A stretch of 64,000 bases of DNA from Tribonema minus (Eukaryota > Sar > Xanthophyceae > Tribonematales > Tribonemataceae), in contig JAFCMP010000479.1 of assembly GCA_017506865.1 (NCBI GenBank), positions 744,001 to 808,000 on the forward strand, given 5' to 3'. The position numbers and the translations under genes were made by a program. Positions 1 through 64,000 of the stretch are shown in pieces. Every line of letters begins with the position of its first letter. Positions within the stretch are counted from its first letter, which is position 1. The notes beneath the pieces are model-generated. The model searched no databases. It had not been told where the DNA came from and was given only the letters and a program-made list of their open reading frames with translations.

Positions 1-619
1 GTGCTGCCCCTTTCTTCCTGTCTGCCAATGCCAACTCCTGTCTCTCGCCCCCCCCTTGTGTGTGAGACTCGCGAGCCCGGCGCGCAACATCAAGTACGGC
101 GTGATCGATTTCAGCCGACTACGCCAAACTTCGCATCTGGCCAACTTCACAGTGAAGTTTACACAAAAATCTCTCGGCGGATATCCAGCGGATAGCCGGA
201 TTGCACACACATACACAAACACCTGTGGCATCTTGCCTCCACCAGTCCTGTCAGCAAGAACGGGCCGGTACGGCGCCTGTGACAAAAAGGAGATCTTTAG
301 GATCAGGGGCTGCCTGATTCAGGGCCACCGCTGGAGCCTGAGGGAGGAGACTGGAAGGGATGTGGAATGGCTGGAAGAGTCAAACACTGGAGGTCGATCA
401 TACCATGTATGGTCATGCTCAGTAATTGATTCCAGTCGTTGGACACATGGCAGAAAACTTTGCGCGCGTGCAGCAATTAGTATGTTCACACAGTCGAGTA
501 GGCTTAAACCGTAGACTCGTGGGCGAAGCGCGGTGGCACTGGTACTCAGCCGGTATACTATAGCGCCAACCTCTGAAGATGCATGACAGAATCACCTCAA
601 CGCTGTCTACAAGTTAGAG

Positions 620-880
620 GTGCGACAGGTGACCGCAGCCAGGCCATTCCCTGGCAAACTGGAGCACTTCCCATCCACAACATAAATGCAGTGGCAGGAA
701 TTCAACATGGCCAAGAGGGTGTGGCCTCAGGTAAATCACATGGGCCTTCCTTAGTCTTTTGATCTTCACGGTTAAAATCCAGCTGGCGCCAAGGCGTGTA
801 CAGAGGCATTTACATTCAAATAGTAACAGGGTCACTGCACTGCGCAGTTGGTAGCTTTCATCACAAATATTATTGTGGCT
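620..880 (+). pseudogene. Decayed copy of an Smr-gene exon and its following intron
   Basis: This segment parallels 8886-9160 of the Smr gene. Shared landmarks in order are GGTGAC-GCAGCCAGG, CTGGC(C)AAACTGGAGCA, TTCAACATGGCC(A/G)AGAGGGT, TGGCCTCA(G/A)GTAAATCA, the GCGCCAAGG donor region, then CACTGCRCAGT and GTAGCTTTC(A/G)TCACA from the intron. Stops and small indels break the frame, so it is non-functional. Because it also carries intron sequence, it arose by DNA duplication and not by retrotransposition of a spliced message. Confidence 0.7.
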
Positions 881-1342
881 TCACCAGGGATCGAATGGCA
901 CATGCATGAACTTGTATTGTAGTGTCAGCAAGCCAAATCTGAAACTTCAAGTTTTTTGCACCATGGAAAAAAAGACTTAGCATTTGTTTACCGACACAAT
1001 ATGCGGTCATTCACACAGCCTGCAGCACACAATGGCCATGTCAATTTACTTCAAAGCACCTGATACTGCTGGAGGCAAGATATGACATGAGCCAAACCAA
1101 TGCCATGCTGGGAAGAGATTATTTATTCTACGCGCATTCAAGAGCGCTGTCACTGGCTGCTGACCTCTGTGTTGGGCTGCCGGCTGGAGCTGGCCTACCG
1201 AACACGTGAGACCTTTCCAATACTGAACACCCATGCCTCGAACGCTAAAAGCTTGCACACAAAAGTCATTTTGACTGGTGGATACGGTGGTATTGTTTGA
1301 CTCGTGGCCAATTGCTGCAGCAGCGGCGACCACGGTTACTGG

Positions 1343-1417
1343 TGGAAGGCACTTGCGGCTAACCATCCCTTGTCACCTAGAGCTCTACGATCATTTGATT
1401 CGTTTTCATTTATATGT
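1343..1417 (+). repeat. ~75-bp dispersed repeat, copy 1
   Basis: It contains GGCACTTGCGGCTAACCATC followed by AGCTCTACGATC and TTTGATTCRTTTTCATT. The same sequence recurs at 29455-29530 in the same orientation and at 25653-25723 inverted. It encodes no domain. The size and the three copies in both orientations suggest a small non-autonomous mobile element or its remnant. Confidence 0.65.
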
Positions 1418-3922
1418 TACAAAAAAATGACGTAGGTAGGGGACCAGACAAACCCTAGGTGCAGGGCGATAAGTTCAAGTCCTAGGTGGAGCGTCACTGC
1501 CACAGCCCCATCTATTCAATCATAAACTTACGGTCACTCCAGCCACAGCAAGCACAGCTGTTGTGGGCGGCGCGACGTCGCCGCTCTCGGATGCTCTGAC
1601 TCTGACTCATTGGAGGACGGGGGGGGGGGGGGGGGGCAGTGGCGCCGGTCGGCAGGGGCGCAACGCCGGCAACACAGCGCGCGCGTGGTCGCGAAGTCAT
1701 ACATACGACATGTACGCTCACGGAAAATGACACGTCGTGTACACTATGCGTGTGTATGCTTGTGTACATACATACATGGAACTTTTTGTGATGCTCTCGA
1801 AAGTACGGAGCTCGCAAATCATACGAAAGTACGCTCAAAGTGACAAAGCCATATTGACCCGCACACGAGTATGACATGGGATGCATCGATGCATCGACAG
1901 GAGAGCAGCTAACAAGCTGTAGCTGTAGCTGGCTTCAGCGATGATGGAATGCCCTGCAGAGCATGGCATGGCCAAACGTAGGTCGCGCACAATGGCAAAG
2001 AATCATAACTTGCTTCAGCTTCAACTTGAGTGGAAACTGCAACAGTGCGAAGAGGTCGCTAAACAAACGAGCTCCGCTTCAAATCACTTCTCATTACCCT
2101 CAGTACACAGCAGCACACTGACTGCACAAGCACAGCCACGAGACGATGGACACCTCCAACGAGATGCAAGACTCGGTGCTCCAGGGCAGCGAGCACGTGA
2201 TCGGCGGGTCCAAAAGGCAAGCTCTGTTGAACCCCTTGTGTATTGGTGCGCATCGTCTAAGTACAGTAGTGCTTTAGTGATCTAATGAAGATAGGGAGTG
2301 ATGCTTAGGGTGGTCGCTCTCGTGCGTGCCACACATAAAACTGATCGCATCGCCTTTGTGAGCACAACTAACACAGTCAAATTATCGTGCACACGTGCCG
2401 CGCAGGGAGCTCGGACGTCAGAGACGGGCGGTGGCCATCAGCACGAGCCCGCATTAGTGGTCTACACATCGCGAGGCATCCAAAGTCATCTGCCGCAATC
2501 ACAACACGGCACCGTCGTCATCACTTGGCACGCAAGCCTTGGCGGTACACGCACACAAACAGCGCAGCCAGCCCTCCACCGACGAGAAGACATGGGGAAC
2601 TCTTCTGTGCAAGATCCGGCATTGAGGGGCAACAAGGCAAGACTCGCAACCCTGTTCAAATAGAAGTGGGCAAGGAGCGTGGGGCTCATCGAGCGTTTGT
2701 TTGTTTGCCGCCCCGCCTCCAAGCTCACACATAACACTGTTACCATCGTGTACGTGCCCGTGTGGAAGAGAATAGCAGGGGTTTGACCAGGGTTTGGGGG
2801 CAGTTGAGAGGCGCTTGTTGCTGCTTTCGATGGACTGGCGAAGGTCCGCACGCCCCCGAAGGATCGCATGGGGGCAGCTAATCAACAGACTCAGTCGGCT
2901 TCAGCTGTGTTTCACTTGCGCACTGGCTGATTGACTTGTGCTGGGGCTGAAGGCCGTGAGCTGGGGGGGTGGGGTGCTGAGAGGGTCGAGTGCGCAAGAG
3001 CTCTCTCGCAATCTCGCAACTTCGCTTGTTTTCATCGTTTGATGGCGCTTGCGCTGCCAGGGACACTGCTAACGAAGCTGTATGCTCATTCATTTGGGCG
3101 CTCGGCATTGTCTTGTGTCTCTGGTGAGCCGATTAGGAGTTTCTCTCATGATCCTAGTCGGTCCTGCTGAGAGAGCCAGTAGTGGCGGCTTGTAGAAGAA
3201 AAGCCGATGGCATCTCATGGTTCGGAACTGGGCTCCGGGCTATTACCCAGGCGTTTTCGGTTCCCTCTCTTTCTTCGCGCTAGATAGAGTTGATGTACTT
3301 GATGGAAGAGTCCACAGGTACAGTGCTTGGTGGAAGAGTCCACACAAGTACAGTGATCTACTTCAAAGTGTTTCATTGGTCGCATATGGGTGATCGCCAG
3401 CAGCGGTTCATGCCCATTCTCGTGATGGTGGCACAGGCACACGCATAGATACATAGGGTGTGGCGGGTCACTCGAGGCCATAGACGTATGTGCGCGATTC
3501 GGTGCCGCGCCATTACCCTTAGGTATAGTGTAGATGGGGAGCGGTGGCAACACCTTTGGATAGCTGTGTGTGCCACCGTTTAACTCTGCAGTGATGCTTG
3601 TGTAGGGTCAGTGTAGAGCTGTGTCACCATGTACATAGGGCATGATTCAACTAATCATGCGCATTCGCAGTGCTGGCGGTCTTATACCCACATGTACCCA
3701 CACATTGCCACTCCAGTTTTTCCCACTTGCTAATTTCTGCGCGTCTGTGTTGTCTGTGGCCTGTGCGCGCATGTGACACTTGCCTCAAGCACTTCCGACG
3801 GGGGCGATGCCGTTATCGGGATGCCTGGACCTGGGACGAGTGACCTGCACACCAGCTACAGCAGCAGCAGCAGCACAGCGCCCACATCTTCAGCCGCTCC
3901 GTTGCAGCTATCGTAGCTGATG

Positions 3923-6422
3923 CTACTACCTCAACAACGCGCAACACCTGCGCTGCCGCGTCTCCAACAACTTAGCCGCTGCCACCACGGCCGTCTCACG
4001 ACCGGAACTTTTGGCATCCAGCAGCACCTGTGCCTCCGCTTCTGCCACCGCTGCTGCAACTGCGCGTCCACCGAGCGGCAGCGGCAACGCGCGGCGGCCT
4101 TCTCTACAGCGGTTTCTACTGCACGCGGCACAGCGACCGCGACTGCGCTCTCCTCTCGGCTTTGGCAGCGCTCGCCTCTCGGCTGCAGCAGCGCCCAAGT
4201 CACGAGGACCGCTCAAGACAAGGCAGCAGCATGCGTGGCGGCCGTCGCCATGCTCTGTGTCACAGCCCCCGTGTGACGTGCGTCGGTCTGCCTCCGTTGC
4301 CGCCTATCAGTTGCAATCTGACAGCAGCAGCAGCATTGGCTATGGTAGCCAAGGACCCATGCCATATGGGTCAACGTTGCGTTTGAGTCCAGCAGCGGCA
4401 GTCGCCGCTGAACTGCTTTTACTTGTCAGTGAGCAAAGGCCGTCGCAGCCACGGCCGCACCCGTTTATCGGCCGCTTCTCTGGCCGCAGTTTTATGGACC
4501 ACTTTTGGCAGTGTTTTGATATTTTTGTTCATGGTGATACCGCATTTATGCAAGAGAGCTAGTGTATTTATAAATGCATACGATTGATCAGTTTACGCAT
4601 TGTGTCAAGGACCTCTCTGACTTATTGTGCTCGTTGCTGTTCTCGTGCTCTCACATGTGATCGATGTTGCTGTTCACGTGCTTTCACATGTGATCGATTC
4701 ATTATGTCCTGTTTGCAAATGCACAGGCTTCCTTCATGATTGCAATTTCAATGTGGTGCTGTCCAACTTGGGTTCATCGCACATTCCAACCTCGTCTTGT
4801 GCAGCAATATCAGTTGTTGTCTGCACAGAAGATGCAATGTCGACGCAATTGTGTTTTCCAGAGCTTGCACAGCATCCTATCTTCGGTAGCATTACCCCAT
4901 AGGGCGCAGGCGACGCTGCATTCAGAAAAGCATGGGACCATTATGGCCACCACCGCTGAACAAGCATGCATGCCAGTCACGGTGCGCGCGGATCCCAGAT
5001 GATAGACCATGGTGCAAATGCAGCATGTACCGCGTAGCTCAAACTGTATTTTCATGATGGTGCTCTCTACATAAATAATTGCATCTCACCACATACATAG
5101 AAAAGCATTTCTGAGGCAATGACACAGCGGAACAACAAGCACCATCGTAATGGCAACATGACAAGCGTCAGGTGAAGGCCTTTGGCGTGATATCATCGTG
5201 TGATGTGTTTGTGAGTGATTGTGTCATTGACTTGCCACAGTGTGATCTGGAACAAGGCGCGCATGCAAGCAGCGCACCGCCGCGCTGCATGGCCAACTGT
5301 GACGCCGTGAGGGGCAGGTGTACATGCTCACATAATTACGGCGCCTCTCGGCAGCAGCAAATGCCACCGCCGGCACAGCCTTCATCGCCGCCCAGCTTTG
5401 TACACTGCCGCGCAGCGCAGCAAGTGCGGCGTCGCGCGCCCCGCAGCGCTCCGCTTCGCTCACGAGCTCACGAATATGAGCCTCAGGCCGTTGCCCGCGA
5501 CACTGTTCTCTGTGCGTGCGCCGAATCCGCGGAGGCTGCTGCCCGCTGCGCGCTGCCCCATGATGCCTCCAGTCGCGTGCGCACGGCCGCGCCGGCGTGC
5601 GTCCACCAGACTCTTCGATGTTGCGCGCCTCTGCGACGCATACGCCGGAGACGAACACGGCGAGCTCCATGGCGCACGCCGCAGACAAACTGGGCGAGCT
5701 TCATGCGCGCCTCCGCGGCTGCGCGCCGACCGACGCAGCCGCTACGGTATGCACGCTGCACTGTAAGCGCCGCCGCCGCGAGCACCGCGCGCAGCACGCC
5801 GCGCGCCTTTATCGCGCGCAGCGCCAACGCCGCCGCCGCACGCTGCGACAGGTGGACGCGTTGTCACCGGCGCCGCGTGCAGCTCAGCGTCCACCGCCGC
5901 AAGCCGCAGCTGTGCGTTCACCGCAGCTCGCGCAGCGCTGCGCCCTCCTTGTCCTTGCGTGCGTCGACAATGAACGCGGCGGCGGCGCGCCCCGCGGTGA
6001 GCGCCGCGCGCCGCGCCACCGCCGCGCCGCCGCTCGACGCCGCCGCCGTCGCCGCTGCGCCCGTCGCCCGGCTGCCGACTCTCTGCAGCTGCCCCATGGC
6101 GGCGCGCATGCGCGCGCGGTGCTCGTCGATTGGCGGCGGCGTCCGCGCACGCCGCACACGCCTCGCACGCTGCCCACAGCGCATGGCAGCGCCAGGCACG
6201 CGCGGCAGCCACGCGGGGCCCTCCGCGCCGAGCCATGCCGCCTCCTCCGGCGAGAAGCGCTGTATCGGCGGGGGTTCATTCTCTCACGCCGCCATCGCTG
6301 TTGCATCCGGTGCTGCTGCCTCAGTGCCGCCATCGGCGTCGGGTGGCGGGAGTGTTGAGCGCCGCAGCACGCCGTCAACGGCGTGAAGTCGGTCGCCACC
6401 GCCTGCTGAAGTTGGAAACGGG

Positions 6423-6454
<32 letters not shown>

Positions 6455-7646
6455 AGCGCTTCGCTGCTTCCACGGCGCATCGCCGCCGCCGCCGCCCTCC
6501 CAGTCCTCCTCCTTGTTGTCCAAGGTGTCGTATGCGGCGTCCTCATCGTGGCCGAGCGCTGCTGCTGGCGCCGCCACCGCCGCCAGCTGCGCGTGCGCGC
6601 TTGCCGCAGCACGCGCTCGCGCTCCATTACCTGCTCGCGCAGAGCGCCGTCCATACGGCGTTGCAGGTCCGCCGCGAGCTGCGCCGCGTCCAAGCGCTGC
6701 GCGGTGGCGTGGAGGACGTGGCATTCAATGTGCACGGCGCGCGCCGCGCGCACTGTCTCAAGGCTCCGCCTGCATGGTGCGCAGCTGGACGTTGGCGTCA
6801 TTCTCCCTGCGCGCGGAAAGGGGGGGGGGGGGGGGGGAGAAAGGGGAGGGGTTGACGCCGATGAGTGAATGCGTCAACGGCAGTTGCATATCCTGCATCT
6901 GACCCACACAGTGACCCAAACCCTAATTTTGACTCCAATGCTAATGTTGTCCCCGGCACGACACGCTGCATAGTGCGCTCTGTCGTCTGCATCACGCGCT
7001 ACAAGACAAGCACATGCAGCCGTATCAGCAGCAGCGGAAGCCAACCGTCGGACGACGCACATGCCGCGAGAGGCGGTCATGCCGCGTGGTGCACGGCCGT
7101 CACGGCCTCCAATCGACGGAAGGCGCGTGACAGCGCTCCTTGTCAATGGCAGCGCCGCCATGCCTTACACGTGCAAATGTGACGCGTCCACAAGCACGAC
7201 TGCTGCAGCACGGCGCACCGCCCCCTGCCGCCGCGACCGCGCAGCACGCGCGCTGCGAGTAGGCTCACCGGGAGTACCGCTTGAGCTCGCGCATGCCATG
7301 CAATGCCCGCCGCGATGCGCGCCGCGAGCGTCGGATACGACACCCCCGTCGGCGCCTCTGCCCCCCCCACGTCTCCGCCGCCGTAGCCGCCGCCAGTTTC
7401 AGCCTGCGCCAGTTCCACCTCCTGCTGCCGCACCACGTAGTCCTTTTGCGGGCCGCCGTACTTGTTGAGCAGCCGCCACGCGCACATGCGTGCGCTGCAC
7501 GTCTTCGCGCAGCGCCCCCTCCTCCCCCCTCGACCACATCTGAAGCAGCCGCTCACGCGTGAAGCGCTGCGCGGACCAGAGCTGTGAGCGTGTGATTCGA
7601 GAACCAGAGCTGTTGGGAGTGTGCTTCGAGCTCCATGGCCTATCAT
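3923..7646 (-). CDS. Probable minus-strand Ala/Arg/Gln-rich coding region, frames broken
   Basis: This GC-rich block has overlapping open frames on all six tracks, so assignment is tentative. The minus strand gives the most protein-like stretches: about 7590-7440 (WSAQRFTRERLLQMWSR, then LLNKYGGPQKDYVVRQQEVE); about 6740-6440 (an amphipathic stretch with ALREQVMERERVLRQA, then an acidic DEDAAYDTLDNKEEDWE stretch and a poly-Ala run from a CTG/CAG microsatellite); about 6130-5920 (Ala-rich helix ending AAAFIVDARKDKEGAALREL); about 5500-5330 (HIRELVSEAERCGARDAAL); and about 4060-3925 (helix with AEAEAQVLLDAK). These segments lie in different frames, and at least two of the changes coincide with G/C homopolymers near 7370 and 7510. 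Either introns, assembly indels or real decay separate them. I do not recognise the family; helical coiled-coil character is the only supported property. Confidence 0.33.
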
Positions 7647-8068
7647 TGTGAGCGTGGGCGTATTTCGTAGAACTTCGAGCTCCTGTACGTCATTCGCAAA
7701 CCAGAGTGACGGAGATCACCGTTGTAGACACGTTTTTGGGGGTTCAATTTCTTTGCTTGCTGTCTGTGGGCATGTAAGCGAGGATGGGCCTGTGTTGCCT
7801 TGCCAGCATATATGTCACCATCGATGCTGGCCAGTCTAGTGGATGCTGCATGCAAAAACAGGGATTTCAGTAGCATGCTGAAATCTCTCTCTTCGGCCTT
7901 TATTCTGATTTGGGGAACGGAACTAAAACTGGGGGTCTATGTGTGCAGATCGATCACTGTGCAGGAATACAACACACTACACTACACACTACACTACACA
8001 CCGTGGAAGCGTAAAGTGAAGCGTGACAAAGCTGCCGGCTGTACTTCGCGCTGCAACGAGCATGCACG

Positions 8069-10212
8069 ATGGCTCACGATGTTGCAGCCGTCGCCGCGCG
8101 CGAAGGCGCAAATGAGAGCAGTGCGGATGCGAGCTCGCCCTCTGCAGCTGGTGCCGATGAGCGAGCTGGCAAGAGGGTCAGAAGCAGTGGCGAGGCCCAG
8201 GGCGGGCCAGTCGCTAACTCCTCGCCAGGCCCTGCCACTAAGGCGCCAAACATGCGCAGCGGTGCAGCACCGAGCGCACACACGCCTCCTGCGTCCAACA
8301 AGAAGGCACGCGTGGCGAGCCAGCAGCAGCAGCAGCAGCAACAGCAGAAGCAGCAGCGGCAGCAGCAGCAAGGCCAGCAGGCCCCCGGCAACAGAACAAG
8401 AAGAAGAAAAGGAAGAAGAAGCCACTGTCGCCGGCATCATCGACGCCGCCGTCGCTGCCGCTGCCTCCACAGGCGCCTCTGGCACCTCTGGCATCCGATT
8501 CCGAATCGCCACCACCAGCGCCACAGCTGCCGCCGCCGCTGCCGGTGCTGCCGGATCCTCCCCGGCCGCTGCTGCTGGATCCTACCCGGCCCCCCCTCCG
8601 CCGCCGCTGCTTTTGCCGCCTCCGCCACCGCAGCTGTCGCCGCCGTTGCCGCCGCCGCCGCCGCCGTCACAGCAACAGCACCAGCACCAGCAACCTGCTG
8701 ACAAGGTTGTTGAGCTGCCGGCCGCTGCCACAGGCACGCCTGCGTCACCTGTGAGTCAGTCTGACTCGCTGCACAATGACGGACCTGCTGCAGACGGTGG
8801 CGTAGGCCTGCAGCCAGTACAGTCGAGCTCCAGCGATGAACGGCTTAAATACCTTAACGCTGTGTACGACCAGGAGGTGCCTCTGGTGACGGCAGCCAGG
8901 CAGCAGCTGGCCAAACTGGAGCATTGTTGGCGGTCTACACATGAAGGCCCACGAGACGCTGCTGACGGAGGAGTTCAACATGGCCGAGAGGGTATGGCCT
9001 CAAGTAAATCAGTCGCGCCCTCCTTGGAGTTTTGACTTCCATGATCTGCATGCTGCTGGTGCCAAGGTGGGTTCCATTGGCATTTATGGTCCAATATGTA
9101 GAAAAGAAGTCATGGCAATGCACTGCACAGTAACTGTTGTAGCTTTCGTCACAGTTGCGGTTATAGCCTGCCTGATCACGACATTGGGATCTGACAATCT
9201 GCATGCTGACCTGGGAGCGCGCAACAACTTCAGGTTGCAAGATGCACTTTCATGGTCACAGACAGGGATCGCATTACGCTTGCTGCGCAAGATCCTTCAC
9301 TTCAGGCTAGGCAGCCAGCGCTGTGTACGACCGTTATTACAGTGGACTTGAAGGTGTGCATGCCGTGCTCCTGCTGTACATGTTACTATTGTTGACACAT
9401 ATATGTAGCCTTTTGGCAGGAGCCGTGTGGTTCAACCGACACGTTGTGTGACACTTGGCAACTTCACATCTTCATGTTCTGCCCCGCTCACACCTACTTT
9501 GCTCAACAGGTTGAGCACGCAACATGAACATAGCCTTGCATTCAACGGGCGCCCACATGTCGCCAGAGGGGTTGTGTGGTGTGCAGTGGCATCTACAGTC
9601 TTAGGTAGCTGCAACTACGGCATGCCGTTTCCTGATATCACCACACCTGACTCTCGTTGCCATGTTGATGTTGCATGCCAGCTAATGCTCATGCAGGTGG
9701 TGGAACCCGCCCTCCTGCGATCCGACAGTGGCAAGGTGGAGCTCATCACTGGGCGGGGCCTCCACAGCCCTGACGGCAAACCCAAAACACGCCCCCGAGT
9801 GTTCGCGCATTACCGCAACCACCCCCTAGGGTTCTACGTGGATGAGGTAACACCCGGCACTGTGATCGTGGCAGCTGGCAGGGCTTGGTGGAATGCGAGA
9901 GCGATTACGTGGGCGGACCACGTGGCTCAGGCCGCGAGGCACCGCATCGTTGAGGCAGCCATGCACAACTCGCCCGAATGCCGTGGTTGCTACGAGTGGC
10001 TGGACTGCGTCAGTCTCTTTGCATGCAGCACCACTCCGTGGCTGCTGCCAGAAGTGCAGCGACGCTTGTTCCCTGGCCGCCCTCAGCACATGCCCCCGTA
10101 CCACCCGCTGGCAATGGCTTCCCCCCCCTCGCCGCCCATGCCCTCCCCCCTCCCAGCACCAATGCCGTACGTCTCCTCACTCCCCTTCATGCGAGGGCAG
10201 CGTTACATGTAG
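8069..10212 (+). CDS. Smr-domain protein (DUF1771-Smr type)
   Basis: Two exons are clear. One ends at 9066 (GCCAAG before gtgggt); it carries HETLLTEEFNMAERVW and then FDFHDLHAAGAK, a diverged form of the Smr DLHGLhvxEA motif preceded by the helical DUF1771-like segment. The second runs 9697-10212 after a CAG acceptor and carries KVELITGRGLHSPDGKP, the typical ITGxGxHS loop of Smr domains, followed by a Pro-rich tail and TAG. Both junctions are phase 0. Upstream, about 8069-8930 encodes a Gln-, Pro-, Ala- and Ser-rich N-terminus with Lys-rich basic patches, but the frame changes at least twice within CAG/GCC repeats and again between LVTAARQQLAKLE and the HETLL helix. The ATG at 8069 is a guess. 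Smr domains are nicking endonuclease or RNA-binding modules; the role here is unknown. Confidence 0.55.
8325..8375 (+). repeat. CAG microsatellite in Smr gene N-terminus
   Basis: A slightly interrupted CAG run gives poly-Gln in one frame and poly-Ser or poly-Ala in the others. Frame support switches on either side of it, so slippage or assembly error here would explain the broken reading frame of the gene. Confidence 0.7.
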
Positions 10213-10697
10213 GAAGGCTGCACGGCACTTGTACAGTTGAGTTTTGACCAGGTTTCGCATGTGAGTTTTGTACCACTAGTGGGTGGGTGTTTGTGGGTGG
10301 GTTTTTAGATTTTGCCGTGGTGCGTTTATGTGCAGCGCGTAGTTATCCTGTGTGCATATTGGACCGGCTCGTACGCTTTTGCGCGCAATGTAAATAGAGT
10401 GTTTGCCCATGATTCATTTTGCTCTCCCCGTACATATGCTGCTGCTGTTGTTGTGGCCTCATGCGCATTGGGTGGATTTGATTTGGTATCGTACGTCATC
10501 ACATGCAGTGGCATTCACCTGTCATGCAAACGTTTGAGCATGCGCGGCATACATGTTTGAGCATTCGCGGCATACATGGTGACGCAGGATCGAGAAGAGT
10601 TGCAACAGAGCGGCCTTTGGGCCTGCTCGACGAACCACTTGGCACATGCAAGCTCACATGACGCGCGCGCCAACAAGCATCAGACACAAACGCACTG
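10213..10697. other. Convergent intergenic spacer
   Basis: This sits between the 3-prime ends of the Smr gene (+) and the HAD-like gene (-). It contains TG-rich sequence and a short direct repeat around 10541-10576 (GCATNCGCGGCATACATG twice). No coding sequence is apparent. Both transcripts must end within these 485 bases. Confidence 0.6.
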
Positions 10698-12481
10698 TCA
10701 TTGAAGCACTTCAAGCTCGGCGATGCGCTCGAGTAACGCAGCCCCGGCACACCACCGCTTCGCGATCTCCCTAATAAAGTAGTTGTCGCGGCCGGTGCCG
10801 CTCGTGGACACCCAGAACGGCTCCGCCCTGACCAGGTGCTGCGCGCGCACGGCCTCAAAGCCCAGCGCCTCCCCCGTCCGCGCGCAGCGCGCGTCCACTA
10901 TGTGCGCGTCGTCCGCCTCCACGCCGTCGTCAAACACGATGACGTGGTGCGCGCAGTCGCCGCCGCTGCCGCAGCCGCGCGCGTCATTGCTCAGTAAGTC
11001 ACCACCGCCGCGCGTGTCAGCGTTCAGCGAGTCGCCATCGCGCGCGGCGCGCGGCGCGTCAGTGCTCATCATCGCGTCAGCATCCGCCGCATCAGCGCCT
11101 AGCGCATCGCCAACGCTTGCTGCAGCAGTGCTCGGCGTGTCAGCGCTCGGCACGTCACCGAGCACTGACGCGCTCAATGTGTCAACGCTCAGCTTGTCAG
11201 TGCGCAGCGCGTCAGCGCTCCTCGTCGTCGGCGCCGCGGCGGCGGCGACGCACGGCAGGAAGACCAGATTGCCCGCGTGCGCGTCCTCCAGCGAGTCGCG
11301 CCAGTGCCTGTAGCAGTGCCGCACGGCCGACGCGCGCGCGCGCAGCAGCCACTCCGCGATCGCCGCACTTGAAGTGACGCTCCCCCCCCCCGGCAGCGCC
11401 GCGCGCGACGCCGGCACCTCCAGCGTCACCAGCACGAGCGCCGCGGCGGCGGCGTCGCGGTAGAGCGCCGCACGCGCGTCCGCGCGCGCGCCGATGCGCA
11501 GGTCGACGCGCCCGCAGCGCGCGTCCGTGCCGTCGAGGCGCGGGCCGTGGGACAGCGGGTGCGCACCCGCGCAGTACGCGTCGTGCTCGCGCGCGACGCG
11601 CGGCAGGTCCGTGCCGAAGGATGCGAACTGGATGTTGAAGTTCGCGCCGCAGCGCGCGAGCGTCGTGATCAGGTCGAAGTACGCGGGGACGATGAAGTAG
11701 GTGGCGCGGTCCGCGAGGCCGGCGGCGGCGGCGGCGGGGTGCGCGCGCGCGCCGCGCGGCAGGCGCAGCGCGCGCTGCATCGCCGTGTACGCGCCCCTGA
11801 GCCCCTCCCCCGCCATGCCGGGCTCCGTGAACCTGCACTTGAGGCGCCGGCGTGCCGCCTTGCGCAACTGATTCTCCTCCATGCCCACCAATGGCGTGTC
11901 TGCGTAGCGCGCGTGTACGAAGTCGGCGTAGCTGACGAGCGTGGGGTCTGCTAGCTCGTGCCGCGGGCACACGGCGCCTCCTGCCCAGTGCCAGCGGGGC
12001 GGGTCGCTGGTGTCGTCGATACGGCCACATGCGACCTCGGAGAGCACAGAGTTGCACACGTCGTCCTCCGTCTGACCGCCCTGTTGTGATGGCGAGCAGC
12101 GGTCAGGCAGTGCATGTAAGTGAATGCAGGTCGCTGCCGATTGTCTGGGCAGTGATGCAGTTCGGTGTGTTCGCGCTCGAGCCACAGTAGCGTTTGTCAG
12201 TGCAGGCTTGAAAGCAGCTTCGTGCGTTTCATACTCTTCTCTTGCAACATCACATGCTATGACCTGTGGCTACATATGATCTCATAAGCAGTTTTAGCTG
12301 TTCATAATGCAGGTAGATGATTACGAAGGAAGTACCTCACAGCTGGATCTGCCATCACGATGGTTTTGTTGATATCCAAGATGATTGTTAGCTTCTGGTT
12401 CGCCATGGACGCGTGCATCGTCAAGCTGCGAGCTGTTGCGCCAGCGCCTGACCACACGATGAGTGCCACCGCAACGCGCAT
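10698..12481 (-). CDS. HAD-like protein with LDINKT motif
   Basis: Two exons on the minus strand. Exon 1 ends at 12341 (GATCCAGCT before gtgagg); exon 2 runs 12080-10698 after an AACAG acceptor, phase 0. The N-terminus has KLTIILDINKTIVMADP, a haloacid-dehalogenase-type motif I (DxNxT), joined to GGQTEDDVCNSVLSE. Exon 2 contains LVGMEEN, YFIVPAYFDLITTLARCG, NIQFASFGTDLP, an Ala/Asp/Ser low-complexity insert of degenerate SADxLxTD repeats (about 11230-11010), then HHVIVFDDGVEADDAHIVD and a C-terminus with NYFIREIAKRW. The whole resembles a conserved protist family of HAD-like proteins of unknown substrate. The start is uncertain: ATG at 12481 gives a hydrophobic leader (MRVAVALIVWSGAGATA), ATG at 12406 starts just before the core, and the frame is open to 12616. 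Confidence 0.65.
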
Positions 12482-12616
12482 CAGTAATGCAGCCCCAGCA
12501 GGAAAGGCAGGACGTGCACACACCAGTGCACCGCCTCTAGTGCAAGCTGCCCGCTGTACAAAAATTGAGCGGCAAACCGACGTGACGTTGAAGTTGACAT
12601 GCCTTCGTGCATCCAC

Positions 12617-13397
12617 TCAGACGGAGGAACGAGAGGACTGCAGCAGCAGAAGGGCGGTGCTAGGGGGATACTTTTCCAAAGCTATTGGAGGACCATGCGG
12701 TGCTGTCAGGTATGTGGGCTTTGCTGCATTTGCTGTTGAGTCTTGGCCCCAACAAAGCAGGATCCTGCCTATGGTCTACCTATGAGACAGCATCTGTGCA
12801 GCAAGGCCTGAGAGAGATTTTTGCTGACAATCCGGGAGAGTGCGGCCAGTCTCTATTTCTGATGTGCCACTGAGACACCTGGGGGGGTTTGCTTGGCAGG
12901 CAGCATACGCATCGAAGCTGAAGCTATCGAGTTTGAATTCGCAGTCAAGTTTTGATTTACAGACAGCATGGCATCTGATATTGCTGTTAAACGCCACCTT
13001 CAGCTGGTGCTTCTTTTAAACAACATTGATCTAAAGACAGCATTACCATCAGGAGCTGTTTTCGCATGGTCTGTACTTTTATTATATTCCACTTGGGGCT
13101 GTGGAAATGCCATGGTCTGTACTGATTCAAAAGGCTGTATAGCAGGCCAGCTTGCGTCAACTCCATGAAATTTCTTACTGCTGATTGCAAAATTTTAATG
13201 TAGTGGTCTTAGACAATACACCTTGTGTCTTGCCTGCCTGCTTGCAGTGCGGACAGGGCACCGGACACTCAGGCACCATGTCAACCGTGACTGCAACAGT
13301 CCACTGCGATTGTGATCACTATGGTTCCAGGTGTACCCGTGTGCTGACAGATGTGCTGTTGCGAATGCTTCTGCTGCTTGTGCTGCCACCCTGGCAG
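12617..13397. other. Divergent spacer upstream of the HAD-like and GPN3 genes
   Basis: There is no recognisable coding sequence apart from a possible unrecognised first exon of GPN3. The two genes point away from each other, so promoters for both should lie here. I see no clear TATA or other core element. Confidence 0.5.
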
Positions 13398-16300
13398 ATG
13401 GTGATGGGGCCGGCAGGCGTAGGCAAATCCACCTACTGCAAGGCGATACAGGACTACGCAGCTACAAGTAGGCGAACTATACACGTGGTAAGTGCTGCAA
13501 GCGTCATTTGTCAGTACTTTCAAAAGTGTTGTCATGATGTGCAGAATGATGTATTGCCACCTTTATGCTCGCCGCAAGGCCACTGGTGGCTTCTTAAAGC
13601 TATTGCCATACGTAGTTTCGAAAACTGGCCTACTGCGCGCGTTTGGTCTGCATCACAATTCTCAACACTGACTTTTTCGGAGGCTCCTTAAGGCTGCTGC
13701 AACCCGCTCTTTGAAAATGCAAACATTGCATCCGCACGGCATCACGTCTCACAAGATCAAATGAAGGCGGACAGAAGGCAGCACGTACAACATAACTCCT
13801 GCGTCAAACTAATCATCAACGGACGGCACCTGTCTCCTTGCATATTTGCGCAGGTGAACCTGGATCCTGCTGCGGAGGCCTTTGAATATGATGTGGCGTT
13901 TGACGTGCGAGATCTCATTACACTGGCGGACGTAATGGAGGAGCTGGAGCTGGGGCCAAATGGGGGGCTGGTGAGTGGGGAGTCACATGTTCAAGTGGAG
14001 GGGGGAGTCACACCTTGAAGTAGCATAACGTTATTGCTTGTGAAAGTCGCCGTCTGCACAGGTGCCCTGGCAGAGGCAAGCAGGTTGAAACAAGCCAAAA
14101 CGTGCGCACAGTTAGCGAAGGCAAAGCAAACACGTCAGTGCGTATTATGATGGGAGAACAGAGTGTAGTAGGACCTGAGCTTGTCTGCAGTGTGTGGTTG
14201 ACCTCTTCTTCGAGGTATGGTGCTGCATTATCGTGATGTAATGCGGACGCTTTAGCCGATGCACGTTCGTCTTTCTTGAATGCTACAGACCGCAGGTGAT
14301 CGCGATACAATAGAGGCACGAATAGTGCGATCACGAAGCAGCCGTTTGCACATCAAAACAAGGAATGCACCTGTTCACAAAAAGGGAGGCGGTTAAAGCA
14401 TATCGTGCAGCAGGAGCCTGTTGAGGTGTCGTAGCACAGATGTCTTGCATCAACGTAGATTGTAACGAAGGACAAGCTCTTCGTCTTCAGCAGTGCCGAC
14501 AAAGCATGCAGGACCGCATTCACCCAACTCTAACCCTAAGCCCCAACCCTAACTCTAACCCTAACCCAAAGTACAAGTATGAGACGCGAGACAATGTGCT
14601 TTGAAAGATTGCTGAGCCCACTGCGGTACTGGTTAATGACCAGACTATGGAATGTAAGTGTCAAGGAGTCAGGTTTTACTCGCTGCGTTTGCGCGGTTCA
14701 TGTCAGCGCCTGACCTCTGCCATTCGGAATGCTTTCAACAGTGCCCGATTGCTCGCGATACAGTCCCCTGACTGCACGCCTGCAAGTGCATGGTGTGTCT
14801 GCTGACATGCTTGCGTTGGAGTTGTGAGGAGAGTCAAACCATCTGGTAATAAATCAACAGCATTCTGGGTGGCCAATGATTATATTTGAACCGTTGACTT
14901 ATAAACAACGTGCCTGTTGAGGCGTGGGGGCCTGATGTCATTATTGGGATTACACTTGCTGCTGGTGATGCTCAACGGCAGTGGATGATCGACATGCTTC
15001 ATTTACCAAAATATGAGGCGTGGACGCTCGTTGTAAGGGTTAGGGTCAGGTTAGGGCTACGCTTTCAGTACACAACAATCAACAATTGTGCCGGTTGAGG
15101 TGTGGAGGGCTACAGTCGACGTCAGGGCTACGCTTGCTGATGGTCATGCTCTTTCGATCAGCATGCTTCAGTGACCAAAAAGTGCCTGTTGAGGCAGGGA
15201 CGCTTGAGGTCATTGCTTGCCGATGGTGATGCTCATCCGTTGGCTGCCTGCGCAGGTGTACTGCATGGAGTACTTGCTGGACAACGTGGACCAGCTCAAA
15301 GACTGCCATTGATTAGCACGCTTCAGTAACCAAATATGCCTGTTGAGGCATGGACTCCTCGAGCTTAGGGTCAGGGTCAGGGCTACGCTTCCCGCTGATG
15401 CTCATACTGTCGGCTGCCTGCGCAGGTGTACTGCATGGAGTACTTGCTGGACAATGTGGACTGGCTTAAAGACGAGCTGGACAACTATGACGACGACGAG
15501 TACATTGTATTTGACTGCCCCGGCCAGGTGGAGCTCTACAGGTATGCATACCAGCACCACCTTATTAGATTGCTTCTGGTTGATACTGATGATGTATGCG
15601 CATGAAAGACGAGCTGGACAGCTACGAGTACAATGTATTTGACTGCCCCGGGCAGGTGGAGCTCTACAGGTATGCACGCACTGGGCCATCATCATCACCT
15701 TATAACTTGTGATTAATACTGATGATGTATGCACATGAAAGACGAGCTGGACAAGTACAATGACGATGAGTACGTTGTATTTGACTGCCCCGGCCAGGTG
15801 GAGCTCTACAGTATGCACACACATTACCTATACATATTGCTTTTGGTTGATACTGATGATGTATGCGCATGGAAGACGAGCCAGCGAGCGCATGGTGTTT
15901 GACTGCCCTGGTCAGGTTGAGCTCTACAGGTATGTATGCACACACATGGCCAACAGCACCACGTTGTTGTCATTTTGATACTGATGATGTATGCGCACGG
16001 CTATCATCGCCACCTAAGTATATTGCTCCTGGTTGATACCGATGATGTATGCGCGCGGCCATTGCACCACCTTTTCTATGGCTTCTGGTTGGTACTGATG
16101 TCACCTTATCATATTGCTTCTGGTTGATACTGATAATCTATGTATGTGGCCAACATCACCATCTTATTAGAGTGCTTCCGGTTATAGTGAGGAGTACATT
16201 GTATCTGACTGCCCTGGCCATATGCCGGTTTTTATGAATGTACATACTTCGAAGTACGTGACTATGGCTATAACTGGCCATCGTCACCGCCTCAGTATCG

Positions 16301-19300
16301 TACGCATACTGCTCTCGGCTGGCTATCCTAACCCTAACCCTAGTACCCACTGTACAGGGGTATTTGATGCTTCACCACTGAGTGTGGTACTCCGCCTTCA
16401 CAGGCTGTGGATGTCAACGAGGAGGTTGCTCAAATTGGGGCTGAGCAATGCCTGGACTTGTTAATGTCTACGCAGAGTTTTGCAAGTGAGAGGGGGGCAA
16501 TAAACAAGAAATTACGTCAACAAACGCGGGCGTTGTCAATGTCGTCCAAAGCGTTCAAGTGTCCGGCTGATGCCATTTACTTTTTTGGGTAGGCACGCTC
16601 CTACAAATGCACTGAATGGGGGTCCGTGCCTGTAACTTCTGCACAGCAACAGAGTCTCAGTCAACAGATTCTCAGTCAATCAAAGGTGCTACTGTGAAGT
16701 TGAAAATTCTGCTCGAGTGATTTTCCGATTCAACGGTTCAAAAGCCTTGAATATTTCTCCGTGCAGTACTTGTTTCTGCCCCTCATACTCTCAGCGCCCG
16801 AGAGTATGTATGTAGCTCAAAATCACGGATCCCGTGCGCTCACACAGCACGCCCCCCCTCCGCGCCCCCCCCCCCCCCCCCCCTCGCGCCGCAGCCACAT
16901 TCCTGTCATGAAGCGGTTGTTGGAGCACTTCAGGTACTGGGGCTACACGGTGTGTGGCGTGTACGCCTTGGACGCCACCTTCATGGGCGATCCCGCCAAG
17001 TTCATCAGCGGCACGTTGCTTAGCCTCTCTGCTATGGTAAGGCTCACAACAAGTTTGGGGCCCACTATACAACAAGTGTGGGGCCCACTATAAACCCATC
17101 ATATAGTGGTGTACAATCTTCATTCAAGGACAAGTTGAAGTTCATCAGCGGCATATTGCTCAGCCTCTCCGCTATGGTAAGGCTCACAACAAGGCTTGAG
17201 CTTCTTTATTAGTGCTGGTCTTCAAGCAAGGACAAGTTGAAGTTCATCAGCGGCACATCGCTCAGCCTCTCCGCCATGGTAAGGCTCACAATACGAGTTG
17301 AGCTCTTTGTAAAATATTCTTTGTGTGTAATGCTGCTGTACAAGCTTCAGCCAAGGACAGTTGAAGTTCAGCAGCACGCCTCAACATCTCCGCAATGGCA
17401 AGGCTCACGAAGAGGGTGGGGCCTGCTTTGATATATTTCGTTATTCAGTGCTGTACCAGCTTCAGCCAAAGGACAAGTTGAAGTTCATTACCGACACACT
17501 GCTCACACAGCCTCTGCGCAATGACAGCCAGGTAGGGTTTCGACGAACGTCAGCCCAAAGTGGTGCCGCTGAATATTGACATCTGCTGAGCATGATGCAG
17601 TATTTGAACTGCCGATGTAAATTTATCAGAGAGAGGTGTCGAGGGTAGGATTAAAAAAAAAAACAAAGGGTCATCTGGATTTTGCTGAGCGCTGCAGGTC
17701 TCACACCAAACCGTTGACTTGACAACCGTGCTTGCTGATGCTGATAAATGGGCAGCAATCTTTGTTGCTCCAGTCAGTCGCAGAGTCTAATTTCCCGCAC
17801 ATTTACGTCTGCGCATATGTTCGCGAATGCAGCGGTGGCTTGAACACCTCTGCACTTGCCCCCCTGTGCTGGGTGGTAATGAGTGCACGTGATTCCTGCA
17901 TAAACGTAAAGTACAACGTGCCTCGATGGGATGCACATATGGCATGCGATGGACCGTGGCACAGTGCAGCCTCGCTAAAGTCGTGACAGCATGCCATTGA
18001 CAAGAAGTTGCCCGACAGCCGATCATGCGGCAAGGGTGCCTACAGCATGACGGTGAACGCTGCACACATTCCTGTAGCGGTTGCATTGGTCAAGCATGGG
18101 AAGGGTAGCATTAAGGTTCGGGTTAGTGTCAGGTCAGGTTCCATCCCCATGTTCTTGTACCGTTGTACCCTCACAGGTTGCACGCGTAAAATACACGCGT
18201 TTGCCACATGCCCTAACCCTAACATTAGCCCTAACCCCTTCTCTGCAAGCCCACGCCCTCGTTCTCACTCCGTGAGCCATTTCTTGGCGGTCGCAGCTGT
18301 CATATGGGACAGGCATTGAATGAACGAGTCATCTTCATGTGAGTTCATGAATCATGTTCATGTGAGTTCATGGCCCCCCCTTCACAGGTCGCACCCCAAG
18401 GCTAACACATCATCGCATTCACGCAAACGCCTTTGTCTTTCCGCGGGCCCTCACGCTCACTTCAGCTATGAATAACTTACAAGAAAATTAACATCAACAG
18501 CAACTGACTTCAAGTATGCTCTCCTTGTGGTGCGTCACCAGGTGCAGTTGGAGCTCCCGCACATCAACGTACTTACCAAGTGCGATCTGGCCGACATGGA
18601 GGAAGTAGAAAAATTTCTCGACCTCGACAGTGCGGCGCTGGCCTCCATGCACGAACTCGCCACGCGCAGCTCGCGGCAACGGCTGGGGGGTGAACAGGGG
18701 GGGCAGGGGGCGGTTGGGGGGGCGGCGGCGTCAGACGCGGCAAGACAAGAAGGGTGAGTGCAGTGTGCGGGCAACGTTGAGTGGTAGGTTGGGTGGCACG
18801 GGTGCAGTTTGCTGTGACAAGCATGTATCGCAGGGCAGATGGTATGCCGTTTCCGCACCGCGCTGCGCAATAAAGAAATCCCCCGTGACTCAATTTACGT
18901 GAATCGCCAGCTCCTTAATCAGATGTACTGCTTTCAATCGGCGATCTGCGCATGTTTTTGATAATAGTGAAAACTCACATTGGGAGTACAACACTTGTAA
19001 CAACAGCCATGTGTATCTTCAGTCTGCTCGCTATGTATGGCGACATGCGAGCAGGCGTTTGACGCTTGACCGTTGCCTGTTCACGCTCAACATCTGCTCG
19101 CCCTGTGGGCGGCCACTACGACACTATTATTATGGTGCTGTGGTGCTGCCGTGCCTTAAATACTGCTACGTCACTGGCAATAAATCATTTACTTCAAAGT
19201 ATGGGGGTTCCTGTAGTGAAGCATACATGCTTTCGAGTCATTTATGGGTGTTCCTGTATTGAAGCATATATGCTTTCAAGTAAGCACGATGCCGTGAGCT

Positions 19301-22300
19301 CAATGTACATCCGAAGGCACAGAACTGGACTCACACACAGACGCTGCGCAGTAGCTCGCCGTCCGCCATCGTTGCTGTCCTCTGCATTCAGCACTTTATC
19401 TATACCGACGCCATCAGCAGCGTTCCACAGCGCAAGCTGTGGTTTGTATTAGGGTTAGGGTTACGATTACGCCCTTGCATGGCTTGACCATCTCGCCACC
19501 GCCAACACTGGCACCAGCCCCATCAGAACCAGGTCGACTGTCATGAGCCAGTGCGTATTCTGACAGACGTTGGAGAATCAATTGTGTTGTGTCCTTTTCA
19601 AATTTTGAGAACAGATCGCGCACTCTATTCAGTGGTTGCTGTAATTACCTGCCCTCATGAGCCGCCACGTGACTGACCGCTGAAACCCTGCTCTTCCTCT
19701 GCTCCACCAGCCCCGCGCCGGTGGCAGCAGCAGCAGCAGCCAGCAGCGATGCTCAATGACCGGCGCTGCCGCGGCCATGGTACATTTGCACACCCCTGCA
19801 CATGCCAGTACCACTTCAACATTGCTCGCCATGACCGATCGTTGCTCCGCGGCTCGTCTGCTGCTACAGCAGCTCGAACACCGCCGCAGCCAGCAGCAGC
19901 GCTCAGTCAGTCACCACATGGCTGACTCCTCACTCCGCTGCTCCTGCGCTGCTGCAGCAGTTCGCACACCGCCACTGCCGCCGCCGCAGCAGCAGCCAGC
20001 AGCAACTCTCAATGGGCCACCACATGGCTGACCTCTCTCCGCTAGTCCGGCCCGCTGCTGCAGCAGCGCGCACACAGCCGCAGCAGAAGCATTAGCCAGC
20101 AGCAGTGCTCAGCGACGAGCGCTGCCGCGGCAGTGGGACATAGCTACCCCGTCCACATGCCAGTATCACTTTCTGCGAGCCAGTGCATGCGCTGACCATC
20201 ACTCCGCTGACTCCCGCCCTGCTGCGACTCTGCTGCTGCAGCAGCGTGCGCACCCCCGCGGCAGCAGCAGCCAGCAGCAGCGCTCAACAACGAGCGCTGC
20301 CGCGGCTGTTGCATACCCCATACGACCCCCTGCAATGCGCTGACCATTACTCCGCTGCTCCGCTGCCGCAGCAGCTCACACAATGCCGCCGCGGCAGCAG
20401 CAGCAGCCAGCAGCAGCGCTCAGCGACGAGCGCTGCCGCGGCTGTGGGACACAGCATACCCCGGCATATGCCAGTCTCACTTGCCGCGAGCCAGGGCATG
20501 CGCTGACTGTCCCTCCGCTGCTCCTGCCCTGCTGCGACTCTGCTGCTGCAGCAGCTCGCACATCGCAGCACCAGCCAGCAGCAGCGCTCAACAACGAGCG
20601 CTGCCGCGGCTGGAGCGCCTCACCGCGGCCATCGCGGGCATCATTGACGAGTTCTCCATGGTGGGCTTCATACCAATGGACATCAGCGACGACCAGAGCG
20701 TCGCGCTGGTGCTGCAGCACGCGGATCACATCACGCAGTACGGCGAGGGACTCGAACCAAAGTGAGTCATTGAGTTGAGTGAGTCATTGGGTAGAGTGAG
20801 TCATTAACTAGAGAGAGTCGTTGACCAGAGCGTCGCGCTGATGCTGCGGCACGCGAACCACATCACGCAGTACGGCGAGGGGCTCGAACCGAAGTGAGTC
20901 ATCAAGTCGAGTGAGTCATTGAGGCTTGTGGGTCATTGAGTCATGGCCGTTCGGACGGCGGTGGTGGGCATGCAGCCGCTTGGTGTCATGAGCAGTTGCC
21001 CCATACCTTGGGACGTGATAGGGTTGGGCTTGCCATTCTGCCAGAGGTGGATGAGCAAGGGACCGGAGCGACGACAAGAGGGAGCCGTGGCTTGCGCAAA
21101 TGTCACCAGAACTACTTTTGGGGAACCAGCGCGCAACACTTGCATGCACAGGCACATCAGAGTTCGGCAGGGCCTGATGACGAGCTGCTGAAATAGTGCT
21201 TATTTGTAGTTGGGAAGGGGAAGTGGTGTGAGCAGCGGTGTTTGAAGGGGTTGACGCAGTGCTTTGGCAGTGGGGGGTCCCCTGCGCCCCATTCACCAGC
21301 TGCCTCATTCAGCAAGTCAGCTTGGCTGTGCTGCGCGCGCTCTTTTGGTACCTTTGTGCAGAGTTTGTGGCAAGCGGTGGCCTAACAATTTCTGAGGGCT
21401 CAGAGAACATGCAAAAATTGTTTTTGTGCTCGGCAATAATTGTAGAAGTACTTAGTTGTGGCAACAGACCTCGTCAAACCATTGAACTGATCTGTCTGTC
21501 TGTGGCGTGTGAGCATCAGCTGTTAAAAACCCCAAACTTAAGAGTGGGCACGGTGTGAGCCTGCACTGTAGTATGCGATGCCGATTAGCTACGTCTGCAC
21601 AAGCTCTAGGTGCATGTGAGCACGTGTGCAATATTGGTTACCATCAAGTCATTCACATCTTCGACGCGCTTGTGAAGTTAATTTCAAAAATTAATTTTGT
21701 GTTCTCACTGCACGTGAACATGCGAGGACGGAAGCTGAGCCCTCTCACTGATACTCTATGTTGTGCCTTCGACACAGTCCTAACCAATAATTTGCCGAGC
21801 CAGACCTCGTCCACGCTCACTAAGCCTCAGTGCAGGTGCTGCGGCATGCATGACGTTTACTCCCGGTGTGTTGGTGAAATTTTGCGCAGACCCCTTGTGA
21901 CTGCTGGCATTTAAAAAAGTGCAAAACTTTCACTAAGCACATGACCGAAAATTTGTCAAGACTTCAATACGACGTCATTTGTGCGGCGAACTCAAACAGA
22001 GTTCAACAACTGTCACCATGCTGTACAAATTTGGGGCGAGCACCGAGTGTGCGGAGAGGGGTTAAAGTCACTGGGACGCACGCTTTGCGACTAGCGCAGA
22101 AGCATTGATTATTATGTTTCAACTGACGGTGATGCTGAAGTTACGGAGGAATCCGCAGGTTCTCCAAGTGCCGCATGCGCTTGGACTGATACTGATGGTC
22201 GCAGTACGTTTCCCAAGTGCAGCCTCACCCCTGTGCCTGACGACCACGTCCTGAACAACGGAGCGCGCATTTGAGTTGACATCAGTGGTGCGCCACCGTG

Positions 22301-22492
22301 GGTGCTTTGCCTCTGAGATTTTAATGGCTGTGTAGCCGCAGTTGCATGCCAGCATGCATGCTCTGCCTGATTTCATTTCATTCACACCGGCCTCATTGCG
22401 CTGTCGTGTGTTCTGTTGACGGCAGGGATCCGGATGATGAAGCTCCGGACGATGACTCAATGGCTCAGGAATTCTACGGGGGCCTGGGATGA
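13398..22492 (+). CDS. GPN3: GPN-loop GTPase 3
   Basis: Seven exons chain with matching phases: 13398-13487, 13854-13970, 15426-15541, 16895-17036, 18542-18753, 20585-20761 and 22426-22492 (TGA), about 307 residues; the family is usually around 280. GTPase motifs are all visible: P-loop [17 protein letters not shown], the family-defining GPN in LGPNGGL, G3 in [23 protein letters not shown]4 TKCD in [13 protein letters not shown], and the C-terminal [14 protein letters not shown] and [14 protein letters not shown]3 acts with GPN1 in assembly and nuclear import of RNA polymerase II. The usual short N-terminus before the P-loop is missing, so either ATG 13398 is the start or a small first exon lies upstream. 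A Gly/Ala-rich insert precedes the sixth exon. Introns are large and full of decayed exon-edge copies. Family assignment is firm. Confidence 0.9.
14523..14570 (+). repeat. Interstitial CCCTAA tract in GPN3 intron
   Basis: A degenerate run of CCCTAA units (CTAACCCTAA variants) lies in the intron between 13970 and 15426. Related short tracts occur near 15032, 16328, 18211 and 19447 in the same gene. They resemble TTAGGG-type telomere repeat but sit far from any recognisable chromosome end. Confidence 0.75.
15256..15312 (+). repeat. Decayed 5-prime copy of GPN3 exon 3
   Basis: The acceptor CGCAG and the first ~45 exon bases ([12 protein letters not shown]) are repeated 170 bases before the real exon at 15426, then diverge into a stop. 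The intron sequence before it (TGGCTGCCTG) is also shared with the real acceptor. Confidence 0.8.
15602..16230 (+). repeat. Tandem decayed copies of GPN3 exon 3 end plus donor
   Basis: Four copies of the exon end follow the real one: 15602-15669, 15735-15811, 15868-15929 and about 16188-16230. The first three keep KDEL-like or [10 protein letters not shown] sequence and a GTATG donor or a one-base-deleted version. Between them the downstream intron words (GATACTGATGATGTATGCG) also repeat, with early spacing near 130 bases. The unit is therefore exon end plus about 60-70 bases of intron. Confidence 0.88.
17129..17530 (+). repeat. Tandem decayed copies of GPN3 exon 4 end plus donor
   Basis: Four copies of the segment coding [12 protein letters not shown] with its GTAAGGCTCACAA donor follow the exon that ends at 17036. 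They start near 17129, 17229, 17357 and 17466. The first two keep the frame and donor ([26 protein letters not shown]); the last two have lost most similarity. Each is preceded by a GGACAAGTTGAAG word absent from the real exon. Confidence 0.88.
19740..20584 (+). repeat. CAG-rich array: decayed copies of GPN3 exon 6 acceptor edge
   Basis: The unit ends in GCTCARCRACGAGCGCTGCCGCGGC, the beginning of the real exon at 20585. Copies begin near 20106, 20281 and 20417 (spacing 136-175), with weaker ones near 19748, 19898 and 20009. The rest of the unit is CAGCAGCAGCCAGCAGCAG-type sequence and a conserved ACATGCCAGTATCACTT block. The array is intronic. Confidence 0.8.
20822..20900 (+). repeat. Decayed copy of GPN3 exon 6 end plus donor
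   Basis: This matches the last ~70 bases of the exon ending at 20761, coding [20 protein letters not shown] versus [20 protein letters not shown], including the gtgagtcat donor. It begins 60 bases after the real donor and keeps an open frame. Confidence 0.88.
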
Positions 22493-22825
22493 ATACATGC
22501 TCTTCTGCACCCTGATTTGTACGAAGTACTGGAGCTTCCCTGCGTGTTTTTGCTGCCGTCTGTGCATTTGCATTCATGTTCTCTGCTTCACCCCCTTGCA
22601 TACTGCCGTGTGGTAATCTCAGCAGCCACAACGCACAGCAAAATTTGCTTGTAGTGTTCAAGGGTGTTGCTGATCAGCTGCCATTTTTTGATGCAAGTTT
22701 TTACTTCATGGCAAGTTCTTTCTTTACGGTTACAGGTTAAGTTAATACTTGAAGTTCTCGAATTGAAAAAGCGGCTCCATTTGCCCGTGCTCTGCAGCTG
22801 AACACAAGTCTGAGGCCTGATAACG

Positions 22826-25800
22826 ATGTTTGGTGGGAGACGAGGCTCTGCCAGCGCTGCGGCGACCTGCGGACATTGCGAGCAGACGATAGTGGCAGAT
22901 GAAAAGCACAAGGGCACCTTCTTCACCATAACAGAGGCTGGAGCAGCTGGTAAAATCCACACGGAGGTGAGCTGACACTGTCCACCGCAATGTGCTGCTC
23001 GAAGCAGACGCAAGCTAATGTTGTTGTCTGGTGAACACAGAAGGTGTCATGAGGCTGGCGTAAACAACAAATGGGAAGCTCGTCCAGCATGTGCCTCGAG
23101 ACTCTTGTGTTTTACCACTGAGCTTATGTCTCTGCAACCACACAAGAAAATTCTACAACAAAGTGTTGCAGTGAGCGCACTTCATGCTATGTCTCCTGCT
23201 GCATGCTGCAGTCTACATATCGATGGGGAATACGGGCACTTAGGATGTGCCCCGTTGCGACTGCCGCAGTTTACTTTGCTTCAGGGTCAATGTTTAGAGG
23301 TATAAAATTGTGTCCTTTGTTTCTGCTGATGCTCAGTGGCCACTGTTGTACTGCAGCTAACAACTACATGACATTGCTCATAGCGATACCTTGAACTTAC
23401 AGTATTTTATCATTGTCCTCAACATGCCGTGCAGGACTTGTCTGCCCTGGACGTACCGTCAGGACGGCTGTCAGTGACAAATACATATTCTGCGCTGATG
23501 ATCTGGCAAGGAACTACGTCACAATGCCGCCAGGCAGTCGTGTTTGAAGCACCAGCAACAAAGCTTCAGTTTGACATGACATCGACGTACAGGTGTAGCA
23601 TTACTGAACTATACTTCGAAGTACACTTCAGAACGAAGTAATCATACGCCAACGCCTGCAAGTCAGAATACAAAGGGCGTCCCCTTGTTCATCTCTGAAG
23701 GCATCACATCTCGCCTTTGCTATTCCTCTGCTGCAGTGCTAGGAGGCGTATCACGAGCGCAATGGCAAGAGTGCCTCCACTGCATCATTTTTTCACCTTT
23801 ACCATGTACTTCTCTGCTGCAGTGCTGGGAGGTGTATCAGGACCGCAACGCCGAAAAGTGCATGCACTGCAAGGGCCCGGTGGCGCAGATTCCGGGCCGC
23901 TACAGCGGAAAGTTCTTTGCTCCGCCGGCGGGCGGAAAGGTCCACGGAGAGTGCTGGGAGGCGTATAACCGCAAGGCAGAGAGTGTGGAGCGCTGCGCAA
24001 TGTGCGCCGAGCCTATCGCGGTGATGCCGGGAAGGTTCAGCGGACAGTTCTTCGAGTTTGACAACGGCGACAAGATTCACGGGGAGTGCAAGAAGTGAGT
24101 TCCCCGTGAGGATGAAGGACTGCACGTATCGCGATTGCATCTGCGGCACCCTTCTGCAATGGTGGTGTCCAGTGCGTGTGGCGCGCCTCTGCTGAATCAT
24201 CATCATATTGGGGAGTGCAAGAAGTGAGCCGCCCGCGAAGGTTACCAGTATCCGTACCGCATGCCCGTAACGCATGCTTTGTGAGTTCATCTGCAGCTGC
24301 ATTCTGCAACGGCATTGGCCAGTACGGATTTTGCGAACTGTGCTGTTTCAAAAATTGAATCCAAAATAATTTACAAGTCAATGTAGGTAATCATTGTCGC
24401 CTTGATCAGCGCAGCAGACTCCGACTCAGACTCAATGTGTGTGTAGAGAGGCGCACGACACAGGGTGCCCGGGGTGCTCAGCCACAACGCAATCCATTAT
24501 TTATTGCGGAATACGAGGTGCTTAAAGACTGCGCACCATCGCTGATGGCAGAAATAGAATTAGTGAACAGCACCTGCGCTGCGTGCCTGCACGCCACAAC
24601 TTGTAGGCTCGGGGTGTTTGACGATCGTGCGCGCCGCGTATCAGCATGGCTGCGTATAAAATCGCACTGCCGCAAACGCGCACAACGGTTTTGACTCATC
24701 GCTGGTGGCTCACACCATGCAAGCTTTGGGTGTGCTACTTATAAATTGCGCTTCCGGAATTGCGCACAACGCTGTTGACTCACCATTGATGCAGACAGCT
24801 GGTGCTGCAGGAGTAGCCTACACTATGTAAGCTTTGACTGTGGTACGCGCACGCAGTGCTCTGGTCAGTGCAAAAATGCATATGCTGACGCACACCGTGG
24901 CACTGCAGATGTGGTTGTAGTTCAACTTGGTTGAGCATTTTTTGCACACTGCTTTGATCATAGCAAGAGCGAATACGTTTTTTTTCTTGCTTCACAAATG
25001 CCATCGCGGTCCTTGGCGCACAGGAGGGTCTGGACTGAAGCAGCGCAGCTTGACGTTTTCATGGGGCAGAGCCTGGGATTTGATCATTGTGTCATGCAAA
25101 GGGTTGCTTTGTACACAAGTATAAGTAGCCTTCTCAATTCTGAAACCAGCATCGTTTATTCACGCTTGTCTGAGACCGATATCAATTATTCAGGCTTGCA
25201 ACATGGTACACTGCTCCTGTCCCAAGTTGCGCAATCTGCTCCACATTTGATGTTTTATCTTCAAGTCATCTTGCTCCACGACCGCATTGGTGCGTCACCT
25301 GCTGTTCATGTCACAGGGCCTACCATGCCACCAAGAGCGAGCGGTGTGCGCACTGTGATGAGCCTGTGGCGCCGGAGGCCGGAAAGTTCTCAGGCGAGTT
25401 CTCACAATAACGCCTCAGCCACGCACCTCACTGCGCGCCACAGTGACACATGTGCCACAACCCGGTTTTCTGACTCAGGCGCACTTCAACCTCATCACAC
25501 CGCTTGAATAATAGCAATAGCAGAGCCGGGATTTTCAGGCGAGCTTGCAAGCGATGTCTCAGCACAGGTTTCATCGAGAACTCGGCATGCCTCACTGCGT
25601 GCGGCTCTGACACCCGTGCTGGAACTCATTCTCTGGCACTTGACCATGTCAAACTATATGAAAAACGAATCAAAAGATCGTAGAGCTCTAGGTGACAAGG
25701 GATGGTCAGCCGCAAACTTTATAGTTGGAGCATCAAAGCTTATCTCGACCTCACTTGAAAGGGTGTCGTGCTGGCAGCAGGACCTGGTCTTGCTTGCAGC

Positions 25801-27693
25801 TGGAACGCTTCCGGTTGCATGCCAAAAGCAGAGGTCTATGTGCGTCAGCGGCTGCCAACGCCATGTTGACGATGCAGCACGAGCAACTAGGTAGATGTAT
25901 GTACATTGTTCTGTTTGGCGCTGTTAGGAATGTGGGACCACAGGAAAATCATGGAGATTTGAGCTGGAAATGCGCGCAACTGCTGGTGCGATTTCTGCGT
26001 CGAATGCAGTTGCTCAGTATGAAATGAGTGTTGGCCCTGGTTTTGCACGCCCTGGTTGCGTTGTACCTTCTGTATGCGTGATTTCCTTGCCATTGGGCGT
26101 CCCTATGTTATTCATGATTGCAGGTATTGATGGCTTGCCTTTCGCGGTCTTAAGTTTGTCTTGTACAGCAGTGACAATGAATGTCGCGCGCCTGGCAGGC
26201 GAGTCCTTTCTGGTGAAGGGGGGCGGGTGGTGCTGCATTCATTCCAGAGGAATTTTGCTGATTTCATGGTCTAACGCAGCACCAACAACTTCAACTTCAA
26301 CAACGCATTTTGCACTTTCGGCACCGGCGAGCTCTTTGTTTTGTGGTGGAGGGTGACAGGCACTGCCACGCAAATGCCTTGTGCTTCTTCTGTATCTATT
26401 CATTGCTTTTGGATGTACATGCTGATTTGATGGTCTGACGCAATAAGTACAATTTCAGCTTCAACAATGGGTGTGTGTCGCGCTCAGGCACAGGCGAGTT
26501 CTTTGCGACAGGCGCTGCCACGCCGAGTGCCACACAGACTTCTGCGTTCATTCCAGTAGAATATAATGCCGATGCGATGGTCTACCGCAATATTAATTCC
26601 TGTCAATGCAAATGCTGATCTGATGGTGTGACGTGACGACACCAACTTCAACTTCAATGCGCACGCCCACAGGCGAGTTCTTTGTAGTGGAGGGAGACAG
26701 GCGCTGCCACGCCGAGTGCCACGCTGACTTCTGCGCCAAGCGCGCGCCCAAGTGCCTCCAGTGCCACGAGTCGTGCAGCAGGCACGGCAGCTTCTCGGGC
26801 GAGGCGTGCGTCTACAAGGAGGGGCAGGTGCACGCTGAGTGGTGAGTATTCATGTTTGTACTTTTCATTAATTCTCGCTCAGGGCGCAAAAAAGCCGGGA
26901 TGAACGGTCGTTATCCAAGCTTGCTGTACGGTAGCTATATGTCGCGTGACAGTCTGAAAGTGTCTCAATGACAAACACATGTCTGTACTTCGAGTACTAC
27001 TGATGCGTGTACAAGGAGGGGCAGGTGCGCGCCGAGTGGTGAGTGTTCATTTTTGTACTTCAAGTACTGTTGATGCGTGTACCAGGAGGGGGCAGGTGCA
27101 CGCCGAGTGGTGAGTGTGCGGGCCTGCACTTCAAGTTCTGTTGATATGGGAATTCTAATGTGGGGCCTGCGTCTGAGGCGGTGCAGGTGCGCATCAAGTG
27201 GTCAGTATGCGTGCCTCTACTTCAAGTACTGCTGATGTGGAAGTTTTGATGTGGGGCCTGCTTCTGGGGCCTGGCAGATGCATTTGTTCCACACCAGTGT
27301 CGGGGGGAAGTGACCGCATCTCTGCGCTGATACCACTCTGAAATGCTGGTTCACACGAATGCTGGGCTGGCAGGGTGGCAGGGCACAACAAGCAGTTGCG
27401 TTGCTACATTGTATTGGATTACATCAATTGGTACCTGGAAAGCTGACTCCAACCAACACTTCGATCAATGTCTACATTTCTGATTGACTGAACGACTCTC
27501 ACTGTTGAACTTTCCAACTTCATCATGTGCCTCAACGCTCAGCGACCAGCAGTACCGGGAGGCGCGCGCGCCCAAGTGCGCTGCCTGCAGGAAGCCCGTC
27601 GTGGGGCAGTACTACCCTACCGGCAGCGCCAGCGGCGGCAAGTGTCACGTGGAGTGCTGGGAGCGTTTCCAGCACGCGAACGCCACCAAGTAG
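22826..27693 (+). CDS. Protein of tandem LIM-like (CxxC...HxEC) zinc-binding repeats
   Basis: Five exons chain in phase: 22826-22966, 23823-24094, 25317-25393, 26673-26841 and 27543-27693 (TAG), about 269 residues. The protein is almost entirely repeats of the form C-x2-C, about 20 residues with GRFSGxFF, then K-x-H-x-E-C and W/Y: CGHC, CMHC, CAMC, CAHC, CLQC and CAAC each followed by HTEC, HGEC, HGEC, HAEC, HAEC and HVEC. This is the CxxC/HxxC geometry of LIM fingers, without other domains. The third intron begins with GC (TCAG then gcgagt). LIM-like proteins are usually protein-interaction scaffolds; no specific partner can be inferred. The start ATG gives a short basic leader (MFGGRRGSAS). 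The gene starts 333 bases after GPN3 on the same strand. Confidence 0.78.
23735..23822 (+). repeat. Decayed copy of LIM-like exon 2 acceptor edge
   Basis: CCTCTGCTGCAG followed by TGCTAGGAGGCGTATCA mirrors the real junction at 23823 (TGCTGGGAGGTGTATCA) 88 bases later. The copy has an in-frame TAG and loses similarity after about 50 bases. Confidence 0.8.
25653..25723 (-). repeat. ~75-bp dispersed repeat, copy 2 (inverted)
   Basis: Reverse complement of the elements at 1343 and 29455, lying in the third intron of the LIM-like gene. Confidence 0.65.
26185..26672 (+). repeat. Tandem decayed copies of LIM-like exon 4 acceptor edge
   Basis: Copies of the exon beginning GGCGAGTTCTTTGTAGTGGAGGG-AGACAGGCGCTGCCACGCC occur at about 26195, 26328 and 26488 before the real exon at 26673; shorter traces occur near 25440 and 25530. 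Similarity improves toward the real exon: the copy at 26488 matches for about 60 bases including GCTGCCACGCCGAGTGCCAC. Confidence 0.82.
26861..26972 (+). repeat. ~110-bp dispersed repeat, copy 1
   Basis: It starts TACTTTTCATTAATTCTCGC and includes CTCAGGGCGCAAAAAAG, a TGCTGTACGG block and GAAAGTGTCTCAATGACAA. A second copy lies at 61955-62070 in the same orientation with about 20 percent visible differences. It lies in an intron of the LIM-like gene and has no coding potential; a small non-autonomous element is likely. Confidence 0.72.
27005..27215 (+). repeat. Tandem decayed copies of LIM-like exon 4 end plus donor
   Basis: GTACAAGGAGGGGCAGGTG and the GAGTGGTGAGT donor recur at 27008-27045 and 27079-27117, with a weaker copy at about 27181-27213. 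The real exon end is at 26841. The copies are separated by GTACTTCAAGTACTG-like words. Confidence 0.85.
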
Positions 27694-28517
27694 TGACGCT
27701 CCACACAAGCAAACTTGAAGTGTGTACCTTAGGGGGGGTCGCGCAAACGGGGGACGAAGAGGGTCAGGGCACCTGACGCATGTTGTGGGTAAATTAAATG
27801 TTGCCCGGTCTGCGCCTGCAGAGGTGAGGGTGGGTGTGGGGGTACTGTGCATATGACGGCAGAACAGGTCATGGGGGCAGCAGCGCTCAGCTCTGCAGAC
27901 TTCAGGGGGCAGAGGGGGGGGGGAATGTATGCATGGGCAAAAGGCTGATCGCGTATCCGTTGTTGTGGAGAGTTGGCGCTGGTGTTGTTCGGAGGCACCA
28001 CATGTGCTGAGGCGCCTTTGCAGTAGAAGAAGCCGGGTCCTTGGTCGCGGCGCCATGCGCAGAAGCTGCGGATTTCTGTGTGGCGGAAAGAAAAAGAACA
28101 CCACTGAGCACATGGTTCGCGTCCACAGCAACTCTGTTCTCAATTTCTTTTCTGTCGTCTTGTGTCTCAATTGTTGCATGGCTGTATCACCCGCACGGTG
28201 CCTGTGCTTCACTTGAGGGGTGAACGGCCTACGAAGTATGCAGCACTTGGCTTGTTTATGCATGTGTGCACCTGAGCTCAGCTGGAGATAGGTGTCGCCC
28301 ACGCTCAGACTTCTTTTCCAAAATGTGAACAGGTGTTGTCAAGTCACACCTTGAAATTGCAGGAAAGTTCCCTTCGTCCAAAAAGCATTTTCCTTTATAC
28401 AAGCATCAAACTCCATCGAAGCCGCCACCATTGCTTGATACCATAGGCGCGTTGAAAGTGGGGCGATCACCTTGACGCTGAAGGTGCCACCGACGTACTA
28501 CTGCAAACAACAAGCAC
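27694..28517. other. Spacer between the LIM-like gene and TENA-A
   Basis: There is no recognisable exon. A long minus-strand frame (27532-28302) overlaps the last LIM-like exon and has a cysteine-rich, proline-rich composition without motifs, so it is treated as chance. The TENA-A promoter should lie near its right end. Confidence 0.5.
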
Positions 28518-30617
28518 ATGCTGCAAGTCAGAGCGTTGCTGCTCCTGCTGGCGTTGCTGGCAGCGTCTGCTTTCGTTGTGCCTTCAGCAGCAGCAGGTGG
28601 ATTGAGACTGCATGCGAGCTCGTCTGCGGCTCTCAGTATGCCGCTCCTGCATCTGAAGGAGCCTCAATACTCAAATAGTGTGTCGGCGAGGCTGTGGCGA
28701 GCCTGCAAGGAGGAGGCTCTGAATTCGCTGTACCACCCATTTGTGCTGCAATTGGCCACTGGTGCCCTGCCGAAGGAGGCCTTCCAAATATACATCACTC
28801 AGGATGCCATCTACTTACAGGCAAGGCTGCGGAGGGAAAGCGTTGGCAGTTGTCAGCATCGCAGCTTGAAAGCGCTCCTTAAAGTTATTCAGAAGAAAGC
28901 CGTCTTTAACAAATACTTTGTAGTACACACATCTACAGATACTGCTTGGTGCTTGCTGAATTGTTTTTTTTCAGACACGGTGACCGCGCACATTGTGCAC
29001 AGAGCCTGCGCCTTTGTGAATCATTATGGACAGTTTCGTGTCGTGTGTGTCTCTCAACTCTCAAGGACATGACAAAAAATGGCACTGTGACGTTCGTGAT
29101 CTCATTGCTCTGCCTTCTGCATGCAACCAGGCGTTTGCGAGAGCTTACGGGCATGCGCTGACCAAGGCGCCTGACGCAGAGGGCATGAGAGCATTCCACA
29201 AACTGATGGGCTCGGCACTGGAGGAGCTGACATTGCATGAGGCATTTGCTGAGAAGTGGGGCGTGAATTTGGCAGAAGCCATAGACAGGGATGGGCCGCT
29301 GCCAGCCACGCGCGCCTACACGTCATTCCTGCTGCAGGTACGTGCATCCAGCATTGTGTTTTACCGATTCATATCTACAATGCTTTGCTTTGGACACCAG
29401 GACAATGTGGTCGCACACAACCTATGCATCAAGTATAGAAGTATTGTATATATATGGAAGGCACTTGCGGCTAACCATCCATTGTCATCTGAAGCTCTAC
29501 GATCTTTTGATTCATTTTCATTAATATACTCATGCACGTGAACTTGTCGGCCGTGAACATAAATGACGATTGTTGTGAGGGTGTCGTCGGCTGAAGTGGG
29601 TCTTCTCTCGTGTGCCACATGCCATTCCACCAGGCCAGTCAGCTCTTTGACTAGAGTGGTGATGGTGGCGGCCCTGAGATGAGGGAGGAAGAATGAGAAA
29701 CACCACCAAACCACATGCACCACGTGCCACATGTTTTTGCGAGCTCACATTGGTGGTGCTAGGATGTTGTTGTCCATGGTCATGATTAGGTGCTGTTCTC
29801 CAGCAACTTGCCATCTCAACGTGGATGAAAGCAGGAGCCGCACCCCATTAACTTTATGAGTGCTCACATATCTGGGAGGATCACAGCCATTGCAAGCTGT
29901 CACAGCGTTGCATACCGCAACATGAACGGCACTGCTGCTAACGTGCCTGCCCAATGCAGATCTGAAGGGCCGGCTGCTGGGCGGTGCATGACTGAAACCA
30001 CAAGGGCGCTACCTCTGACTGCACCCGTGCAGTTGCCCGTCTATCCCCCCTCCCCCTCCCCCTGAGGCCCTTCCCTCCGCTGTTCGCCATTGCTATCTGG
30101 TACGTACACCATTGCCACCGCCGCGCCGGTCCTCATTGTGCCACCTCTCACAATGACTGCTGCCCTACTGCCTGCCGTACAGATCGGCGGCGACTCGCGC
30201 AGCACCTGCGCCGACGTGCTGGCGGCGATGGCGCCGTGCATGCGCCTGTACGCCTTCCTGGGAACGACGCTGGCGGCGGCGTTCCCTGCGCCTGTCACTA
30301 CAGAACATTCCACAGAACCCGCCTCAGAGCGTTCCGCTGCAGAACTCACCTCAGAAAGCGCTGCCGCTGCCAATAGCGACACGCCGTATCGCGCATGGAT
30401 AGCCGCGTATTCATCGCCTGAGTTCGGCGCGGCAGCGGCGACGGTGGAGCGGCTGCTGGACAAGTATGCGGCTGCTGCAGGGGGGTTAGGTAGGTATGAT
30501 GCCCTGTTGGCGCACTACCGCACCGCCATGGCGCTGGAGTACGCGTTCTTCGACGCCAGCGGCCTGGAGGCGGGGCTCAAGGGGGACCCCGCAGCTCTGG
30601 AGGTGAGGGGGGATTGA
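28518..30617 (+). CDS. TENA/THI-4 family protein, copy A, plastid-type presequence
   Basis: Three phase-0 exons: 28518-28820, 29131-29337 and 30183-30617 (TGA), about 314 residues. The N-terminus is a hydrophobic signal peptide followed by AASAFVVPS, matching the ASAFxP cleavage and transit motif of complex red plastids. The TENA core follows: LWRACKEEALNSLYHPFVL, ALPKEAFQIYITQDAIYL, then AFARAYGHALTK, LTLHEAFAEKWGVN and TRAYTSFLLQ, and in exon 3 ADVLAAMAPCMRLYAFLG, TPYRAWIAAYSSPEF and AMALEYAFFD. TENA enzymes hydrolyse aminopyrimidines in thiamin salvage. Exon 3 has a GC-donor intron upstream in the chain (CAG then gcaagg after exon 1). The last codons read LEVRGD; since LE is followed by gtgagg and decayed copies of this edge follow, a further short exon is possible. 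Confidence 0.85.
29455..29530 (+). repeat. ~75-bp dispersed repeat, copy 3
   Basis: Same sequence as 1343-1417, here in the second intron of TENA-A. The equivalent intron of TENA-B does not visibly contain it, so it may have inserted after the TENA duplication. Confidence 0.6.
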
Positions 30618-33600
30618 TTGTTGAAGTTTAAGTTGTAGTTTGAAGTAGATAAGTGTGTGTTGCTGAGCGTGAGGCGGTTGATGAAGTGGGTCGCATGGTG
30701 TTGTTGATGTTGGTGGTGGTGTGGGGGGGGGGGGATGGCAGCGTCCTAAACATGGTGCAATGGCGCACTGTAGAAGGGGAAATCACCGGGTTGTTGAACG
30801 GCGCTGCCTTCTTATTGCGCTTTGTGCACAGCTGAAGAGGTACTATTGATTGAGGAAATGGGCTTGCCCAGCACCTCAGGCTTGAAGGCAGGCTGCAATG
30901 TCTTTCGGCCGCAGTTCAAGAGCACGGTACCGCTGCAATGGAAGCCTTCGCCAGCACCTGCTGCCTCGTTCTGATGACTGCTGCTGTCTGACAGCACACC
31001 TGACAGCGTGATACCTTCAGAAGGTTACAAATACTACTGCATGTCAGCTGTTGAACTGCAACACGTGCACTTTCAGAGGAGGGCACTAACTTCACCATAA
31101 CCCCGATTATGAATCGCACATCAATCATCCTGCGCCATCCTCTCTTGTATCCATGCAATGGCAATTTCCATACTTCTGTATGCGTTGCTGTGCGTTGCAA
31201 AAATGGTCACTGTCACAGAGGGCGCGAGCAGCGGTGGGTATTGCCGCGGGGCCACGACGCATGACGGGCAAGTCACCTCTTGAAGCCCCAGTGCCTCACA
31301 GGACTGTCAAGAGAGCCAGCAACAGGAGCGGCACCGCCGTCAGCGCATGATGCAATTTTTGAATAAAAACAGTAGGCCGACCATTGCAATGAGTGAGGCA
31401 CAGCCTGAGAGCTTGGTGCGAAATTGCGGTGTGATTCGCGGCAAAGTTTCGGTGTGATTCGCGGCAAAGTTTGTGCATCAGTCAGCTTAGTAGGTGTTGT
31501 AGTCTTCCTTGAAGTATGGCGGTTTTTGAACTTCAAGCTTTACAGCCGCGCCCGCCAATGGCAACAGCACGGGTTCGCTGCCTACAGGAGCAGGGCCCTC
31601 CACTGGCTCACAAAAACCGTAGAGTATCTGAGTGTTGTTTTTTCCTGGTGGCGTGTGAGTAGCGCACGCGGTCGCGGGGGCTTGAGACAGATATGTAGTA
31701 TGCGTGCTACAGCACAGAGTCCAGACGCACTGTCGTAGACGCCCCTGAGTGCTGCACACGTGCAGGCAGGTCCGCAGCACGTGCACGCGACTAATGATAG
31801 CTGCTGTTAATGGGTGCGTCGATCGTTTGGCGGTCTCATGCTTGCATCCCTTGCTTGTTGATATGTGCAACTTTGACTGGAGAAGTGGCCTAAAAGTTGT
31901 CTCCTGGGCCCCTCCTCCTCCCCCTTTGTAGCATCTGGGAAGGGGATATGTAGAGGGGGAGTCCCAGGACAAGCATGAGAGCAACTTCAAGTTCAATCCA
32001 TGCGTCGACTAGCGCCCTAATGCTCTGGCGTGGTCAGTGCTCAGCATTGACTGGAGACAAGTATTTGGTTGGAAGACATGCGTTGAGCGGAGTTGTGTGC
32101 ACGCGCCTGTAACCGCATTACCAGAGACGCCACTAAAAAGCCCATGTCTTTGCAGTTTTTTCATTCAAACTCATGTGACTGCAACACTAGACCCCCAAAA
32201 GAAGGTTATGAGCAATCAGGCTTTTCCCCCTCTATAACACCACCTGATCTCCACAGGCAGAACGTAGCACTTGTCGCTCCGTCACATACCGAATGACAAA
32301 TCATACAGTGATGCAGACACATGTGTGGGCACGCACGCACAACTTACGTGCCTGTGTCGATCAGCCTCATACTTCAGCACTATGTGCTTCCCTGTGAATT
32401 GATACAACTACAGAAAGGCGCAAAGGGCTGGTGATGTACGTACTTCTATAATCGAGAAGCCCGTGCTGCCAAAGGCCCTCCCCTCTGTCCCCACAGCTTT
32501 CCATTCCCGTCCATTGAGACTGCAGTAGCGCATGATGCCACCGAGGCACTCAGTGTCATCGCACATGTACCAACACACTCAATGTATGAATTATCGCCAT
32601 GGCATGTCCACAGTCAACTGTGAGCAAATGGGTAGACAAAAACGGAAGAGAGAGCGGTATGGAACTGCAAAGTCCACTGAATGCTCCGAGGCATTAAATC
32701 AACAGCAGCAGTATTATTACTGGTGTTCCGCCTCATGGGGTGCAGGCACGCCAGTAATTCGCAATGTTGAGAGGCGTCTGAGGAGCAATGTCTCTGTGCT
32801 TGTGTGCCGCGTCACCACAGCAATCCCTCGCAACGTGCTGCCGCTGCCATTTGACCCTAGCCCCACAGCTGCCTGGTCTGCCCAAAAGCCAAGGTGCGAT
32901 GCTCAACACTGAGAAGCAGTACTCAACTGCTTTGTAGCTTTTTTGTTGAGCTAGAGCTGTTGTTCCTACAGACAATGAACGGCCTGTACCTGCCGCATCG
33001 TCATTCATAGCCATTGACACCTTGGAATCTGCAACACTTCTACAGTGGCAAAAACCAGAAGGCGTACAAGGCTTGTCATCGTAATGCGACATTGGCTAAG
33101 ACGAATATAGCAAACGCACTTCGCGATGCGGTATCGCTATGTGCGCCTGCGTTCATATCAATGCTCTGTGCACTCTGCGCACGGCATCATGTACTGGCGC
33201 TGGCGCTGCCGGCTTTCTTGGTGCTCTTGTACGCCAGCGCAAGTTCAAGTGGTGACTTGCCAGTCATCCCCCGGGGCCCCGCAGCAACGCCCGCCGCTGC
33301 TCGCGCCCTCTATGGCAGTCACAAATCACAAGCGCGCAGCAATGCTTGAGTCTGATGCAGTGAGTCAATGAGTCAGTTCTTGGGGCGTGACTGCCAGTGG
33401 GTCAGGTCGGTGATGTCATAATCACTGTCATAAATCGACAGGTGACTTGCCCCAGCACCGTGGGCCACGGGTAAAGGAAGGGGTAAGAAGGGTTAGGGTG
33501 AGGGCAAGGTCAATACGGTTAGGATTAGGGTTAGGCTGGTAATCCTAAGGTTGCTCTTACCTCAACATGTGAGCCATCTCAGTTGGCCAACCAGGGTTGG

Positions 33601-34866
33601 GGTAGGGGTTCAAAGGCTACGGTCAAGGTAAGTGAGTAAAGTTAGGGCTGTTGTCACAGGTCAAGAGCTGATTTGCCCCACCACCGCGGGCCAGGGTATG
33701 AATTAAGGTAAGTCCAAGGTCATGCTTGAAGTTACAATAACAGTTCAAGTTTAGTGACCGATCAACATACCTCAAGTGAGAGTACGCCGTCGCGCTTCAG
33801 CTGTTTGAACTTCAAAGTCAGCTCCTGCAGCACAGTCTCTTTGTACTTTGAAGTATGTGCAGTGCGCAAAATGCTGAACAGCACAAAAACAATAGATTTG
33901 GGCAGTGCGTCTGCCCAGCGTGGAAATTGTGCGCTGCAAGACGTCATGTGCAGTGAGTCTGCCGGGCATGTAGTGCGGCATTACACGTGCGGAGCTGTGC
34001 TGACAAGAGTAGGTTTGCTTGCAACAACTGCACATAAATACGTGAGACCTTGAAGTTTCAGATGAGGGGTGCCTTTGCGCGTTGTGTGCGGTGACGGCAG
34101 GACGCGAGCAGCGCGCTAACCCTAACCCTAGCCCTGACCCTAAGTGCAGACTTGACAGACTCAGCAGCGTGCAAGCCCATTGGGCTGCAACGTCGGTGGC
34201 CAATCATGATTCCGCAACGGGGAGTCCACAGAAATAGTGCAACTGTGCGGTGACGGCAGGGCGCAAGGCATCCGAGATTTATGATTTATTTATAAACATG
34301 AGTCACAATGTTTTTTTTTGCCACAAAAGGGGGCATATCCACAAGGGACCTGTGTTGCACTTACTTTCTGAAATATTGACACTTGCCTCATCACCAGCGC
34401 AAAGCACTCAGAAAGACGTTCTGCATAATTCTATTTGAAGCACTGTACTTGTAACATGTGGCAACGCAGAGCATGTCACTTGCCGGGTTTGGCAGCACTT
34501 CAACTTCAATTTGCACTGCAATTTCAGGACAAGTTTGCACCGCACCCCTCAACACCACCTTCACCGGACACGGACAACACCCAATCCATTGCTAGCTACG
34601 TGCATGCCTCTCCGTGGCCTCATTTTGTAGACGCTGTCACTATGTCAAGCCGAGCAATCACACGCCAAATTTCCTCAATTATCCAAAACCCCCCTTCTAC
34701 GATTCTCACACCAAGCAACACACTCATCTACTTCAAACTCCTACTACAACTTCAACAACCGCCTCACCTCCAGAGCTGCGGCCACCATGCGGCACACTTC
34801 ATCCACCGCCTCACACCCCGGCAACATACACTCATCTACTTCAAACTACAACTTCAACTTCAACAA
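30618..34866. other. Spacer between the convergent TENA copies
   Basis: About 4.2 kb with no exon I can support. It holds G-rich imperfect TTAGGG-type sequence at 33484-33545 and 34119-34143, scattered ACTTCAA words and a few short frames without motifs. The sequence next to each TENA 3-prime end is shared in inverted orientation (TTGATTGTTGAAGTT and AGTAGAT(A/G)AGTGT), so the duplication extends beyond the stop codons. Confidence 0.55.
33484..33545 (+). repeat. Interstitial TTAGGG-type tract
   Basis: Several GGGTTAGGG, TTAGGATTAGGGTTAGG and related units occur in the spacer between the TENA copies, with a smaller CCCTAACCCTAGCCC tract at 34119-34143 in opposite orientation. Confidence 0.7.
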
Positions 34867-37341
34867 TCAACCCTCCCTCACCTCCAGAGCTACGGGGTCC
34901 CCCTTGAGCCCCGCCTCCAGTCCGCTGGCGTCGAAGAACGCGTACTCCAGCGCCATGGCCGTGCGGTAGTGCGCCAACAGGGCATCATACCTACCCATAC
35001 CCTCCCCTGCAGCAGCCGCGTACTTGTCTAGTAGCCGCTCCACCGTCGCCGCCGCCGCGCCGAATTCTGGCGATGAATACGCGGCTATCCAGGCGCGGTA
35101 CGGCGTGTCACCGTCGGCAGCAGAAGCGCTTTCTGAGGCGCGTTCTGCTGCGAAACGCTCGGAGGCGGGTTCTGAGGAATGTTCTGTAGTGATGGGCGCA
35201 GGGAACGCCGCCGCCAGCGTCGTTCCCAGGAAGGCGTACAGGCGCATGCACGGCGCCATCGCCGCCAGCACGTCGGCGCAGGTGCTGCGGGAGTCGCCGC
35301 CGATCTGTGCAGCAGCGTTTGAAGTAGGCGGCATGGTGAGCAGGAGCGGCATTTGGCTGTCTGTGCACCAGATAGCAGTAGCAGCTGCCAGCACCCACGC
35401 TGCGGGCAGTGACGCTGTACCTTGCGTCAAACCAGAAGCCACAGAGGTTGGAGTGAGTCAGGCAACGAGCGAGTCAACGAGTAGGATGCGCGCCGCATTT
35501 GTCAACAATGGTGTCGCGCACGGCGCCATTGTGCGCCAGCAGCAGCGCTGCTGTACATCAACGAATGCTGGCTGAACATACGAGGGGGGGGGATGCTGCA
35601 ATGCAAACCATGTCCTGCATCCTTGCCGCGTGCAGGTATGCCAGGGCACCATTACATTTGCCATCGATAGATCCGAGTTCGCTGATGAAAGTAGTCGGTG
35701 GCCCACAAGGGGTGCGGATGGTCAGTACATGCAGCAACCGTACAAGGCGCTTGCGGTCCTCCATACGTTGGCACTAATTTAAAGCCTCCACGTTGGGTGT
35801 TTCGTAATTCCTTTAAAAAAATATAACGCTGGCGCGCCTGGCGGAGATGGCACCGGTGACACTGCGTGACCCACTGAATGATACGTTATGGCAACTGTAA
35901 AGCAGATGGCTGCGCCGGCATGAATTTACGCCAGATACCATCGCGCGTTATGCGCACGGCAGCAAACACTTGACACTCGTGTGAAAAGAACATTGTTCAG
36001 GTAAATGCAGCAGGAATGACGTGTACGCGCGCGTGGCTGGCAGCGGCCCATCCCTGTCAATGGCCTCAGCCAAATTCAGACCCCACTCCTCAGCAAACGC
36101 CTCATGTAGTGTCAGTTCCTCCAGCACCGAGCCTATCGTCTTAAGATAACTGAAAAAATTTGTGTATGAATCAATGAAACGTACTGTTGAATGTGCACGC
36201 ACCTGCAGCAGAAATGACGTGTAGGCGCGCGTGGCTGGCAGCGGTCCGTCCCTGTCAATGGCCTCAGCCAGATTCACACCCCACTCCTCAGCAAACGCCT
36301 CATGTAGTGTCAGTTCCTCCAGCACCGAGCCTATCAGTCCGTGGAACGCTCTCAGGCCCTCCATGTCAGACGCCTTGGTCAGCGCATGCCCGTAAGCTCT
36401 TGCGAACGCCTGCTTGCATGCAGAAGACAGAGCAATGAGATCACGAACGCACGCCAGATTGTTGCATGTCCCTGGGAGTTTGAGGGGCACGCATGACACA
36501 AAACTGTCCATAGTGATTTGCAAAGGCGCTGGCTGTGTGCATAATATGTGCACATGTCGGGCGCCTTGGTCAGCGCATGGCCGTAGGCTCTTGCAAAAGC
36601 CTGTTTGTGTGCCAAGGCGGATCACGGCACGGGCACACGGGGCAGATGATGCACACCGTATCCTGCAGAGCTGAGAAGCCATGCAGCATCTTTCATCACC
36701 CGAAAGCTGCTGTATTTGAATGAGACTTCCACGCGCGCTCGGTTGCGTGTTGCATCGAAGGGTGATGAGAAACGCCATCATGTGGGTGACAATGACAAGC
36801 TACGTGCCACAAAAAAAATGTAGAGCTGCAGGATACGTGTACTTCAACAAGTAAAGGTTAGTGCTGCTTCCACTAGTGGCACCACACAGGAGCTATGATT
36901 GTGCTCACCAATGGCATCCACATATGCATTGAGCAATGCGTCATAAAGATGAGTGCATCCAAGGTGTTGATGGCGACACATGCCAATGCCCTGCCATAAT
37001 TAATAGCTTGCCTGCAAGAAGAAGGCGTCCTGAGTGATGTACGCTTGAAAGGCCTCCTTCGGTAGGGCGCCAGTGGCCAACTGCAGCACGAATGGGTGGT
37101 AAAGCGAATTCAGAGCGTCCTCCTTGCAAGCTTGCCACAGCCGTGCCGAGATGTTATGAGGATCCTGCGGCTCTCCCGGCCTGGGCTCGAGCGCCATTCT
37201 AAGTGCGGCGGAAGATCTTGCAGACGATCTTGGCCGCGATTGCCCATATGCTTTGACTGATGATGACAGAAGGAAAGCTGAAGTCGTCAGCTGCGTCAAG
37301 AGCAGGAGCAGGCACTGCAGCGAGGCTCTGACTAGCAGCAT
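34867..37341 (-). CDS. TENA/THI-4 family protein, copy B, plastid-type presequence
   Basis: Minus-strand paralogue of copy A with identical architecture: exons 37341-37012, 36409-36203 and 35304-34867, all phase 0, about 324 residues. The leader is again a signal peptide followed by TTSAFLLSS. Core motifs are LWQACKEDALNSLYHPFVL, ALPKEAFQAYITQDAFFL, AFARAYGHALTK, LTLHEAFAEEWGVN, ADVLAAMAPCMRLYAFLG and AMALEYAFFD. The mature proteins are very similar, while the leaders and Ser/Glu-rich linker differ. The first intron again starts with GC (CAG then gcaagc). Intron sequence upstream of exon 2 is also conserved with copy A, so this is a segmental DNA duplication. It starts 149 bases from TAF1B, transcribed the other way. 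Confidence 0.85.
36003..36145 (-). repeat. Decayed copy of TENA-B exon 2 end
   Basis: The last ~130 bases of exon 2 (LEELTLHEAFAEEWGLNLAE through TRAYTSFLL) are repeated in the following intron, in frame and with few changes. The donor is damaged: CTGCAGGTGC became CTGCATTTAC. Copy A has no such segment visible at this place. Confidence 0.88.
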
Positions 37342-37490
37342 GTGGCCCTACAAAGATCCAAATTTCTAAACTTCATCTTCAGCTGGCAAACTTCAACAAC
37401 AATTGGATTCGATCGAGAGAGTCTGTGTGTGTGTGTGTTTTGTGCCTCACCAGTAGCCACCTACTGCATGGCTAGTGCGGAAGGCCCGGC
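37342..37490. promoter_or_regulatory. Probable bidirectional promoter of TENA-B and TAF1B
   Basis: Only 149 bases separate the start codons of two divergent genes, so the core promoters and both 5-prime untranslated regions must fit here or overlap the genes. The region contains a short GTGTGTGTGTG run. No TATA box is evident. Confidence 0.5.
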
Positions 37491-40400
37491 ATGTCGGACG
37501 CCGATGAAGATGAGTTTGAGGAGGAAGGGGAGGAGGAGGACGAGGAGGCTGACGATGCCTGGACGCTGCCGTCTCTGGCACAGCCCACGATGCCAAAGAA
37601 GACCACGACTGTGGGAGCTTCCTGCGGCACTTGCGGCAGCACAAAGTCATATACTACTCCTGAAGGAGAGGTGTACTGCGAGGACTGCGGGTGAGTGTTT
37701 TTGGAAGATGGCTGAACTCCCTGCGGGCACCAAGCGAGAATCTACGCTGGTCCTTGCAGCTACCGACGTCATGTGCACAAGTATCGGGTCGCAAGCAGGC
37801 GTTATTGACTCGCCTGCGTGACCAGACCACCGCTGGTCTTACCTCCGAAGAAGTAAGCCAAACGCAGGTGGGTTCCTTCGGATCGCCCAGAACTGCTCAG
37901 CAGTGCAGCCTCGTTTTTCATAGTGAAGCACTACGAGGACGAACAGAGTAATAATTTCGCGGTGCAGTGCAATAGATTTCTGGGGTGCCCATTGTATGAA
38001 GCAAGTTGATATCCAAGCCCTGCTGCATACAGTGCCTCAAACAGGTGAAGCACCGTCTCATGGGGGTCAGAACGAGCAGCACTTGGCAGTGAGTCCATGT
38101 GCAGCATTTAGAAAACGTGCAGACCTTGAATTGGCAGCACAACAGTCACAGTTAGATTATTGGCATCGGGCAAGAACTTGAGGTGAAATATGCGACTTGG
38201 CGCATCACACAATGACACGCACGCACACACGCACGTGCCACGCAGCGCGCGCTTCGAGCTCATCGGCAACGAGCAGATGATGCTCAACTGCCAATCACCA
38301 CATACCCAAAGTCACTATCATTATACAACATACAGGCACACAATCTCTCCAACGCACCCCCCTCCCCTCTCCCGCCTCCCCCCTACCAATGCGCATACAT
38401 ACACCCATACACGCACTCACGCACTACTGCACGTACCACGCAGCGCGCGCTTCGAGCTCATCGGCAACGAGCAGATGGAGCTCGGGCTCGAGGAGTGGGG
38501 CGGCATACGCAGCCGCAAGATCCGCGTCGTGCGCGGCGCCGCCGCAGACCGCGCCAGCACGCACGTCGCGACCGCCGCCGCGCTGCGCGCCTTCCAGGCC
38601 ACCGCCGCCGCGCTGCTGCGCGCCCTGAGCGCTGCTGCGGGGCTGCGCGACGCCGCGCCGCTGCTGCACGTCGCAAGGAACTTGTGGGCGGCGTATCTGG
38701 CGGCGTGGAGCGCGCGGTCGCGGTACCCGCTGCAGGCCGCGTTCTACGCGGGGTCGGGGATGACGCCGCGCACGCAGCGCCGCGGCTGGCCTGGAGAGGG
38801 GTCTGAGGGGCAAGAGGGGGAGAGGGAGGGGTCTGAGGGGGAGGGGGAGGGGGAGGGGTCCAAGGGGGAGGGGGAAGGGGAGGGGGAGGGGTCTCAGGGG
38901 GAGGGGGACGGGGAGGGGTCTGAGGGGGAGGGGGAGAAAGATCGAAAAGCGCCAGCTGTGTTGTTGAATGGGGCAAAGAAAGCGGCGGCGCGCAGCAAAG
39001 GACAGCTGTCATCGGGCAAGCGCAAGAAGCCGAAGGACCGTGCAGAGGCGTCGGACGACGATGAACCGCGCAGAAAGCCAGACGCAAAGGCGCCGCCAGC
39101 CGCCGCGCAGCCCCTAAAGCGCAAAAAGCCTCCTGCGGCGACAACAGCGGCGACGGCCTCCAAGTCCAAGCTGCCGCCACTGCTGCGCGGCAGCGGCGCG
39201 CGAAAGCGACCAGCGCCCGCCGCCGCAGACAAAGCATCAGCAGCAGCGGCGGCAGCGGAGCCGCGGATGAAGCCGAAGCAGCGCCACCGCGCCGCCGGCG
39301 ACGTCAAGATAGGCGATGTCCCCGAGGAGGAGGGCGGCGGTTTCGTACTGGGCTCGGGAACGATCCGCGTGGCGCCGCGCCGTTCCGAGCGCGCGGTCCC
39401 GACGCGCCAGGGCACGCACGGCAACAGGGCGTACGTCGCGCGCGTGGCGGCAGCGAAGCGGGCAAAGGCGGCTAAGGATGGGCGGCAGCAGGGGAAGCAG
39501 CGGCGGCGGCGCGCGCGCGGCGCGGAGCAGACGCCCTCGGAGCTTGTCCGTCCGACGTGAGTCGCGCGTGTTTCTTTGTATATTGCTCGCACCGAGGCAG
39601 GCTATGTTGGATGATGTCGTGATGTCCGTCCGCGTAGACAGGTTCTCTTTGAGTATGGCGACATGTACTTGCAACGTTGTGCGTTTTGGCGCCGCGCGGC
39701 GCGGAGCAGACGCCCTCGACGCTCGTGCGTCCAACGTGAGTTTGCGTGCATCTCTCTTATCGACTGTCTGCACCAAGGCACGCTTTGTTGGATGATGTCG
39801 TGATTTCCGCGTCAATAGGTTCTCTTTGAGTAGAGCCACGTGTGCTTGAAATATTGTGCGTTTTGAGGCGGCGGCGCGCGCGCGGCGCGGAGCAGATGCC
39901 CTCGGAGCTCGTCCATCCGACGTGAGTCGCGCGTGAGTCGTGCGTTTCTTTTACTAGTTTTTTGCATCGGCACGGGCAGTGGGTCTGTATGTATGGTGTT
40001 GTAGTTTGTGCGCGCCATGTTTGTCGATGAGTATGGCGACATGTAATTGCAACATTGTGCATTTTTTTGCTACAATGCGCCGCTGTATTGACCGCAGATG
40101 TGGACCTCAAGTAAGTGAGCAAGGGGGTGCGGACCAGACGCCCTCAAAGCTCGTCCGCTTGACATGGGTCGCGCGCGTTTCTTTTTCTATTGTTTGCATC
40201 ATGCGGGCAGTGGGTATATATCTACGATGATGTGTTGAGTTTCCAGCTAGACACGTCTTTTCGGGTGTTGCGGGCAGTGGATATATATCTTCGATGATGT
40301 CTTGAATCACCAGGTAGACATGTCTTTTCGGGTATTGCGATATGTACTTGCAACGTTGTGCATTTTGACGCCGACGCTTCCTCGCCCGCGGCAGTACCGC

Positions 40401-43400
40401 TGTGACGCGCTGCTGCGGGTCAGGGTTAGGGTTAGGGTACGGCGCGCTGCATCAGCTGCGCGGCAGTGCTCTGCAGTCTACTTGGGGGTTACGGCTAGGG
40501 TTAGGGTTAGTTTTGGGTTAACTAGAGCGTTAGCACTACCCTAGTAGAGAGTGAAAACTAGGGTTAGGGCTAGCGCAGCGTCAGTGCAGTGCTGCAGGCT
40601 GCCTGCTTGGGTCATGGCCTAGGGTTAGGTTTTGGGTGAGGGTTAGCGCTACTTGTAGAGAGTGCCAACCAGCGTTAGGGCTGACGCAGCGTCAGTGCAG
40701 ATGTGCATGGCGTCCGTGACATTGGCACGGTTAGGGTCACAGTCAACCCTTAGCCTAACCCTAAGCATGTACCTCACAGTTCACCCCGTCAAAGTGTGCA
40801 GCAGCGGCAGCTGACCACGCCGCTGCCGCTGCTACCCTCCACGCTGCCGCCGCCGCCGCGCAGCATGGAGCTGGCGGCAGCGCTCACGTACCTGGCGGCG
40901 CGCTGGCTGCGGCTGGGCGTGCTGCCCATAGACGTCGCGCGCTGGTGCCGCGACGGCACGCTGCCGTACATCAACGCGTACGAGCGCCTGCCGTCTGCGC
41001 TGCGCGACGCGGTGCGCCCCATCAGAACGTTCTTCCGGCCGCAGAACGCGCCCACAGCTGCCCAGGTGGGTCTGCATTATGTTGCCGCAAGTGTGCGCTT
41101 TCCGTGCAGCATCTTCAAGTTGAAGTTTGCTAACGCATACGCGCGGCTGCCGGCGGCGCTGCGCGAGGCGGTGCGCCCCATCAGAACGTTCTTTTGGCCG
41201 CAGAACGCGCCTACGGCGAACCAGGTACATACTGTAGGTCTACCTTTTTTGTTTTACGCCAGGTTGGTGCTGTTTCAGCACTTGTGCTTCAAGTTGAAGT
41301 GTGTCAACGCGTACAGCAGCGGCGCTGCGCGACTTGGTGCGCCCCATCCGCGCGTTCTTTCGGCCGCGGAAAGCGCCTACGGCTGCTCAGGTAGGTACTG
41401 TAGGTCCGCTTTTTTTTTGTGCCGCAGGTGTGCCCTTTTCCATGATTGATTCTTCAAGTTGAAGTGTGTCAACGTGTACGAGCGGCGGCCGGCGGCGCAG
41501 CGCGCGGCGGTGCGCCGTGTTCGAGCTTCCGGCCGCGGAGCGCGCCGGGTACTTTTTTTGTTGTCTCTCGCCTGGGGGGAGGGGCGCGCAAAAGCCTGGA
41601 TGGTATGCACATGTCTAGCTTGCTGCCAGAACCTCAGTGCATGTGTCGTGTCTGGAACTTTGAACGGCCAGGTGCGTGTGTCGATCCGCATTTTTTCGCC
41701 GCAGGTGTGCGCTTTCCGTACTTCTTCTTCTTCGACTTGAAGCGTGTCGACGCGCCTTTGAGGCGCAGAAGGCGCGGCGTCGCTCGTGTGCTTTAAAAGT
41801 GTTTGCGCGCGGCGCACATGTGATCTAACGAAATGGGTCTTGCTACTTCAAGTTGAAGTATAGCACGCACATCGAACTACGGCCGTAGCGCGCGCTTGCT
41901 GAATGCGGGGCAAGAAGCATCCTGGAGCACCACGAAGAGTTCACAGTGCTTGTAAGGTGCTGTCAAAGAGCAGCGCGTCTGGGAGGGCAAATGGCGCGAT
42001 GGTGTTGACAGGGTTCAATGCAGGCACTGTTCAGCCACAAAATTCAAGCAGTGCACCTGCAACCTCCATCAACGGTGCCGCGGGAACCTCCGTGACATGG
42101 GTTTGCTGCCATTCGCTGTGCTGCTCCTGGCCCCCGCATGCGTCCCAGTAGCGAGAAGTTGTCATGCTTACTTGCACCAATCAAGCCTTGCACAGACGCC
42201 CTTGTGCTGCGCTGGCATTACACTCATGCCGTTGTGTCGCCTGGGTTCATAGCTTATTCATTCGCCGTCATTCTCCCGCATGTGTTGAGTCTCAGTGCAG
42301 ACGTCGCACTACGACTGCTGTGTCATATGTACCCTCCTATGCCCGCTCGTCACCACATGCATCTACCTACGTCCTGCTTGTCATACATGCCCCGCTCACC
42401 ACATGTACCTGCCTACCTGCTCGTCATATTTAAACCTACCCTACCCCTGCTCATTACATGTACCTACCTACCCCTGCTCATCATCAGTCATGCCTACTTC
42501 CGCTCGTATGTTCCCACCTACCCACGCTTGTCATGCATACCTACCTACCCCCGCTCGTCACATGTACCCACCTACATACCCCCACATCACATATACCGGC
42601 CTACCCCCGCTTGTCATATGCAAACCTACCTCCCCCCCCCCCCCCCCCCTCATCATACGTACCCCCCTGTTTGCTGCGCCCCCCCAGATCATGTTCCTGG
42701 CAGAGCGATTCGCAATGGCGGCGGGCGCTGACATGCCACCCCTCAACGCGCATCTCGTGGGCGCCAGGCTGGCACAGGTGACCTAGCTTCCTCTGCTGCG
42801 CTGTAATGCACGTACATGTAGGGGGGTATTAGCGTGATGAGCGCCGCTGAGGCCTGCGTCTTCTCTTTGTTCAAGTATCAGGAATGAGAGTGCTTGACGT
42901 GCGGTGGTGCTCTAGTGATTCATTAAGCTGCGCTATACGCTGCGCTCATGACGCTAAACTGGATGAAGAATTAGTGAATATTGACTTCTCCTATGGTTCG
43001 CCTGTGCTTTTGCTTCAGGATTGTTGTGAAAGGCTCAAAAGCTGTGAGAAATTGATTGATGACATCGTACATGAAACATTCCACACATTTTGACCTCATT
43101 GGATAAGGTAGTTTGAAGTAAAAAACAGAATGGGTTTTGGTGAGCAGAAAAACATTTTGATATGACGTGATTCTGGTGTTGCCTCAGGAATCTTTGATGT
43201 AAAATGAACTGTTGCTGAGCAATTGCTGCATCGCTGTCGATATGTATTGCTTACGGAGATGTGAACACCCAACATGCACCTCGCGGGTGCCAGAAGTAAA
43301 CGGACAAACACCCCCATTTTCCTCCAGTTGCGCTGCGAACCACATACTTAGACATGTGCCGGTGAGCACAAATTTATTTTGCAGCTGTGCTGCGAACCGT

Positions 43401-46400
43401 GTTTAGACATATGCCTGTGATGAGAAGTGCCGAGTGCTGCAGAAGCATTTGTTGAATCACAAAGTATTGCAACGTATTGAAGTACGGAGGCAAACATCTA
43501 GAAGTATGTGACTATGGTACCGCAGAAGTGTGTACTTGCATTACTTGAAGTAATCGAAGTACAAAGACAACTGCCGGTACGAATAGTCCTTTGCTGCTCG
43601 CCCCTTTCAAGTATTTATGATCACAGCACACGACCACTTTTTTGCTTTGTTTTAAATACAGAGGCCAGTGTCAGTGACTCATGGTGTTGTGCATCTGTTG
43701 GCGACTAAAGATGCCACGCCGCTCGCAAACGAGATTGAAGTATGATCACCGCACGTTTCTGTACGTCTGCGTATACTGTAGCGCACACAACGCCTTGTTG
43801 TGCCTTCACGCGACAGTATGATCACCTTGGCACTTCGGGTTGCTACTTACCACAGTGCCTCACTTCCGACTCACTCTACTTCGGTCCATTTCACTGTTGT
43901 GCACGCAGGCGCTGGGACTGCCTCAGACAGTGCTCGACACATACAATGCGCTCATAGAGGTATGTCTTCAGAAGAGCTCGATTGGCAAGAGGGGAACAGC
44001 CCAGACCAATTAAGGCCATGCCGAACAGTAAACAAGATATACAAAATGTGGCGGAAAAGTATGAATTACTGTTTGTACTGACTGATTATTCAAATCATCA
44101 TTGGCGATTTGGACGACATTTTTGACTTTCCAAATGAATACCAAAGAAATACTTGTGGAGTGCACAACCCTACCCCTAACCCTAGCCCCTCATCTCAGTT
44201 CATGCGGTGCTGCTCATCAACTCTGCTTTGGAGTGACGTAATCGTAATCGCCACAGAGCCTGCAACAGTGGTAGCAGTGAGATTGACCCTAGTTCCTAGA
44301 AGTTTGTTTGAGAACTAGAGGAAGTCCGCGCTCATACGAACAACCTCTTCATGGGTAAAGGGGCTTTTGATGAACACCACCCACCTATCCACTTCGAAGC
44401 CTTTTATTAATTCTCAACAAGTTATGATGTGCGTGCCCCTGAGGCCCTGCACCCGTGGCGTGTGTGTAGCCTGGATGCGGCTACCCGTGGGAGCTCACTG
44501 TCATGCGCATGTCGCCATGAGCAGGGACACCGACGCAGTGCAAGGCTAGCATGAGAAATGAGCTGGTAATAGGCGGTGCGCACTGCAGGTGACACGAAGG
44601 CCCGCACCCTTCCTTCTAACTGTGATGAAAGGCCGCGTCACCAGTCGCCTCACACAAGATGCACTGCAGGTGATACAAGGGCTCCACACTCTTACAACTG
44701 AGATGAAAGGTCGCGTCACCAATCGCCTCGCGGCAGGAGTGCGCTTTACCTACCTACCTACCTGTACAACTGAGATGAAAGGCCGCGTCACCAATTGCCT
44801 CACGGAAGGAGGAGTGCGCTGTACTGACCTACCTGCGCGCCGTACGTACATACATACCCACATTGTTTCACATCACTTGTCGCCGCAGTTTCACCAGGCT
44901 GCCATGGGCTGGAGCCCTCTCTCGCAGCAGCAGCACCGCTCGTGTCCCCCCCCCCCCCCCCCTCAACTCTAACCCCACTGAAGATCCTGATCTCGCCGCT
45001 ACAATCCCCCCCCCCCCCCCCCCCCCCCCAATCAACAACATGGTGTTTGACCCCAGCAACAGAGCCCCCGCAACAATCTTTAGTTGTCGGCTACATTTCC
45101 GCCCACAATTGTGCCCCCAGGTGCTGTTCCTGTGCATGTTCATTCCCGCATTCCCAACCTCAACCCAATCTCATCCACTCTTTACCCCTCCTCCCCCCAC
45201 CCCCTAAACAAAAAACCGTTCATGCTGAACTCTCCAGCCACGCATACACCAAATACTGGCTTTGCCGCCATGCTGTCTGCCCGTATTGCGCTCCCAGGCT
45301 GCCGTCCCATGCCCCCCCAAGCACTTCAAGAACAGCGCGAGTGTGTACCCCCCCCCCCCCCCCACCAACAACATGGTGTTTGACCCCCAGCAACAGCCCC
45401 AGCAACAGAGCCCACTGCAATAATCTTCTGTCGCCGTGTCCATCCCCCCCTTCGCTCTGCCCCCAGGCCGCCGTCCCCGTGCCCCCCCCCAAGCACTTCA
45501 AGAACAAGCGTGAGTGGCACACGGCTTCGGGCGCGGAAATGCGAGCTCAACACGTGGAAAAAGCTCGCGCGGTCAAGGCCCTGCCCGAGTTCTTGGGGGG
45601 TTTCCTGGCCCATGCTAGCCCCGCGCACCTCATGGCACTGCTGGTGGTGGCCTCCAAGCTGAGCCCGCGCTGGCAGCGGTGGCTGTATGAGAGGGGGGGG
45701 CGTGTGCAAGGTCGGGGACGTGCGCATACATGAGGGCACTTAATGATTACTATTTGTATACAAGCTTAGCCCGCGCTGGCAGTGGTGGCTGTATGAGAGA
45801 GGAAGACGCGTGCGAGGTGGGGGCGTGCGCATACACGAGGGCACTTTGCTACGGTTACCATACTGAAGTGTTTCTCAAGCATTCTGTACTTCAATCATAG
45901 AAGTACACTTACCACTGCTTCAAGCGCTTCAAGACGTGTTGAGAAACTCGTGGGCAGCGGTGGCTGTATGAGCATCATGCGCACGCGCCACAGGGGGGGG
46001 GGGGGGAGGGGCGAGCGTATGCGTGTGCGCTGGATAGCAGTGTTCTTGTTGCACTTTGAAGTAGGTTGTGTCAAGTTGATGGAATGCAAACCTGCTTGCA
46101 AACACCAAGTGTATGTACACTGGGCCTAGTGCTTTGAAGCAGTATGTTTGCGGTGCCTAGAGTAGGTGCGCAGCGGTGTGCGCATGCGGTACGCTCCGAC
46201 TTCGATGCATGCCTCCTGTGCAGAGCACCTTGATGTCCAACTGAGCACTGCTTCCTGAGAGACACAGGAGCTTGCAAGAGGCGCAGACTCAGTTACCCTG
46301 TACAAAGCTCTTAAATTAAACAAATGAACACACAGCGCTCAGCACCGTGCGTACCTACCTACACTGTCCGCACCAGACAACCCTGTAAGCGCAACGGTCT

Positions 46401-49400
46401 CCCTACGCACGCGCCGTGCGTTCAGACGATGACAGCGTGCCGCCACCCTCAATGGCCGTGCCGCCGTTGGAGGCGGCGGCGCTACTGCTTTCAGACCACA
46501 ACGCTCAACGCTGCGCATGCCTACCTACCCCTTTTTGCCAGAGGATCCTCTGCACACCAGCGCTCAACCTGATGCATACGCACGTACGTGCCCCACACAC
46601 GCAGGCGCCACCGCCGCCGCGGCCGCCCCTGGTGCCGCCGTCAGCATACACACCCACCTGAGACGCCGCAGCTTTGACACCACAGCGCTCGGCAACCTTC
46701 ATGCATACCTGCGTACCCTGTACACAACCCCCACGCCATATACTTCACATAGCACTATGCTCAATGCTCTGCTCTGTGTGCGGGCAACAGCGGCTACGCC
46801 GCAGCGCCGCCGCCGCGCGACTGCAGCGTCGCGCCGCCGCCGCTGGTGCCGCAGACGGACGCGTAAGCCCATGTCGTGAACTGACACAGCAATGCACTGC
46901 TTTGCGTGCAGGCGACTGTAGCAGCGCGGCGCCGCGTGACTGCGCCGCCGCGCCGCCGACGCCGGTGCCGCAGACGGGGGCGGAGGCGCTGCTGCTGCCG
47001 CGCCGCGACTTGGCGGCGTACCTACGGTATGCGGAGGGCGTGGTGCACGCGCACCTCGACCTTGATCACGGTTGGTGCGGCATGGCTCATCAGCACGCGG
47101 GCTACCTCGAGGCAAGGGCTCCACTACATGCTGTACACTGCTTTTGAAGTACGGTGCACACTTCAAGTCCCTGTGCTGTGAGTGCTGTAAAACTGCCGTG
47201 GTGCGGCGTGGGTCATCAGCACGCGGGCTACCTTGAGCGACCGCCCGCCTACAAACTGTGTACTACTGTACTCTTTGAAGTGTTTTGAGAGTGCACCTCG
47301 ACCTTGACCGCGACTACTGCGGCATGGCGTACAGCACGCGGGCTAATTTGAGACAAGGGCCCCGACATACGTTGGTGTGTTACTTGACTGTTCATCATTT
47401 CAGCATACTTAACATTGGTCTCAATTACGATTTAGCCCTTCTTCATGAGAGTTCATGTGGGACTAAACCGCGCAACCCTCTTTTTGTGCAGTGGTCTCCC
47501 TTTCCTGGTTTACGGAATCACGCCTAGGACAACACCCGAAAAGGTTATGTCTGCAGCTGCTCGTAAAGCTAAAAAGTCATCCTACTACATACTGGCATTC
47601 AGGATTAGACAGACGATGACCAAGATTGCTTGCCTTGCACTGCAGGAGCTGGCAGCCACCATAGAAGGCAGCGACTTCGCCTCCCAGCCATCGCCAGACG
47701 CAGCTGCTGAAGGAGTTCGGCAGAGCGTGCAGCGCATGTTATACGGCCTCGAAGACCCGTCTTTGGGTGGGTGCCGGGATGTCACTCTGCTGTATGGCTG
47801 CACCACGAGTATGGTGCATGGTCAATGAGGGAAGGATCTGCCTTACGTACACACAATGGCCTTCGCCAAGTTGAACTGCCCGCAACAACTGGCTTCATGT
47901 GACGAGGGGCCTCGAACTGAGCTTAGGGCTGAAGGCGTTAGAGCGGTGAGCCAGGCGGAGCTCATTGCCTGTATGGGTCGTGGTGAGTCACCAGTTGAAC
48001 CGTTATGGCACTCTTCAGCTCTCCCATGCCCACGTATTGGTTTTGCGTGTCTCTGTGCGCGCAAACGATCGACGTGCAGCTGCCTGAACCTTGAAGTTGT
48101 GCCGCATCGAGCAGGGAGGCGCGGGAGCGACGCACACAGTCAGCTAGCAGGATTAGGGCTTGGGCTAGGGTTAGGGTGAGGGTTAGGGTTTGGCTGGCAG
48201 GCGCTGTGGTTCAGTCGCGCACACATTTGTATATATCTCGAGTGTATGTGTTTATCATCGGGACAATAAGCCTGTCGTTGACCCCAGAGAGAGCCGTCAG
48301 CAATGGCCTGTCCCTCGTCATATCAGAGGCGAAATGCAGTCGTTGCAGCGTTGCTCAGCTGCAAGCCATTTCAGCGCAGGGTCCTTCTTTGTGCAGAGCT
48401 CTGCAAACTTCAAGTTGAAAACTTCGCCCCCGCGCAACCGTAATTGTGCTGCCACGTGGCCTGAGCAGCACCACCACGCTCTGTGCGGAATACGCGTGCT
48501 AAAGTTGAATGTACGATGCTGTCTCAGATCTGTTATAGCAATGCTCCAGCTGCAAGCCATTTCAGCGCAAGGGGCCCATTTGCGCACTTCAAGTAGACTG
48601 CTGCGCACTTCATGTTTTGAGTTTGTGCCTCCGCCGTCAAGTGACTTCAGCAGCAGCGCTACACTGCAGACAGACGAATATGAGCTTGCACTTAAGACAT
48701 TGTCTCTCACATTTCTGGCACCCGCTGCTTGTCGATACATACCATTGCTGCCCTCGTCCCTGACATGCCTCTTGTGTTTTTCAAATGCGCATGTGCCTAC
48801 CGCATGGCAGCAACAGCAGACCCGCTGGACCGGGAGGAGCAGCACCTCACAACACATGTGAGCGTTTCCATGCAATGATTTGATCGCTGACTGTGAACAA
48901 GGCGCCAACTGTGCAGTTCTGGCTGCGCTCAATAAGCTGTGCAAGCGCGCGTGCATGGAGTAGTGCTGCAGTCGTTTGTTGTGTTGTGCTAGGCTTGGCA
49001 GCACGTGCAGTTTGAGATCATGACCAACTGACTGCCAGGAATGGTCTGAGGATTTTCTAACTCTGCAGTGTGCTCGCACGAAGTCCATCGTCGTGCCACT
49101 TCCCTGGACTGGCGCTGTCGCTCTTGCACATCTCCCGTATTTCACCCGTTTCATGTCACTCTTCGGTGATGTTTGCGGGGCCTTGCGTGCGCGTGACATT
49201 GTTGGAGTAGGCGCGCTGACACTCATTGCAGTCAGTGGTAGAATATACTAGAGCAAGTGCTGAGCAATGCTGCTGACGCTTCAGCAGCATTTTAGTCAAT
49301 TACATTGTCATCTGCAGTCCAGCATAACCTCATGTGCTGCGGGGCACTGTCACGTGCATCAGATATGTAGTGGGCACCTTGGTCATTAGCAGTAGCTGTG

Positions 49401-51366
49401 GCGCAGGGGCCGTCTGCACTTTGTCTGTGGCTCTCAGAAGCACCAACTGGAGTGCCTGCATCAACATCCATTCCAGTTTTGATGTTTGCCCGACCACTGA
49501 TGCGCGTGAGCATCGCAAACATTGTACGGCGCGCTTAGAGATGCAGTTAGAGAAAATGGCACTCGGTGAGAAACTGGTGCTGCAACGAGCACAGGGTCAG
49601 CCGCAGGCATTGCTTTGCCCATACTTTGAGGCACTTCGAATGCACGGGAGCACTCGTCTACGAGAACCTCTGATACTTTGGAGTATGCCAATTGTTTTAA
49701 ATCACTTTGAGATGCTTTGAATCCGCGCAAGCACTCCTCAACGAGCAGCTCTAGTACTTCTTCTGAGTATACTAACTTCAACTTGACTCACCTCACACGC
49801 GTGCTCACATCGTGCCAACCGCTGTCAACGCCCCATGCTGCAGGAGGGTCTGTATCTGGTGTATGGCACCCCCGACTTCATCCACCCGATGCATAGCCAC
49901 TACACGCTGCTTGTGGAGGCTTGCGCGCACCACCTGGAGGTTAACCCGGAGGACGTCCACAGGCTGGTCATGAAGTTCGACGCCAACCTCATGAAACTGG
50001 TAAGTCTGACTCTGAGTCATACTTTGACTCAGATTGACTCAGATTTACTATTTTGAAGTGTCTAGTGCACCCGGAGGACAGCCACGATGCGGTCATGAAG
50101 TTCGACGCCAACCTCATGAAACTGGTAAGTCTGACCCTTACATTCAATGCCAACCTCATGAAGCTCGTATGTCTGTATTTGACTCAAACTTTGACTCAGA
50201 TTCACAAGTTTGACCGGTGTGCCCAGAGGACGTGAAGGTCGACGCCAATCTCACGGAATCGCAAGTCTGACTTTGACTTCTACCTTGACTCAGATCCACA
50301 AGTTGAAACTGTTCTAGTGCATCCGAGGACATTCATAGCCTGGTCGTGAAGTTCGACACCAATCTGAACAGCCTTGTCAGTCCGGCCCTTCTCAAGATTG
50401 TGTTGGCCTGACTCAGACTGAGAACTTCAACTCAAAGTCAGAGTCAGAATCCAAGTCAAATCAATCTCATACATCCGACCGCAGTGCGCCTGGTGCACCG
50501 TCACTGCGCCGTCTACATGCGTCACGCTGTTGCCTGCTCCTCTGTCAGCTGCGATCGACGACCTGCGTCAGGGAATTTCATGGAGGCAATGTGCCCATCT
50601 GTTTTTTAAAGCTCTGCTTTCGCAGCACGATTAGCGGCGGCGCGCTCAACAGCGAGCCCATGAAATCACGACCACGCACCACGCTTGCCTCGACGTTCGC
50701 TGCAAACAACACGCACTTCCAGCGCCGCGTGCGCCCCCACATCTGCCCTGCAAACCAAAACGTGCTTCCTTTCCCTGCAAACCAAAACGTGCTTCCTTAC
50801 GCGCCGTCCCATGTCCTTGATTGCCTGTCAACTTCAGATTCTACTTCCACATGCTCAACAGGCAGTGGCGTGCTCATCATACGCGCTCGTAAGGTCTCAA
50901 CCACATACTTGGCGCTTCCCTGAACATGCACTGCACGCCGGCGCCGCACACACCTCCTGCTAATCAACACGTACTCCTATGTCATTGTCCACGGAAACGC
51001 GCAACTCGGCGACAGGTCTGCGGCCCGACCGGCCCTGCGGAGCGTCCCACCTACTTTGACGTGACAGAGTACGAGGACAGGCGCCGCGTGAAGCTCCCGC
51101 GCTTCGTGTGGCCCAAGCCGCACGTCTCCGAGCTGCGCAGGCTGGGGCTGCGGCGCGCGGAGGCGCTGGAGCAGCGCCTGTCTGAGCATCTCCACGACAG
51201 CAGCAGCGATCAGCACAGGTCCAATGGCCTCGAGCGGCACAATGGCGGCGGCGGCGACCTTTGCGGCAGCAGCGGCGGCAGCGGCGGCGGCAGCAGCGGC
51301 GGCAGCGGCGGCGGCGCATCACGCGCACAGCAGCAGAAAGCGCCTGTGCGTAAGATGCGGTATTGA
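37491..51366 (+). CDS. RNA polymerase I initiation factor TAF1B/Rrn7-like
   Basis: Exons that chain in phase: 37491-37690, 37760-37780 (tentative 21-base exon), 38444-39556, 40780-41065, 42688-42777, 43909-43959, 45467-45710, 46912-47111, 47646-47766, 48811-48857, 49844-49999 and 51016-51366; the total is exactly 960 codons. The order of motifs is that of TAF1B/Rrn7 (TFIIB-like): acidic start; zinc ribbon CGTCGS...EVYCEDCG; helix ALRAFQATAAALLRAL and LWAAYLAAW; a long Lys/Glu/Ala low-complexity insert; first cyclin-like part LTYLAARWLRLGVLPIDVAR and DGTLPYINAYERLP; MPPLNAHLVGARL; ALGLPQTVLD; HLMALLVVASKL; LPRRDLAAYLRYAEG; and EGLYLVYGTPDFIHP. The protein loads Pol I at rDNA promoters. The ninth exon is followed by a GC donor. 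The small exons and the C-terminal exon are the least certain. Confidence 0.75.
38236..38300 (+). repeat. Decayed copy of TAF1B exon 3 acceptor edge
   Basis: CGTGCCACGCAG and the following bases coding ARFELIGNEQM precede the real exon (38444) by about 204 bases, then diverge. Confidence 0.85.
38790..38940 (+). repeat. GGGGAG minisatellite in TAF1B exon 3
   Basis: Tandem GAGGGGGAGGGGTCTGAG-like units encode an EGEGSEGEGEG acidic stretch inside the low-complexity insert between the zinc ribbon and the cyclin-like region. The frame is kept, which argues that it is translated. Confidence 0.75.
39687..40190 (+). repeat. Tandem decayed copies of TAF1B exon 3 end plus donor
   Basis: The real exon ends GGAGCTTGTCCGTCCGAC before gtgagtcgcg (39557). 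Copies occur at 39692-39760, 39866-39935 and about 40115-40180, each with CGGAGCAGA(C/T)GCCCTC and a version of the GTGAGTCGCGCG donor. Intron words (TTGTTGGATGATGTCGTGAT, TCTCTTTGAGTA) repeat with them at about 180-base spacing. Confidence 0.88.
40420..40765 (+). repeat. Cluster of interstitial TTAGGG tracts in TAF1B intron
   Basis: At least five short GGGTTAGGGTTAGGG-like tracts (near 40421, 40490, 40559, 40619 and, as CCTAACCC, 40745) alternate with a repeated GCGCAGCGTCAGTGCAG block. The array ends just before the exon at 40780. Confidence 0.75.
41113..41560 (+). repeat. Tandem decayed copies of TAF1B exon 4 end plus donor
   Basis: Three copies of the exon end (coding INAYERLPSALRDAVRPIR, PQNAPTAAQ) follow the real donor at 41066. 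Copy 1 (about 41127-41224) is in frame with conservative changes and an intact donor (CAG then gtacat). Copy 2 (41304-41391) has a frame-destroying deletion. Copy 3 (41464-41560) is the most eroded. Each begins after CTTCAAGTTGAAGT. Confidence 0.92.
44590..44825 (+). repeat. Three tandem copies of an ATGAAAGGCCGCGTCACC segment
   Basis: In the TAF1B intron between 43959 and 45467, segments coding MKGRVTSRLTQ, MKGRVTNRLAAG and MKGRVTNCLTEG follow each other at 70-80-base spacing. Because this is exactly the pattern seen beside real exons, one copy may be an exon I could not place, or the parent exon has been lost. Confidence 0.7.
45100..46030 (+). repeat. Decayed copies on both sides of TAF1B exon 7
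   Basis: Before the exon (45467-45710) the acceptor edge GCCCCCCCAAGCACTTCAAGAACA is copied at about 45300-45345. After it the donor edge TGGCAGCGGTGGCTGTATGAGAG is copied at 45767-45835 and 45953-46015. All lie in the flanking introns. Confidence 0.85.
46770..46866 (+). repeat. Decayed copy of TAF1B exon 8 acceptor edge
   Basis: Sequence GGGCAACAGCGGC through GCGCCGCCGCC to GGTGCCGCAGACGG matches the first ~80 bases of the exon at 46912 (GCCGCCGCGCCGCC to GGTGCCGCAGACGG). Weaker related blocks occur near 46440-46480 and 46600-46650. Confidence 0.65.
47195..47360 (+). repeat. Decayed copies of TAF1B exon 8 end plus donor
   Basis: TGCGGCGTGGGTCATCAGCACGCGGGCTACCTTGAG (47203-47238, split by changes) and a second copy at 47288-47358 (HLDLDRDYCGMA... 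ACGCGGGCTA) follow the real end at 47111. Confidence 0.85.
48145..48192 (+). repeat. Interstitial TTAGGG tract in TAF1B intron
   Basis: GATTAGGGCTTGGGCTAGGG followed by TTAGGGTGAGGGTTAGGG lies in the intron between 47766 and 48811. Confidence 0.75.
50070..50390 (+). repeat. Tandem decayed copies of TAF1B exon 11 end plus donor
   Basis: The exon end (HRLVMKFDANLMKL then gtaagtctga at 50000) is copied at 50071-50130, 50141-50175, 50218-50270 and 50318-50390. The first copy reads DAVMKFDANLMKL with an intact gtaagtctgac donor; later ones lose frame and donor. Confidence 0.9.
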
Positions 51367-51987
51367 CGAGAGGACCGGGGCAGCGATGATGAATCTGAAG
51401 GTGACGTCGGAAGCGGCGGCGACGCCGGTGAAACCGCTGCTGCCCGGAATGGCGCACGAGAAGTTCTGGTTCAGCGAAGGGCGCACAAGTGGCAACGTCA
51501 ACGAGAGCACCATCGCAGCAGTGGCGCGTTCGACGGCAATGGTAATGGCAGCGGCGCCGGCGGCACTGCTGTGAACAGTGGAAAGCACAGAAGCGGCAGC
51601 AGCAGCAGCAGCAGCACCGGCAGCCGTGGCGGTGCCAGCAACGATGACAGTGGCAAGAGCACCAGCGGCAGTGATGGCAGTGATGGCGAGAGCAGTGGTG
51701 TGGGGGAACGGAGCCAGTTGCAGCGCCAACAGCAGCAGCAGCAGCAGCAGCAGCGGCAACAGTCTGATTCCGCCGCATCGGACGACAGCAGCGGCAGCGG
51801 TAGTGACAGCCGGGCAGAGAGCGACGCTGGTGGTAGTGACATCCCGATGCGGCAGATAGAGTTCGGGCAGCAGCAGAAGCACAAGCAACAGCTAGCGCTG
51901 TTGCAGCAGTCCGCAGAGAGCGGTTTCTCAGGCGGTGCCAGTACTGACGGCAGTGATGCGGGAAGCGGTCACGCCAGCCAGCGGTAG
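51367..51987 (+). other. Open frame continuing past the TAF1B stop (Ser/Gly/Gln-rich)
   Basis: After the TGA at 51364-51366 the same frame is open for another 206 codons to TAG at 51985. It begins REDRGSDDESEGDVG and is rich in GSGS, SDGSDGES and a CAG-coded poly-Gln run (51730-51757). The composition continues that of the exon before the TGA. Options are a recent nonsense mutation in a longer C-terminus, stop-codon readthrough, a single-base assembly error, or splicing around the stop from gtgcgtaag at 51343. Confidence 0.55.
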
Positions 51988-52836
51988 GTAGGTTATGATC
52001 TGAGCATCATCAACCAAATCCGGTCTCACCTGGGCGTGCATCAGGTGAATGTTGTTTCGTGGAAGACAGCAATGTATCCTTTTTGTGTGTTTCGCATGGC
52101 TCAGGTAACAGAACTGCTCTCGTACTGCAAAACACTGAATTGCATCTCAAACTTCTGCGCCCTTGTGCCTGATTGAAAAAGGTGACTGATTGTGTGTGGC
52201 ATGCCATTCAATTTGTGCTAGTCTTCAGTGTGCTTGACGCACAATGCATTGCGAGTCTCACAATTGAATTGCGAGTCTCAAGTTTATTAAAGGCACTTTG
52301 TTTGCCAGTACCAGGCAATGAGGCTGAGATGCACAGGGCTGTCATGGGAGGTAATTCACATCACTCGGTCTGCAGGCGCACAACAACATTCGTGCCACCG
52401 CTCCATTGGGAGACCTCTGATTTGAGGTACCATGTCGTAGGCAAGATTGACCACACTATAGTATACATAGCAGAGCCAGCCAGCAGATGCATGACCCAAT
52501 GCTCCTGCAGTAAACGTATGACATGATGCAAACGAAGGGCGTAATATTATGATGCCTGCGCGCGGTTAAAAATGGTGTGGAGCAGGAAGATGCGTCAATG
52601 CAGACTCATGCTGAGCATCATCGGATCAAGAATTGCTGAGAATCATCGCCCATCCATCGCAAGCTGTGAAAGACCTGATTTTGTCACTGCAAAAAACGAT
52701 CACTGCTAACAACAGAGACACACGACACCGTGACAGATCACCGAGAGCTGAGTGCGAGAGGCCTTCTGCGAAGGATCTGAGAGCAGCAGCAAGCGAGAAC
52801 GCTCGACAGCAACTGGAAACAGAGGCAACGAGAGCG
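51988..52836. other. Spacer between TAF1B and the SGF29-like gene
   Basis: No coding exon is recognised. The frame before the SGF29-like ATG is open from about 52633 with charged sequence (RHRDRSPRAECERP), but there is no in-frame ATG upstream of 52837, so it is taken as leader or upstream exon. Confidence 0.5.
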
Positions 52837-55800
52837 ATGTCGGGGAACCAACTTGGTCTGCATGGCGACTCATCAGGGCCTTACGCGCCATATCACCGGG
52901 ACGCCAGCTACAACACTGGCGGCATCGACTTCAGGCAGCTCAAGGTGAGCCGCATGCACGCCCACAGCGTCTGCAGCAGCCTTGGACACCTGTGCACGAT
53001 GCTTTGGCTTCGTGCCTCTTGCTTCGCCATGTTGATGTTGATTTGCCCTGGTTCTTGCCCTCGCTATGCAGCTGACGACCCTGCTTGACTATGCCAGATG
53101 CAAGGGCATTTGGCTGAGGCCTGACACCAACCAGCACGAGGCCGCCGTGGCCTGTGCAGCCCACTTTCGGAGCCTGCAAGCTCCGGTGCGTTTTTCCCAA
53201 GTGATGAACTGCTGCTTTGGCTTGGTTGCGCTGTGCAATGCCTTGTTGGGGCGTGGCGCCCCCACGACGTAGATGCCTTGCTCGTACACAGCAGTGCCAT
53301 GGCTGCCTCAGCTCGACGTCTCGTCGCCAGCTGCTGCTGCTCTGCCTGTTACCTAGGACTTCGCTCGCGCAGTGTCTCGTCTCAAGCCCCCTTTCTGCTG
53401 GCTGCTCCTGGTTGCTTGTGCAGGTGGACGAGGGCGCGGCCATCGATAGAGTCATCGAGCGCAGCCAGGAGGAGCACGCTGCTGAAATGGAGGAAGCAGC
53501 TCAGGTGCGTGAAGCGGCGAACGCCAGTGCATCTTCGTTCCCCCCACGTCGTCAAACCTCTGGTTCAAATCGTCGGCGGTGTTGACCTCAAGCCTGCCAC
53601 GTGTTTGATTTAAGACGGTGGCTCCTGCGGCTGGTTGTGTGTACGTGCCAGCTGCAGGGCGCCTGCAGTTGGGTTTACAAGGGTGCTTGTCAAAGGGAGG
53701 TACATCAACTGAAAAAGCTAAACAGTGGCGGTCTCTTGACGTGCGCCGTTTGCTAGGAAGTCACCCAATGCAACGCCTCGATCTGGGGCTGATTCTACTG
53801 TACGCGATCGCGCAATTGCCGCGTCTCAACGTCGCGTTGCACGGCGTGTGTTTGTACAGCATAGGTGTTGCTACTGCGTTCAATCACTTTGTCCTTCGCG
53901 TACGCCTGTGTGCTCCGCAAGCACTATATTTGCGACGACGGCGCACTCAAGTCACTGCGCGGCGCACTTGATGATGCACACACGGTCACCATCTTGAACC
54001 TTGTCGTTGTATCAAAGGCCGCCGCGACACGGTCCGCATGTAGCGCGTGTCAACATCAGTAACAATCGGCAGCGCTCAGAAGCCTTGACACACGCGCGCA
54101 TGTCTCATGCAACACCATGCACGCGTACAGCGTCGTGCGTGAAGTGATCGTAAATGAGTACCCCATTGCGGCGCGCGCGTGAAACCCTCATAGCTATGCC
54201 CCCCTCCCCCCCCTCCTTACAGGACGCTGCCGATAAATCCATGGAGAGCTGCGATGGTACCACCTCGGGGGATGACACCACAACTTCAACTTCAACCCGC
54301 ACTACATTTGCGCGCGCCCCCACACGGCGCGTGCCGCGCAGCGAGGCGGCCAAGCAAACAGGGTTTAAGAAGGCCATTAAGTCGCGTTGTGGACAGGGGA
54401 TCAGCAAGCCTGCAACCAGATTCAAGGGTAAGTTGCTACATGTCAGGCTCGTACGGACCCGTATATGTACACAGAGAGCTGTTCCATGTGAGCGTGAACA
54501 ATAGGGTCTTGACTGTGGTACTAGCACGCCGCATATGCACGCCAAGCGGCTGGCCTCTGATGGAGCAGGCGTTGGTTGCGCAAGTCCATGAGCACACGGG
54601 AGCATCATCTTGAACATGGGCGCGCGCACGGTGTGCCGTGGTGTTGTTTCATGAGGCTTGAGTCTGTCATCCTCAACTTGAAGTTTGCATATCAGGCGCA
54701 GAGCCGTGCTGCATCAGGGTGCTGACGGGCCACGGTATGGCGCGCAGTCCTGGCAACTTCAGCTGTTTTCTTCAACTTCTGGATGGGCCTCAAGTTCAAG
54801 TTCAACGTGCAGCGCGCACGGTTCACCATGTACTTGACGTTGCGTTTAGGATAGGGGGGTAGGGTGTGCAGCAGGCTGAGCAATGGGGTCAGGCGGCTGT
54901 ACATAGTGTCACTACGCTCAGCAAAAGGTGCGTCCGAACCGCAACTCTCTCAGTCGAGGTTCGCTTGCGTGAAGTTGAGGTAGCTGCAGAACGGGAGCGG
55001 CCGCACGACTGCGCAAGCGCGCAGAGCAGTTTGTTGCCTGTAGCGGGGCGAAAAAGAGCAGCAGGCGCGCACAGCACATCAGTGCTCGGACTTGGCAGCA
55101 CGCACCATGTAGCACGCACGGCTATGCGGTCTGTTTGTGCCATGCGCATGTGCAGCGTTTTGACGGTCAGATAAATGAGGGGAAGGGCAGCACAGCCCTT
55201 GCTAGTGGAGCAGTTTGCGGCAATAGTTGTGAGAAGCTACGCCTTGGCATGCAGTATGCCGGACTGGTCTTCAACTGGCAAGGCAGCAGCGCTCAACCCA
55301 CTTCAAGATGACAACAACTGTGTGACGTGCACGTTGTGAACGCTGGCTGACATATGTTGAAGTTAAAAATTGAAGTTCAGTGTGCAGCGTCGCAGCAGTC
55401 AACCGCTCAACAGACACTGCTCACACACGCCACCGCTCCCACTCTCTCCACACTTCCACAGATGTGAACGCCAAGCCCAAGAAGACCGTCTCTGTGACAG
55501 CGCTCAACAAAGTGGACGCGACTAAAGCCACAACGCTCAGCGCCGGTCCGCCCAAGCCAACTACTACTACTACGCGCAGCTCCTGTGTGCACACGGGTGA
55601 CCAGGGTGCCATGCTCCAGATCGCCGACGCAAGCGAGCAGGATCAGGATGGTGATAACTGGATTCTGGCGGTCGTCGAGCAGGTGAGCTTCAGCCTACCA
55701 GCCTGTTGCTGAGCGCTGATGAGTGTGTGCTGTTGAGCGCTGCCACATTAGCTACTCAGTAGTAATTGCGTCATTGTTCTCAGCACATCGAGATGCATGC

Positions 55801-58800
55801 TGGCGACATAGTGCATCTGTAAGAATTGCCGAGCGCTGATGAGTGTGCTGTTGAGCGCTGCCACATTAGCTCATTGCATCATTGTGTTGTTTTCAGCACA
55901 TGGAGATGCGTGTTGGCTAGTGCTTTACTAAGAACATAGTCTAGGCTACACACCAGCACAATTAGTGCTATTAGTGCATGGTGCGCAGACCGCATGTGCG
56001 CCGGCCGGATCTGAAAGCATTGGGACTACTTTGTCACTAGATAGCAACGATCAGTTGCGGCTCCGGTGAGGGCCTGATTTTGGCCAGCACGTTTCTTATA
56101 AGCGCACTACGCCTCCGCTGCTGCACGCGAGCAGCGGTTACTGCGACATGCTTCAAGCACATGAGACAGCTTGCTGCATTTTTCAGATCCTCTCAGCGTA
56201 TCTGTCGCAAAACGGGGGACAAGCGCTCTTGGCCAAAGCTCCCAGTGCCAGCGCTCAGCAAAAACCTTCCCACAACACTCAAAACATGTTCTGCATACTT
56301 CAATTTGTAGTGAACTTCTGTGCACATGTTTGCGTGAAAACGAGCTGTTGAGCAGTCGTTGCATGTCATGCACTTGATCACGGGAGTGGAGTCTCTGAAC
56401 TTCAATCATGAACTTCCGTCGAACTTGGCACATGGCCACAAACTGCTCATGCATGATGTCCCTCACTCCCATTGCCTGCTTCTTGAGGCAATATCGAGAG
56501 CTGTTGGGCACTACCCTCTTGCACCACACCACACCGGCAGAGGTAAACATCGAGGTGACCATTGCAACAGAAGACCGACGCCAGTCGTGTGCTGCTGGAA
56601 GTGATTGTATTGTGGTCTATATACCTCAGGGCTCAACCTAACCCTAGCAATGAGCATGTAACTGCCATATGCTCCAACACTTCTGTTGTCTCATGCCCAA
56701 TTCCCTGTATTGTGCGCGTCTGCAGTGCCATGCGGACGCGGACCTGTTCATATGCGTTGACGAGGATGAGAAGGACAAGAAGGACGACACGAAGACCAAG
56801 TTCAATAGGCGCAGTGACCAGGTGAGCGTCACCATCTTGAAGTTTGACAATGCCCCTGTTTGTGAAACAGTTGATGTTGAAAGCTCATCATGATCTGCCA
56901 TCTGTCACAGCTTATTCATGTAGTTAGAGAGCTTTTGAGTTGTCGCTTTGAATATCGGATATCGCAGTGGCTGAGTTGTCGATTTGAATATCGAATATCG
57001 CAGTGAACAAGCTTAGGTCGAGGAGGAAATTGACGACTAGCCAGTATGTAGCACTTGGTGTCTCTGTAGGTATGTGTCACTGACTACTCTAAATACATTG
57101 ATGAAGTGAATGCAGCATCAAACGCCGGACAACTATCGCAATAAACTGCGCACAATGTAACACCCGCTGACTCTGTCTGTGTGTGCCACCCATTGTGCTG
57201 ATCTGATCACTTTTGTACAGATTGTTCGGCTAAAGGACACCTCAGCGGGTTTCACCAAGAAGCAGGAAGTGCTGGCGGTGTACCCCGGCTCCACAGTATT
57301 TTACAAGGCGAAGTTCGAAAGGACGACCGGGGGAGTCGACGAGATGGGCAACTACTGCGCTCGCATGGTGAGTGGCAAATGCTGCGCGATGATGCATTAA
57401 GTTAATAGTGACAGCGCTCAGCACATATATACTACTTCGAAGTAGCAGATTGTGCGGCTTAAGGACCCCTCGCCGGCTTTACCAAGGACCAAGACGTGCT
57501 GGCGATGTACCCCAGGTCGACTGTTTTCTATCGCGCCAACTTCAACAAGACGTTCGCGAGTACAGACGGGGGAGGGCGAGTTCTGCGCACGCATGGTGAT
57601 GTTATGAGCGCTGCCACTCATGATGCTATGCATCATCGCTCAGCACTTGCCACTCCCAACGTGCACGCAGTACTCGCCCTCCTCATCAGTGCCCCCGTGA
57701 CCGTTTTGTTGAAGTTCGCCTTGTAGAAGGTGGTTGAACCGGGGTACACCGTCATTTTGGTTCTTGGTGAAGCCGGTCAAGGTGTCCTTGAGCCACACAA
57801 TCTGTACAAAGTTATGTAGTAAGTCCAATGGGTGGCACGCACAGACAGAGTCAGCAGATGTGTCTGAGGTGGGTGTGTCTGGATGCAACTTCAACAAATC
57901 GTAATGAACTGCGCTGTATCATCAGATCAGCGTGCGCTGCAGCCACGAGGGAGCCTGACTTAATCAGCACTGAAGTCTGTGCGACTGTATTGTGTGACCT
58001 GTGCACCATTGTTGGCTGTTCATAGCGGGCTTACGCGTGAACCCATGCCCATGGTCATCCGTGTCACCGAAACCTACACCTGACCATAACCCTGACACTA
58101 CATAGTCCTGACCCTTAATGTAACCCTAGCCCTTGCCCTACTTGCAAACCCAACCTTCACCGAATGAAGCGGCACTGATTTACCAGCCATGCAATTTCAT
58201 TGTCGCTAGTCGAATATCCTTCTCAAAGTATTTTTAATGTCTCCTGACTGCCAAACTGGCTTACATGCAGTGCCATGTGCAGGCACTGCTTTGAACTAGG
58301 GTGTAAAGGATGGTCAAGGCGGAAGTTGAACTGCCGCTCGTTGAAAGCTGTCACTTGATTACGCTCTTGCTAACCCTTGTGTGTTTTGAATCTGTCGTCG
58401 CCTCGGATAAGCGTGACCTTCGACAGTGACTACCCCAATAGCAAGGGCAACGTTCGCGCCAAGAACATCAAGCCGCGATACGTCATACCCGTCCCGCCGC
58501 AGCACCATGGCTCAGGCGCCAGCACCAGCAATGACACCGCCGCCGCCGACATAGACCCCACTATAAAGGAGGGTTCAGGTGCTGCCGCCACAAGCAGCGA
58601 GGCGTATGCAGCGCCTGTAATAGAGTCAATTGCCGCAGCGGAGGTCAAGACGTGCGGCAAGCGCAGCAGGTCGGAGAGCACCGTGACCCTGAGCGATGTC
58701 ACGGACATAGACTCGGGCTGCAGCACGCCGTGCGCATCACCCGTCAGCAGCACCGGCAAGAACAATCCTATCAGGCCCAACAAGAGACAGAGGAGCAACA

Positions 58801-59807
58801 CCCAAGACGTGTTCAACATCGCTGCCGCCGCCGCCGCCGCCGCTACGGACGAGGGCAGCATCGCCGCCGCCGCTGCGCAAGAGGACCAGCCCGCCGCAGC
58901 CGCCGCCTCCACCGCCGCCGCCCCTACTGCCAGCGCTGGCGCTGCCGGCAACTGGCGCAGCCCTAGCGACGAAGGCATTAATCTGGTGATTTCGGCCATT
59001 GAGGGGCTGGCTGGCCTGCAAGCTGAGAAGAAGGCCAGGTGCGCCAGAGTCGCGGCGGATGCTGCGCTCTCCGCAATTGCGGATGCAGCTGCTTCCGCCG
59101 CCCCTGCTGCCGCTGTCGCACCCGCCGCCGCCGCCGCCGCCGCTGCCGCCGCCGCTTCCCTCGTCAGCACTGGCAAGCGGCGCCGATCTGAGAGCCCCTG
59201 CAGCGAGGAGGGCGCAGATGATGTACACCACTCGGCAGTTGAGGGGCTTGCCAATCTTCTGATTCGCCGGAATGCCGAGCTCGCCGCTGCGGAGGCCGCG
59301 GCTACCCTGGCGTCCATTGCGGAGGCCGCTGCTGCGCCCGCAATGGACGCCGCTGCTGCTGCCGCGGCCGTACCTACCGCCGCTCCTGCCGCCGCCGCTG
59401 CCGCTGCTGCCGCCGCCGCAGTCCCTGCTGCCGCCGCCGCCGCCGCTGCGCCCCCCCTCGGCGGCGGCGGCAGCGGTAACGGCCCTGCCGAGAAGCGGGC
59501 CAAGGTGAGCGCTGCTGCAGTGCAGTGCAACAGTGCTCAGGCTGGTGCCCCCCCTGCCCCCATCGTAAGGTCCGTGCGTAGGAGCGAGCGCCTGCGCAGC
59601 GTAGCACAGCAGTGCACCAATGCTCAGGTCGGAAACCCCGTTCTCCCCACTGTAGAGGCCTCAAAGAGGGGCACCAAGCGCACACGCAGCGCCACAGCTG
59701 AGGTAGACGACGGGGAGGTGGCCTCGACTGGCATCGAGACGCGCAGCAAGCGCACGAGACGCATGGCTGCGGCAGGCGCACGTAGATTGCGCCAATTAGA
59801 AAGCTAA
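52837..59807 (+). CDS. SGF29-like tandem-Tudor SAGA subunit with long Ala-rich tail
   Basis: Exons: 52837-52944, 53072-53185, 53424-53504, 54223-54427, 55462-55682, 56726-56821, 57221-57367 and about 58412-59807 (TAA), near 790 residues. The N-terminal part is helical (DRVIERSQEEHAAEMEEAAQ), as in SGF29. The tandem-Tudor region follows: VHTGDQGAMLQI...DNWILAVVEQ, FICVDEDEKDKKDDTK, EVLAVYPGSTVFYKAKF, then VTFDSDYPNSKGNV and RYVIPVP; these match the order WILAxV, DDxDEE, VLALYPxTTxFYxA and the closing strand of SGF29. SGF29 reads H3K4me3 within SAGA. Unlike known SGF29, where Tudor ends the protein, about 450 residues of poly-Ala with basic nuclear-localisation-like motifs (GKRSRSES, GKRRRSES, RSKRTRR) follow in the last exon. 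The phase at the last junction does not match, so a small exon or unusual acceptor is missing. The start codon is provisional. Confidence 0.75.
55695..55915 (+). repeat. Tandem duplication in SGF29-like intron
   Basis: GAGCGCTGATGAGTGTGTGCTG...CCACATTAGCT...TTCTCAGCACATCGAGATGC (55708-55797) is repeated at 55831-55911 with few changes. It begins 30 bases after the donor at 55683 and includes a TTTTCAGCACATGGAGATG block that looks like an acceptor. Confidence 0.8.
57446..57815. repeat. Direct and inverted decayed copies of SGF29-like exon 7
   Basis: In the intron after the real exon (57221-57367), a whole-exon copy in the same orientation lies at about 57450-57594, from its GCAG acceptor to the GCACGCATGGTGATG donor. 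A second whole-exon copy, inverted, lies at about 57815-57645 and again includes the TTTTGTACAG-like acceptor (TTTGTACAG). Both have frame-destroying indels, for example AAGAACCAAAATGACGGTG in place of the reading frame. Confidence 0.92.
58080..58150 (+). repeat. Interstitial CCCTAA-like tract
   Basis: Degenerate CATAACCCTGACACTA, TAACCCTAGCCCTTGCCC units in the last intron of the SGF29-like gene. Confidence 0.6.
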
Positions 59808-61473
59808 GGGGGGAGGGGCAGTAAGTGCCCGGTAGATGATGAGCGCGCGTGGATTGCGCTAGAAACATGGTGTTGACGCATGTGCGTACACCGCATTGAA
59901 AGGCAAGAGGAGGATGGGCACTAATTGCCCAGTAGGCAAGCCACGCGCATACGTTGAATCACGGGCAGGAGGAGGGAGCAGCAGTAATGTTTGCTAGACC
60001 ACCCACACGCATGGATCGCGTTGAGGGAAAAGGAGGGGGGGGGGCAGGGTGCAGTAATGGCCCAGTAGCCCGTGGTGTAATGCTGGCATTCGCTGTCAGT
60101 CGGCCTACTCGTGGGTCTGCACAGGCATGAAGCGTGGCATATGTATCGGACGATGATTATCTTTGCAGGTCTGTAAGTGTGTGAGGCTGGGGACATGGGG
60201 GGCTGAAAGTTGTGTTTGTGGACATTTGATGTTGTCGATGCCAGTATTTGTCTATGCCGTTTGTGCAATCATAAGGTTACTTCTTTTCTGCACACATGCT
60301 GCACTACTATTTACGGCTGCTGCTTGCGTGTTGTTGCTGTCATGCTTGGTGCACGCCTACGGAGTGTTTGCCAACGCCATATGATGCTACTACTTTGCTC
60401 ATGTCGTGGAATGCTGCCATAGCAACAGCTGTCAGGAATGTGTGTACATGCATGGCCACAAATCGTATCGTCTGTGTCTCCCAGGTAGTCGGTACGCTCT
60501 TCTCCTCTATTGCTTGAGCGGTGGCACCAAGCTTGAAGCTGTGCAGCTTACTTGCAAATGTGTGTCACATCATGGCTTTCTGCAGACAGCATGTGAGCAT
60601 TAAGCATGTCTGTGTTGATGTTAAAAGTCATGGCGTTGTCAAGATGGCACATTACCTGCTCAGCTCAAGTACTCAATCAGCACGCGAGGCCTACATGAGC
60701 AAACCCTGTTTGTAGCACAGATGACCTGAACATAGTTCAGAAATATGTGCCTCTGCAAATTGCAATGCACCAGTGCTTGCTCACACATAAGGGCATGCAG
60801 CAGTGCTCAACCAAGCAGAGAGCTCATGCAAGTGCTGAGCAGCTGCAAGCAAACAATGCTCAGCCAGTGAAACACGTCACACGTGCATCGAGCGAACAAC
60901 TTCAACTTCATTGCGCACCGCATGACCAGTGCTGCGTGGACGCAGCCGTCGAGTGCAACTTGTGCCGACAAGCATCAGGCACCGTTAAAGGATATGTTTA
61001 CAAAATGATCATTCAACGCGCATCGCAGGAGGGGGTGCCAACACAGAGAGCGCAATGCAAGTTTGGACAGAGTAGAGTATCAGTAGATTTCATGTAGCGG
61101 CTCCTGCGGTCGTGGTCACCGTCAGACTCCATGTGAGCTCAGCACCATGTCAGCTTCAAGACCGGTGGCTATAGCGAGCAAGGGTCCCTTCAGACAATCA
61201 CTCCTGCTCCTGCCATCGCCACACACTGCGTCCTCTACTGAGCAATGCCATGCTGCTGGCATCGCAACCTCGCCTTGTTACCTGCTGTTGTTGGCATCAG
61301 GTCTACCAGCATACCCTGTCGGCAATTACCGTGTGTTTCGCCGCTGAACATCAAGCCCCTGAACTGATGGAATAACATAATGGCACACGCAGAGTACATG
61401 CACATCGTAGCAGATATAAGAGTTTTGGTTCATGTGGCCGCCACCTCTGATGCACTCATGTGCTACTACGACT
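59808..61473. other. Spacer right of the SGF29-like gene
   Basis: The first 270 bases contain three imperfect repeats of an AGGAGG-GGGCA-TAATTGCCCAGTAG-like block (59810-59850, 59905-59935, 60020-60070). A 116-codon frame at 60747-61097 is Gln- and Cys-rich without motifs and is not called. Nothing else is recognised. Confidence 0.5.
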
Positions 61474-61944
61474 CTAGATCATCACATCAGCAATGCTAGT
61501 TGAACCTCTGCAGCCGTTGGCGTGTGCCCATTGCGGCACGTCGAGGTACCCGCCCTCCTCCGCCTGTGTGCATGTGTCTGCGTCCCACGGGCAGCCATTG
61601 GCGCGTGCCCACTGCAATACGTGGAGGTGCCCGCCCCCCGCTGCCTGTGCGCATGTGTCTACGTCCCATGGGCAGCTATTGGCGCGTGCCCACTGCAGCA
61701 CGCCGAGGTGTCCGCCCCCCGCTGCCTGTGCGCATGTCTCTACGTCCCACGGGCAGCTGTTGGCGCATGCCCACCGCAGCACGCGGAGGTGCCCGCCCTT
61801 CACCGCCTGTGCATACGTGCCCGTGTCCCATGGGCAGCCTTCGGCGCGTGCCCATTGCAGCACGCCGAGGTGCCCAGACGCCGCCGCCTGTGCGGATGTG
61901 TCTTCATCCCACGGGCAGCCTTCGGCGCGCGCCCACTGCAGCAC
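61474..61944 (-). CDS. Ankyrin-like repeat protein fragment
   Basis: Six 26-residue units of the form HLxVLQWARAxGCPWDxxTCAQAAxxG run through the frame, the ankyrin-like variant common in large families of stramenopile, haptophyte and dinoflagellate-type protists and their giant viruses. It is intronless and ends in TGA at about 61474. The frame has no good ATG at its beginning (the ATG-equivalent Met overlaps the repeat itself) and is cut on its 5-prime side by the ~110-bp dispersed repeat at 61955-62070. The last unit is degenerate (VPQWAHANGCRG). It is best read as a truncated gene or an exon. The repeat type gives protein-binding surfaces; no partner can be named. Confidence 0.6.
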   Translation of the reverse strand: MLQWARAEGCPWDEDTSAQAAASGHLGVLQWARAEGCPWDTGTYAQAVKGGHLRVLRWACANSCPWDVETCAQAAGGGHLGVLQWARANSCPWDVDTCAQAAGGGHLHVLQWARANGCPWDADTCTQAEEGGYLDVPQWAHANGCRGSTSIADVMI

Positions 61945-61954
61945 GCTAGGTGCA

Positions 61955-62070
61955 GTACTTTTTATTAATTCTCGCTCAGGGCGCGAAAAAGTCCAGATGA
62001 TGGTCTAACTTGATGCTGCTGTACGGAATCTGCATGTCGTGTGACTTCCGAAAGTGTCTCAACGACAACC
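61955..62070 (+). repeat. ~110-bp dispersed repeat, copy 2
   Basis: Second copy of the element at 26861-26972. It abuts the 5-prime end of the ankyrin-like frame. Confidence 0.72.
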
Positions 62071-62740
62071 ACTCAAGCGCCGCCGCCGCCAAATGGCATC
62101 TCGGGATCCTCCCCTACGTCCTCCTCCATGTGCCCCCCCCCTGGATTCTGCCAGGTGTGTTATGACACGGCCAGAGTACGCAATGGGGAGCGCTGCCGAC
62201 AGTGCCGAGCGTAAGCGCGCCAGGGCGATGCCCTTGAGAGCTTTAGGGCGCGCTCCTCCGGGCACTGACATCCTGAGTGTGCAGTACTAGTTGACCCTGA
62301 AATGAAGGTTAGGGGTTGTGAAGTACTCAGGAGTTTTCATGACTCCACCGTGGCGCCACGACGGAGTCGGAGTCATGTACTACAAGGGCCAAGTGGTTTC
62401 CAATATCACAACCCCCAGGAAGTCGTGACAACTCCTGATAATAATGACTGCATCATTTTATAGTGTGCAACGCAATGTTAAGCGCATACGCAGCTCAGCA
62501 CAGAGTCAACACCGCCAGCCTTGCTGAATACGCACACACATGACATGCGATGCACTGCACATGGGTACATGCATATAGTAGCGCGCACAGATCATGCTGC
62601 AGGGCACGTGATGCCACTGAACGGTGCAACCCGTACGGGCAACAGTCACAGAGTTGATATGGGTCAAAGAATGATGGTATATTGCTATCGGTCTGATCAT
62701 GAGCTGGCAGGTCGCTCGCGCAGAAGCTGGAGTATTGACC
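62071..62740. other. Spacer without recognised gene
   Basis: It holds short frames only. A possible hairpin arms pair (GACTCCACCGTGGCGCCACGACGGAGTC, 62340-62368 in two halves around a GTGGCGCCAC palindrome) stands out, but no gene is seen. Confidence 0.45.
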
Positions 62741-62913
62741 CTAGTCGTCCCCAGTGAGATCTATCACCTCGCGTGCGTTTGAAAAGGCCCCGAATGCCAT
62801 CGCCAGCGCATGCCGCTGCGCTTCTTCAATCAAGTCCTGAACATGGACCCAGTCAGTCTCACCATGCACCCATTTCACTAACACTTTCAGGTCTTGGGGA
62901 TGTATTTGCACAC
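62741..62913 (-). CDS. Terminal exon of an unidentified gene, chromo-like
   Basis: A minus-strand exon after a TTTCACAG acceptor (phase 1) reads VQIHPQDLKVLVKWVHGETD, then WVHVQDLIEEAQRH and ends EVIDLTGDD before TAG. The VLVKW...DWVxxxDL pattern resembles the core of a chromodomain (LVKWxG...TWE), and the acidic end is common in nuclear proteins. Upstream exons were not found; they would lie to the right, where the retroelement fragment begins. A chromodomain at the end of an integrase is another possibility. Confidence 0.4.
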
Positions 62914-63015
62914 CTGTGAAAGTGTAAGAGTCAAGGGGAATGTGTGCAGAGCTGTAAGATATGCACACCTGCGAAATCACAAGAATCAAGGAGAATTTGC
63001 GCAGAGCTGTAAGAA
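62905..63015 (+). repeat. Tandem copies of the acceptor region of the chromo-like exon
   Basis: GCACACCTG(T/C)GAAA(G/T) through AGAGCTGTAAG is present twice, at 62907-62958 and 62961-63013. On the minus strand this duplicates the acceptor and preceding intron of the exon 62741-62913. Confidence 0.75.
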
Positions 63016-63184
63016 TCAGCAGCAGGCCACGATCTGGTCATGCTGTACTGTTGACAGAACTCCACTGTTGTATTTTTGAGTCAAGCATTAATAATGTGAA
63101 CAGTACGTATGGACTTGTAGTTATAAAGGCCCAAGGGAGGCCGGGTTGCCTATGCAATCGAAAAGCTTGCGTCAACGCAGCAGC

Positions 63185-63987
63185 CTAGTCTGCGCTGTGC
63201 CCTAAGAGCTTGGATACCGGCGTCGCAACACAGCCCAGCATTTGCGCTCCACGTGTGTACGCCATGACGCGCTCTGCCAACTCCCGCGCCAGCGATATGC
63301 TCAGCTCAATGAGGATCTGACGCTTAGCTAACCCGGCCTTGCGTAACACATCTGCCTTCCCCCCCCCTGAGCACAGTGCTGAGCGCATTGCCAACTCCTT
63401 AACAAAAAGGCTTGTCTGCTTGCCCAGCGTCCGTACGACTCCTGCACGAATGGCACAAAAGCCCAAGATGACGTCAAGGTGCCGAAGTGGTGCTTGACCT
63501 TCGCGTCCTCCCCCACCCCAGCAGCATAGCCGTCCGTGTTCGAGGCATTTGTTTTGCCTGTCAGGTACGAGCTCGCTGTGGGCGCGCGCACACTTGTGTC
63601 TAGCACTATTCCCTTGTTACGGTATGCACTGCTAAAGTGCAGACACCCTGGGTCAATGACTGTGTCCGCCCGATACCCCGGTACCTTGAAGACGCTAGCG
63701 TCCTCATTGCGGACAATAGAGACATGGTGTTGTCTCAAGATGCGCTGCAGGCACCGCTTTTGGGCAGTGTGTGTCGCGTTGTGCCCCCGTATGTGCTGGC
63801 TGGGGCAGCTGATCGCATGCGTGGAGGTGGGGCTCACGTCACTGCACCGCCATGGGCACACCTCGCCCTGTATGCCCCACCCGTCTATGAAGATCGCAAC
63901 CAAAATCATCGTGGCTGCTGCCATACTGGACATGGGCGCCGCACCCGGGCGGTCATTGGCAGTGGGTGGCACGCTCATCCACGCCAT
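63185..63987 (-). mobile_element. C-terminal fragment of a retroelement reverse-transcriptase protein
   Basis: The minus strand encodes AISCPSQHIRGHNATHTAQK, an L..ILR..HVSIVRNED segment, YRADTVIDPGC, GIVLDTSVRAPTASSYL and AFVPFVQESYGRW, then in another frame RQILIELSISLARELAERV. This series (histidine motif, NED, PGxRADxxI, DxSVxxP, FVPFxxExxGRW, ISxxLARxxA) is the region that follows the reverse transcriptase in many protist and fungal non-LTR-type elements. The frame shifts near 63425 between the two parts, and no RT catalytic motif is within the window, so this copy is likely dead or truncated at the window edge. It has no exon-edge copies around it. Confidence 0.65.
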
Positions 63988-64000
63988 TGCCCTGGACGTA

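What the first reader, a model, noticed from the sequence alone, without database searches (positions are those of the whole stretch)
13398..63015. Introns built from tandem, decaying copies of their own exon edges
In six independent loci (GPN3, LIM-like, TENA-B, TAF1B, SGF29-like, chromo-like exon) introns contain one to four tandem copies of the adjoining exon edge with its splice site. Donor-side copies carry exon end plus donor; acceptor-side copies carry acceptor plus exon start. I count at least 15 edges with this pattern. Copies near the exon are usually best preserved. This is direct sequence observation. A general process, repeated short tandem duplication across splice junctions after which one copy keeps function, would lengthen introns steadily and could create new ones. 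I know of tandem-duplication models of intron gain, but not of a genome where nearly every intron shows it.
Basis: partly seen in the sequence, partly recalled or inferred. Interest (0 to 1): 0.95.

Follow-up and report, generated by a model that had tools for sequence, protein, structure and literature searches.

The report
Introns lengthened by copied exon edges
In the yellow-green alga Tribonema minus, about a third of the introns examined hold extra, decaying copies of the neighbouring exon's edge with its splice site, spaced about 140 bases apart, which suggests that repeated short tandem duplications across splice junctions lengthen its introns.

Summary
Confirmed, with limits. The window is Tribonema minus. 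In 16 gene models (113 usable introns; 15 genes lie outside the window), 30-nt exon-edge probes have a copy of at least 24/30 in their own intron at 27 of 113 donors and 12 of 113 acceptors; foreign edges 0 of 2260, reverse complements 0 of 226, far edges 0 of 166, mid-exon 2 of 166. At 22/30, 40 introns carry 86 copies: about a third, not nearly every one. Units span the junction; spacing has median 143 bp and minimum 82. Copy-private changes fall evenly on codon positions (42/42/56), exon-private ones are mostly synonymous (2/1/15): the outer edge works, inner copies decay. Introns with copies are longer (846 against 467 bp). No intron-gain signature was seen. Unexplained: edge copies exceed intron-only duplicates about 5-fold (13-fold among young ones), more than any of my simulations gives, including junction-favoured ones. 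The DNA-level cause (nucleosome- or Okazaki-sized error) is inference. RNA-seq and related genomes were not available.

The parts
15426..15541 (+). GPN3 exon whose two edges are both copied (working copy)
   Evidence: spliced alignment to human GPN3
15256..15303 (+). acceptor-side copy: CAG plus exon start, 29/30 at the edge
15624..15669 (+). donor-side copy 1 (exon part), followed by GTATGC; 29/30
15738..15811 (+). donor-side copy 2 (exon part), 30/30 but GT lost
15877..15929 (+). donor-side copy 3 (exon part), followed by GTATGT; 27/30
16895..17036 (+). GPN3 exon whose donor edge is copied (working copy)
17138..17176 (+). donor-side copy of exon 16895-17036, with GTAAGG; 26/30
17240..17278 (+). 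second donor-side copy, with GTAAGG; 25/30; more decayed repeats follow to about 17523
20691..20937 (+). last recognised GPN3 block (20691-20805) and its copy (20823-20937), 87% identical, across a GTGAGT that may be a donor or the end of the frame
23726..23871 (+). LIM-like gene: acceptor-side copy (23726-23784) and working edge (23812-23871, exon from 23823)
26807..27281 (+). tandem units each ending in ...GAGTG-GTGAGT, read as donor-edge copies; gene not identified
   Evidence: reading only
36203..36409 (-). TENA-B exon (working copy)
   Evidence: reading; Pfam PF03070 for the joined exons
36553..36607 (-). acceptor-side copy of the TENA-B exon, 87% identical
36006..36137 (-). donor-side copy of the TENA-B exon, 95% identical, ending one base before the exon end
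39508..39933 (+). exon edge ending before GTGAGT at 39557 and two copies (GTGAGT at 39736 and 39922/39933); a further decayed one at about 40126
   Evidence: reading only
40973..41546 (+). TAF1B-like exon end (donor after 41065) and copies at 41132-41224, 41300-41390 and, decayed, 41469-41546
   Evidence: Pfam PF20644
44580..44834 (+). tandem acceptor-side copies (CAG-GTGA...) in the same gene region
   Evidence: reading only
45655..45846 (+). exon end and one donor-side copy, 87% identical
   Evidence: reading only
49944..50390 (+). exon end before GTAAGT and three to four donor-side copies
   Evidence: reading only
57218..57599 (+). exon 57218-57371 and a 72% identical copy 57446-57599 that includes both splice-site regions (whole exon)
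   Evidence: reading only

Best explanation
Tribonema minus undergoes frequent tandem duplications with a unit of about 80-230 bp (median 143). When a unit spans a splice junction (about 50 nt of exon and roughly 95 nt of intron), the copy lies inside the intron; the outermost edge stays in the reading frame and in use, and the inner copy becomes a pseudo-edge that decays without coding constraint. Repeated, this lengthens existing introns by about one unit per event. Shown by sequence: anatomy, restriction to the own intron, loss of coding constraint in copies, association with longer introns. Inferred: that the outer edge is the one spliced (supported by one public protein model), that duplications inside exons are removed by selection, that copies nearer than about 80 nt and acceptor-side copies are rarer because they compete in splicing, and that the duplications are replication or repair errors of nucleosome or Okazaki-fragment size.
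For: Own-intron copies at 27 of 113 donors and 12 of 113 acceptors against 0 of 2260 foreign, 0 of 226 reverse complement, 0 of 166 far-edge and 2 of 166 mid-exon probes. Intron half of the unit homologous in 40 of 48 young copies, 5% expected by chance. Spacing median 143, quartiles 120 and 177, 80 of 86 within 82-234 bp. Copy-private changes 42/42/56 by codon position (p = 0.25), exon-private 2/1/15, 15 of 18 synonymous. GT or AG kept in 72 of 86 copies, about 68 expected from the exon-part identity. L048 copies side with their own exon at 42 of 51 sites that distinguish it from L047. Introns with copies 846 bp, without 467 bp. Public CCT-gamma protein equals the outer-edge model of L040 over its whole length.
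Against: Edge copies are 5 times (24/30) to 13 times (27/30) as common as intron-only duplicates, while uniform simulations gave 0.5 to 3 times. Exon-derived parts of copies differ from one another by 10.5%, intron-derived parts by 20%, where pure neutrality expects equality. In 8 young pairs the match is shorter than the shift, so filler or deletion is needed. The expected age gradient is weak. The length association could partly reflect room in long introns. The sample is 15 chaperone genes and GPN3.
Confidence: 0.72

Rival explanations
1. The duplication process itself prefers splice junctions (for example through transcription- or splicing-linked nicks, or exon-positioned nucleosomes), instead of being uniform and filtered by selection.
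For: The 5- to 13-fold excess over intron-only duplicates exceeds the uniform simulations; unit size is narrow.
Against: Simulations in which junction-spanning events were favoured 2-, 4- or 8-fold also reached only about 3-fold at 24/30. Faster turnover of intron-derived sequence (paralogue introns) can hide intron-only duplicates.
Confidence: 0.3
2. The inner copies are kept by selection as functional elements, such as decoy, nested or alternative splice sites.
For: Exon-derived parts of copies diverge less than intron-derived parts; many gap-limited matches stop 3-6 bases past the junction.
Against: Copy-private changes show no coding constraint and the splice dinucleotide is kept no more often than expected (72 against 68 of 86); the intron half is homologous in 40 of 48 young copies under gap-tolerant alignment.
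Confidence: 0.08
3. Local templated insertions copy exon pieces into the intron (break repair or template switching), not tandem duplication.
For: In TENA-B the donor copy stops one base before the junction; young matches are often shorter than the shift.
Against: 40 of 48 young copies carry homologous intron sequence; regular spacing; almost no inverted copies nearby.
Confidence: 0.15
4. Assembly artefact.
For: None found; the only test would be an independent assembly.
Against: Copies differ from the exon and from each other (mean exon-part identity 0.89); paralogous loci L056 and L057 carry the same copy at +138.
Confidence: 0.02

Closest known systems
Intron gain by tandem duplication of an AGGT-containing exon segment (Rogers 1989; ATP2A1, Hellsten 2011; both as cited in passages of PMC4974935)
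   Same: Short local tandem duplication that leaves the protein unchanged because the extra copy is spliced out.
   Different: There the unit is exonic and makes a new intron; here units span existing junctions and lengthen existing introns; no gain signature in 114 introns.
Potato RdRp intron (PMC4974935, passages)
   Same: The duplicated sequence crosses an intron-exon boundary.
   Different: A single case that created a new intron; here many arrays of one to six copies and no new intron shown.
Novel Drosophila intron positions by tandem duplication (PMC2891723, passages)
   Same: Tandem duplication of sequence around splice motifs as a source of intron change.
   Different: Few cases, exon-internal duplications and new positions; here intron growth at existing positions.
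Daphnia pulex neointrons with internal direct repeats (PMC4202315, passages)
   Same: Direct repeats inside introns, some repeating terminal exon bases, ascribed to staggered breaks.
   Different: Repeats there are 4-17 bases; here about 50 nt of exon plus intron, in about 140-bp units, at older introns.
Duplications from faulty Okazaki fragment maturation (FEN1/Rad27; PMC12633238, passages)
   Same: Local duplications, some with extra sequence between the two units.
   Different: Yeast and human cell experiments; the link to this alga rests only on unit size, and no maturation gene was examined.

Membership tests
Intron gain by tandem exon duplication (AGGT model) | Exon end repeated at the intron end and exon start repeated at the intron start | tested here: not met
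   Best of 114 introns 11/20 and 10/20; means 6.5 and 5.8
Intron gain by tandem exon duplication (AGGT model) | A new intron position | tested here: inconclusive
   Only L048/L047 compared: copies sit in introns at shared positions; other genes not compared with relatives
Introners / introner-like elements | The same intron sequence, with splice sites, at many unrelated positions | tested here: not met
   Among 114 introns 16 between-gene similar pairs; the longest shared piece is about 95 bp, in four introns, and in L040 starts 21 bases inside
Tandem duplication spanning splice junctions | Copies beside their own exon only, in direct orientation | tested here: met
   39 of 226 own edges; foreign 0 of 2260; reverse complement 0 of 226
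Tandem duplication spanning splice junctions | Unit contains intron as well as exon sequence | tested here: met
   40 of 48 young copies; 8 of 48 not
Duplicated alternative (mutually exclusive) exons | Whole exon with both splice sites, coding constraint in both copies | tested here: not met
   None of 48 young copies spans a whole exon; copies lack coding constraint. Window 57218-57599 is a whole-exon copy by reading and was not tested for constraint
Okazaki/flap-maturation duplications | Dependence on flap-processing enzymes | not testable with these tools
   Needs mutants or replication data

The most novel reading that the evidence does not exclude
Splice junctions of this alga are hot spots for a nucleosome- or Okazaki-fragment-sized (about 140 bp) duplication process, so that introns grow from their edges in quantised steps and keep a readable fossil series of past exon sequences.
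Probability: 0.3. Interest if true: 0.82.

Novelty: new variant of a known kind. Interest (0 to 1): 0.62.

Why it matters
How introns grow without transposons is rarely seen in progress. Here the steps can be read: each pseudo-edge marks a growth event and keeps an earlier state of the exon, so step size, order and rate could be measured, and the splicing cost of a second donor or acceptor nearby could be tested on natural examples. Seven answered literature searches (capped listings of open papers, titles and starts of abstracts) showed me no report of a genome where a third of sampled introns do this; that is not proof that none exists.

Tried and rejected
Copies as conserved functional elements: suggested by matches that stop 3-6 bases past the junction and by exon-part against intron-part identity. 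Weakened when gap-tolerant alignment found the intron part homologous in 40 of 48 young copies and copy-private changes proved unconstrained. A first calibration with intron-only pairs looked the same as the junction pairs but was contaminated by exon-like copies; with those masked only 20 pairs were left, none at 28/30 or better, so it could not settle the point.

Ongoing gene conversion from exon to copy: at third codon positions where the exon has A or T, the copy differs in 38 of 75 cases, and two L048 copies keep bases shared with L047 where their own exon has changed; so copies are not kept equal to the present exon.

Templated insertion of exon edges alone was considered for TENA-B and not generalised. 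Intron gain, introners, alternative exons and artefact: see membership test and rivals.

The lack of shifts below about 50 bp in blastn is probably a program limit in self-comparison (recalled); the probe scans do not share it. TTGAAGTT and TTAGGG words are enriched in introns but were not tied to breakpoints.

Dropped before counting: gene models L050, L051 and C544_161301 and the C511 pieces (weak alignments); C51_20846 (replaced by L052); L055-L057 (paralogue comparison only); the first exon of L043, first and last of L048, last of L041, last three of L053, last of GPN3. One of 114 introns was left out because a flanking exon is under 30 nt. One search oriented minus-strand loci wrongly; redid them.
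Full report
What was examined. The window lies in a 158-Mb assembly of 554 contigs. The CCT-beta and CCT-gamma proteins that I modelled are identical (99% and 100% of the query covered) to public Tribonema minus proteins on contigs of 1106895 and 559003 bases, the lengths of C235 and C5 here. The organism is therefore Tribonema minus, a xanthophyte.

The observation in the window. Self-alignment gave 76 same-strand duplicate pairs less than 4 kb apart. Pairs less than 500 bp apart cover 8677 of 64000 bp; inverted ones in that range gave 2 hits, no direct pair lies at 1-8 kb, and three shuffled windows gave none. A spliced alignment of human GPN3 (recalled) gave exon borders, and the copies sit at those borders. 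The LIM-like, TENA-B and TAF1B-like genes and four other places show the same by reading. I count about 17 edges; those outside GPN3 rest on reading.

Beyond the window. I located chaperonin (PF00118, 56 matches) and HSP70 (PF00012, 80 matches) exons, fetched gene regions and built spliced alignments with my own aligner. After weak models were dropped, 16 genes with 114 introns remained (7 CCT, 8 HSP70 family, GPN3), all without stops when joined. Thirty-nt edge probes matched their own intron at 24/30 or better at 27 of 113 donors and 12 of 113 acceptors. Controls: foreign edges 0 of 2260, reverse complements 0 of 226, far edges of the same exon 0 of 166, mid-exon 2 of 166, random intron 30-mers 32 of 514. 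At 22/30 there were 86 copies at 46 of 226 edges in 40 introns; outside the window 37 of 110 introns. Genes differ strongly (chi-square 53 on 15 df): five of the 16 have none.

Anatomy. Young copies (27/30 or better, n = 48) carry a median of 48 nt of exon; the ungapped-to-lightly-gapped match into the intron has a median of 14 nt, but gap-tolerant local alignment finds the intron part homologous in 40 of 48. Units therefore usually span the junction. Spacings have median 143 bp, quartiles 120 and 177, minimum 82; 80 of 86 lie at 82-234 bp. With 16-nt probes no copy lies at 16-84 bp, while 6 of 20 intron-only pairs do lie under 82 bp (p = 2e-5). In all 8 high-identity pairs listed the match is shorter than the shift, so filler or later deletions occur; in L056/L057 the copy appears, by reading, to have lost part of its intron half.

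Fate of the copies. In 25 arrays with two or more copies, changes private to one copy fall on codon positions 42, 42, 56 (p = 0.25); changes private to the exon 2, 1, 15, and 15 of 18 are synonymous. Copies thus evolve without coding constraint and the exon with it. GT or AG is kept in 72 of 86 copies, about what the exon-part identity of 0.889 predicts (68). At third codon positions where the exon has A or T the copy differs in 38 of 75 cases: copies seem to preserve earlier exon states. L048 copies agree with their own exon at 42, with paralogue L047 at 7 and with neither at 2 of 51 diagnostic sites. The nearest copy is better preserved than the farthest in 14 arrays, worse in 5, equal in 6 (p = 0.06).

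Consequence. Introns with copies are longer (medians 846 and 467 bp, p = 1e-9), though long introns also offer more room. The stretch between an edge and its farthest copy makes up 18% of intron DNA. HSP70 paralogues L047 and L048 share introns at reference positions 220, 279, 333, 382 and 441; L047's seven introns (198-531 bp) have no copies, L048's six counted introns (502-1726 bp) have copies in four. No intron shows the gain signature. Introns of different genes share only short pieces: 16 pairs, the longest a roughly 95-bp element in four introns.

What is not explained. Edge hits are 5 times the rate of non-exon-like intron probes at 24/30 and 13 times at 27/30. Uniform neutral simulations gave 0.5 to 3 times, and simulations in which junction-spanning events were favoured 2-, 4- or 8-fold gave about 3 times. 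So neither version reproduces the excess. Exon-derived parts of copies differ from one another at 10.5%, intron-derived parts at 20%, in the 46 of 62 copy pairs whose intron part aligned. Intron sequence may turn over faster than exon-derived sequence: between close paralogues noncoding DNA differs by 4.1% against 0.9% coding (L056/L057), and introns by 18-32% in six of seven against 1.6% coding (L047/L055). The simulations are simple and their rates were not fitted.

Mechanism. Junction-spanning tandem duplication with decay of the inner copy is well supported. The cause of the duplications is inference: the unit size is that of a nucleosome or an Okazaki fragment (recalled), and faulty Okazaki maturation makes local duplications, some with sequence between the units (PMC12633238, passages). 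The rarity of close copies and of acceptor-side copies (12 against 27 edges, p = 0.013) fits selection against competing splice sites, also inference. The public CCT-gamma protein corresponds to the outer edges of L040; that is a gene model, not RNA evidence that I saw. CCT-beta has no copies and so says nothing on this point.

Relation to what is known. Tandem duplication is an established model of intron gain (PMC4974935 and PMC2891723, passages), and Daphnia neointrons carry short direct repeats (PMC4202315, passages). What differs here is the target (existing junctions), the effect (growth) and the frequency (about a third of sampled introns). I therefore call it a new variant of a known kind. 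The sample is 15 chaperone genes and GPN3, so the genome-wide rate may differ.

Noticed in passing
L040 intron 4, L045 intron 4, L052 intron 6, L054 intron 2: A dispersed element of about 95 bp, 79-91% identical, in both orientations; perhaps a short interspersed repeat.
   Followed up: no
window and gold-set introns: Words of the telomere type TTAGGG and of the type TTGAAGTT are over-represented in introns.
   Followed up: no
L047 and L055 (C522, inverted HSP70 pair): Coding sequence differs by 1.6% and six introns by 18-32%, but intron 5 has no substitutions; perhaps a gene-conversion tract.
   Followed up: no
28480-30640 (+) and 34860-37340 (-): Two TENA/THI-4 genes in inverted orientation; their exons align well, their introns hardly.
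   Followed up: partly
61510-61953: Coding tandem repeat of 81 bp, ankyrin-like.
   Followed up: no
19651-20612: Local repeat array with shifts of 88-835 bp upstream of the last GPN3 block, without recognised exon sequence.
   Followed up: no
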